Source: Advenella kashmirensis W13003
GTDB lineage: Bacteria > Pseudomonadota > Gammaproteobacteria > Burkholderiales > Burkholderiaceae_B
DNA length: 38,729 nt
Direction: 5' to 3'
NCBI RefSeq assembly: GCF_000506985.1
Contig: NZ_KI650985.1
Location: 1 to 38,729, forward strand
The position numbers and the translations under genes are program-made. Positions 1 through 38,729 of this stretch are shown here, one piece after another; the first letter of the stretch is position 1; every line of letters starts with the position of its first letter. The notes below the pieces were generated by a model that worked only from the letters and a program-made list of their open reading frames with translations, did no database searches and had not been told where the DNA came from.

Positions 1-1
1 C

Positions 2-73
2 GGCAGAACGCCAATGCAGACCTTGCTTGAGGGTAAGGCGGTTTGGGAATCGAAGAATGTGAACCAAATCTAA
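2..73 (+). CDS. IS481-family-like transposase, C-terminal fragment (runs off the window)
   Basis: An open frame enters from the left edge and ends at TAA 71-73, giving 23 residues that begin GRTPMQTLLEGKAVW. The TPMQ..L.GK..W pattern close to the stop is typical of the end of IS481-type DDE transposases (integrase-core superfamily). The catalytic domain lies outside the window, so activity cannot be judged. The same C-terminus is present on the minus strand at the right edge. Confidence 0.65.
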   Translation, partial: GRTPMQTLLEGKAVWESKNVNQI

Positions 74-112
74 TCTGACAGACACTGCATTACAAGCGGG
101 TAACTGTCAGAT
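73..112. repeat. Hairpin inside the IS end, just after the transposase stop
   Basis: ATCTGACAG (73-81) pairs perfectly with CTGTCAGAT (104-112) around a 22-nt loop. The first arm touches the transposase stop codon. The same structure lies at 38649-38688 in the other copy. It could act as a transcript end or as part of the subterminal transposase-binding region. There is no T-run after it, so a Rho-independent terminator is not supported. Confidence 0.5.
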
Positions 113-283
113 CATGTCTGAGCTAGTACAGCTTAGCTTTTGCAACCATTTCTCTCTATCAATTTCCTCAGTACGATACCAATCTTTAAATCCGCCGGAA
201 ATATTCGACTTTAACCAATAGTCGAACTCTGGGCCTTCTTTCTTAGAAAAATCTACACTGCGGTTTCGTCTACGAAATGGCAT
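107..283 (-). pseudogene. Small Trp-rich hypothetical protein truncated by the IS
   Basis: The start ATG is at 283 behind a good ribosome-binding site (AGGAGA, about 5 nt spacing). The frame encodes 58 residues. The first 51 belong to the original gene. From residue 52 the frame runs into the IS and ends with CTSSDMI. The native part aligns with the intact protein at 26206-26403: both carry GPEF(D/E)YWLKSNIS, then DWYR, then a W-L-x-(K/R)-L segment. The IS therefore removed only about the last 14 residues. Function is unknown. The residual peptide might still be made, so loss of function is an inference. Confidence 0.75.
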
Positions 284-687
284 TGCTTTCTCCTTTTTCG
301 CGTTGGTTCACAACATAGGAAACAGTAACATCTGTGTGAGGGACAGGTCTAATTGTACTTTTAAAAGATTTTGATTCCACAATAGTTAAACTACTATTAG
401 TAGAACTCCATTTTCTGCATAGTAGTAAATCGTCTCAGCGATACTGGTATAAATAGCGGGTGACAAGAATCTGACCAGAAGAGTTAAGTATCAGCATCTC
501 GAGCGTGCACGCAACTAGAATTCGACAAGCTAGTACTGTCCATTAGCTTTCAGTATCGACCCGTGTCACGAAGAAAATATCCGATTATTTGCATTGATGG
601 ATTTTATCAATTTAACGTAGTGCATAAATTATACACATCCATCGGAGCAAGATTTTCGTACCCCTCACATGATGGAAACCATCGAAT
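284..687. other. Intergenic stretch, nothing identified
   Basis: This 404-bp AT-rich stretch lies between the IS-cut gene and the end of the molybdenum hydroxylase operon. I see no gene-like frame. A 7-bp inverted pair (GATGGAT near 595 and ATCCATC near 640) and a short hairpin GATGG/CCATC at 671-683 are present. The latter sits just downstream of the large-subunit stop but lacks a T-run, so neither is called as a terminator. Confidence 0.4.
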
Positions 688-2964
688 TTACTTCCTCAGC
701 ACTTTGTCAATCGTTATGGGAAGCTCGTAGATACGATTGCCAGTGGCATGAAATATGGCGTTGGCTACAGCTGCGGAGGTACCGACAATGCCGATTTCTC
801 CCACACCCTTTACTCCCAACACGTTGACCTTTCGGTCAATTTCTTCGACGAAAATAACGTCTATATCGTAAATATCGGCGTTTGACGGAATATGATATTC
901 GGCAAAGTTATGGTTCATGAATCGACCGGCACTATTGTCCAACATCCCTTCTTCGCATAGGGCCTTGCTAATGCCCCAAACTACGCCTCCCGAAATCTGA
1001 TTTTTCGCTGTCTTGGGGTTCAGAATCTTTCCTGCAGCTACCGCGTTGACAACGCGGGTAACGCGTACCTGGCCCAGTTCCTCGTCCACTTTGACCTCAA
1101 CAAATACGGCTGAATGGGCGTAACTGGAGTATTGCTTGTCGCTCGCTTTATTGGGTTCTGCACTGGCTTCAGCTTCCATTTTCTGCTTGCCGCAGCACCG
1201 AAGTACATCTACGAGAGACAGGCGCAGACTGTGATCAGATTTTAGGACGATGGCCTCGTCAGAGAAAGCCAGGTCGTCAACGCTCGCCCGCCCGAAAGGT
1301 GAAGACTTCAATTTTATCGCTTGGTTCGCGATCTCTTTTCTTAGTGCTTCGCAGGCCATCATGACGGCAGAACCGAATGAAGCTGCACCTGATGATCCGC
1401 CCTCTATGGGTGCTGGCGGCAAGGAAGAGTCACCGAGTTTCGTCGTGATGCGAGACATGGGAAGGCCAAGTGTGTCGGCGGCAATTTGCGTGAGAATTGT
1501 ATAGGTTCCGGTTCCGATATCTGCAGCGGCACTGGCTATTTCCAGAATGCCGTCGTTGGAAAACGTAGCGCGCGCGCTTGCTTTCTGCTGAAATGCTTCC
1601 CAGATACCGGTAGCCATGCCCCAGCCGACTAGTTCGCGTCCGTCTCGCATCGAACGCGGTTCGCCAGTACGCTTATTCCAGCCGAAGTGTTCAGCGCCTT
1701 GTGCGTAGCAGGCTTTGAGTTCTTTGCTGGTAAAGTCCCTGTTCTCGATTGCGTCTCGCTCAGCGTAGTTTTTTAGCCGGAATTCCAGTGGATCCATGCG
1801 AACAAGGTAAGCCATCTCGTCGATTGCCTGTTCGAAGGCGTTTACACCGGTGGCGGCACCGGGGGCGCGCATGTCGGTAGGAGTGTAAAGATCTAGCCTT
1901 GCGAGACGATAGCTTAGCTCTACATTTGGGCAGTGATAGAGCAAGCCGCTCCATTTGACAACTGACTCCTCAAAATCTTCGAGTTGCGAAGTGTTTCCTA
2001 TAGAGTCGTGCATAATGGAAGTCAGTGTTCCATTGCGTTCGGCGGCCAGCGAGATTGTTTGTAACGCCTCAGGCCTGTAGCCAATTGTAAACATCTGTTC
2101 GCGGGACAGCACGACGCGAACGGAACGTTTAAGTTCGCGAGCCGCCATCACTGCCAAGAAAAGTTGGTATTGCGGTCGAATAGCCAGCCCGAACGCGCCG
2201 CCCACATAGGGTGAAATGACCTGAACATCGCTCTTGGGAAACTCGAACGCTTCACACACAAAGTCATGTGTCTGTTTTGGACCTTGTGTCTTGTCATGCA
2301 CCGTAATGCCACATTTCTCGCGCCATATTACGGTAGAGGCGTGGGGCGCCATAGGGTTGTGGTGTTCAATTGAGAAATGGTACTCTGTGCGATTTTTGAT
2401 TGGCGCTGAAAAATAAGCTTCTGCCGCGTTACCGCGCGAATCCGGCGTCTTCTTCGCGATTGCTTTCGTTTCCGATGATAAATTGGAATTATCGCGTGCA
2501 GCCAATAAACTGGTTTGATGTGAATCGGCCGCGTACTGCACTTCGATCAAAGACGATGCATAGCGAGCCGTTTCTGCGTCTTCCGCAACAATGAGAGCAA
2601 TCGGTTGACCGCTATAATGTATTTCCCGGTCCGCCAGCGGGCGAAAATGGGCAGTAGGCGTGTCCTTGTTCTTATGACTGTGATTGTACCAGGCGAGGTC
2701 GGGCCGGTTTTCGTGTGTAAAGACGGCAATAACGCCAGGTAAAGTGAGTGCCTTGGTTGTGTCGATGCGTTGGATAAGACCTCTGGCAATGCTGCTATTA
2801 AGAACAACCCCGTGCGCCAGGTCAGCAGCGGTGAAATCGGATGAATATTTGGCTTCGCCCGTCACCTTGGCGCGCCCGTCCACGCGGTCTACGCTATGTC
2901 CTACATAACGTTCTCCAACAGCGCCAACTGCTGCGGAAGCGGATACTTCGGTTAGTTTATTCAT
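688..2964 (-). CDS. Molybdopterin-binding (large) subunit of a xanthine dehydrogenase-family aldehyde oxidoreductase, PaoC-like
   Basis: This is the catalytic subunit of a molybdenum hydroxylase, which oxidises an aldehyde or N-heterocycle with water and passes electrons to the Fe-S and FAD subunits. The protein is 758 aa from ATG 2964, chosen because GAGGAG lies about 9 nt upstream; a GTG at 2982 would add six residues. Family landmarks are the N-terminal GRAKVTG segment (about 30-36), the cofactor loop GGAFG (255-259), an MRAPGA segment in mid-protein matching the PaoC substrate-site arginine region, an EGGSSGAAS loop, and KGVGE near residue 723 with the catalytic Glu. Length matches PaoC (about 730 aa). 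The start lies just after the middle subunit stop (2979), so the genes are co-transcribed. The real substrate is not visible. A cofactor-insertion chaperone (PaoD/XdhC type) is not in the window. Confidence 0.9.
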   Translation of the reverse strand: MNKLTEVSASAAVGAVGERYVGHSVDRVDGRAKVTGEAKYSSDFTAADLAHGVVLNSSIARGLIQRIDTTKALTLPGVIAVFTHENRPDLAWYNHSHKNKDTPTAHFRPLADREIHYSGQPIALIVAEDAETARYASSLIEVQYAADSHQTSLLAARDNSNLSSETKAIAKKTPDSRGNAAEAYFSAPIKNRTEYHFSIEHHNPMAPHASTVIWREKCGITVHDKTQGPKQTHDFVCEAFEFPKSDVQVISPYVGGAFGLAIRPQYQLFLAVMAARELKRSVRVVLSREQMFTIGYRPEALQTISLAAERNGTLTSIMHDSIGNTSQLEDFEESVVKWSGLLYHCPNVELSYRLARLDLYTPTDMRAPGAATGVNAFEQAIDEMAYLVRMDPLEFRLKNYAERDAIENRDFTSKELKACYAQGAEHFGWNKRTGEPRSMRDGRELVGWGMATGIWEAFQQKASARATFSNDGILEIASAAADIGTGTYTILTQIAADTLGLPMSRITTKLGDSSLPPAPIEGGSSGAASFGSAVMMACEALRKEIANQAIKLKSSPFGRASVDDLAFSDEAIVLKSDHSLRLSLVDVLRCCGKQKMEAEASAEPNKASDKQYSSYAHSAVFVEVKVDEELGQVRVTRVVNAVAAGKILNPKTAKNQISGGVVWGISKALCEEGMLDNSAGRFMNHNFAEYHIPSNADIYDIDVIFVEEIDRKVNVLGVKGVGEIGIVGTSAAVANAIFHATGNRIYELPITIDKVLRK

Positions 2965-2978
2965 TTGATGTATGCTCC

Positions 2979-3995
2979 TCACGCAATCTTCTTGTCGATC
3001 TGTGACTGCGGCGTTCCTGCGGCGGCCTGCTCCAGAGCCCGTATAATCGCACTGCGTGCCAAGAAAACTTTGAAGTCATTGTCTCCGTGGCCGTCAGCGC
3101 CGTTCAATATCAGATCAGCAGCCTCGCCAAAGGCCTGATGACAGGGTCGCTTTCCTTTCAGGCATTCCTCTGCTGCCGTGTCGCGCCAAGGCTTATGGGC
3201 CACGCCTCCTAGAGCCAGGCGAGCCGTCGTGATTGCGTCTTCCTCGATCCGCAGAGCGGCGGCAACCGAAACCAACGCGAAAGCATAGGACAGGCGATCA
3301 CGCAGCTTGAGATAACTGTAGTTTGTCGAAAAGCTGCCTGCAGGTAATTCCACCGATGTAACCAATTCCCCAGACTTCAAGGTGGTATCTACTTCAGGAT
3401 GTTCGCCGGGAAGACGATGAAAATCAGCAAAAGCGATCTTGCGTTTGCCGTCGGGGCCGATAACATGCACAATTGCTCCGAGCGCGGCCAGCGCGACACA
3501 CATGTCGGAAGGATTCGTGGCGATACAGTGATCACTTGTGCCAAGGATCGCATGGATCCGGTTTGTGCCGCCAATGGCGCCACAGCCTGAGCCGGGCCTG
3601 CGTTTATTACAGGGCATGGCAGTGTCATAGAAATAGTAGCAGCGAGTGCGTTGCAGCAAATTTCCACCTGTCGTGGCGGCGTTCCTGAGTTGCGGCGAAG
3701 CTCCGGCGCGGATCGCGCTAGCAAGCAGGGGGTAATGCTGCAATACTCGCTCATCGTAGGCAATTTGGCTATTAGTCGTTAGCGCGCCGAGTAGCAGGCC
3801 GCCATCTTCGGCTTTCACTATCGCTTTAAGCGGGAGATGGGTAATGTCTATAAGATGCGTTGGTCGTTCAACGTTCTCCTTCATAAGATCAAGCAAATTT
3901 GTTCCGCCAGCTATATATTTAGATCTACTGTCCTTTGAAGCTGCGCGAACAGCTTCTTCTATATCGCGTGCTCGGGTGTAAGTGAAAGGAGTCAT
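2979..3995 (-). CDS. FAD-binding (middle) subunit of the aldehyde oxidoreductase, PaoB-like
   Basis: This 338-aa protein carries electrons between the 2Fe-2S subunit and the acceptor. The start ATG at 3995 overlaps the upstream stop as ATGA and has AAGAAGG 6 nt before it; an upstream in-frame Met at 4067 is unlikely. Residues 29-33 (AGGTN) form the FAD pyrophosphate loop, followed by a second loop around ATTGGNLLQ (107-115). Four cysteines (119, 129, 138, 157) sit in TRCYYF, PCNK, SGCGA and DHCIAT. In PaoB and 4-hydroxybenzoyl-CoA reductase beta this spacing binds an extra [4Fe-4S] cluster, which points to the PaoABC group rather than ordinary xanthine dehydrogenase. The CO-dehydrogenase flavoprotein C-terminal domain follows. 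Confidence 0.88.
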   Translation of the reverse strand: MTPFTYTRARDIEEAVRAASKDSRSKYIAGGTNLLDLMKENVERPTHLIDITHLPLKAIVKAEDGGLLLGALTTNSQIAYDERVLQHYPLLASAIRAGASPQLRNAATTGGNLLQRTRCYYFYDTAMPCNKRRPGSGCGAIGGTNRIHAILGTSDHCIATNPSDMCVALAALGAIVHVIGPDGKRKIAFADFHRLPGEHPEVDTTLKSGELVTSVELPAGSFSTNYSYLKLRDRLSYAFALVSVAAALRIEEDAITTARLALGGVAHKPWRDTAAEECLKGKRPCHQAFGEAADLILNGADGHGDNDFKVFLARSAIIRALEQAAAGTPQSQIDKKIA

Positions 3996-4516
3996 ATTGG
4001 GCCTTCTTTGGCTTGTAATACCTCTTCGACTGCCGTAACGATGTTGGGATAGGCTCCACAGCGGCACAGATTGCCACTCATCAACTCACGAATTTCGTCA
4101 TGAGTCTTTGCGTGCCCCTCTTTTACGAGGCCAATCGCTGACAGAATTTGGCCCGACGTGCAATAACCGCATTGAAAAGCATCGTATTTTACGAAAGCCT
4201 CTTGCAAAGCATGAAGTCTTCCGTCAGTCTCCAGACCTTCCACTGTGGTGATGTCAGCGCCGTCTTTCATGACAGCAAGCGTGAGACAGGAATTGACTCG
4301 TACGCCGTCAACCAGGACAGTACAGGCGCCGCACTGTCCATGATCACAGCCTTTCTTCGTGCCGGTCAGGTCGAGCCGATCGCGCAAGGCGTCGAGCAGG
4401 GTGATCCATGGTGCAATGTCAATATGATGACCTAATCCGTTGACGTGCAAAACAATGGACTTTGTGTGAAGATCGGACTTTCCTGCACTCGATTTCGTAT
4501 CGCGTCGCTTATTCAT
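3992..4516 (-). CDS. 2Fe-2S (small) subunit of the aldehyde oxidoreductase, PaoA-like
   Basis: The protein is 174 aa from ATG 4516, which has AAAGGA about 7 nt upstream; Mets at 4522 and 4558 are possible but poorly placed for the same site. The plant-type ferredoxin domain carries C57, C62, C65 and C77 (KKGCDHGQCGACTV). The second [2Fe-2S]-binding domain has C116-x2-C119 and C151-x-C153 (QCGYCTSGQ, LCRCGAYPN). This is the first gene of the operon (small, FAD, Mo order). E. coli PaoA starts with a twin-arginine signal. Here the N-terminus is short and polar (MNKRRDTKSS) with no hydrophobic segment, so the complex is probably cytoplasmic. Confidence 0.88.
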   Translation of the reverse strand: MNKRRDTKSSAGKSDLHTKSIVLHVNGLGHHIDIAPWITLLDALRDRLDLTGTKKGCDHGQCGACTVLVDGVRVNSCLTLAVMKDGADITTVEGLETDGRLHALQEAFVKYDAFQCGYCTSGQILSAIGLVKEGHAKTHDEIRELMSGNLCRCGAYPNIVTAVEEVLQAKEGPI

Positions 4517-4558
4517 GAGCATGTCCTTTAAAAGAGCCTCGAGGATCTTCTCTAACAA

Positions 4559-4924
4559 TAGACTGCGCTTAGATTCTCCGGGATCAAAATGACGTGGAAA
4601 CCCTCATGGCTGAAATCAATTTAGCGCATAAACCGGGACGACGTAAAGAATTTATGTTTGGACGACACCTCTAGTAACAGACTGCTCGCTATTGCTACAT
4701 CTCTGTTTTTGGTCAAATGCCGCTATCCACAAGCGGGGTAAGCGTATGCGTGGCAGAGGCATTAACATTTAGATTCTAATACGAAAGCAAGCAGTCCACA
4801 AAAAAGCGTATGATTTTTTGAAAGGGCACGCATGTGTCTGCTCTCTTTTAACAAAAGGAAGTGCTACTTTTTTCCCATATTTCATACTCTCTTTGCTGCA
4901 CTGTTTAGTTGAATGGAGACCAAT
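4559..4924. promoter_or_regulatory. Divergent intergenic region between the oxidoreductase operon and the 4925 gene
   Basis: About 370 bp separate two divergently read units, so promoters for both should lie here. I could not pick a convincing -35/-10 pair, palindrome or regulator site. No regulator gene is adjacent. Confidence 0.35.
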
Positions 4925-5500
4925 ATGCACGAAAGAAACGGCAGTCAAATTATCCAGGATTGGCCGGAAGAATCCAGAGAGGCAACGCAACTGGTCCTTG
5001 ATAAGTATGGCGATCCACAAGAGACTACCCCAACGACACTTGTCTGGCTTAATCCCGGACCATGGAAGCGGATCGTAGCATCCAAAACGTTCTATCAGCA
5101 CAATTTTCCAGCTCCTCATATAGACTGCATTGAGTCGGTTATCGATTATCAAGTTCCTGTTGATAAATTCGACGAACTTGCCAAATTTGACGGCAGTGTA
5201 ATCGTTGAAAGGACCGCCGGCGAAGTTTCTGCTCGCTGTCATGACGAAGAAGCAAATTTTCTGGCTCTCAATTTAATGCACGATATCGTTACGGGAGAAA
5301 AAAATGTCGCAGAAGCGCGGGCCTACTATGGTAAGGAGTTCTTAGACTATCGCAAAAAGAAGCCGACGCCGTATATGCAAAAGTTGAGGTTTCAGTCTGC
5401 GCTACAAAGTAAAGCAGGTGACCCAGACGACTCCATACTGTCTGACGACGACCTTAAGTCAGCTGTCAGAGAAGGCAAGCGGGACACCGATGTCGGGTAG
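4925..5500 (+). CDS. Conserved protein of unknown function (191 aa)
   Basis: I recognise this as a protein type found next to stress and glycan genes in environmental proteobacteria, but no function is known to me. The start ATG at 4925 has GGAG 7 nt upstream; an in-frame ATG at 4913 would overlap that site. The protein is soluble and charged with no signal peptide or membrane segment. Visible features are an NPGPWKRI segment near the N-terminus, ESVIDYQVP, a long conserved-looking block ERTAGEVSARCHDEEANFLA followed by NLMHDIV, and a basic KKKPTPYMQKLRFQ stretch. The tail is acidic and polar (residues about 160-191) and looks disordered. It is read alone; the next plus-strand gene is about 200 bp away. 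Confidence 0.75.
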   Translation: MHERNGSQIIQDWPEESREATQLVLDKYGDPQETTPTTLVWLNPGPWKRIVASKTFYQHNFPAPHIDCIESVIDYQVPVDKFDELAKFDGSVIVERTAGEVSARCHDEEANFLALNLMHDIVTGEKNVAEARAYYGKEFLDYRKKKPTPYMQKLRFQSALQSKAGDPDDSILSDDDLKSAVREGKRDTDVG

Positions 5501-5590
5501 GCAGACGAAAAATGGCGCCATGATCATATCCGCTACTCTATAAACGAGGCGGTTCTTCTACCTTCGACCATATCGATACAGAAGTAAAAG

Positions 5591-5699
5591 AGGGTAAATG
5601 TTCGTTAATAGCGCCGCGAGAAATCCCGGACTATGTTTAAGATGTTGATATAGGCTGGCCATTTCGGTATACAGCCTTGTCTCTTTATGAGGTGATATG
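5591..5699 (+). promoter_or_regulatory. Conserved upstream region shared by the two DUF883 genes
   Basis: The sequence from GGGTAAATGTTCGTTAAT to the start codon aligns without gaps with 24044-24152 upstream of the second DUF883 gene. TTCGTTAAT lies exactly 99 bp before the start in both copies, and the ribosome-binding site GAGGTGAT is identical. This points to duplication of gene plus control region and marks TTCGTTAAT as a possible promoter or operator element. No sigma-factor type is assigned. Confidence 0.5.
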
Positions 5700-5954
5700 G
5701 TGATAAATGACGACACTATCCAAGATAAATCTGCAAAAGCTGCTGAAAACACCCAGGCGGCGGCTGAAAGTTTACTTGACGATCCCAGGAGGGAAATTAA
5801 ACGAATAGCATCGCAGGCCGCGGGGGATGCATCGTACGCCGTGAACTCAATTTTTGGGTCCATCGAAGACTCTACCCGCCGAAGCCCCGGCTGTGCTTTG
5901 CTTGTTGCTGGCCTGGTTGGAATATGTATTGGCCGCCATATTTATAAGAAATAG
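5697..5954 (+). CDS. DUF883 (ElaB/YqjD-like) membrane-anchored stress protein, copy 1
   Basis: This 85-aa protein has a polar, Ala- and Glu-rich helical N-terminal part (about 1-60) and a single C-terminal membrane anchor (ALLVAGLVGICIGRHIYKK). That is the ElaB/YqjD layout. In E. coli such proteins are tail-anchored in the inner membrane and bind ribosomes in stationary phase; that role is family knowledge only. It is a clear paralogue of the gene at 24153, and both end SPGCALLVAGL(V/I)G(I/V)CIGRH(I/F)YK. Alignment of the two copies suggests the true start may be GTG 5700, where copy 2 has ATG. ATG 5697 is kept because it is also in range of GAGG. Confidence 0.85.
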   Translation: MVINDDTIQDKSAKAAENTQAAAESLLDDPRREIKRIASQAAGDASYAVNSIFGSIEDSTRRSPGCALLVAGLVGICIGRHIYKK

Positions 5955-6074
5955 CCCGGCAATAATGGCTTTGTAGCTGTGGTCCCATAGGCGGACTGCG
6001 CGCGCGAGACCCCTTAATCGGCGCCCATGCCGTTTTGACCGTCTGTCAGTAGGAACTCATACGCCGAGATAACT

Positions 6075-6269
6075 ATGGTGTTGAATGATCCGCTAGTTTT
6101 AATCCTTATCTACTTTATCTTGCCGCTTTGGTTAATCGAGGGGTTTGCCGATTGGGTCTACCATCGCAAATCACACATCGAAAGCACCTCGGGACCCAAA
6201 GAATCAGTACTTCATTTTCTGCAATTCGGAGAAGTTGGGGTCGCGCTTTTGGCAGCACTTAAACACTAA
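6075..6269 (+). pseudogene. Truncated copy of the 203-aa membrane protein encoded at 24797
   Basis: The 64 residues match the first third of the intact protein: NDPLVLIL.YFI.PLWL, then GFADWV.HR..HI, TSGP.ES and LHFLQFG.VG.ALL. The frame then stops at ATTAAACACTAA, where the intact copy continues with further membrane helices. Downstream sequence no longer resembles the intact gene beyond a short patch, so a deletion or divergence removed about 140 residues. The homologous start is GTG 6078, preceded here by an extra in-frame ATG (6075). In the intact locus a DUF1328 gene lies between the DUF883 gene and this one. It is missing here. Confidence 0.75.
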
Positions 6270-6278
6270 AAACGAAAA

Positions 6279-6314
6279 CGCCCCATAGGAACAAATCACG
6301 GCTCCGTTGGGGCG
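6279..6314 (+). terminator. Possible hairpin terminator after the truncated gene
   Basis: CGCCCCA (6279-6285) pairs with TGGGGCG (6308-6314) around a 22-nt loop, ten bases after the stop of the truncated gene. No T-run follows, so this is a weak candidate. Confidence 0.25.
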
Positions 6315-6528
6315 GCACAGCCCAAGAGATAGGATTGACTTTTGTACTGTACTCCAAGATTGTATCAGAGGTGTCAATACTGGTAATTACCCTCGCCGAA
6401 CCGCCGTTTCGAGTCATTTAGACCCGTATACGGTTGATTTGCGAAAGTTTTAGCTGCCGCATATTGGTTTTCAAACCTCCCCCCTGCTTAAGAACAGGAT
6501 CTACCAATCACACTTACATGCTTGGTAA

Positions 6529-6792
6529 TTATTTTTGAGATTTTATTATGAATAAAGGACCAAGAGATCCTGGTAGTTTTGCTATTCCAGCCGTATCAAT
6601 TTTAGCTAGCAAACGATATGGCTTGGGCACTCCCGGTTCGTAAACATTTTCACCATCTAAACGGTAAATCGTGTTCATTTCGGCGTCAAAAACGTAGTCA
6701 CTATTGTTGATTTCTCCTATTTTTATTCCATGCGCGTCAATTACAGTAAAACAGCCTTTACTATAATCAATCTTCTTTTTTGTTTTTTTCAA
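6529..6792 (-). CDS. Small hypothetical protein (87 aa), TTG start
   Basis: There is no recognised family. The frame is bounded upstream by a stop three codons before TTG 6792, so TTG is the only plausible start. No clear ribosome-binding site precedes it. The peptide alternates short beta-like segments: FTVIDAHGIKIGEI, DYVFDAEMNTIYRLDG, then PYRLLAKIDTAGIAKL. This layout resembles small proteins that read 'X-D-x-x-G-x-x-V/I-G-E-I' repeats in other proteobacteria. It begins with a Lys-rich run and has no signal peptide. The weak start keeps confidence moderate. Confidence 0.5.
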   Translation of the reverse strand: MKKTKKKIDYSKGCFTVIDAHGIKIGEINNSDYVFDAEMNTIYRLDGENVYEPGVPKPYRLLAKIDTAGIAKLPGSLGPLFIIKSQK

Positions 6793-6900
6793 TAGAATCT
6801 ACATATTGATTTCGGCGCTCTCGCCCTCAAGAGCGTCGTTAGTTGAAATCGTATTGCTCACATGTTACATATAAATATATACAACTCTGGGCAGCTACGC

Positions 6901-7062
6901 ATGGAAGAAAAGTATAAGGACGCGCATATTCGTATTTTGAACAGAACATTGTTTAAATATAAATCAGCAAGAAAAGCCGGTGATCATGTAAGGGCGAGCG
7001 GGTATATGCTTCAGGTCAAAGAGTTAATTCATAACCTTAGGATGCTGAACTCTAATGACTAA
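6901..7062 (+). CDS. Small basic hypothetical protein (53 aa)
   Basis: No family is recognised. ATG 6901 gives a compact helical, basic peptide (MEEKYKDAHIRILNRTLFKY, then a VKELIHNLRML C-terminal part). The in-frame ATG at 6862 would add 13 residues that look less gene-like. Neither start has a strong ribosome-binding site. It is divergent from the 6529 gene. Confidence 0.45.
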   Translation: MEEKYKDAHIRILNRTLFKYKSARKAGDHVRASGYMLQVKELIHNLRMLNSND

Positions 7063-7174
7063 TAAAAAGTTCCGGCAAAACTTTTGAGAGCTCAAAAAAA
7101 GCCCCTGCTTTTCACTTCTAAAACTACTAAAATCGACAGGCGTAACTTGTTCTAAATTCGTTACTCTTTTGTTA

Positions 7175-7202
7175 TTGTTCCTATTGACAAGTAGCGTATA
7201 TT
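7175..7202 (+). promoter_or_regulatory. Possible promoter for glycan cluster A
   Basis: A -10-like TATATT (7197-7202) lies 16 nt after TTGTTC (7175-7180), about 90 bp before the first gene of cluster A. A perfect TTGACA at 7184 is also present, but no -10 box lies at the correct distance from it. The call is tentative. Confidence 0.25.
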
Positions 7203-7223
7203 AAAAGGGGCTCCTGTAGATTA

Positions 7224-7264
7224 TATCCTAAGAATTCTACTTGGGATAGCAGTCTCAGCTGAGA
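7224..7264 (+). promoter_or_regulatory. Leader hairpin plus 12-bp palindrome before glycan cluster A
   Basis: TATCCTAAG (7224-7232) pairs with CTTGGGATA (7240-7248) around a 7-nt loop, with one T-G pair. Just after it lies the perfect palindrome TCTCAGCTGAGA (7253-7264), followed by AAAA. Both lie between the presumed promoter and the start codon (7292), a place suited to an operator or a structured leader. Whether they are bound by anything cannot be seen. Confidence 0.4.
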
Positions 7265-7291
7265 AAAATCTATCTCCACCAAGGTTACCGC

Positions 7292-8227
7292 ATGCAACGA
7301 ATTAACATAATTATTCCAACATTCAATCGTGCCGGATTGATAGTAAATGCAGTCAACGCCGCATTGCGTCAAAGTTATCCAAACAAACAGATAACCATAA
7401 TTGATGATGGCTCGACCGATGACACTCGTCAAGTATTGACACCCTTTTTTAGGCATCCTGATGTAGTCTATATCCGTCTTGCTCGAAATATGCGAACTGC
7501 ACAAGCCAAGAATACAGGTATTGCACTTTCCAAGGCAGATGCCATTACCTTTCACGATTCCGACGATCTACCGATGCCAGACAAGTTGCTAATGCAGGCC
7601 CGCACGCTATTTAGTACCTCTGTTGTCACTGACCGCAGCCTTAATTGGGCGACCTTTGGGTGCGAACTGCACCGCACCATTTCGATATCACTGGTGCTGA
7701 CCGAACATGAGCTGGTCCGGCGTGACGGGACACGCCTAGTTGTGCAACACGCGTTGAGCATGGTGGATGATTTCTTTCCAAATATGCAGGGCGGATCAGG
7801 GCAATCGGGAGACTGGATTCTGATCAATGCCGGTTTGTTTGATGCCCAGATTTTTGTCCGTCACGGCGGATATCGCGACTGTCTTGAAGAGGATAGGGAA
7901 TTGCGCAACAGGCTGATGATGACGGGCGAAGTGATACATCTTATTCCGCAAGTATTGTTGAGCAAATTCGAATATGACGACTCACTAACAGTTGCGCAGT
8001 CTTCAAATTATTACAGTGAGCGTCGTCTGCAGGATCGGGCAGCGATTTGGAATGATATCGCACAATGGCAGCGAGGCGCAGAGATTGCCGCGCAGCCTAT
8101 TGATCTGTCTGATATTGAAATTGACTTTATTTCCAATCCGGAGATGCTGGCTGTTTCAGAAGCCATGATGACGCCGTCAACACGGGACCGGCTGCAACAG
8201 CAATTGCATTCGGCAAAAACAGCATGA
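7292..8227 (+). CDS. Family 2 glycosyltransferase (GT-A fold), first gene of glycan cluster A
   Basis: The 311-aa protein opens with the GT2 signature IIIPTFNRAG and IIDDGSTDDT (D38-D39), followed by RNMRTAQAKNTGI and the metal-binding FHDSDD (D89-x-D91). It should transfer a sugar from a nucleotide donor to a growing saccharide in the cytoplasm; donor and acceptor are unknown. There are no membrane segments. AAGG lies about 8 nt before ATG 7292. The stop overlaps the next gene as ATGA, so the two are translationally coupled. The last 90 residues show no known motif. Confidence 0.85.
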   Translation: MQRINIIIPTFNRAGLIVNAVNAALRQSYPNKQITIIDDGSTDDTRQVLTPFFRHPDVVYIRLARNMRTAQAKNTGIALSKADAITFHDSDDLPMPDKLLMQARTLFSTSVVTDRSLNWATFGCELHRTISISLVLTEHELVRRDGTRLVVQHALSMVDDFFPNMQGGSGQSGDWILINAGLFDAQIFVRHGGYRDCLEEDRELRNRLMMTGEVIHLIPQVLLSKFEYDDSLTVAQSSNYYSERRLQDRAAIWNDIAQWQRGAEIAAQPIDLSDIEIDFISNPEMLAVSEAMMTPSTRDRLQQQLHSAKTA

Positions 8228-9315
8228 GAAGGCTGAAAATCGCCATTGTGGACAGTTTCTGCCCGCGCCCTTACGATGGGCAGACATGGGAGCATGAAGC
8301 AATGGGTGGAACCGAGCTGACTGCGTCGCGTATCGCAGAAATGCTGGCTTCCCATCATGATATGGCCGTACTGCAGCATTGCCGCACCGAGACTGTGATT
8401 AGTGCCAACGGGACTCGATATGAACCGGGGGGGCAATGGCGTCGTATGGCCGCAGAGCGAAGATTTGACGTTGTTATTATTATTAACTCGGTCAAGCTTT
8501 TGGCGCTCTGGCGTAAGCACGCTCAAACTGATACCCGTCTGATCCTATGGCGACACAATTTCATCGGCAAGGCGCACCGGCACACTGGCCAATTGCTAGA
8601 GAACGCTGATGCCAGCATGTTGTGTGTTTCCCACTATCATAGGCGTCATACCCTGGAGATGCTGGGCCTTGTCGAAGCTTCACGCATCGCTCGTAGAATC
8701 GGCGTGGTCTACAACCCCGTTATAACCGTTTCGGATGGAACAAAAGAACCGGTAGCGCCGGCAGTGGATACTAACCAGTTGCTGTTTGCCAGCTCGCCGC
8801 ATAAGGGTTTACATCAGGTTCTGAAAAATTTCTCACTTTTGAAGGAAAGTATCCCCCAGTTGTCGCTAATCGTCTGCACGCCCGGATATCTTGAACGAAC
8901 GCTACCAGCGTGTGCTGGTGTGCATTATATGGGCAAACTTAGACCTGCCGAAGTCCACGCCCATATGCGCCGCAGCCTATGCTTATTCAACGCGCAATCG
9001 GAGTTTGCTGAGACTTTTGGGCTAGTGTTTGCCGAGGCGCACAGTGTTGGCACACCCGTTATCGCCCAGCGCGGCCTGGGATCGGTGAACGAAGTCGTGG
9101 GTGATGCACAGGGGCAGGCGCTGGATGTCAATGATGTAGCGCAGGTGCACGCTTCGATCGCGCGCTGGCGCGCTGGTCAGCGTCCATGCGTCGCACTCAA
9201 TGCGGCGTTCGCCGCGAATGTAGTGAAGAGCGACTGGATGCGTTTGCTGAACGCAGATGAGATTCGTCATAACGTGTGCTGGCATAAAACTGAGAGCAGT
9301 TCCTATGACCTATGA
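8224..9315 (+). CDS. Family 4/1 glycosyltransferase (GT-B fold)
   Basis: The 363-aa protein is a probable retaining GT4-type enzyme. Evidence is the N-terminal IAIVDSFCPRPYDGQTWEHE followed by a GGTE loop, VVYNPV at the domain junction, FASSPHKGLHQVL, and the C-terminal donor-site segment ETFGLVFAEAHSVGTPVIAQ with the E-x7-E spacing. Its start overlaps the stop of the GT2 by 4 bp (ATGA), and its end overlaps the next gene by 11 bp. It is cytosolic. The C-terminal 30 residues are poorly conserved-looking. The specific linkage cannot be named. Confidence 0.83.
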   Translation: MRRLKIAIVDSFCPRPYDGQTWEHEAMGGTELTASRIAEMLASHHDMAVLQHCRTETVISANGTRYEPGGQWRRMAAERRFDVVIIINSVKLLALWRKHAQTDTRLILWRHNFIGKAHRHTGQLLENADASMLCVSHYHRRHTLEMLGLVEASRIARRIGVVYNPVITVSDGTKEPVAPAVDTNQLLFASSPHKGLHQVLKNFSLLKESIPQLSLIVCTPGYLERTLPACAGVHYMGKLRPAEVHAHMRRSLCLFNAQSEFAETFGLVFAEAHSVGTPVIAQRGLGSVNEVVGDAQGQALDVNDVAQVHASIARWRAGQRPCVALNAAFAANVVKSDWMRLLNADEIRHNVCWHKTESSSYDL

Positions 9316-10492
9316 GACATTGAATTTCGATGACCCTCTACTTGCTGCCCTACCAGAGCTCGAGCAGGCCTTGTACGATCGAGCAACGGAGGTGGATACG
9401 CAGCGCATGAGTCTGGACGTGGAAATGGACCTGCTTCGCAAAGCTGGTCTGTTATTGGCGTGCGCCCCTCCAACGTACGGCGGTCAGGGATTGGGCTGTA
9501 ATTCTGACCGCCACAGTGTTCTGACGGCATTTGCAGTATTACGCGCGCTGGGACGGGCATCCCTGTCGGTAGCGAGGCTTTATGAAGGACATATGAACGC
9601 CGTAAAGCTTGTGGTGCTTTATGCCAGCGATGCGCAGAAGACGCAGTTGCTGGCCCGCCTGGCCGAAGGCCAGCTATGGGGGGTATGGGGTGCCGACGGT
9701 GCAACTCCTTTGAGTGGATCGCTCATTTCAGACACGCCAACAGGCCCCCGGCGTTATATGCTGCACGGGCAAAAAGCATTTGCTTCTGGTCTGGGGCTAT
9801 TGGACCAGGCGATAGTGACCTTCAATAAGGGCCCCGACGGTGTCGCCCTGGCCTTAGTCAATGTTAGTGAACCGAAAAGACAGGATAAGGCAGCCTGGCG
9901 AGCATCGGGCATGAAGGCCACCTGGTCAGGCGTTTATGATTTTGAAGGAGTGCAGATTGACGCTTCGGTATTGATTGGCAAGCCTGGCGATTATATAAAA
10001 GAACCCTATTTTGAGGGGGGGATTTGGCGGTACTGTGCAGCGCAACATGGGGCAGTCGAACAAATAGTGCGGCTGTGGCGTGCCAGGCTGGAGCAGAGAG
10101 GTCGCGCAGAAGATCCAATACAGCTCAGCCGCCTAGCCCGCGCCCGCGCGCGTTTGATAGCCGTGTACGCAATGTTGCGCGATGCGTGTTTGCAAGTCGA
10201 AACCTTCGTAGCGACAAAACCGAGTACCGGAAATTTCGGTTTGGAGGACGACAGACGCAATGCTGTCGAAATGGCGCTGCTGGCGCGGGAAATGACCGAA
10301 GAAATGGCCGTGGTCGTGATGGATGATGCAAAAAAGTCTCTGGGTGTGGAAGCGCATTTACCGCAGTCGGATCTGGAAAGAATCTTCCGAGATCTGTCCC
10401 TGTATTTGCGACAGGCCGGTCCGGACGGCAAACTACTTAACGCAGGCCGCCTATATCTTGCTCAGTCCGAAGAAAGGACGCGTTTATGGTAA
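9305..10492 (+). CDS. Acyl-CoA dehydrogenase-family flavoprotein embedded in a glycan operon
   Basis: The 395-aa protein (ATG 9305, GAGAG about 8 nt upstream, inside the end of the GT4 gene) has the acyl-CoA dehydrogenase layout. The N-terminal helical domain contains AGLLLACAPPTYGGQGLG. The middle beta domain contains GVWGADGATPLSG and GQKAFASGLGLLDQAIV. The C-terminal helical bundle follows (about 240-395). These enzymes bind FAD and oxidise acyl thioesters or, in some members, N-containing or sugar-linked substrates. I could not identify the catalytic base with confidence. Overlap with neighbours at both ends ties it to saccharide synthesis, perhaps oxidising or desaturating a modified sugar or side chain; that is inference. 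Confidence 0.82.
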   Translation: MTYETLNFDDPLLAALPELEQALYDRATEVDTQRMSLDVEMDLLRKAGLLLACAPPTYGGQGLGCNSDRHSVLTAFAVLRALGRASLSVARLYEGHMNAVKLVVLYASDAQKTQLLARLAEGQLWGVWGADGATPLSGSLISDTPTGPRRYMLHGQKAFASGLGLLDQAIVTFNKGPDGVALALVNVSEPKRQDKAAWRASGMKATWSGVYDFEGVQIDASVLIGKPGDYIKEPYFEGGIWRYCAAQHGAVEQIVRLWRARLEQRGRAEDPIQLSRLARARARLIAVYAMLRDACLQVETFVATKPSTGNFGLEDDRRNAVEMALLAREMTEEMAVVVMDDAKKSLGVEAHLPQSDLERIFRDLSLYLRQAGPDGKLLNAGRLYLAQSEERTRLW

Positions 10493-11814
10493 CGCCTCTG
10501 AATCAGGGTCCGCTGCTGGCCCGTGCCGCCCATGCACCTGCCATCAGCCTTGATGCACTGTCAGGGACCGGGAATGTTCTGATACTATCGCCGCACCCGG
10601 ATGACGAGACGCTGGGCTGTGCTCAAGCGATCTCAGCGGTCTGTGAGCAGGGACGCAAGGTGATCGTAGTGGTAGCGACCAATGGCAACCTTTCCCATCC
10701 CCGTTCCAAGCGTTATCCAAAGCCTGTGCTAGCAGCATTGCGTAAGCAAGAATGTCTCGACGCACTGGACGTGCTGGGTGGGGTGGCTGTTACACCGGTG
10801 TTTCTGGATTACGATGACCAGGGCTCTCCTTCTACAGTGCAGGCGCAACAGGCGTGCGTAGCGCAACTGGAGGCCCTCGCGGTGGCCCACGAAGTCACAG
10901 CCATCTGGACGTGCTGGGAGCACGACCCGCATTGCGATCATCAACGGGTTGCACAGCTTGGTGAATGGCTGCAGGCTCGTCAGCCCGCTATGGCGCTCTA
11001 CAAGTATCCGATTTGGGGCCGATTCCTACCTGAGCTTCCGCTGCTTAGTGGGACGCTGTATCAATTTTCGGCGCATAGCGGCATCGACCGAAAAGCCCGG
11101 GCGATTGCCTGTTACCGGTCCCAAACGACATCGCTGATTGATGATGACCCCGAAGGTTTCGTCATGGATCCGCACACAAAAGCGCACTTTCTGCAAACTC
11201 CCGAACTATTCATCCAAAGCGGCCCCCCGACGCGGGCACAGGAGTTCGACGCGTTGTACCTGAATGATCCCGATCCCTGGCGATTTCTCACTTCTGAATA
11301 TGAGCAGAACAAGTACGCCGCGACGCTGGCCGCATTGCCACAGAAGCGGTATCGCTGCGCTATTGAAGCCGGTTGTTCTATAGGCGTGCTCACCGAAAAG
11401 CTGTCATCGCGCTGTGGTCAGGTTATCGGGCTGGATATCTCCGGAGTGGCAATTGCACTGGCGCGGGCTCGTAGCACGCAAGCTAATCAGGTCCGATTCA
11501 TCCAGGCCTGCTTGCCCGACGAATGGCCCGATGTGTCTGCGGATCTGATTGTCCTATCAGAAATTCTGTATTTTTTGCAGGCTTGGCAAATAGAAGAACT
11601 GGCCCGACGTGTGGCTCAAAGCTGGGAAGAAAATGGCGATTGCGTCCTGGTCAATTTTTCCGGAGATACCTGTCAGGCATTGCAAGGAGAGCAGGCCGAA
11701 GAGGTGTTTTTTGAGGCTATCCAGCGCTTTGCTGAAGTTTCCCGTATTTCACGCGAAGCATTTGACGGCTTTGTAGTGATGGTACTGAAAAAGAGGGGTG
11801 CCAGTGTAAGTTGA
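10486..11814 (+). CDS. Fusion: PIG-L (LmbE-like) deacetylase + NodS-like SAM methyltransferase
   Basis: The 442-aa protein has two domains. Residues about 28-215 are a zinc-dependent PIG-L/LmbE N-deacetylase: HPDDE at 37-41 and H149-x-x-H152 (DPHCDHQR) give the metal ligands and base. Residues about 255-440 are a class I methyltransferase of the NodS type: DPDPWRF (261-267), KYAATLAALP and the SAM motif EAGCSIGVLT (294-303), then LDISGVAIALAR. NodS methylates the free amine left after deacetylation of the terminal glucosamine in Nod factors. Having both in one chain suggests removal of an N-acetyl group followed by N-methylation of the same sugar (inference). The start overlaps the previous gene by 7 bp, with AAAGGA 8 nt upstream. 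Confidence 0.88.
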   Translation: MVTPLNQGPLLARAAHAPAISLDALSGTGNVLILSPHPDDETLGCAQAISAVCEQGRKVIVVVATNGNLSHPRSKRYPKPVLAALRKQECLDALDVLGGVAVTPVFLDYDDQGSPSTVQAQQACVAQLEALAVAHEVTAIWTCWEHDPHCDHQRVAQLGEWLQARQPAMALYKYPIWGRFLPELPLLSGTLYQFSAHSGIDRKARAIACYRSQTTSLIDDDPEGFVMDPHTKAHFLQTPELFIQSGPPTRAQEFDALYLNDPDPWRFLTSEYEQNKYAATLAALPQKRYRCAIEAGCSIGVLTEKLSSRCGQVIGLDISGVAIALARARSTQANQVRFIQACLPDEWPDVSADLIVLSEILYFLQAWQIEELARRVAQSWEENGDCVLVNFSGDTCQALQGEQAEEVFFEAIQRFAEVSRISREAFDGFVVMVLKKRGASVS

Positions 11815-11871
11815 AAGAATGCGGAGCCAGTATCCAAACTGAACATTACAGTAGCGTGAAGAAAATAGAAA

Positions 11872-12993
11872 ATGTGGACAAACGATTGTGTAAAACTGAT
11901 AGATCATTGGTGTAGTCAATCCTCGCTGGCAATGGGCGGGTTTTCGTATGTGATCGCAATCCCGGCAAAGGACGAGCAGGAAACTGTGGAAGCGTGCCTG
12001 CAGGCTTGCTGGCAGAGTATGCAACGGTCCCTTGCAAACGGAAAAATTCTGCTTGTGATCAATAATACGCGCGACGACAGTCAATTGAAGGCCACGACTT
12101 GGGCACGCAAAACCAATTGCCCTCTGGAGATTATCAATATTATCGTTGCAAATGAATATGCCCAGGCTGGTTTGATACGAAAAATGGCGATGGAACAGGC
12201 GGCACTGTCACTCCGGTCGGGTGGAGTGATCATGAGTACCGATGCAGACTCTCGACCGGAGCCGGACTGGGTCGCAGCTAATCTGGCTCGCATTGCCGAA
12301 GGATACCACCTAGTGTGTGGTGACATTCTGCTGGATTCGACTGACCCGCAATACGAGGCTATTTGCGCGATTCACAGCAAGAATGCGCTGGAAGGACAAT
12401 ATCGTCAGGCCTGCATGGAGCTGATCCATAAGGTGGATACAGATCCAGACAATCAATGGCCCCATCACAATCAGGTTTCTGGGGCAAGTCTCGCTATAAC
12501 GCGCCAGGTGCACGACGCAATTGGCGGGGTCCCAGCAGTGCCTCTGGCTGAGGATCGGGCGCTGGCGAAATGCATAGCGCTGCATAATTATCGCATTTGT
12601 TATTGTGCCGAGGCGAGAGTCGTAACGTCCTGCCGCATGATCGGGCGGGCAGGAGGAGGCATGGCCGAGGCGTTGCGGATCCGGGCCGGTAACGGGGATT
12701 ATCTGATAGACGAGTCCCTTGAGCCTGCGCATTTAGTGCTATTGCGAGCCAAGACTCGCGCCTGGGCCAGACGAATATGTCGCTCGAGTACGAGCCGTCA
12801 CGACCTATATGAATTCCTGGCTATCGCTCCGGTGCATTACGGGGCGCTGGATGGTGCACATCAGCTCGGCAGGTTCCTGCATCTGCTAGAACAATTAGCC
12901 CCGGGCCTGCAGGCAGAGCGACTGCTTTATAGCCAGTTGCCCACGCAACTGCAGACAATTCAAACAATGCTAGAACAAGTCGATATGACTTGA
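11872..12993 (+). CDS. Family 2 glycosyltransferase
   Basis: The 373-aa protein has a GT2 N-terminal domain: YVIAIPAKDEQETVEAC, LVINNTRDD, and the metal-binding STDADSRPEPDW (D124, D126). A NQVSGASLAITR plus PLAEDRAL block resembles the acceptor-site ED motif. The C-terminal half (about 260-373) is helical without membrane segments. The start is uncertain: ATG 11872 lacks a strong ribosome-binding site, and ATG 11932 (MGGFSYVIAI) would begin right at the fold. It lies 57 bp after the deacetylase/methyltransferase gene in the same direction and is probably co-transcribed. Donor and acceptor are unknown. Confidence 0.82.
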   Translation: MWTNDCVKLIDHWCSQSSLAMGGFSYVIAIPAKDEQETVEACLQACWQSMQRSLANGKILLVINNTRDDSQLKATTWARKTNCPLEIINIIVANEYAQAGLIRKMAMEQAALSLRSGGVIMSTDADSRPEPDWVAANLARIAEGYHLVCGDILLDSTDPQYEAICAIHSKNALEGQYRQACMELIHKVDTDPDNQWPHHNQVSGASLAITRQVHDAIGGVPAVPLAEDRALAKCIALHNYRICYCAEARVVTSCRMIGRAGGGMAEALRIRAGNGDYLIDESLEPAHLVLLRAKTRAWARRICRSSTSRHDLYEFLAIAPVHYGALDGAHQLGRFLHLLEQLAPGLQAERLLYSQLPTQLQTIQTMLEQVDMT

Positions 12994-13051
12994 TTGACAG
13001 CGTTTTCTTGTGTGCAGCAGATATCTGCTACGCAGCAAATCAGGATTTAAA

Positions 13052-14518
13052 ATGACTAAATGGATCGTGGCGTTAAGTGTTTTGGCCGTATACGCCAATG
13101 CGGGGATATTTCTGGCAAGCTGGGGGCTTAGATGGTCGGTCCTGCTTGTTAACTGGAAAAAGCGCAGGAAAAGATCGGCCATTCCACACGATGATGCAGA
13201 TGGTGTGCAGTCAGACGAAATGACGCGACAGGGTAGCGATATTTACTTTTCGGTGCACCTGCCTACGCATAATGAGCCCTCTGATATTGTGATCAAAACC
13301 ATTAACTCTATTCTGGCATCGGATTACAGCCATTTCGAATTGCTCGTGATCGATAACAATACCAGCGATAACGATTTATGGATGCCCGTCCGCGACTTCT
13401 GCCTCGATAAGGGACCTCGGCTACGGTTTTATCACTGTATGAATGTAAAAAATGCGAAGGCGGGTGCTTTGAATATTGCGAGAGGTCTGTGCGATCGTCA
13501 GGCGACGCACGTTGTCATCGTCGATGCGGACTATACCGTGCACACAGATTTTCTGAGTCGAGCGGTCAGCCAGCTGTCACAGGCTCGGTATGATTATCTT
13601 CAATTCCCTCAGTCGTATCGCGGTAAGGGCGCAGGCGGACTGAAAAACGAGCTTGGTCTCTATTTTTCTACTGTGAGTAAGGCGGCAGATGCGGCCAATA
13701 CCATGTTGCTGACCGGAACACTCTCCGTCATTTCCGTGGAAGCATTAAATTGTCTTGGCGGCTGGAACACTACTACACTCACCGAGGATGCGGAGATAGG
13801 TTTGCAATTGCATATGCGGGGTTTTCGCGGACGCTATATCGGCCAGCCCGCTGGCGCAGGTCTATTGCCTTTTACCTTTGCTGATCTGGAAAAACAACGC
13901 GAGCGCTGGATCCACGGCAATTTCCAGGTTCTTACGCGATATTTCATGCAGATTATGACCGTGAAGAAGACTTATATGCTCGCAATACTCTGCCAGCTCT
14001 CCGCATGGTTTGCCTATTTATTGGTACCGATGATATTCCTGCTGTTGGTTCCGTTTCAGATGGGTTCTCGTCCACTCCCCGAGTTTGCACGATGGGGTGC
14101 CACGGTTGCAGCAGCGACCATCATTTTGGATTTTTTGGCACGTTTTATCTTTATCTGGCTCTCAGGTATAGGCCCAACACTCGTAGCCGTGGTAAATGCA
14201 TTTATTGCTTCGTGGTCGCTGGCTGGCGCTAGCTCGCTGGCCACATTCACCGGTTATCTGCCTGTCGCCAAGACGTTTCATCGCACCAACAAGAGTATAT
14301 GCGAGTCGAGCATAGCTACTTCAGATAGCAAAAAGACGCTTGTCGTTGCTCTGCTCGGCCTAATCGTAATGGCAAAAGCTCTGTACGCGGGAATGCTCTG
14401 GATAGCCATAGCCGGATTGTTGGCTGTGCTAATGCTGCCATTTCAATGGGTGCTCAGTCACCATTTGCGGCAGTATTGTAGTCACTTCCGATTCGGTCAA
14501 AAGGATGAGAGAAGATAA
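13052..14518 (+). CDS. Membrane cellulose-synthase-like family 2 glycosyltransferase
   Basis: The 488-aa protein (ATG 13052, AGGA 7 nt upstream; a Met at 13010 is upstream in frame) is a processive-type GT2. It has one N-terminal membrane segment (about 5-33), a cytosolic catalytic domain, then about four to five membrane helices (305-345, 355-400, 430-470). Catalytic motifs are complete: D101 (LLVIDNNTSD), DAD 158-160, TED 244-246 and Q(R)ERW 282-286. Such enzymes polymerise or extrude beta-linked chains across the inner membrane (cellulose, mannan, hyaluronan, chitin oligomers by NodC). It is the last gene of cluster A and the only obvious membrane step. The polymer cannot be predicted. Confidence 0.87.
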   Translation: MTKWIVALSVLAVYANAGIFLASWGLRWSVLLVNWKKRRKRSAIPHDDADGVQSDEMTRQGSDIYFSVHLPTHNEPSDIVIKTINSILASDYSHFELLVIDNNTSDNDLWMPVRDFCLDKGPRLRFYHCMNVKNAKAGALNIARGLCDRQATHVVIVDADYTVHTDFLSRAVSQLSQARYDYLQFPQSYRGKGAGGLKNELGLYFSTVSKAADAANTMLLTGTLSVISVEALNCLGGWNTTTLTEDAEIGLQLHMRGFRGRYIGQPAGAGLLPFTFADLEKQRERWIHGNFQVLTRYFMQIMTVKKTYMLAILCQLSAWFAYLLVPMIFLLLVPFQMGSRPLPEFARWGATVAAATIILDFLARFIFIWLSGIGPTLVAVVNAFIASWSLAGASSLATFTGYLPVAKTFHRTNKSICESSIATSDSKKTLVVALLGLIVMAKALYAGMLWIAIAGLLAVLMLPFQWVLSHHLRQYCSHFRFGQKDERR

Positions 14519-14548
14519 CTATCTGACACGCCTGATCCATAGATAGTT
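14517..14548 (+). terminator. Possible hairpin at the end of glycan cluster A
   Basis: AACTATCT (14517-14524) pairs with AGATAGTT (14541-14548) around a 16-nt loop that starts at the stop codon of the last cluster A gene. There is no T-run, so intrinsic termination is uncertain. Confidence 0.3.
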
Positions 14549-14758
14549 AGCATGATCTGGATCGTCATAGCATTTCTGTTGAGGCTACGGTTTGACCGTC
14601 AGTTTGCTGCCAACGAATGATTCCGGTAAGTAATCGCAGCAATGTTCGGCAACGAATCCTTCGTTGACGTCTTTGATAGTTTGGCGTACCCTCGTTAATG
14701 TGGTCTACGCTGAGGGCGTAAAACTACATACTTTGTTTCAAACATTCAGGAGGTCAGT

Positions 14759-14995
14759 ATGGTTGATAAATCAGAAATTAAAGAGCATGCGGAAGTAGTC
14801 GACAATAATGGAAATATCGTGGGCGTGGTCGATCATCTGGAGGGAGATCATGAGATCAAGTTAGCAAAAAACGCTCCTGAATCTGGTGGCCAACATCATT
14901 TGATTCCTATCTCTTGGGTAGATAGAATCGAGGAGAATCAGGTGGTCTTATCCAAATCTATCTCCGAAGTTGAACAGAATTGGAAAGCGATCTAG
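14759..14995 (+). CDS. DUF2171 domain protein (PRC-barrel-like)
   Basis: The 78-aa protein matches the DUF2171 pattern: MVD.SEIKEH.EVV, then GN.VG.VDH.EGD.EIKL.KN, then GG.HH.IP..WVD. It is probably a small beta-barrel like PRC domains. Such genes are frequent beside CsbD, DUF883 and catalase genes in stress regions, but their biochemical role is unknown. It has a near-perfect ribosome-binding site (AGGAGGT, 5 nt spacing), suggesting strong translation. It is read alone, with a hairpin at 15040 downstream. Confidence 0.88.
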   Translation: MVDKSEIKEHAEVVDNNGNIVGVVDHLEGDHEIKLAKNAPESGGQHHLIPISWVDRIEENQVVLSKSISEVEQNWKAI

Positions 14996-15039
14996 GCACG
15001 TTTACGAGCAGTAGCGCTCAAACATTGCCTAACATGTCC

Positions 15040-15066
15040 ATGGCCGCTAACGCGGTCATTTCATTA
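15040..15066 (+). terminator. Probable terminator of the DUF2171 gene
   Basis: ATGGCCGC (15040-15047) pairs with GCGGTCAT (15052-15059), with one G-T pair, around a 4-nt loop TAAC. The short T-rich stretch TTTCATT follows. It begins 45 bp after the stop codon. Confidence 0.55.
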
Positions 15067-15560
15067 TGTATTCACGAAACAGAGATAAATACTTACCTTC
15101 CAGCAAAACGGCTGGTATGTTTTAACCGAATTGCACTATCTGAAAAGATTTATTTGAACAACTATTTTCATTCTCCAATTACGTTCTTACAACACTCTGA
15201 CAATCGCAATTATTACAGTCCAACAATATCGCAAAATCGATTACCCGCTGTCATTGGTATTTTATGCTTCAAACGAGTTTATCGAAGCTTGATAAACTCT
15301 GTTACGAGACGTGTCGCCAAGGGCGTAATTGCTTTACTCCATAATTTTTATGCGTTAAATTGGGCTTAACTCTACGCAATAGCCGCATTCAAAATTTCGC
15401 GGTGAAATAAAAGATTCCCAAGGTAAATTTTTCACGAAAATGTCATTTTCAAATGCCATTTTCTTTAGGGTCTATTTTGCGAATCTATTTCTCGGATAGT
15501 TTCACGCATCACACTTCCTCGTAATTTTTTATTTTGCATATATTGCATCTGAAATCCAAG
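15067..15560. other. AT-rich intergenic stretch, no convincing gene
   Basis: About 500 bp of AT-rich sequence. A long frame runs through it (14980-15369) but has no ribosome-binding site, no recognisable motif and overlaps the end of the DUF2171 gene, so it is not called. The downstream part leads into a possible small RNA ending at 15669. Confidence 0.4.
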
Positions 15561-15574
15561 TCTCTACGTATATA

Positions 15575-15669
15575 GCAGTGCGAGGTTATGATAACCATGC
15601 GCCTATACCAAGGAAAGCTAGACCTGTTCTAGATCTAGACCCAGCAAAACGACTTATTGCTGGCTTTTT
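15575..15669 (+). ncRNA. Candidate small RNA or 5'-leader attenuator upstream of the 15721 gene
   Basis: A TATATA box (15569-15574) is followed by hairpin GGTTA/TAACC (15584-15596), a perfect palindrome TCTAGATCTAGA (15628-15639) and then a textbook intrinsic terminator at 15641-15669. No open frame feeds this terminator. The stretch could be a roughly 90-nt regulatory RNA or an attenuated leader of the exported protein that starts 52 bp later. The 5' end is a guess, since no good -35 box was found. Confidence 0.35.
15641..15669 (+). terminator. Intrinsic terminator (orphan)
   Basis: CCAGCAA (15641-15647) and TTGCTGG (15657-15663) form a perfect 7-bp stem with a 9-nt loop, directly followed by CTTTTT. 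The polarity is plus strand. It lies between genes, with no plus-strand coding region ending nearby. Confidence 0.75.
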
Positions 15670-15720
15670 CCGCCATGTTGCATATGCATCATGGATTAAC
15701 CTAGTAATCAGGAGTTCATT

Positions 15721-16008
15721 ATGAAAATCCTTACTCATTCGGCAGTTGCTATGTGCTTGATCTTTGGCGCAGGTAGCGCTTTAGCGGCAGATGTGACAAA
15801 CAAGGAAAATACCCAGGAAAGTATGTCTGACGACAGCAAACTTGACGAGGCTCCTCCTGTCAATAAAATGCCCGGCAACAGTATGGATAAATCTTCGACA
15901 TCTGGAAGTTCGATGTCCCATGAAAGCGAACCTAAAGAGAGCATGTCTAACGACAGCAAGCCAAAAGAAGGGGTATCCAACGATAGCAAAGGTGATATGA
16001 AGAACTAG
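15721..16008 (+). CDS. Small exported Ser/Asp/Lys-rich low-complexity protein
   Basis: The 95-aa product begins with a clear Sec signal peptide (residues 1-22, cleavage after SALA). The mature part is almost entirely Ser, Asp, Glu, Lys, Asn, Pro and Met, with a loose repeat: ESMSDDSK, ESMSNDSKPKEG and GVSNDSKGD. It should be disordered in the periplasm. It recalls the secreted pentapeptide MXKDX-repeat proteins of Burkholderiales, although the repeat unit differs. AGGAG lies 7 nt before ATG 15721, and a terminator-like hairpin sits in the presumed leader. Function is unknown; metal or water binding is speculative. Confidence 0.75.
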   Translation: MKILTHSAVAMCLIFGAGSALAADVTNKENTQESMSDDSKLDEAPPVNKMPGNSMDKSSTSGSSMSHESEPKESMSNDSKPKEGVSNDSKGDMKN

Positions 16009-16168
16009 CAAGATCGCATAATGCGCCGCTCAAAATTAAAGCGTATTTTGCCAAGATCGGTCTGTCAACGCTTAGGCGGTCACACCAGTAGAAAGCCCCT
16101 TACTAGAAAACTCTGACGGCTCAAGATAAATGTTCAGTATTCCGAATTGTTTTAAAACTGTGTTTATG

Positions 16169-16198
16169 CTTCGACTGACGATTTTCTGTCGGTCGAAG
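16169..16198. repeat. 11-bp stem hairpin next to the iron-permease relic
   Basis: CTTCGACTGAC (16169-16179) pairs with GTCGGTCGAAG (16188-16198) around an 8-nt loop, with one G-T pair. No T-run follows on either strand. It touches the 3' end of the minus-strand relic (stop at 16199-16201), so it may be the former transcript end of that gene. Confidence 0.45.
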
Positions 16199-16324
16199 TT
16201 AGCCACTTTCATTAAATCCACAAAAGGGTCTATTCGGACTGACTTTTTCGTGACTCTCGCACTTCTCGTGCAATACTTCCAGTTCTTTATCCATCATTTC
16301 CTCCATAAATTCATCTTCAGCGTC
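16199..16324 (-). pseudogene. Relic of a low-affinity-iron-permease-family gene (C-terminal part)
   Basis: Read on the minus strand, 16324-16244 gives DAEDEFMEEMMDKELEVLH followed by EKCESHEK. The intact gene at 23525 encodes DAEDEFMGIETMTDKELEVL followed by HARCEE, and the two DNA sequences align closely apart from a 6-base gap. Immediately upstream the frame is broken by TGA, and the membrane-domain half is not recognisable. Downstream the frame drifts and stops at 16199-16201. The remnant shows that a second copy once lay here. A long frame on the opposite strand (16130-16384) is only its shadow. Confidence 0.7.
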
Positions 16325-16580
16325 TCATTCTGGTGGAAACGATACTTGCAATCTGCGCGCAGACGAGCCATTTGGTTACGATAAGTGTAATATTAGACGT
16401 GTAAGGTAAATGTCAGAACATGGCTTTATTGGCTGCAACGCCTCAAGCTGCCAGTTCCATTTAGATTCTGCTTAGCTGATAATCTGAGATTGAGGAGGGT
16501 ATCCGCTCGAAGATCATGGAGACGGCACTGGTCGGCCTTTCATAGCAGACCGAACGGCCTGAATAAAACTCAAGGAAAAG
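16325..16580. other. Intergenic remainder between the relic and the zinc-ribbon gene
   Basis: Weak traces upstream of the relic (around 16335-16375, minus strand) may continue the iron-permease homology with frame breaks. Beyond that I see no gene, hairpin or repeat. Confidence 0.3.
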
Positions 16581-16943
16581 ATGAATATTTGTCCGAAGTG
16601 TTCGACCGAGTTAGAAGACGACGCCACAAGTTGTGTCTCTTGCGGCTATGCTATGAACACACCAGAACGAACTAAGACGGGCAAATTTATTAAATGGTTA
16701 TTTATCATCTTTAATATTGTGATGGTGTGCTGGGTACTTGCAGCAATGGGTACATTTGGATCGGTCGACACAACCTCACAGGCTAAGGCATTACCTCACG
16801 GCACCGAGAACTCAGAAGAAATAGGGGTGTCAATGATAGTCATGATTTGGTTGATTTGTAATGGTATTTTGGGTGTACTCGTTCTAGACACGAGAGCTAG
16901 AAAAAGGTCTTTACATGAATCAAATAAAAATGTGGAGGAGTAA
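16581..16943 (+). CDS. Zinc-ribbon membrane protein of unknown function
   Basis: The 120-aa protein opens with a zinc ribbon: CPKC at residues 4-7 and CVSC at 18-21, the classic double CxxC. A linker follows, then two membrane helices (about 35-60 with WLFIIFNIVMVCWVLAAMG, and 83-103 with MIVMIWLICNGILGVLVL) and a charged tail. The ribbon would be cytoplasmic. AAGGA lies about 5 nt before ATG 16581. Such proteins are common and uncharacterised. It stands alone and convergent with katE. Confidence 0.75.
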   Translation: MNICPKCSTELEDDATSCVSCGYAMNTPERTKTGKFIKWLFIIFNIVMVCWVLAAMGTFGSVDTTSQAKALPHGTENSEEIGVSMIVMIWLICNGILGVLVLDTRARKRSLHESNKNVEE

Positions 16944-17003
16944 CCTTTTCCAGCAACTTGACTTCATTAAAAAGTATTGCGCCGCTAAATTCCCAAAACA
17001 TAT

Positions 17004-17096
17004 TCAGCCCAGTTCGTCGTATAAATATCGAATCCCAAGCAGCGAAAACCCGAGAAGCGCCGTCACAAACACTAAAACACCGCCTGCCTGCACCAT
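17004..17096 (-). CDS. Possible small single-helix membrane peptide downstream of katE
   Basis: An ATG at 17096 opens a 30-aa frame with one hydrophobic helix (QAGGVLVFVTALLGFSLLG) and the tail IRYLYDELG. The frame stays open upstream (LTVETPLPAIRM) as far as the katE stop, so the real start could be a non-ATG codon nearer 17130. AAGG directly abuts the ATG, which is too close for normal initiation. It lies about 40 bp after katE on the same strand and might be co-transcribed. The protein-like composition is the main support. Confidence 0.35.
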   Translation of the reverse strand: MVQAGGVLVFVTALLGFSLLGIRYLYDELG

Positions 17097-17137
17097 CCTT
17101 ATCGCCGGTAGCGGTGTTTCAACAGTTAGGTGATGGT

Positions 17138-19228
17138 TCAGGCCAAGGTTCGCACCTTGGGTTCACGCTCCCACTGCCGTGTTTTCGCTAATGCGATGAA
17201 CGACTGGATGTCCTCCGGGGCTACTATACCCGCATCGGGTGTGATGCCGGCAGCTGTCAGTATTTTGTGTGTGCCTTTGCACGCCGCAATCGCTTTCAGG
17301 TGCCCAAAAGCGTCACGAAACCAGTCAACGGCCGCCGCCTCAAAAATCAATTTTTCCGCTTCATCCATTGGCAAAATACTGACTACACCGTCGAACACTA
17401 TGGAAGGTGTGCCCGCAAGCTGCCCGTCTGCCGTGACGTACGTCCCGTTATCCAGCGTTACCCCCCGTTTTTGGGCAACCAATTTAACCATGGCTCCAGC
17501 CTGTTCTACCGCGGTTTTTATTCCTTCAATACTTTCGGCGTTAGAACCGTCTGCGATTAGTATGCCTATGGTTCGGCCATCAAGTGTATCTTTCATACGA
17601 TCAATAATACGTAGTGCTGGAGACAAATCTAGATCCTGCACTGGAACAGCTGGCGCAATGGCATCAGGCAGGGATTTTAGACCCAGTCCGTCGCCAACAC
17701 GTTTTGCCAGGCTCTCATCAATAGTGCGCAATTGGCTGACTACAGCCAGCCGTACATGCTCCGTTTCGACTTTTGACAGCTCGAAAACGAGGGCAGAGGC
17801 CAGATGGGCCTGCTCAATTTCGGATTGACTGCGATAAAACATTCGCGCCTGACTGTAATGATCGGCAAAACTGTCGGCTCGGATCCGTGACTTGACGCCC
17901 TCTGCGTGAACCGACGCACTGTGAAAACCTGTCTTCTGGCTCGCGCGCGGTTTGTCTTCCTCAAGGCTTTGTGGCTCATAAGCCGTTCTTCCCTTGTATA
18001 TCTGTGTCTGCATATGCCCATCCCGTTGCAGATTATGAAATGGGCATTTGGGCGCATTGATCGGGATCTGGGTAAAATTCGGGCCGCCTAGGCGAATTAA
18101 CTGAGTATCGAGATAAGAAAAAAGCCGCCCTTGAAGTAGAGGATCCTCTGAAAAATCAATACCAGGGACGATATTTGCCGGACAAAAAGCCACTTGCTCG
18201 GTTTCGGCAAAAAAACTATCCGGCCAGCGATTCAGAACCATACGTCCAATTATTTGCAGCGGGACTAACTCTTCTGGTATCAGTTTGGTTGAATCCAGAT
18301 GATCAAAAGGAAACGTGGCAGCCTCTTCCTCGGTGAACAGTTGAACGCCCAGCTCCCATTCCGGAAAATCGCCATTTTGAATAGCTTCGAAAAAGTCTCG
18401 ACGATGAAAATCAGGGTCTGCACCCGCGATCTTGACCGCTTCGTCCCATATTGTGGACTGCAGACCGATCTTCGGACGCCAATGGAATTTAACAAAGGTG
18501 CTGACGCCTTCTTTGTTTACTAATCGGAAGCTGTGAATACCAAAGCCCTCAATCATGCGCAATGACCGTGGGATGGCTCGATCGCTCATCGCCCACATGA
18601 TCATATGCATAGACTCAGGCATCAGAGAAATGAAATCCCAAAAAGTGTCATGAGCAGTAGCTGCCTGAGGAAAGCCACGGTCTGGCTCCATTTTGACTGC
18701 GTGAACCAAGTCTGGAAATTTCATCGCGTCTTGTATGAAGAACACCGGAATATTATTGCCGACCAGGTCCCAGTTACCCTCTTGGGTGTACAGTTTGACT
18801 GCAAAGCCACGCACATCCCTCGGTGTATCAATCGAGCCGCTTCCTCCTGCTACGGTCGAGAAGCGACAGAAGACTGGCGTTTGGACATTTTTCTCAGTAA
18901 GTATCTTTGCAGTCGTATATTTGGACAGCGATTTGGTTAATTCAAAAAAACCATGAGCACCCGTACCACGGGCGTGGACGACCCGCTCGGGGATGCGCTC
19001 ATGATCGAAATGGGTTATTTTTTCTCGAAGAACGAAATCTTCCAGTAATGTCGGACCATGGGGCGTAGAACGCAGAGAATTCTGATTATCGCTGATAGCC
19101 AACCCCTGTTGAGTGGTGATCACCGGGTGGGAACCACCTGCTTGCTGCTGCAATTCCCCGGCATTACCTTTCTCGTTTTTAACATTATTGCCAGTGCGGG
19201 GAATCGATTTTTCTTTACGTGACTGCAT
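17138..19228 (-). CDS. katE: Large-subunit catalase HPII (clade 2)
   Basis: The 696-aa enzyme decomposes hydrogen peroxide in the cytoplasm. Visible catalytic residues are His85 ([13 protein letters not shown]), Asn158 ([10 protein letters not shown]) and the heme-ligand Tyr372 ([11 protein letters not shown]). After the catalase core, residues about 540-696 form the extra C-terminal flavodoxin/DJ-1-like domain found only in large catalases ([19 protein letters not shown] onward). Length is close to E. coli HPII (753 aa); the N-terminal arm is shorter. Start ATG 19228 has AGGAG 6 nt upstream. In many bacteria katE depends on sigma-S. Here a TATAAC element lies upstream, but I cannot prove promoter use. 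It is read alone, opposite to the neighbouring small stress genes. Confidence 0.96.
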
Positions 19229-19631
19229 ACAAATCTCCTAAAGCGCTAAATTCAAAAAAGGGAAACGCATAATCGAGCGCCAGGTGCTAGGCCCTACTGA
19301 CCAAAAGTGCGAAACGATTAAGTGGGAGCGTTATAAAAAAAGCCTATTTTCATTATGCCCCTGTAACACTCAAACATACGAAAACCATTTTAAGAAGTTG
19401 TAAGGACTCGTGTGAATTTGAACTAGGAAGCTTGGTGCGATAATGCCAATACAGCAATAACTTCGTCGAAACAAGCCTGCTTTTCAGCAAACATCGTCAA
19501 TTGGACAATGGCTTAAATTTATTGCAGGAGACACGATATGTTAAGTGGTTGTAACTTAGAAGAATTGCCAACCAAATTGTTGTTAGTATTAATCGTAGTC
19601 TTTCATTGAACATAGGCAACAGGAGAAAGAT
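19229..19631. promoter_or_regulatory. Divergent region between katE and the first CsbD gene
   Basis: This 400-bp AT-rich stretch should carry the promoters of katE (minus) and the CsbD gene (plus). A TATAAC box on the minus strand near 19330 is a possible -10 element for katE. No clear operator palindrome was found. Confidence 0.35.
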
Positions 19632-19841
19632 ATGAATAAAGATATTGCACAAGGAAAATGGGAACAGCTCAAAGGCTCTATAAAGGAAAAATGGGGCGAC
19701 TTGACTGACGATGAAATTACGCAAGTAAATGGAAACGCTGAAAAAATGTGCGGCGTTCTCCAAGAACGATATGGAAGGACCAGAGAAGAAGCGGAGACAG
19801 AGGTCAATGATTTCTGGGCCCGTCAAGATTCAGGAATGTAA
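19632..19841 (+). CDS. CsbD-family stress protein, copy 1
   Basis: This 69-aa protein matches CsbD throughout: MNKD.A.GKWEQLKG.IKEKWG.LTDDE, then NG..EK..G.LQERYG.TREEAE.EV. CsbD-type proteins are small four-helix proteins induced by general stress; their molecular role is unknown. AGGAG lies 7 nt before ATG 19632. A strong terminator follows (19856), so it is its own unit. It is a tandem paralogue of the gene at 20140. Confidence 0.93.
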   Translation: MNKDIAQGKWEQLKGSIKEKWGDLTDDEITQVNGNAEKMCGVLQERYGRTREEAETEVNDFWARQDSGM

Positions 19842-19855
19842 AGTTTGTTTATCAG

Positions 19856-19889
19856 ATAAGCCCGCCCCATCAAGCGGGCTTATTGTTAC
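19856..19889 (+). terminator. Intrinsic terminator after CsbD copy 1
   Basis: ATAAGCCCGC (19856-19865) and GCGGGCTTAT (19874-19883) form a perfect 10-bp stem with an 8-nt loop, followed by TGTTACT. It starts 15 bp after the stop codon. Confidence 0.8.
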
Positions 19890-20139
19890 TGATTTGGGAG
19901 GTTAAAATTGAGAGGTCGTTGACGGGCCAAGAATTTAGCGGCCTATAGCAACAATACGTGCAATCCCTGGTCCAGCGAAGCTATGCCACGCCGGAAAAGC
20001 CATGAAAGAAAAAATAAAGACCGATTCCAACTAATGGGCAGGACAGCTTAAGCATAGACGCATAATAGTTCCCGCGGACGGCTGGCGCAATTGAGTGGGG
20101 AAAGCTGGAAAAGGTTATTTTATACGGTAGGAAATTCTT

Positions 20140-20343
20140 ATGAATAAAGACATAGCTCAAGGTAGATGGGAGCAGCTCAAAGGCATCGTTAAACAAACTT
20201 GGGGGAATCTGACCGACGACGGTATTGCACAAATAAACGGTAATGCTCAGAAAATGGCCGGATTGTTGCAAGAGACGTATGGTATGAATAGAGAGGATGC
20301 TGAACGCGAAGTGAACAGATTTTGGAACACGCATAATAAATGA
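20140..20343 (+). CDS. CsbD-family stress protein, copy 2
   Basis: The 67-aa protein is clearly related to the upstream CsbD protein: MNKDIAQG(R/K)WEQLKG, LTDD, NGNA.KM.G.LQE.YG. It has its own upstream region of about 250 bp and a modest ribosome-binding site (TAGGA, 7 nt from ATG). Tandem CsbD paralogues are common in soil bacteria. Divergence between the copies is large enough that the duplication is not recent. Confidence 0.92.
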   Translation: MNKDIAQGRWEQLKGIVKQTWGNLTDDGIAQINGNAQKMAGLLQETYGMNREDAEREVNRFWNTHNK

Positions 20344-21150
20344 GGCGAGCAACAAGGTTTGTAAATCTAGCATTTGGCCTCAGGGGGCTGCAGGTCCTTC
20401 AACGCCTCGGCAGCAAATTCATACGCGTGCACAGCTCTCCAATTTGAGAGTCACTTTGTTGAGAGTCACTTTGTAAAGCGCGATTCGGAGCAAGCTTGGG
20501 ACAGACTGACCTGTCGCCACGGTGAAGGCGCACCATTGGTGTCTCTAGGAATACCAGCAAATGGCGCGAGCTACGCTGCCAAGGGTTGGCAGAACACTTG
20601 ATCCCTTGATATTCCCGGCCGAGTAAACATTCAATCTGGCCGAACACGTCGAGAAGTCTCTAGATATCGCTAGCATTCGTCGAGGCACAACATGTCTTCA
20701 ATTGGGAATAGGATGCCTGGTTCCCGGCGCAAGAAAGGCCAAAAAGTCCATGTAGCTTGCTTTGCGAACGCAACAGTTTTAAATAAGCTCTAACAGTGAT
20801 GCCTCCGCACAAGCGTGGCGACGCAATGCCTTCACCTATCCGAATTTTATAATATTCATTCCAAACATTGCGTCGTGCGGTAGTATAGACTAAATCACGT
20901 ATGAATTGTGAAACCGTTTCAAAAAATGCCAGCTATCGCCAGGCCCCACGGGACGAACTTAAGGCAAAGCGAGTGACAGAGACTTTTCGCATGAAATAAT
21001 AGTAAAAACCGCCACGTCAAATGCCCGCTCCTTATCAAGTTGAAGCAAAAACCTTTCTTAAAGTTAAGTTTCTTCCTTCAAAGAGTAATTGGCTCGGACC
21101 TCTTCTAATTTTGTATATTGAGTTTGAGGCAATTTGTGTCGGGCCGATTC
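20344..21150. other. Long intergenic region with no convincing gene
   Basis: About 800 bp separate CsbD copy 2 from the end of the NAD synthetase gene. Short frames are present on both strands but lack ribosome-binding sites and recognisable motifs. One short minus-strand stretch near 20380-20440 reads protein-like (HAYEFAAEALKDLQPPEA) but is closed by stops on both sides and may be debris of a lost gene. A perfect 15-bp tandem repeat lies at 20444-20473. Confidence 0.4.
20444..20473. repeat. Perfect 15-bp tandem duplication
   Basis: The unit TTGAGAGTCACTTTG occurs twice in direct succession (20444-20458, 20459-20473). It lies in non-coding sequence and looks like a slippage or small duplication event. 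Confidence 0.85.
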
Positions 21151-22005
21151 TTACGTGCCGCGTAAACTGATGGCCGGGGGTAGCTGCCGCCGCTTGAACT
21201 CGCTATCGCTCACTAATGCACCGACCCGCTCGAAAAGGGTGTCCTGCTGGTTTTTTGGTACTTTTTGATCCAGAAGCTGTTTGGCACGTACACTTTCATC
21301 CACCGTCCCAAGGATGACTTGAAGCAACAGATCGAGGATATCGTAATCAGGTAGACTGTCCGAATCCTTTTGGTCAGGCGCTAGCTCTGCCGAAGGCGCC
21401 TTGTCAATAATTTTCTGAGGAATGACTTCTTTGCCTGCGTTTCTGTTCATGTGGCGCGCGAGGGCAAACACTTCGGTCTTGTAGAGATCGCCAATAAGGT
21501 TCAGCCCGCCGCAGGTATCGCCATACAGAGTGCAATAACCTACTGAGGCTTCGGATTTATTTCCCGTAGACAGAACCAAATGCCCATAAAGATTCGAGTA
21601 AGTCATGAGTAAAACACCCCGAGCTCGGGCTTGAAGATTCTCCAGTGCGACTCCCGAGACGGGTGCATTCAGGTTTAATGCCATTCTTTCAGAAATCCGA
21701 TCTACGATGTCTATAATTGGGCATTTGAGTAATTTGACGCCGAGGCCCTCGCAAAGTGTCTTCGAATCCTCAACACTTCCTTCGCTTGAATAACATGAAG
21801 GCATGGTGATTGCGGTAACCCTTGTGGGGCCCAATGCCTGAGATGCCAATGCGATAGTAAGAGCGCTGTCCAATCCACCCGAACTGCCCACCAAAACGTT
21901 GCAAAAACCATTAACGTCTAAATAATTGCACAATCCAGAATTAATGCGTTGCTGATAGCCTTGGAGGATGCTCGGGCTGATCGAATCTGCGAGGCTTGCA
22001 TTCAT
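21151..22005 (-). CDS. nadE: NAD+ synthetase, synthetase domain only
   Basis: The 284-aa protein adenylates nicotinate adenine dinucleotide and amidates it to NAD+. The ATP-pyrophosphatase loop SSGGLDSAL (41-49), STGNKSE and KAPSAELAPDQKDSDSLPDY are all diagnostic. Sequence style, including the ending FKRRQLPPAISLRGT, is like the C-terminal half of glutamine-dependent NadE. The nitrilase-type glutaminase domain is absent, so it should use ammonia or a partner amidase. Start ATG 22005 has AAGGA 7 nt upstream. No other NAD genes are nearby, so this is likely an accessory copy beside stress genes. Confidence 0.9.
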   Translation of the reverse strand: MNASLADSISPSILQGYQQRINSGLCNYLDVNGFCNVLVGSSGGLDSALTIALASQALGPTRVTAITMPSCYSSEGSVEDSKTLCEGLGVKLLKCPIIDIVDRISERMALNLNAPVSGVALENLQARARGVLLMTYSNLYGHLVLSTGNKSEASVGYCTLYGDTCGGLNLIGDLYKTEVFALARHMNRNAGKEVIPQKIIDKAPSAELAPDQKDSDSLPDYDILDLLLQVILGTVDESVRAKQLLDQKVPKNQQDTLFERVGALVSDSEFKRRQLPPAISLRGT

Positions 22006-22289
22006 GGCACGTTCCTTATAAGAAATTAATAGGTTGTGATGCAGCAGCCAGAAATTTAAATAGCTGGGCGATCACAAAAGAAATCTCGCTTCAGTAAGGC
22101 TCAAAACATTTATCCTGCCCTAACAAGTACGGAGAACCCCATCGGTATCTTAAACCTTCTTCTCTTTCCAGGCGCATCTTTTAAAAGATTCAATAACCTT
22201 CAAATGTCTGCTGATCCCACATTAGGGGGCAAGTCGGTCTAACGCGCTTCTATCTTTCGAAACGGTCATCGCGCGGAAACGTTGTGATC
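22006..22289. other. Intergenic region upstream of nadE
   Basis: This AT-rich stretch presumably carries the nadE promoter. No clear promoter pair, repeat or small gene was found. Confidence 0.3.
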
Positions 22290-22582
22290 TTAAAGGCTAG
22301 GTAACATATGAGCTTTCAGGGGTGCCCCCCTTGCAATAGCATCCATGAGCAATTGGGGTTATGAAAGAAATGGTTTGTTTGTAGTGCATTGATTGACTGC
22401 CAAGCAACCTTGGAATAAGTGACCGCGCGGTTGCTTAGCGCATAATGCAGCGCGCGACAGATACGTACGGCAAAGTCATTCGCGACGCACGAGCCAACGA
22501 TATTCGACAATTCAGACACAGAAGCGGATAAATTCCAATAGCTAGGAAAACTGAAAGCTGCTCTGTTTTGCTTGTACTTCTG
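22290..22582 (-). pseudogene. Frameshifted gene relic of unknown family
   Basis: A minus-strand frame (GTG 22519 or further upstream, open from about 22582) encodes a protein-like stretch: SNIVGSCVANDFAVRICRAL, then ALSNRAVTYSKVAWQSINAL, QTNHFFHNP. At about 22363 this frame runs into a short nonsense end, while the adjacent frame continues naturally with QLLMDAIARGAPLKAHMLPS and L, then TAA at 22290-22292. One missing base near AACCCCAATT would join them. No ribosome-binding site or family is recognised. It is probably the C-terminal remnant of a lost gene. Confidence 0.4.
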
Positions 22583-22873
22583 CTAAGCAGGTGAGACACA
22601 GAGAGTCTCGTATTCTGATCTATGAAGCTTCCCTGATTAATCGAACCATACTTAACTTCACTTGAAAATTCCCATTCTTTAATTCAATCGGTTAATAACA
22701 CTCGGTGTAATGTAGAATGAGTTCAATTCTTTTTTTGAAAATGAACATTCACTTTCAAGAAAAGCAAATAGATACCGACAAATAAAGATAACAATCCATC
22801 TCGCAGGTATACTGATTTTTCCGATAAGAATTTCATGAGATTCTTTAACTTAGTTATTTCGGAGTTTTTCAGA
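22583..22873 (+). promoter_or_regulatory. Region upstream of the DUF421 gene
   Basis: An AT-rich stretch with runs such as TTTTTTTGAAAATGAAC. It should contain the promoter of the DUF421 gene, but no clear -35/-10 pair stands out. Confidence 0.3.
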
Positions 22874-23443
22874 ATGAGCTTGTTATTTGATGTTTTTGAA
22901 ATGCAGCAAACATTGGGTGAGGCCTTTTTACGCAGTACAGCAATTTATTGGTGTATTTACTTGCTTTTTAGATTGGGCGGTCGACGCAATATTGGCTCGC
23001 TTGGATTCGCTGATATAGTGGTTGTTATCCTCGTGTCTGAAGCTGTCGGTAACGGGCTATCGGGTCCTTCCGATACTGTTACGGATGGACTGGTTGTTGC
23101 CGCGGGGATCGTGCTATGGTCTGCTCTAGTCGACCGCCTCGGATACTTTTTTCCAGTTGTCAATCAAATTCTGGAGCCTCATAGGCTACTCCTAATAAAG
23201 AACGGGGTGCTGCAATTGAACAATATGCGTCGCGAATACGTGACACGCACTGAACTGATGGAACAGTTGCGAATAAGTGGTATCGAGGAACTAAGCGAAG
23301 TTAAACGCGCCTATCTGGAATCCAATGGTGAAATGAGCGTCATCAAGGAAGACAGCGGCCGCAAGTCTTCTGCTGCTAGCTCCAGAACCAGCTCAAATCA
23401 CTCTGAATCATCGGCCCAAAAGACGTGGAATGAAAATTTATAA
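22874..23443 (+). CDS. DUF421 (YetF/YcaP-like) membrane protein
   Basis: The 189-aa protein has about three N-terminal membrane helices (to residue about 95) and a soluble C-terminal domain. Family landmarks are LFRLGGRRNIGSLGFADIVV, then LVSEAVGNG, and the C-terminal LIKNGVLQLNNMRREYVTRT with ELMEQLRISGI and EVKRAYLESNGEMSVI. The last 30 residues are Ser-rich and probably disordered. Start ATG 22874 has GGAG 9 nt upstream and matches the usual start of the family; ATG 22835 would add 13 residues. DUF421 proteins sit in the inner membrane; in Bacillus the relatives affect spores and envelope. The role here is unknown. Confidence 0.85.
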   Translation: MSLLFDVFEMQQTLGEAFLRSTAIYWCIYLLFRLGGRRNIGSLGFADIVVVILVSEAVGNGLSGPSDTVTDGLVVAAGIVLWSALVDRLGYFFPVVNQILEPHRLLLIKNGVLQLNNMRREYVTRTELMEQLRISGIEELSEVKRAYLESNGEMSVIKEDSGRKSSAASSRTSSNHSESSAQKTWNENL

Positions 23444-23524
23444 GAATAGAGGTTCGCTGACTCGCGGCCTTAAACGTACTTACACAGCGAAATGATTAAA
23501 TAACTTTAATAAAATGGAATTAAT

Positions 23525-23974
23525 ATGGATAAAATTTTTGCTAAATTCGCTAACGCTACCGCACATGCAACTGGTAGCCCTATTACTTTTATTATTTGCG
23601 TTGCAGCAGTTCTGTTATGGGCAATCGCTGGGCCGTTTTTTGGATTCTCAGAGACATGGCAGTTGGTCATAAACACCGGAACCACAATTGTCACTTTCCT
23701 GATGGTTTTTTTGATTCAAAACACTCAAAATCGTGATAGCGCAGCGCTGCAGACAAAACTGGATGAAATTATTCGCTCCTCAGATGCAGAAGACGAATTT
23801 ATGGGCATCGAAACAATGACCGATAAAGAACTTGAGGTCTTGCATGCGAGATGTGAAGAAGCGGCCCAGCGTTCACAACGATTTCTGGAGAAAACCCATA
23901 GCGAACGATTGCAGAGATCGAAAAAAAGAGAACAGATGCAAGGCAAGCCGCGCCTACGCTCCCGAACAAATTAA
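23525..23974 (+). CDS. Low-affinity iron permease-family membrane protein
   Basis: The 149-aa protein belongs to the small bacterial Iron_permease family (PF04120-type). It opens with FAKFANATAHATGSPITFII, has two membrane helices (about 19-40 and 46-68, ending FLMVFLIQNTQNRD), then a helical cytoplasmic tail with ALQTKLDEIIR and DKELEVLHARCEEAAQRS. The link to iron comes from fungal Fet4 similarity. The bacterial protein is much shorter, so actual iron transport is doubtful. The C-terminal 30 residues are basic. A broken second copy lies at 16199-16324. Confidence 0.85.
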   Translation: MDKIFAKFANATAHATGSPITFIICVAAVLLWAIAGPFFGFSETWQLVINTGTTIVTFLMVFLIQNTQNRDSAALQTKLDEIIRSSDAEDEFMGIETMTDKELEVLHARCEEAAQRSQRFLEKTHSERLQRSKKREQMQGKPRLRSRTN

Positions 23975-24043
23975 AACGCTCAAGAGTGAGTGTACTGGGA
24001 TTTTTAACTCACACTGGTCCTGGCTCTGAAACCGGTAGAAAAA

Positions 24044-24152
24044 GGGGTAATAATTCGTTAATTTCCGCCGGCATATCACCAAACCGTGTTAGACATACAG
24101 GTAAGCTCTTGTCATTCTGATATTGAGCTTTTTACGTATGCGAGGTGATACG
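24044..24152 (+). promoter_or_regulatory. Upstream region of DUF883 copy 2, conserved with copy 1
   Basis: This stretch aligns without gaps with 5591-5699. TTCGTTAA is at 24054, 99 bp before the start codon in both loci, and the GAGGTGAT ribosome-binding site is shared. Conservation of the whole leader suggests shared regulation of the two copies. Confidence 0.5.
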
Positions 24153-24407
24153 ATGATTAACGAGGAGAGTATCCAAAATAAAGCAGCGCAAGCTGCTGAT
24201 AAAGCGCAGTCAGCCACAGAAGACTTTATCGATGATCCGAAAAAAGAGATCAGACGTCGTGCGAGCGAGACCGCAGGAAATGCTAGATATGCCGCTAACT
24301 CACTGGTCGATTCGATCGAAGATTGTGCCCGAAAGAGTCCCGGATGCGCCTTATTAGTAGCGGGTTTGATTGGCGTGTGTATCGGTCGACATTTCTATAA
24401 AAACTGA
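24153..24407 (+). CDS. DUF883 (ElaB/YqjD-like) membrane-anchored stress protein, copy 2
   Basis: The 84-aa protein has a charged helical N-terminal part (MINEESIQNKAAQAADKAQS to about residue 62) and a C-terminal anchor ALLVAGLIGVCIGRHFYKN. ATG 24153 is chosen because GAGG lies 7 nt upstream and because copy 1 aligns here; the frame is open further upstream to 24123. It is the first of three plus-strand genes with DUF1328 and the 203-aa membrane protein. Confidence 0.88.
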   Translation: MINEESIQNKAAQAADKAQSATEDFIDDPKKEIRRRASETAGNARYAANSLVDSIEDCARKSPGCALLVAGLIGVCIGRHFYKN

Positions 24408-24580
24408 GCTAGGTGCGAATGGGAGAGTCCATCAATTTAAGCAAAGTTAATTCGCGATTGTAACTCTCTCACTAACAGCAAAGTCGTATTGTGATCTCTT
24501 AAAGAGGTTACATGAGGCACACTATCCATTTAGTTGACTGATGGCTAAGCTGTCTTTATCAGCGATCAAAAGGGGTTCCT

Positions 24581-24739
24581 ATGGTTTGGCATACATTGTT
24601 TTTCTTTTTTCTGGCTCTTGTCTCAGCGTTTTTCGGCTTTAGCGGCGTCCTAACGTGGGGCGCGCTCATTGCACAAATTTTATTCTTCATTTTCTTAGTG
24701 CTAGCCTTATTTACTATATTTATTAGGAAAAAGCGGTGA
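24581..24739 (+). CDS. DUF1328-family small membrane protein
   Basis: This 52-aa protein fits the DUF1328 (YtjA-like) pattern: two membrane helices, with AFFGFSGVLTWGALIAQILF joining FIFLVLALF and a basic end IFIRKKR. These tiny inner-membrane proteins are widespread in proteobacteria and often stress-linked, with no known function. AGGGG lies about 6 nt before ATG 24581. The corresponding gene is absent from the duplicated locus near 5955-6075. Confidence 0.85.
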   Translation: MVWHTLFFFFLALVSAFFGFSGVLTWGALIAQILFFIFLVLALFTIFIRKKR

Positions 24740-24796
24740 AGTCTTATGAGCAAGTTTAATTTAATAAGCTTTTGAAAAAAGTGCGACGAGGAAGCT

Positions 24797-25408
24797 GTGT
24801 TAACTGATCCATTAGTCCTAATACTTTTGTACTTTATCATTCCTCTGTGGCTGGTTGCAGGTTTCGCCGACTGGGTTTGCCATCGAGTAACGCATATCGA
24901 TAGAACATCGGGTCCGCAGGAATCTATTTTTCATCTGTTGCAGTTTTGCCAAGTGGGAATCGCGCTGCTTTCTGGCCTATTTTTGGAAATAAACGCCGGC
25001 GTGATAGCGTTTATCATTATTATGTTTCTCGTCCATGAGGCAACTGCGTTCTGGGATCTTAATTATGCCGTCGATAAACGAAAAATAACGCCTATCGAGC
25101 AAATAGTCCACAGCTTCTTGGAAATGATCCCGCTAATGGCCATTGTTTGTGTAAGTGCGTTACATTGGGGCCAATTTATAGCTCTTTTCGGCTTTGGAGA
25201 AGAAAAAGCGCAATTTTTATGGAGCTGGAAAAATCCTCAACTGCCCGTCGCATATTTCATTTTGCTCTTGGTATCGGTCTTATTGTTTGCTGTTATTCCA
25301 TATTGCGAAGAATTAGTTAGATGCCTTAATGCCAGGTATGGCTGGAGTAGGCCATACCTCCGTCAGGACAAGGATGAAAACGAGTCTAATGCTGCTGACC
25401 GTTTCTAA
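24797..25408 (+). CDS. Polytopic membrane protein of unknown function (203 aa), intact copy
   Basis: GTG 24797 is the start (GAGGA 5 nt upstream), supported by alignment with the truncated copy at 6075. About four to five membrane helices are visible (4-22, 45-75, 105-125, 150-180). Polar motifs sit beside them: GFADWVCHRVTHID, then HLLQF, HEATAFWD with YAVDKR, and EQIVHSFLEM. These His, Asp and Glu positions look fixed in relatives I recall from other proteobacteria and could bind a metal or heme; that is inference. Such proteins are sometimes labelled diguanylate cyclase, but no GGDEF motif is present. The C-terminal tail is charged. Confidence 0.8.
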   Translation: MLTDPLVLILLYFIIPLWLVAGFADWVCHRVTHIDRTSGPQESIFHLLQFCQVGIALLSGLFLEINAGVIAFIIIMFLVHEATAFWDLNYAVDKRKITPIEQIVHSFLEMIPLMAIVCVSALHWGQFIALFGFGEEKAQFLWSWKNPQLPVAYFILLLVSVLLFAVIPYCEELVRCLNARYGWSRPYLRQDKDENESNAADRF

Positions 25409-25429
25409 GGGCTGAGGAGCAGCAATATA

Positions 25430-26002
25430 TTAGCCTCTATTTTGATAATCACGTAGCGCTAACGCTTTTTTAAGCCGTCTTTCCAATAGGAGTAAATGTC
25501 TGTGAGTAAACGCCCTGATCTCGTTGTCTGAGGTTCGATTTTCTGCCTCTTTAAAAATTTGAATCAATTCTATTTGTGCGGAGATCCCTATTTGCTCCAC
25601 GTATCTTTTTTCGTAATGCCCTGTATTCAAGTTTAAAGATTTTAGTTGACTGCTTTGTACCGGTGAGGGCTCAATTGGTGGTGAGAACCCTTTTTCTAAA
25701 GAGACCACAATGATATCTACTATGAGGCTGAGATTCTCATTAACGAGATATTCCGAAAAATCCTTTAAATTATTGCTCACAGCCTTCTGAGGAACGAATC
25801 TACTTGCTTCGATTTCGAAATGTATTATTTCAGCGGCTCTTCTTAAGAATATTTTATCTGAACAACCAACCACGTTTTTTTTCAATAGGCCATCTTGGGA
25901 AGTGGACGCCAAAGTCACACAAAGAGGCTCAGAGGGCATAGCGAGTGGGCCGACAGTGAGTAGAATTATGAAAGCAGAAAAGGTAAAGATTTTCATTTCC
26001 AT
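25430..26002 (-). CDS. DUF4142 domain protein with signal peptide
   Basis: The 190-aa protein begins with a hydrophobic export signal (MEMKIFTFSAFIILLTVGPL, about 1-22) and is probably periplasmic. The rest fits DUF4142, a ferritin-like helical bundle: DKIFLRRAAEIIHFEIEASR, LKDFSEYLVNENL, then YVEQIGISAQIELIQIFKEA and IRAFTHRHLLLLERRLKKAL. GAGG lies just before ATG 26002; the second Met (25996) is also possible. The internal part differs from typical members (PPIEPSPVQSS instead of a short loop). It converges with the 24797 gene and points away from the next small genes' promoters. Confidence 0.75.
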   Translation of the reverse strand: MEMKIFTFSAFIILLTVGPLAMPSEPLCVTLASTSQDGLLKKNVVGCSDKIFLRRAAEIIHFEIEASRFVPQKAVSNNLKDFSEYLVNENLSLIVDIIVVSLEKGFSPPIEPSPVQSSQLKSLNLNTGHYEKRYVEQIGISAQIELIQIFKEAENRTSDNEIRAFTHRHLLLLERRLKKALALRDYQNRG

Positions 26003-26102
26003 ACCGCCTCTACATATAAGAAGAATTATGGCGTTTTAATTTTTGTACAATCTTTCTTTAAATAAACACTGGCCGAACTATTAACAGAAATATTCTAAGA
26101 GA

Positions 26103-26188
26103 TGCAGCTTAGCCGATTGAAGTACAAAACATGCTTGCCGTGATGTCTGAATGTATCAGTTTAAGCCCGCGAAGAGCGGGCATTTTTT
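26103..26188 (+). ncRNA. Candidate small RNA ending in a strong terminator
   Basis: A strong plus-strand intrinsic terminator (26165-26188) has no plus-strand gene in front of it. A TATTCT box (26091-26096) would place a transcript start near 26103 and yield an RNA of about 86 nt. The -35 region is not convincing. The same hairpin might simply serve the convergent minus-strand gene at 26206, although its T-run points the other way. Confidence 0.3.
26165..26188 (+). terminator. Strong intrinsic terminator
   Basis: GCCCGC (26165-26170) and GCGGGC (26176-26181) form a perfect stem with loop GAAGA, followed by ATTTTTT. The polarity is plus strand. Read from the minus strand it is followed only by TTAAAC. 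Confidence 0.8.
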
Positions 26189-26205
26189 GTGAGCATTTAT
26201 TTTTA

Positions 26206-26403
26206 TCAATGCTTGAAATCAGATCGGTCATGGATTGCGGATTCTAACCTTTCCAACCAAGTAGTACGCGAAACTGTATCCTCTCGGTACCAATCTCTGT
26301 GATGCAAGTCTGAAATATTGGATTTCAGCCAATATTCGAATTCAGGACCCTTTTTATTCATAACATTAACATACGGCGTACGACTTTTTAATGATATGGA
26401 CAT
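26206..26403 (-). CDS. Small Trp-rich hypothetical protein (65 aa), intact paralogue of the IS-cut gene
   Basis: No named family. The protein shares the core GPEFEYWLKSNIS with the truncated gene at 107-283, then DWYRED and TTWLERLESA. The N-terminus is basic and the core is rich in aromatic residues, suggesting a small soluble helical protein. AAGGGGAAG precedes ATG 26403. The same strand carries two more small hypotheticals upstream. Confidence 0.65.
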   Translation of the reverse strand: MSISLKSRTPYVNVMNKKGPEFEYWLKSNISDLHHRDWYREDTVSRTTWLERLESAIHDRSDFKH

Positions 26404-26460
26404 GAACTTCCCCTTCTCATAAGAATCGATTAGCTAGAACAATCTTTTGGCCGATGTAAG

Positions 26461-26664
26461 CTACTTAATCCCGGAATGGCCATCGTTCCAGAAACGCAGG
26501 AAATGGAAATCTCCTCGGAACCTTAAAGAATTTATCCTTTTATTTCTTTTTACATCCACCCATACTTTGCCCGTCCAATAGGCCTTGCGTTCTGCGTCAG
26601 AGAACAGTTTAATTGAATATGTCCCCGGCTTTCCGGGTAAAGAGTCATCGACACAATGCCACAT
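26461..26664 (-). CDS. Small hypothetical protein, DUF551-like style (67 aa)
   Basis: The 67-aa protein reads MWHCVDDSLPGKPGTYSIKL, then DAERKAYWTGKVWVDV. The W-x-x-V-D-D-x-L-P-x-x-x-G-x-Y opening and the later A-Y-W-x-G-K-x-W resemble DUF551-type small proteins, but the match is by eye. AGGAG lies 8 nt before ATG 26664, a good start. The C-terminal part is basic and aromatic (RFRGDFHFLRFWND). Confidence 0.6.
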   Translation of the reverse strand: MWHCVDDSLPGKPGTYSIKLFSDAERKAYWTGKVWVDVKRNKRINSLRFRGDFHFLRFWNDGHSGIK

Positions 26665-26908
26665 ATGTATGTCTCCTTATGTTGATTGCTTTTCGTTAGG
26701 TCATCGTGTTCTTAGCCTATACGCAAAAGCACTAGTTTGTCGATTAATAAGTATCTATACATTTCTGCGCTTTGTGGCGAGGCGCGATTTCTGGACCTAA
26801 ATGTTAGTAACTAGACTCTAATCGAGGTGATTCTGTGCCCAATGAATCTTAAGCCGTATAGTTCCAAACTGGATCTTCACTGTAAATAATTCTTTCAATT
26901 CTGCCCCT

Positions 26909-27187
26909 CTAATTTTTGGCTTTCGGTGGGCGCGTTATTTTTTCTTGAGTGGGATATCTGGAGACCGGGGCATAATACCTTGCGTCTTTGGGCATTGGAT
27001 AAGAGAGAATAAACTTTATGGAGCCATCTTCATTATGTATTGTCATTGAGCCGTCCAACGAAAGCATATAACAATGACCGAAATTTAAGACTAGACGACG
27101 GGACTCAGAATGGAAATAGTCTCCTGCCTCTCCTTCCTTTGTAAATTTCCAAAGGTTGTCCTCTTTCAAAAGATGAAATTTATGCAT
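26909..27187 (-). CDS. Small hypothetical protein, DUF2188-like (92 aa)
   Basis: ATG 27187 (GGAG 9 nt upstream) gives 92 aa; an upstream Met at 27223 is less likely. The layout resembles DUF2188: an N-terminal strand pair with LWKFTKEGEAGDYFHSESRR, then a central segment and DGSMTIHNEDGSIKFILSYP near the end. In DUF2188 the last block reads 'V-x-x-H-x-x-D-G-x-I'. A Pro- and Lys-rich tail follows. The assignment is tentative. Confidence 0.5.
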   Translation of the reverse strand: MHKFHLLKEDNLWKFTKEGEAGDYFHSESRRLVLNFGHCYMLSLDGSMTIHNEDGSIKFILSYPMPKDARYYAPVSRYPTQEKITRPPKAKN

Positions 27188-27696
27188 GGTTGATCGCTCC
27201 AAAAAAAATTTAAGGGCCAACAACGGCGTTCTTACAATAGATTTAGCAGTAGTCGCGGCATACGGGCCGGATAGGAAAATAACCCATTGACTTATCCGTA
27301 GGCTAGGAACTATTTCGGGTAATATTTAGACAGAGGTAATGACATTCCATTATATAGCTTACATTCTGTCTTGAGAGCAAACATATCGAATCAATCCATT
27401 TTAAATAAATTAGGTAAGGGTTACGCTCAAATGAGACACTTTTGCGAAGTATTACTCAACCTTAGACGAAAGTTATTAACGCATGATTACGCAAGGTCCG
27501 TATTTACTAACAAGAAAAGCACTATAACGTTTGCGTTTCCACGGTACGTGGCCAATACTGAACCGTAACATTTACTTTTCTATCAAAGAATAAAGGTATC
27601 GTCGATCGGGCGGCGTTCTCTCTTCGATTAGTCTCCAATTACAAAAATGCGAGAGACGAAAAGCAAACTTTGTCTGTATTAATAGGAGTAAGCCAC
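27188..27696 (+). promoter_or_regulatory. Upstream region of glycan cluster B
   Basis: About 500 bp of AT-rich sequence precede the ten-gene operon. A possible promoter is TTGACT (27287-27292) with TATTTC 18 nt later (27311-27316), but it lies almost 400 bp from the first gene. Other frames here (such as 27371-27568) lack a ribosome-binding site and motifs. Confidence 0.3.
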
Positions 27697-28980
27697 ATGC
27701 AAAGAATCGCAATCGTCAGTGAACATGCATCCCCTTTGGCAGCCCTCGGCGGAGTCGATAGTGGAGGCCAAAATCTTTATGTCGCCAATGTCGCACGAGA
27801 ATTGGCTAGGTTGGGCCACCGCATTGATATTTTTACTCGTCTGGATAATCCCGGTCTGCCGCCCGAATTGGCCTGGGATGAGAACGTGCGTATTGTTCAT
27901 GTCCCTGCGGGCCCAGCTCTTTCTATACCCAAGGAGAGTTTACTTCCTTACATGGATGAATTCGGCAAATACATGCTGGAATTTGCCCGTCAGCAAGACC
28001 TTCAATATGACGTCATACATGCCAATTTTTTTATGTCTGCATTGGCCGCGATGCCGTTAGCTCGCAATTGCGATATTCCACTTGCTGTCACGTTCCACGC
28101 GTTAGGTAAAGTCAGGCGTCTACACCAAGCAAATAACGACCTTTTTTCTGATCGTCGTTTCACAATTGAAGAAGACATTGTGCGCATTGCTGACTGTATC
28201 ATCGCAGAATGCCCTCAGGATAAGCATGATTTAATAAATCTCTATAGCGCAGATCCCGCGAAAATTAGAATGGTACCCTGCGGTTATGATCCGTCGGAGC
28301 TGCGTCCCATTGAAAAAAAAACCGCCCGGGAAAGGTTGGGATGGGACGAAAGGGCTTTTCATATTCTCCAACTCGGTCGAATGGTGCCTCGAAAGGGTAT
28401 AGATAATGTGATAAGTGCAGTGGCGCGGTTGCGACGCAACCATAAAGTAGACGCACGCCTCTGCGTTGTGGGAGGCAACTTATCAGATGCAAACTTAGGA
28501 GACGTTGATGAATATGATCGCCTTCAAACATTAGCTCATGATGAAGATATAGAGAGCTTCGTAGATTTTGCAGGTAGCAGAGCAAGGGATCAACTGAGTC
28601 AATATTACAGTGCGAGCGACGTTTTTGTCACCACACCTTGGTACGAACCTTTTGGTATAACACCGCTGGAAGCGATGGCTTGCCACCGACCCGTCATTGG
28701 ATCAGATACCGGAGGCATCAAGTACACCATAGTGGATGGAATAACCGGTTTCCTAGTGCCGCCGAAAGATCCGACAGCTTTAGCCGAAAAACTGGCTGTC
28801 CTCGCAGGGAATCCTGACCACGCAGTGAAGATGGGGCACGCTGGAGCAGCACGCGCACAAGAAATGTTTACCTGGGAGCATGTCAGTTCAGCGCTGTCAG
28901 AAATATTCCAAGCTCTGAATAGCAAAAACAGCACGCTTAATTCCCCGGCAACTTCCTCTCACCTCACATTGGTCAACTGA
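27697..28980 (+). CDS. Family 4 glycosyltransferase (sucrose-phosphate-synthase-like), first gene of glycan cluster B
   Basis: The 427-aa protein is a GT-B retaining enzyme. The N-terminal acceptor domain has IAIVSEHASPLAALGGVDSG followed by GQNLYVANVARELARLGH, typical of sucrose-phosphate synthase and MshA-like GT4 enzymes. The donor domain has LQLGRMVPRKGIDNVI, then EPFGITPLEAMACHRPVIGS with the E-x7-E pair, and GGIKYTIVDGITGFLVPP. Start ATG 27697 has AGGAG 9 nt upstream; an in-frame Met at 27670 is less well placed. It opens an operon of ten close genes. Product and linkage are not predictable. Confidence 0.88.
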   Translation: MQRIAIVSEHASPLAALGGVDSGGQNLYVANVARELARLGHRIDIFTRLDNPGLPPELAWDENVRIVHVPAGPALSIPKESLLPYMDEFGKYMLEFARQQDLQYDVIHANFFMSALAAMPLARNCDIPLAVTFHALGKVRRLHQANNDLFSDRRFTIEEDIVRIADCIIAECPQDKHDLINLYSADPAKIRMVPCGYDPSELRPIEKKTARERLGWDERAFHILQLGRMVPRKGIDNVISAVARLRRNHKVDARLCVVGGNLSDANLGDVDEYDRLQTLAHDEDIESFVDFAGSRARDQLSQYYSASDVFVTTPWYEPFGITPLEAMACHRPVIGSDTGGIKYTIVDGITGFLVPPKDPTALAEKLAVLAGNPDHAVKMGHAGAARAQEMFTWEHVSSALSEIFQALNSKNSTLNSPATSSHLTLVN

Positions 28981-29002
28981 TTCAATATTCATAGGAGCGG
29001 TA

Positions 29003-29737
29003 ATGCACGATTACGATTATGAAAATCTCTCTGGCCGGGTCATTCTTGTCACCGGCGGCGGTCGTGGCCTTGGAGCTGCCATTTGCGAAACCCTATCAAA
29101 AGAAGGGGCGCAAGTAGCCGTTGCCGATATTAACAAGTCGACAGCAAGCCAAGTTGCCGATGAAATTACTTTCGGTGGCCATACTGCAGAAGCCTATGCG
29201 ATGGATGTGGGCGATGAAAGAGATATTATCAAAACGTATGACAATATAATCAATCGATTCGGACATCTGGATGCCATTATAAACAACGCCGGCATCGACG
29301 TCACAGTCGGGATACGAGAAATGAAAGCCTCTGATTGGCACAAGGTCCTGGCTACAAATCTTACAGGACCGTTTCTTGTTTCCAAACATGGATTACCACA
29401 TTTGTGCCCAGGCGGCCATATCATTAACGTCGCTTCTACAGCGGCCCGCCGAGCATGGCCGAACGCAAGTGCATACCATGCCAGCAAATGGGGGCTTATG
29501 GGATTGACACACGCGCTACATTCAGAATTGCGCAGTGAAGGAATAAAAGTCTCGGCCGTGATTGCAGGTGGAATGCGAACGCCTTTTTTGCTGGACAGGT
29601 TCCCTGAACTTGATGCGCAATTATTACAAGACCCTAAAAACGTTGCCCGGACAATAAAGTTCGTATTAACACAACCACCTGAAACTGTCATTCCAGAAGT
29701 GATGGTGCTCCCCATGAAGGAGTCATCATGGCCTTGA
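29003..29737 (+). CDS. Short-chain dehydrogenase/reductase
   Basis: The 244-aa protein is a classical SDR. It has TGGGRGLG (17-24) for NAD(P) binding, NNAG (94-97), and the catalytic Ser145, Tyr158 and Lys162 (YHASK). It probably oxidises or reduces a hydroxyl or keto group on a sugar or its precursor; the position in the operon suggests the former. AGGAG lies 8 nt before ATG 29003. Its end overlaps the phosphatase gene by 10 bp. Confidence 0.9.
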   Translation: MHDYDYENLSGRVILVTGGGRGLGAAICETLSKEGAQVAVADINKSTASQVADEITFGGHTAEAYAMDVGDERDIIKTYDNIINRFGHLDAIINNAGIDVTVGIREMKASDWHKVLATNLTGPFLVSKHGLPHLCPGGHIINVASTAARRAWPNASAYHASKWGLMGLTHALHSELRSEGIKVSAVIAGGMRTPFLLDRFPELDAQLLQDPKNVARTIKFVLTQPPETVIPEVMVLPMKESSWP

Positions 29738-30315
29738 AATCTGCTATCTTTCTGGATAAGGACGGAACATTACTAAAAGATATCCCCTACAACGTGGATC
29801 CTAACAAAATGGAATTCGCGCCCGGCGCGAAAGAAGGACTTGCTCGGATAGCTCAGCTGGCTTTACCGATTTTTGTAATCACAAATCAGCCAGGAATTGC
29901 ATTAGAAAAATTCTGTCTCGACGACATTGAGGATATGGAGACCAAACTAAGGCAAATGTTTTTGGAAGCAGGAGCCGAGCTAGCGGGTCTTTATTTCTGT
30001 CCCCATCATCCAGATGGTTCCTTGCTACAGTACACGTGCGAGTGCATGTGTCGCAAGCCTGAGCCTGGCTTGCTGCTGGAAGCGGCAAAGCAGCATGATA
30101 TTGCTTTGAGCGAATCCTGGTTCATTGGGGATATTCTCAACGACATCGAAGCCGGCAGAAGGGCGGGGTGCCGAACGATACTCATTGATAACGGCAACGA
30201 GACAGAGTGGGTTTTAAATGCGCTGAGGACTCCCCATTACCGAGCTCGTGATATGGAGATAGCTAGCCGCATTCTGGTAGACGAATGTCAAATGCTTGAC
30301 GAGGCCTACTCATGA
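29728..30315 (+). CDS. HAD-IIIA phosphatase, GmhB-like
   Basis: The 195-aa protein has the HAD nucleophile motif FLDKDGTLL (D10, D12), the TNQPGIAL motif II, and GDILNDIEAGRRAG with the metal-binding acidic pair. The zinc-binding insert CPHHPDG followed by C.CM.CRKPEPG is diagnostic of the histidinol-phosphate / D,D-heptose 1,7-bisphosphate phosphatase group. It may dephosphorylate a sugar bisphosphate. It overlaps the SDR upstream and the GT9 downstream (ATGA). With two GT9 enzymes in the operon, a heptose or related sugar is possible, although no heptose isomerase, kinase or epimerase is in the window. Confidence 0.88.
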   Translation: MALKSAIFLDKDGTLLKDIPYNVDPNKMEFAPGAKEGLARIAQLALPIFVITNQPGIALEKFCLDDIEDMETKLRQMFLEAGAELAGLYFCPHHPDGSLLQYTCECMCRKPEPGLLLEAAKQHDIALSESWFIGDILNDIEAGRRAGCRTILIDNGNETEWVLNALRTPHYRARDMEIASRILVDECQMLDEAYS

Positions 30316-31415
30316 GACCGACAACTCGCTGGGATCAGGCAAAAAACATACTTTGCATTCGCTTGGATAATATGGGCGACGTGCTGATGACAACCCCCGC
30401 CATGATGGCTCTAAAGTCGGCAGGAACGAGTAGACGTATAACCCTCTTAGCTTCACCCTCCGGGGCTGCATTAAGTCCGTACCTTAATTTCCTAGAAAAA
30501 ACAATTACTTACGATGCACCGTGGGTGAAGAATGATAAGAATGATCCGTCTGCCGACGAAAGCATTTTAAGCCAATTGCGACAAGAAAAATTCGATGCTG
30601 CAGTTATTTTTACTGTGTATAGCCAGAGTCCTTTACCCGCAGCCTTACTGTGTCGAATGGCTGGTATCCCTTTGGTACTAGCGCATTGCCGAGAAAATCC
30701 GTACCAGTTGCTATCTGACTGGATCCCCGAGTCCGAGCCCGAATCCATCACGCGCCATGAATCCCAGCGTCAGCTGGATCTTGTAAAGCACGTCCAAGCG
30801 TATTCAGCAGACCCAAGATTAGTTTTCAAGACAAAAGCCATTGATCGAGTCCGCCTATACGAGAAGCTCAATGCCAGCCATATACGACAAGACGTGCCGT
30901 GGATAGTGGCTCACTGTGGTGCAACCGCGGCATCGCGTCGTTATCCAGTTGAGCATTATATAGAGGCCATGAGATTGTTGGGCGGCCGGGCCGGGCAGAT
31001 CATTTTGACAGGAGATGCCTCGGAGCAGGAGCTGACCAGACAGATCATCCAAAAATGCGCAACTCATGCCCCCCTCTTTGATTTTGCCGGGCGGCTTGCG
31101 TTAGGTGAGTTTGCCTGTCTGATTGAGAACGCATCGCTCCTGCTTTCGAACAATACGGGTCCTGTCCACATCGCTGCTGCGGTCGGTACACCGATAGTCG
31201 ATCTTTACGCCTTGACCAATCCCCAGCATACGCCCTGGATGGTACCAAACCGTGTGCTTTCTCACGATGTGCCGTGTAAGAATTGTTATCGCAGCGTCTG
31301 CCCTGAAAAACATCACAATTGTCTGCGTTTGGTAACCCCGAAAAGTGTGCGCGACGCAGTGATGGATCTGCTGACCCGCACGAAAGGTCCGATTGATCTG
31401 CGGGCAGCTGGTTGA
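30312..31415 (+). CDS. Family 9 glycosyltransferase (heptosyltransferase-like)
   Basis: The 367-aa GT-B protein matches GT9/WaaF-type enzymes: ILCIRLDNMGDVLMTTPAMM at the N-terminus, VAHCGATAASRRYPVEHYIE, TGDASEQEL, and LLLSNNTGPVHIAAAVGTPI for ADP-sugar binding. A C-terminal Cys cluster (CKNCYRSVCP, then C in HHNCL) is typical of the family. Family members use ADP-heptose. Whether this one does is unknown. It is coupled to the HAD gene by ATGA. Confidence 0.88.
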   Translation: MRPTTRWDQAKNILCIRLDNMGDVLMTTPAMMALKSAGTSRRITLLASPSGAALSPYLNFLEKTITYDAPWVKNDKNDPSADESILSQLRQEKFDAAVIFTVYSQSPLPAALLCRMAGIPLVLAHCRENPYQLLSDWIPESEPESITRHESQRQLDLVKHVQAYSADPRLVFKTKAIDRVRLYEKLNASHIRQDVPWIVAHCGATAASRRYPVEHYIEAMRLLGGRAGQIILTGDASEQELTRQIIQKCATHAPLFDFAGRLALGEFACLIENASLLLSNNTGPVHIAAAVGTPIVDLYALTNPQHTPWMVPNRVLSHDVPCKNCYRSVCPEKHHNCLRLVTPKSVRDAVMDLLTRTKGPIDLRAAG

Positions 31416-31433
31416 ATTGAAGGAGAATTGCGA

Positions 31434-33170
31434 ATGCTAACCTTAGGTATAAATGCAACATTTCACGATTGTTCCGCTTCGATAGTACGGGACGGCATTG
31501 TTCTGGCCGCAGTGGAAGAGGAGCGTTTTACACGCATTAAACACGGTAAGCGTCCGGTTCCTTTCTCCACCTGGCAGCTTCCTTATTACGCCATTGACTA
31601 TTGTCTCGAGAAAGCCGGATGCGATCTCTCAGAAGTTGACCATATTGTATATGGATTTGATCCAGCTCTCATAAAGGAAGAAATTGCGCCTGCAGGGCAT
31701 ATTGAACTTCCGCTTGAACCGTCTGCGGAATGGGACGGTCCGGGTTCTCCTTGGGGCGGTCTGTTCCTATCCTATATTCTGAACGCTCCGCGACAGCTCA
31801 TTGACGGGGTTCCGTTACATTTGCAGAAGCGTTTTCGCTCCGATACCTTACAGCATATTCTTGACCGCTGGCAGTTCCTTGAACATCATTTGTGCCACGA
31901 AGCCAGTGCTTTTTTGGCGTCGCCCTATGAAGAGACAGCCGTTCTAACAATGGACGGCCGCGGTGAACGGACCACAACCAGTTATGGACATTTCGCCAAC
32001 GGCAAATATAAACGCTTGAAACAGATATTCCTGCCCCATTCGCTTGGGCTGTTGTACGAGGAAGTGACGAGCTATCTTGGATTTCTTCATTCTTCAGACG
32101 AATATAAGGTGATGGCTCTTGCATCTTATGGAGAACCAGTGTTCCTGGACGAATTTCGAGACATCCTTCGATACGATGGAGAAGGAGGCTATACGCTTCA
32201 CCCGATTCGACTGGAGGAAAGATTCGGACCACCGCGGGTGCGCGGGGATGAGTTTATACCCGCCCACATGAATATTGCACATTCTCTACAAAAGGTTCTT
32301 GAGGAGACGGTGTTGAGCATGGCCGATTGGCTCCATCGCCAAACTGGATCCACTAACCTGTGCATGGCAGGAGGCGTAGCACTTAACTGCGTGCTCAATT
32401 CTCATTTGGCAGTACACAGTTCCTTTGACAATGTGTGGGTACAGCCCGCAGCAGGTGACGCGGGTACTTCATTGGGCGCAGCGTTACTGATGAATGTGCA
32501 ACACCACCAGGGGAAGCAGGATGCACAATGGGTGATGAACCACGCTTACCTTGGGCCCGATTATAACGACGCGGAAATTGAGCGATTTCTCACGCGTTCC
32601 GGTGTAAAGCATCAAAAATTGGAGAATGTCGCTCATACAGCAGCCCAGTGGCTTGCAGACGAGAAAGTGATAGGCTGGTTTCAAGGGCCCATGGAATTTG
32701 GGCCCCGCGCACTGGGCGCTCGTTCCATTCTAGCGTCCCCGCGCAATAGTGACATGCAATCGCGTCTCAACGAACTCAAAGATCGTGAGGATTTTCGGCC
32801 CGTCGCTCCTGTGGTCCTTGCTGAGCGTGCCCATGAATGGTTCGATAGTCAGGGAAAAGAAAAGATCGAGGCACCTTTCATGCTTTTTGTGTTTGATGTG
32901 CTGCCCGGTAAGGCTGATCTTATCCCGGCAGTGCGTCACACTGACGGGACCGCCCGCGTACAGACCGTTAGCGCACAGCAAAACCCCTTACTACATAACT
33001 TGCTGACCCACTTTGAGACGTGCACCGGTGTGCCTGTCCTCGTAAATACCTCGTTTAATACCCGAGGAGAGCCGGTAGTGTGTAGTCCTAGAGACGCATT
33101 GGAATCATTCTGGACTTCACCCTTGGACGCCCTGTTCATTGGGAGTTATTTGGTTGAGAAAGCGTCATGA
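31434..33170 (+). CDS. Carbamoyltransferase, NodU/CmcH family
   Basis: The 578-aa enzyme transfers a carbamoyl group from carbamoyl phosphate, through a carbamoyl-adenylate, to a hydroxyl on a sugar or natural product. The N-terminal ASKHA/Kae1-like domain has GINATFHDCSASIV, EEERFTRIKHG, then EHHLCHEASAFLASPYEE and MAGGVALNCVLN. The C-terminal domain has GPMEFGPRALGARSILASPR, FRPVAPVV and NTSFNTRGEPVV. Length agrees with NodU (about 560-570). ATG 31434 has AGGAG 8 nt upstream; TTG 31428 would add two residues. It ends by ATGA overlap with the GT2. NodU carbamoylates Nod factor, hence the interest beside the NodS-like domain in cluster A. Confidence 0.92.
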   Translation: MLTLGINATFHDCSASIVRDGIVLAAVEEERFTRIKHGKRPVPFSTWQLPYYAIDYCLEKAGCDLSEVDHIVYGFDPALIKEEIAPAGHIELPLEPSAEWDGPGSPWGGLFLSYILNAPRQLIDGVPLHLQKRFRSDTLQHILDRWQFLEHHLCHEASAFLASPYEETAVLTMDGRGERTTTSYGHFANGKYKRLKQIFLPHSLGLLYEEVTSYLGFLHSSDEYKVMALASYGEPVFLDEFRDILRYDGEGGYTLHPIRLEERFGPPRVRGDEFIPAHMNIAHSLQKVLEETVLSMADWLHRQTGSTNLCMAGGVALNCVLNSHLAVHSSFDNVWVQPAAGDAGTSLGAALLMNVQHHQGKQDAQWVMNHAYLGPDYNDAEIERFLTRSGVKHQKLENVAHTAAQWLADEKVIGWFQGPMEFGPRALGARSILASPRNSDMQSRLNELKDREDFRPVAPVVLAERAHEWFDSQGKEKIEAPFMLFVFDVLPGKADLIPAVRHTDGTARVQTVSAQQNPLLHNLLTHFETCTGVPVLVNTSFNTRGEPVVCSPRDALESFWTSPLDALFIGSYLVEKAS

Positions 33171-34153
33171 AAACAGGTTCACGTATTCAAGTAAGCGTGG
33201 TGGTGCCCACTTATCGCAGGCCCGATTTGTTAGAACGATGCCTAGAGGCACTCCAGCGCCAGACCCTTTTTCCTGCGGATTATGAAATTATCATTTGTGA
33301 CGACGGCCCCAGTGAAATGGCCAACCGTGTGGTGCGCAATGCTCGAGCAGCCATGCCAAACGGCCCGCAAATCCATTATCATGAAGTCACTCAGACGCAA
33401 GGCCCTGCCGGAGCACGCAATATCGGATGGCAATACTCGCGCGCACCTATCATCGCCTTTACGGACGACGATACGATCCCCGACTCAGACTGGCTTAAAG
33501 CGGGTCTGGACGCGCTTGCAACAGAAGCTGATGCTGTAAGCGGACATATATCAATGCCGTTGCCTAAGGAGCCAACCGACATCGAATTGGATGCCGCGGA
33601 CTTGACCCACGCCGAATTCGTTACAGCCAACTGCTTTATACGCCGAGATATTCTCAACAAACTCGGAGGATTCGATGAACGATTCGCAATGGCTTGGCGT
33701 GAGGACTCAGACCTGCACTTCACCCTGCTTGAAACAGGGCATTCTATCGTTAAGGCTCCCAACGCTCTTGTTACGCATCCTTTAAGGCCTATGCCATTTT
33801 CTGCCGGGATTGGGATGCAAAAAAAAATTGTCTATGATGTGTTGCTATTTCGTAAGCATCCCAGGCTCTATAGGGAGAGAATCCGGCAGGGTCCTCCTTG
33901 GCTATATTTGTCTATCACATTGTTACTAACACTTGCGGTACTCTTTGCGTTAGCCGGCCGTGCAGATATTGCCATTATTGCGTTCGGACTCTGGGGTATA
34001 TTGACTCTGCGATTCTTTTTGACTCGTTTAGTACACAGTGCGCTCACGATGCGCAATGCCCTCGAGGTGTTGTTAACCTCCATTGTGATTCCCCCGTTGT
34101 CAATCTTTTGGCGGATGGTCGGGATAAGTCGCTATGGAGCGAGATTGCCATGA
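33167..34153 (+). CDS. Family 2 glycosyltransferase with C-terminal membrane helices
   Basis: The 328-aa protein has a GT2 domain: VSVVVPTYRRPDLLERCLEA, IIICDDGPSE, QGPAGARNIGW, and DDD in IAFTDDDTIPDSDW. An FIRRDILNKLGGFDERFAMA block and W-R-E-D-S-D complete the acceptor site. From about residue 245 two membrane helices follow (LYLSITLLLTLAVLFALAG and IAIIAFGLWGILTLRFFL), with a possible third near the end. It is anchored at the inner membrane and coupled to its neighbours by ATGA at both ends. Confidence 0.86.
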   Translation: MKTGSRIQVSVVVPTYRRPDLLERCLEALQRQTLFPADYEIIICDDGPSEMANRVVRNARAAMPNGPQIHYHEVTQTQGPAGARNIGWQYSRAPIIAFTDDDTIPDSDWLKAGLDALATEADAVSGHISMPLPKEPTDIELDAADLTHAEFVTANCFIRRDILNKLGGFDERFAMAWREDSDLHFTLLETGHSIVKAPNALVTHPLRPMPFSAGIGMQKKIVYDVLLFRKHPRLYRERIRQGPPWLYLSITLLLTLAVLFALAGRADIAIIAFGLWGILTLRFFLTRLVHSALTMRNALEVLLTSIVIPPLSIFWRMVGISRYGARLP

Positions 34154-35217
34154 AGCCAACAGGTATCGACTGGAACGTGCCCATTAAAAACGTAGCCATA
34201 TTCAGAGCCTTAAATCTCGGTGATATGCTATGCGTCATTCCAGCGTTGCGCGTGTTGCGCCGACAACTGCCCAAGGCGCATATTTCGCTCATTGGGCTCA
34301 GAAGTGCAATTCCCGTATTGGAAAGATTTCCTGAATATGTGGATGAGCTGATCGAGTTCCCCGGTGATGCCGCTTTTCCTGAACAGCCTGTCCAGGAAAA
34401 TAGAGTGTCTGATTTTTATCGTGATATGCGAGCCCGATCATTTGATTTGGCTCTGCAAATTCACGGGAGCGGCCAGCGCGCTAATGATATCGTAAAAACC
34501 ATGGCTCCCCGGCAATGGGCCGGCTTTGTTCCTGAGCCTAACCAGACAGTCCCGGGTCAGCTTTTGCCATGGCCAGATGATCTTCACGAAATCCATCGTT
34601 ATCTCGCATTATTGCAACATATTGGTCTGGAAGCGAGTGACGACACATTGGAATTCCCTGTGAGCACTTCAGACAGAGATTCGGCAGACTCCGTTGCGAT
34701 GAAAAACGGCCTCACGCTGAACAAAACCGTCTTTATCCATCCGGGTGCGAGATTGGCGTCCAGGCGGTGGCCATTGGAGCGCTTTGCTCAGGTGGCAAGA
34801 CAATTAGCCCAAGAGGGGTGGCAGATCGCAATAACCGGAAGCGCGGGCGAATCAGCCATGGCCAAGGGCTTGGAGGCGAGAACGGGCCACAGGCTGGTCG
34901 ATCTATGCGGCGCTACCTCGCTTGGGAGCCTCGCCAGTTTGTTGCAACGCGGAAGGCTGCTGATCTGCAACGATACCGGCGTCTCACACGTTGCCGCCAG
35001 TGTACATGCTACAAGCGTCGTGATCGCCTCAGGCAGCGACGTGGCCCGCTGGGGGCCTCTAGATAGAAAGAGGCATACCGTTTTGTATACACCAATAGGA
35101 TGTAGGCCATGTGCATACGATCAATGTCCCATTGGACATCCGTGCGCGTTGGGTGTGCAAGTTGATCGCGTTATGCGTGAAATCAATCGGCATCTGAACC
35201 AAGGAGTGCCGCAATGA
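34150..35217 (+). CDS. Family 9 glycosyltransferase (heptosyltransferase-like)
   Basis: The 355-aa protein (ATG 34150, ATGA overlap with the GT2) is a second GT9. Motifs are IFRALNLGDMLCVIPALRVL, FIHPGARLASRRWPLERFA, ITGSAGESAMA, then LICNDTGVSHVAASVHATSV. The C-terminal Cys set CRPCAYDQCPIGHPCALGV matches the family pattern. A long open frame upstream (from 33898) is only read-through of the GT2 region. It presumably adds a second residue of a heptose-like sugar; donor unproven. Confidence 0.86.
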   Translation: MKPTGIDWNVPIKNVAIFRALNLGDMLCVIPALRVLRRQLPKAHISLIGLRSAIPVLERFPEYVDELIEFPGDAAFPEQPVQENRVSDFYRDMRARSFDLALQIHGSGQRANDIVKTMAPRQWAGFVPEPNQTVPGQLLPWPDDLHEIHRYLALLQHIGLEASDDTLEFPVSTSDRDSADSVAMKNGLTLNKTVFIHPGARLASRRWPLERFAQVARQLAQEGWQIAITGSAGESAMAKGLEARTGHRLVDLCGATSLGSLASLLQRGRLLICNDTGVSHVAASVHATSVVIASGSDVARWGPLDRKRHTVLYTPIGCRPCAYDQCPIGHPCALGVQVDRVMREINRHLNQGVPQ

Positions 35218-36161
35218 AACCCTTGCGCATTCTCACTTGGCACGTTCACGGCAACTATCTCTATTCTCTGTCCCGTTTGCCGCACGAGTTCATTATCCCG
35301 GTATCCGATGACAATCGTCCCGGCTATTCATATCTGGGCGCGAAAATTCCATGGGGGGACAATATTCGCATGGTTCCAGTGAACCAGCTCTCCGAGTTGG
35401 ATTTTGATTGTGTTATTTACCAGTCAAGACAAGCATATGAGCAAGACCGCCTGCAGATATTGAATCCGGTTCAGCAAAAACTGCCGAGTATATACGTCGA
35501 GCATAACCCTCCAGAGCCTCATCCCACCGATACTAGGCATGTCTTTCAGGTTGAGCACGGCATTCTCGTTCACGTGACTCAGTATAACGCTTTGATGTGG
35601 GATTCTGGTATTACGCCGGCAACGATCATTGAGCATGGCGTGCCCGAATCTCCAGGAATCACCTATGGCGGGGAGCTGGCAAAGGGCATTGTGGTAATTA
35701 ATAATCTTGCCAGCCGTGGCAGACGGGTCGGGGTGGATATCTATGAAAAGATCCAGCAATCAGTGCCGCTTGACCTGATTGGTATGGATTCAGAGCGCTT
35801 GAACGGAGGGCTCGGGGAAGTCAAAAATATGGATGTCCCCGCATGCATTGCACATTATCGGTTCTTTTTTACACCCATTCGCTATGCGAGCCTGGGTTTA
35901 TCTCTGGTGGAGGCAATGATGGTCGGTATGCCTGTGGTTGGGATTGCCGCTACCGAATTGCCGCATGTGATTCAAAACGGCGTAAACGGTTATGTTAGCA
36001 ATCGCCCGGTGGAATTAATGTATGTCTGTAATGAGCTTTTAAAAGATCGGAAACTTGCGCTCCAGTGGGGGCAGGCGGCACAACAAACTGCTCGTGAACG
36101 TTTCAATATTACGAGGTTCGTTGCCGACTGGGAACGTGTACTTTTACAATTGAGGGCGTAA
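35214..36161 (+). CDS. Glycosyltransferase, family 4-like
   Basis: The 315-aa protein lacks a long N-terminal GT-B motif but shows the usual C-terminal donor domain: GLSLVEAMMVGMPVVGIAAT, then ELPHVIQNGVNGYVSNRP. The N-terminal half has ILTWHVHGNYLYSLSRL and YVEHNPPEPHPTDTRH. It is shorter than standard GT4 enzymes (about 370). The GT4 glutamate pair is not obvious: LGLSLVE supplies one Glu, and the other position holds Arg or Tyr (IRYASLGLS). It overlaps the GT9 by ATGA and precedes the epimerase by 3 bp. Confidence 0.78.
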   Translation: MKPLRILTWHVHGNYLYSLSRLPHEFIIPVSDDNRPGYSYLGAKIPWGDNIRMVPVNQLSELDFDCVIYQSRQAYEQDRLQILNPVQQKLPSIYVEHNPPEPHPTDTRHVFQVEHGILVHVTQYNALMWDSGITPATIIEHGVPESPGITYGGELAKGIVVINNLASRGRRVGVDIYEKIQQSVPLDLIGMDSERLNGGLGEVKNMDVPACIAHYRFFFTPIRYASLGLSLVEAMMVGMPVVGIAATELPHVIQNGVNGYVSNRPVELMYVCNELLKDRKLALQWGQAAQQTARERFNITRFVADWERVLLQLRA

Positions 36162-36164
36162 AGC

Positions 36165-37181
36165 ATGTCTGAACAAAAGATCGACCAAAAGGTGATTCTA
36201 GTGGCAGGAGGTGCCGGTTTCCTTGGTGTACATCTTTGTAGGACGTTATTGACGCAGGGACATGAGGTGATTTGCGTAGATAATTTCCTCACAGGATCTG
36301 AAGATAATCTTGCTCCTTTGAACGAACACCCAAATTTCAATGCGCTGAAACACGACATTATCGATCCGCTGCCATCTAACCTTCACCCTGATCAAATCTA
36401 TAACCTCGCCTGTGCAGCCTCGCCACGACGATACCAGGCTGATCCTATTCATACGGTCCGAACCTGCGTGCAGGGTGTATTTAATCTGCTCGAGCTGGCT
36501 TCAACACGGAATGCGCGAATTCTCCAGGCATCGACCAGTGAAATTTATGGTGATCCAAAAGAGCATCCGCAGCACGAAAGCTATCATGGCAACGTAAACC
36601 CGGTGGGAATCCGGTCATGTTATGACGAAGGCAAACGGTGTGCGGAAACCCTAATGTCGGATTATGGAAGAACGCGCGGTGTTACGGCGAAGATTGCGCG
36701 CATTTTCAATACCTATGGGCCAGGTATGGCTGTAGATGACGGGCGAGTCGTTTCTACGTTTATTGACCAGGCACTGCGTGCAAAAGCTCTGACAGTCTAC
36801 GGAGATGGCAGCCAGACACGGTCGTTATGCTACGTCGACGACATGATCAAGGGCTTAATCCTTCTTATGAACAGCGTGGACACCTTTCGAGGACCAGTGA
36901 ATCTAGGCAATACGCAAGAGATTTCTGTTCTAGATATCGCATTGCGTATTAGCGAGCTTGCGCCTCACGAGCCGAAAATCGTGTTTAAACCGCTGCCAGC
37001 CGACGATCCAACAGTGCGTTGTCCGGATATAGCGCTTGCTCGGCGTCATTTGGATTGGAATCCGACCGTCCAATTTGAGGAAGGCCTAAGGCTGACCTAT
37101 GCGCATTTTGCGCGGACAGCCAATGGCCGGCAACTGCCTGAAAGTGGCATTGGACCGGCCAATTCGCATATTGAAAAATAG
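36165..37181 (+). CDS. NAD-dependent sugar epimerase/dehydratase, UDP-glucuronate decarboxylase (UDP-xylose synthase)-like
   Basis: The 338-aa extended SDR has GGAGFLG (15-21), Ser/Thr around 123-125 (ASTSE), and the catalytic Tyr153 and Lys157 (CYDEGK). The stretch LACAASPRRYQADPIHTVRT, then QASTSEIYGDP, NVNPVGIRSCYDEGKRCAE, ARIFNTYGPGM and YGDGSQTRSLCYVDD is the UXS signature. UXS turns UDP-glucuronate into UDP-xylose. The next gene makes UDP-glucuronate, so the pair forms a short pathway. Minor deviations (AAS where many have ASP; RSLCY for RSFCY) do not touch catalytic residues. GAGGG lies 8 nt before ATG 36165. Confidence 0.88.
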   Translation: MSEQKIDQKVILVAGGAGFLGVHLCRTLLTQGHEVICVDNFLTGSEDNLAPLNEHPNFNALKHDIIDPLPSNLHPDQIYNLACAASPRRYQADPIHTVRTCVQGVFNLLELASTRNARILQASTSEIYGDPKEHPQHESYHGNVNPVGIRSCYDEGKRCAETLMSDYGRTRGVTAKIARIFNTYGPGMAVDDGRVVSTFIDQALRAKALTVYGDGSQTRSLCYVDDMIKGLILLMNSVDTFRGPVNLGNTQEISVLDIALRISELAPHEPKIVFKPLPADDPTVRCPDIALARRHLDWNPTVQFEEGLRLTYAHFARTANGRQLPESGIGPANSHIEK

Positions 37182-37191
37182 AGGTATCGTT

Positions 37192-38628
37192 ATGAATGTA
37201 GTGGTGATTGGATCTGGATATGTAGGGCTGGTGACCGGCTGTTGTCTGGCAGAGGCGGGAAACAATGTTGTCTGTGTAGACCATGACGTAAAAAAAGTAA
37301 ACGCGCTGACTGGCGGCACATTGCCGTTTTATGAACCCGAGCTGGAAGCCATTCTTGACGAACAGATCCAAGGCGGGCGCCTGACTTTCACGACCTCGAT
37401 CCGCCATGCGATGGGAAAAGCGAACGTGGTGTTCCTGGCCGTGGGCACGCCACCAAATTCAGATGGCAGCGCCAACCTCCATAATCTTTTGGACTGTGCT
37501 AAAACGCTGGGGCAGGCGATCCCAGACGACTGCGTGGTGGTGGTGAAATCCACTGTCCCCGTGGGAACGTGCGAACGGATTAGAAGAATCTTGAATAATG
37601 CTACCGAAATTGGGCGCCATACACAACGGATAAGTATTGCATCAAATCCTGAATTTCTTGCAGAAGGGCGGGCAGTTCAAGATTTCCGTGATCCAGATCG
37701 CATCGTAATAGGCGCAGATGATCCGCATGCATTTTCGGTGTTGAGCGATTTATACGCGCCTTTTAATTTGGATGGGAACCGGTTGATCCTCATGGATATA
37801 CGCAGTGCTGAATTCGCGAAATATGCCTGCAATTCTATGCTGGCAGCACGGATATCGATGATTAATGAACTATCCGGTCTGGCAGGAGCGCTCAGTGCAG
37901 ATATCAATGCAATATGCCGGGTATTGAAGGGGGATGCGCGGATTGGAGGGAGCTATTTACATCCGGGCGTGGGATATGGCGGTTCATGCCTGCCGAAAGA
38001 TCTAAGTGCGTTGATCGATTTGGCGCAAACAGTGGATGAGCCGGCGGATATGCTACGGAGTATTCAAAAAGTAAATCTAGACCAGCGAGAACGTCTTTTT
38101 CATGCAATTCGGACCCATTTCAATGACAAACTTCGGGGCAAAACCATAGGAGTCTGGGGACTGTCGTTTAAGCCAGGGACAGACGACGTGCGAGCAGCCC
38201 CGAGTCTATCGCTCATCAGCAGCTTGGTTCAAGCGGGCGCGATCGTTCGGGCGTATGATCCGGTAGCAGAACACGCTGCACAAAAGGCACTTGGCGATAT
38301 GCAGGTTCATTACAGCCCTTGCGCTATGGATGTTTGCGCCAATGCGGACGCCCTAGCTGTGATGACAGAATGGGAAGAATTTGGCCACCCTGATTTCAAA
38401 GAGGTCGCACATCAGATGCGAGGCAACATGATATTTGATGCGCGAGGCTTATATCAGAGCGAGACCTTACAACGATATGGGCTAGAGCATTACGTGCTTG
38501 GGCAGAATAAATTCGGACGCGTAAAAATGAATGTGGCACAGAATAATCAGAGAACGTGGAAACAGTGGTTCGCAAGGCAAGAGGGAGGGGAAGCGGCCCA
38601 TTCAAATTTGCGCAAAATCGTCCCTTAA
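37192..38628 (+). CDS. ugd: UDP-glucose 6-dehydrogenase, last gene of cluster B
   Basis: The 478-aa enzyme oxidises UDP-glucose to UDP-glucuronate with two NAD+. Motifs are GSGYVG (7-12), NPEFLAEG (152-159), Lys210 and Asn214, and the catalytic Cys266 in GVGYGGSCLPKD. A FKPGTDDVRAAPSL block leads into the C-terminal domain. Start ATG 37192 has GAGG 7 nt upstream; an in-frame Met at 37099 lies in the UXS gene. The protein is about 35 residues longer than usual: after YVLGQNKFGRVKM comes a basic, polar extension ending SNLRKIVP. The stop codon ends 2 bp before the insertion sequence. Confidence 0.94.
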   Translation: MNVVVIGSGYVGLVTGCCLAEAGNNVVCVDHDVKKVNALTGGTLPFYEPELEAILDEQIQGGRLTFTTSIRHAMGKANVVFLAVGTPPNSDGSANLHNLLDCAKTLGQAIPDDCVVVVKSTVPVGTCERIRRILNNATEIGRHTQRISIASNPEFLAEGRAVQDFRDPDRIVIGADDPHAFSVLSDLYAPFNLDGNRLILMDIRSAEFAKYACNSMLAARISMINELSGLAGALSADINAICRVLKGDARIGGSYLHPGVGYGGSCLPKDLSALIDLAQTVDEPADMLRSIQKVNLDQRERLFHAIRTHFNDKLRGKTIGVWGLSFKPGTDDVRAAPSLSLISSLVQAGAIVRAYDPVAEHAAQKALGDMQVHYSPCAMDVCANADALAVMTEWEEFGHPDFKEVAHQMRGNMIFDARGLYQSETLQRYGLEHYVLGQNKFGRVKMNVAQNNQRTWKQWFARQEGGEAAHSNLRKIVP

Positions 38629-38630
38629 TT

Positions 38631-38729
38631 TGTACTAGCTCAGACATGATCTGACAGTTACCCGCTTGTAATGCAGTGTCTGTCAGATTAGATTTGGTTC
38701 ACATTCTTCGATTCCCAAACCGCCTTACC
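38631..38729 (-). mobile_element. Second copy of the same insertion sequence end (right edge, inverted)
   Basis: The sequence is a perfect reverse complement of 32-130, starting TGTACTAGCTCAGACATGAT at position 38631. The element reads into the region from the right edge, so the two copies point their transposase 3' ends toward each other. Its body lies outside the window. Confidence 0.85.
38688..38729 (-). CDS. IS481-family-like transposase, C-terminal fragment (right copy)
   Basis: The last 13 residues (GKAVWESKNVNQI) and stop codon (38688-38690) of the transposase are identical to those at 32-73. Only this short end lies in the window, so the family call depends on the longer left copy. 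Confidence 0.6.
   Translation of the reverse strand, partial: GKAVWESKNVNQI

Follow-up and report, generated by a model that had tools for sequence, protein, structure and literature searches.

Two probably independent glycan-tailoring gene clusters in one stress-gene island of Advenella kashmirensis W13003

The nodABCSUIJ genes of rhizobia and Cupriavidus taiwanensis have several general enzyme types in common with the locus described here, namely an aminosugar deacetylase, a NodS-related methyltransferase, a carbamoyltransferase, and a processive-type GT2 glycosyltransferase. The window (the whole stretch of 38,729 nucleotides analysed) differs from them in having a PIG-L enzyme in place of NodB, in the lack of a visible NodA or NodIJ, in the division of its genes between two separate operons, and in the additional predicted flavin monooxygenase, GT9, HAD, and UDP-xylose-type genes. 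In the synthesis of mycothiol and bacillithiol a GT4 enzyme (MshA, BshA) adds GlcNAc, which is then deacetylated by a PIG-L enzyme (MshB, BshB). The window proteins B1 and A4 stay below the cut-offs of the MshA (273 bits) and BshB1 (35 bits) models, respectively, and the window proteins scanned include no MshC- or BshC-type ligase. DnmZ and KijD3, encoded in dTDP-sugar antibiotic clusters, oxidise an aminosugar nitrogen. In the Pseudomonas LPS core cluster, WapO (PA5005), encoded near the PIG-L gene PA5002, has been proposed to place a carbamoyl group on heptose (PMC8005017, in the part of the article available).

The two operons, clusters A and B, are separated by 13.2 kb on the same 38.7-kb contig, where every gene named in the original prediction was found in the place assigned to it. 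The features are as follows (the starts of A3, B7, and B10 are chosen ATG codons).

7292..8227, +: A1, GT2 glycosyltransferase (Pfam PF00535, 91 bits; 74% identity to the A. incenata relative)
8224..9315, +: A2, GT4 glycosyltransferase (PF00534, 52 bits; relatives in loci L016 and L081)
9305..10492, +: A3, protein of ACAD fold, most plausibly a class D flavin monooxygenase (profile, fold, base column)
10486..11814, +: A4, PIG-L de-N-acetylase fused to a NodS-related SAM methyltransferase (PF02585, 77 bits; PF05401, 52 bits)
11872..12993, +: A5, glycosyltransferase of GT-A fold belonging to the conserved cassette (Pfam GT2, 22.8 bits, slightly short of the cut-off of 23.3)
13010..14518, +: A6, membrane GT2 (motifs DAD, TED, and QRERW, i.e., QxxRW)
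17138..19228, -: large catalase KatE (Pfam catalase, 591 bits)
19632-19841 and 20140-20343, +: two CsbD-like stress proteins (PF05532, 70 and 57 bits)
27697..28980, +: B1, GT4, MshA-like (PF00534, 140 bits; MshA model cut-off 462)
29003..29737, +: B2, SDR oxidoreductase (PF00106, 181 bits)
29728..30315, +: B3, HAD-IIIA phosphatase, GmhB-like (TIGR01656 and TIGR01662 above cut-off; GmhB model TIGR00213, 117/150 bits)
30312..31415, +: B4, GT9, heptosyltransferase family (PF01075, 98 bits)
31434..33170, +: B5, O-carbamoyltransferase, not NodU (PF16861, 231 bits; PF02543, 211 bits; tree)
33167..34153, +: B6, GT2 (PF00535, 87 bits)
34150..35217, +: B7, GT9, heptosyltransferase family (PF01075, 106 bits)
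35214..36161, +: B8, GT4 (PF00534, 49 bits)
36165..37181, +: B9, NAD epimerase, UDP-glucuronate decarboxylase-like (UXS-like; PF01370, 172 bits)
37192..38628, +: B10, UDP-glucose 6-dehydrogenase (PF03721, 197 bits)
38631..38729, +: repeat at the contig end (inverted copy at 32-130, 100% identical)

Further copies of the terminal repeat are present on contig C5 and, 90% identical, on contig C1. The six A genes were compared with their A. incenata counterparts, and the ten B genes with a second B copy of this genome. Third codon positions differ most (in 0.49-0.64 of codons, as opposed to 0.04-0.20 for second positions), so that all 16 look like working genes. The clusters are separated by stress-type genes, namely KatE, the two CsbD genes, and those for DUF2171, DUF421, low-affinity iron permease, and DUF4142 proteins. 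No RNA feature reaching the Rfam gathering threshold was found in the window.

Cluster A elaborates on a four-gene cassette found in many phyla. The conserved cassette codes for a GT2 glycosyltransferase, a PIG-L deacetylase, a NodS-related methyltransferase, and an A3-type protein labelled 'acyl-CoA dehydrogenase', and was seen in cyanobacteria, actinobacteria, proteobacteria, Deinococcus, acidobacteria, Bacteroidota, and Verrucomicrobia. A scan for module A gave at least 503 relatives, of which 80 named loci were kept; 78 of these 80 have an A3-family ORF, 65 a GT2 belonging to the A5 cluster, and 63 both, in each case at a distance of at most 3 kb (the A3 and A5 family clusters being defined by label propagation). 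The best-labelled relative of A6 occurs in one of the 80, the Advenella locus L016. A relative of A1 is present, in the same gene order, in a Roseobacter MAG (L081). Alignments were made from 31, 33, and 25 chosen rows for A3, A4, and A5, respectively. A5 has invariant DxD and ED motifs, and its model (pLDDT 92.9) matches GT-A folds in the PDB.

The PIG-L domain of A4 comprises residues 32-158, and the NodS model matches residues 259-398. A4 is encoded by a single copy in this genome; full-length matches at E <= 1e-60 were obtained in 3 of 250 family genomes, every one of the same genus. The same type of fusion recurs in two of nine other genomes of the genus and is therefore no assembly error, and PIG-L and methyltransferase share one reading frame in 16 of the 80 named loci kept from the at least 503 relatives. 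Since the two are fused, they very probably act on one substrate. The NodS-like label leaves the methylated atom unfixed, one protein so labelled being reported as a polyketide O-methyltransferase (PMC8730385, in the part available).

The best solved relative of A3 by profile is DszC (101 bits), the best acyl-CoA dehydrogenase reaching 66 bits. The predicted model (pLDDT 91.8) matches TdsC/DszC at the top, followed by MAB_4123, DnmZ, MsuC, and KijD3, the aminosugar nitrososynthases DnmZ and KijD3 both being among the first 30 fold-match rows. Acyl-CoA dehydrogenases match the model from about 1e-13, with a TM of about 0.78 versus 0.82 for TdsC, so that the fold scores by themselves part monooxygenases from dehydrogenases only weakly. 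At the base column of short-chain acyl-CoA dehydrogenases all 31 A3-family rows have A, S, or P, never Glu. This column, the short/medium-chain base position, was set via SCAD 1jqi, whose profile match stops at chain residue 360, eight before the catalytic base E368; the same offset leads to A372 in A3. In all likelihood A3 is a flavin monooxygenase and not a dehydrogenase. Action on an aminosugar nitrogen is a possible but more tentative assignment: A3 resembles DnmZ, KijD3, and DszC/TdsC in fold and profile, but is only 18-20% identical to them, and its neighbours are a PIG-L enzyme and a methyltransferase, unlike those of DnmZ and KijD3. Two-component class D flavin enzymes are expected to have a flavin reductase; none is encoded in cluster A.

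PIG-L enzymes also use glycolipids such as GlcNAc-PI, a property that, together with the ACAD Pfam domains of A3 and the matches of its model to acyl-CoA dehydrogenases, would suit a true enzyme of the acyl-CoA dehydrogenase kind with a lipid as its substrate, cassette A then leading to a glycolipid whose acyl chain is modified. That such is the function of A3 is unlikely, given that flavin monooxygenases are its best matches by both profile and fold, that Glu is absent from the base column, and that the cluster A proteins gave no match to an acyl-CoA ligase, an ACP, or an ETF.

With A3 taken as a monooxygenase, a substrate, an order of steps, and products may be proposed from the gene content, the fusion, the predicted folds, and the conservation of the cassette. 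A5 would add an N-acetylated sugar to an acceptor, the PIG-L domain of A4 would then take off the acetyl group, and the fused methyltransferase would methylate the freed amine, and A3 would oxidise that residue as well, with nitrogen as the likeliest site. Extension or export of the product in Advenella might fall to A1, A2, and the membrane GT2 A6. It is conceivable, though rather doubtful, that the cassette is a pan-bacterial route to an N-oxidised, N-methylated aminosugar, carried by a surface glycan or a small glycoside and made under oxidative stress, in which case the recurrent KatE neighbour, close to module A in 9 of the 80 named loci (kept from at least 503), would follow from its role. 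An N-methyl-hydroxylamino or a nitroso sugar would be examples of such an N-oxidised product.

Two GT9 genes, a HAD phosphatase gene, and UDP-xylose-type genes belong to cluster B, an operon of the Burkholderiales. It is conserved in B. multivorans, Paraburkholderia FT54, and Caballeronia zhejiangensis, where the stretches read contain no adjoining module A, and a second full copy is located on C1 of this genome, where the 19.5 kb read contain no module A. A PIG-L gene of its own accompanies the operon in seven of the eight other B loci read (the second copy included), so B seems not to need the deacetylase of A; loci elsewhere have both a PIG-L and a GT2 of their own, and at the FT54 operon no PIG-L is annotated within 18 kb. 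In B. multivorans sigma-54 regulators adjoin the cluster. For the window, sigma-54 control of B was considered and rejected: no exact match to the -24/-12 consensus was found anywhere in it, and there is one one-mismatch site versus 2.97 expected.

B5 combines carbamoyltransferase domains with heptosyltransferase-family partners in a conserved operon, as heptose carbamoylation of the WapO type asks. B-type loci share a carbamoyltransferase, heptosyltransferases, and PIG-L with the Pseudomonas LPS core cluster; they differ from it in their UDP-xylose-type genes and location in stress islands, and B5 lies outside the Pseudomonas clade. In the tree, in which several outer rows drew a long-branch warning, a B-type clade of 18 rows is separate from five Pseudomonas carbamoyltransferase rows (WapO candidates), to which B5 is 34-36% identical. 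One of these five (L159) has GT4, Mig-14, and DUF6625 proteins as neighbours. A related Streptomyces carbamoyltransferase is encoded together with an SIS protein and the heptose gene rfaE2. On this analysis cluster B appears to resemble heptose carbamoylation more closely than NodU, and that B5 acts on heptose is a reasonable possibility, somewhat short of probable. UDP-xylose would be supplied by the UDP-glucose dehydrogenase (UGD) B10 and the UXS-like B9, whose relatives at 56-57% identity are annotated as UDP-glucuronic acid decarboxylase. The GT9, GT4, and GT2 enzymes of B would build a short heptose-containing heteroglycan, which B5 would O-carbamoylate, with heptose as the probable site, as has been proposed for WapO; normally B would rely on its own PIG-L and GT2. 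Two published candidates were rejected: the low-oxygen (lxa) locus of Burkholderia, to which B might have belonged, since the available parts of PMC3966863, PMC3759415, and PMC6127331 mention no such operon, and the carbamoyltransferases of PMC8305402, which in the part available are hypF.

It was predicted originally that the two clusters together encode one set of decorations. The PIG-L, methyltransferase, and carbamoyltransferase steps do share one window, and each cluster is, as far as the searches show, an uncharacterised glycan-type operon; their union did not hold up in the co-occurrence survey. Both A and B occur in 13 of 250 family genomes versus 7.7 expected (Fisher p 0.029, not corrected for kinship), and linkage was shown for the present genome but for none of the 12 others. 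These counts were taken as one sample since the genome handles agree; G014 and G079, which have the methyltransferase but lack the flavin enzyme, were left out of the module-A count, as was G095, with a flavin-enzyme match of 8.8e-41 and no methyltransferase, and G007 was counted as B despite a fragmentary carbamoyltransferase match (residues 188-444). In one further family, of 74 genomes around G305, the carbamoyltransferase was found in seven, the methyltransferase in three, and both in one (G492, on different contigs), while in an order-wide sample the carbamoyltransferase was present in 7 of 250 genomes. A B-type carbamoyltransferase was found in 3 of 36 searched module-A genomes (36 of the 80 named loci).

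A replicon of Cupriavidus sp. EM10 carries type-A GT2, methyltransferase, and ACAD genes directly beside a B operon and convergent with it, so that the two clusters may cooperate on occasion. Their products are 27-38% identical to those of A, and no A-type PIG-L was found there, a PIG-L gene being nearby, as if the enzymes of A used the deacetylase of B. The EM10 block, the position of both clusters on one contig, and a co-occurrence somewhat above chance are what would be seen if A and B together made one carbamoylated, N-methylated aminosugar glycan or glycolipid other than a Nod factor, its genes normally scattered and united here and in EM10. Such a common product is improbable in view of the 12 other genomes, none of which was shown to have the linkage, the rarity of the carbamoyltransferase among the module-A genomes searched, the second B copy with no module A in the 19.5 kb read while A4 is single in the genome, and the plasmid records, 109 of which matched the EM10 block, with coverage of at least 80% in EM10 itself alone. 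A and B are likely to be separate systems normally, and the best explanation of the whole is probably that of two independent glycan-tailoring cassettes in one Advenella stress-gene island.

The comparison with true nod proteins likewise left the predicted Nod-factor-like set without support, the equivalog models staying far below cut-off and the trees separating the proteins. The NodS model NF041650 (cut-off 300) gives 61 bits with A4 and 333 and 340 with true NodS; the NodU model NF041651 (cut-off 1000) gives 176 with B5, 173 with its second copy, and 1036 and 1091 with true NodU; the NodC model TIGR04242 (cut-off 550) gives 28.8 with A6, which scores higher on CelA (82, cut-off 699) and PgaC (81, cut-off 422), and 706 with true NodC. 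The window deacetylase matches PF02585 (PIG-L) and no polysaccharide deacetylase of the NodB type, and a Pfam scan of 35 window proteins gave no match to NodA, NodI, or NodJ. In the trees all four NodS references and all three annotated NodU proteins are placed outside the groups of the respective window proteins, in both cases across a branch with 100/100 support; another carbamoyltransferase, whose gene (L137, from 9149) neighbours the nod genes of Bradyrhizobium, is placed on B5's side of the branch, but outside the B-type clade. Despite the NodS Pfam domain above its Pfam cut-off, the NodU-type carbamoyltransferase domains of B5, and the processive-type GT2 with QxxRW (A6), a Nod-factor pathway or its direct relative making lipochitooligosaccharide-like signals is highly improbable, and the clusters almost certainly do not form a Nod-type pathway.

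Read as heptose carbamoylation rather than as NodU action, cluster B points to a testable structure. If the reading of cassette A is true, one four-gene cassette across many phyla makes an aminosugar modification of which no description was found in the literature searched (few subscription journals being covered), and the labels 'nodulation S family protein' and 'acyl-CoA dehydrogenase' given to its members would be misleading. The fused A4 of Advenella would then offer a convenient single polypeptide with which to look for the substrate.

The window is all of contig C7, one of the 12 contigs of the 4.85-Mb genome of Advenella kashmirensis W13003, and the six genes of cassette A and ten of cassette B, the two clusters of the original prediction, do exist, with open frames under purifying selection. 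The stress-gene neighbourhood stands as well: the stretch between the two cassettes encodes KatE, a pair of CsbD proteins and several small proteins of stress type. The features of the window are the following (C1 and C5 are other contigs of the same genome):

32-130 and 38631-38729: 99 bp repeat, inverted copies at both contig ends; also at C5:264598 and C1:1921613
688-4558, - strand: molybdenum hydroxylase with three subunits, xanthine/aldehyde oxidase type
7292-14518, + strand: cassette A, with A1 (GT2), A2 (GT4), A3 (ACAD-fold protein), A4 (PIG-L/methyltransferase fusion), A5 (GT) and A6 (membrane GT2)
27697-38628, + strand: cassette B, B1-B10, including B1 (GT4), B5 (carbamoyltransferase), two GT9, a HAD phosphatase, a UXS-like epimerase and B10 (UDP-glucose dehydrogenase)

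One copy of the 99 bp repeat, which may be a mobile-element terminus, starts three bases after the stop of B10 (38628).

The two cassettes had been proposed to encode jointly a Nod-factor-like set of glycan decorations, a proposal that neither profiles nor trees support. The window proteins score 61 of 300 bits (score against cut-off) on the curated equivalog model of NodS, 176 of 1000 on NodU and 29 of 550 on NodC, while the same models are passed by NodS and NodU of C. taiwanensis and R. etli and by C. taiwanensis NodC. In a tree of 38 methyltransferases four NodS stand alone on one side of a branch (support 100/100, length 2.38), and the window methyltransferase (MT) is placed among the proteins of module A, i.e., the MT with the A3-type flavin enzyme. 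In a tree of 40 carbamoyltransferases, three annotated NodU and one Leisingera row are split off (100/100), and B5 falls within an 18-row clade of B5-like, or B-type, enzymes (100/98), next to which are Streptomyces and Virgisporangium (92/98). An extra Bradyrhizobium carbamoyltransferase, encoded downstream of nodIJ, lies on the window side of the NodU branch but in a different group (90/91). In this phylogenetic check of the proposal, the two window enzymes are separated from NodS and annotated NodU by branches with 100/100 support. The nearest solved structure of the MT family is 4isc, labelled merely 'Methyltransferase' (222 bits), followed by NodS 3ofj/3ofk (103 bits); judged by sequence, the MT of A4 is a relative of NodS, not NodS.

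A3 is read as a class D flavin monooxygenase. Its first profile match is DszC (101 bits); acyl-CoA dehydrogenases reach at most 66 bits, and nitrososynthases score 46-58 bits. The predicted model (pLDDT 91.8) retrieves TdsC/DszC first (3e-16), then DnmZ (2.3e-14) and KijD3 (6.4e-14), with acyl-CoA dehydrogenases from about 1e-13; the gaps in fold score are small. The column of the base glutamate, set by the short-chain ACAD base position, holds A, S or P in all 31 aligned rows. A5 is modelled as a GT-A fold. In cassette A deacetylation would come first, followed by N-methylation and oxidation of one and the same residue.

A scan of the genome collection gave at least 503 relatives, of which 80 loci were kept and their ORFs clustered. 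In 78 of these 80 loci PIG-L/MT has an A3-family protein no more than 3 kb away; the figure for a GT2 from the A5 cluster is 65, and 63 loci have both. PIG-L and MT share a single open frame in 16, that of the same-genus comparison genome, Advenella incenata (Alcaligenaceae), among them. Since relatives of A6 are labelled in only 1/80 loci (Advenella) and of A1-A2 in 2/80 (Advenella and a Roseobacter MAG), the core of the cassette is A3-A4-A5. An Acinetobacter plasmid carries the genes in the order ACAD, PIG-L, MT, GT, adjoining trehalose-6-phosphate synthase. KatE, 2.6 kb behind A6 in the window, is found 0.9-4.5 kb from module A in nine of the 80 loci, representing few lineages (seven sphingomonads, one Rhodobacter and one Dyadobacter). 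The window MT also matches a Gloeothece verrucosa plasmid (L167, 3952-7428) at a gene annotated as a trifunctional glycosyltransferase, methyltransferase and polysaccharide deacetylase.

Operon B is also present in Burkholderia multivorans, Paraburkholderia, Caballeronia and Cupriavidus, and a second complete copy lies on C1 (L125, 7977-18919), with proteins 65-87% identical and its own PIG-L and GT2. Such a PIG-L and GT2 accompany B in seven of eight other loci read (L125, L126, L127, L011 of B. multivorans, L132 of Cupriavidus sp. EM10, L141 of Caballeronia, where the pair heads the operon, and L161), as identified by Pfam in L125, L132 and L161 and by motif in L126 (frame split) and L127; they were not seen in Paraburkholderia FT54 (L012), and no pair adjoins the window copy, where the contig stops. 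By sequence, the two GT9, the GmhB-like HAD and the SIS and rfaE2 neighbours of the Streptomyces relative point to a substrate that would include heptose; PMC8005017 provides a precedent in WapO, for which carbamoylation of heptose is proposed, and puts the carbamoyl carbon at about 158-159 ppm in NMR. B1 (27697-28980) reaches 273 bits on the model of the mycothiol glycosyltransferase MshA (cut-off 462), unexpected in such a setting. By eye, the B operons of the window, L125 and L126 have in common a TGAACC(G/A)TAAC element upstream of B1 (in the window, in the region of about 27550-27697), at a distance of very roughly 100-140 nt. No description of cassette A or operon B was found in the literature searched, whose coverage excludes most subscription journals, making this absence weak evidence.

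Among 250 genomes of the window's family, module A occurs in 44, B in 44 (the carbamoyltransferase at E <= 1e-120 in 44, one a fragment) and both in 13 versus 7.7 expected (odds ratio 2.4, p 0.029, uncorrected for kinship). In the 12 other genomes with both, they lie on different contigs in 11, some near contig ends, so that they may be physically linked there, and 1.4 Mb apart in one. Among ten genomes of the genus, A is found in three, B in one and as one fragment, and both only in the window's genome, where no module A accompanies the second B copy in the 19.5 kb read. A B-type enzyme was found in 3 of 36 named module-A genomes searched, all Caballeronia (62-63% identical); in L090, whose location was checked, it is on another contig than module A. 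Of nine plasmid records with a B-type enzyme at 59% identity or more, that of EM10 has an MT about 4 kb away and in Paraburkholderia D15 the two lie about 270 kb apart on one replicon; the remaining seven are absent among the 60 best of 160 MT-matching records. In EM10 (L132, 10322-24964) GT2, PIG-L, UXS and GT4 are followed by operon B and then by a convergent type A GT2-MT-ACAD. Of the 109 records that match this block (25 of the 109 listed), one, EM10 itself, reaches a coverage of at least 80%. On balance, A and B are two separable cassettes that occasionally come together in stress islands.
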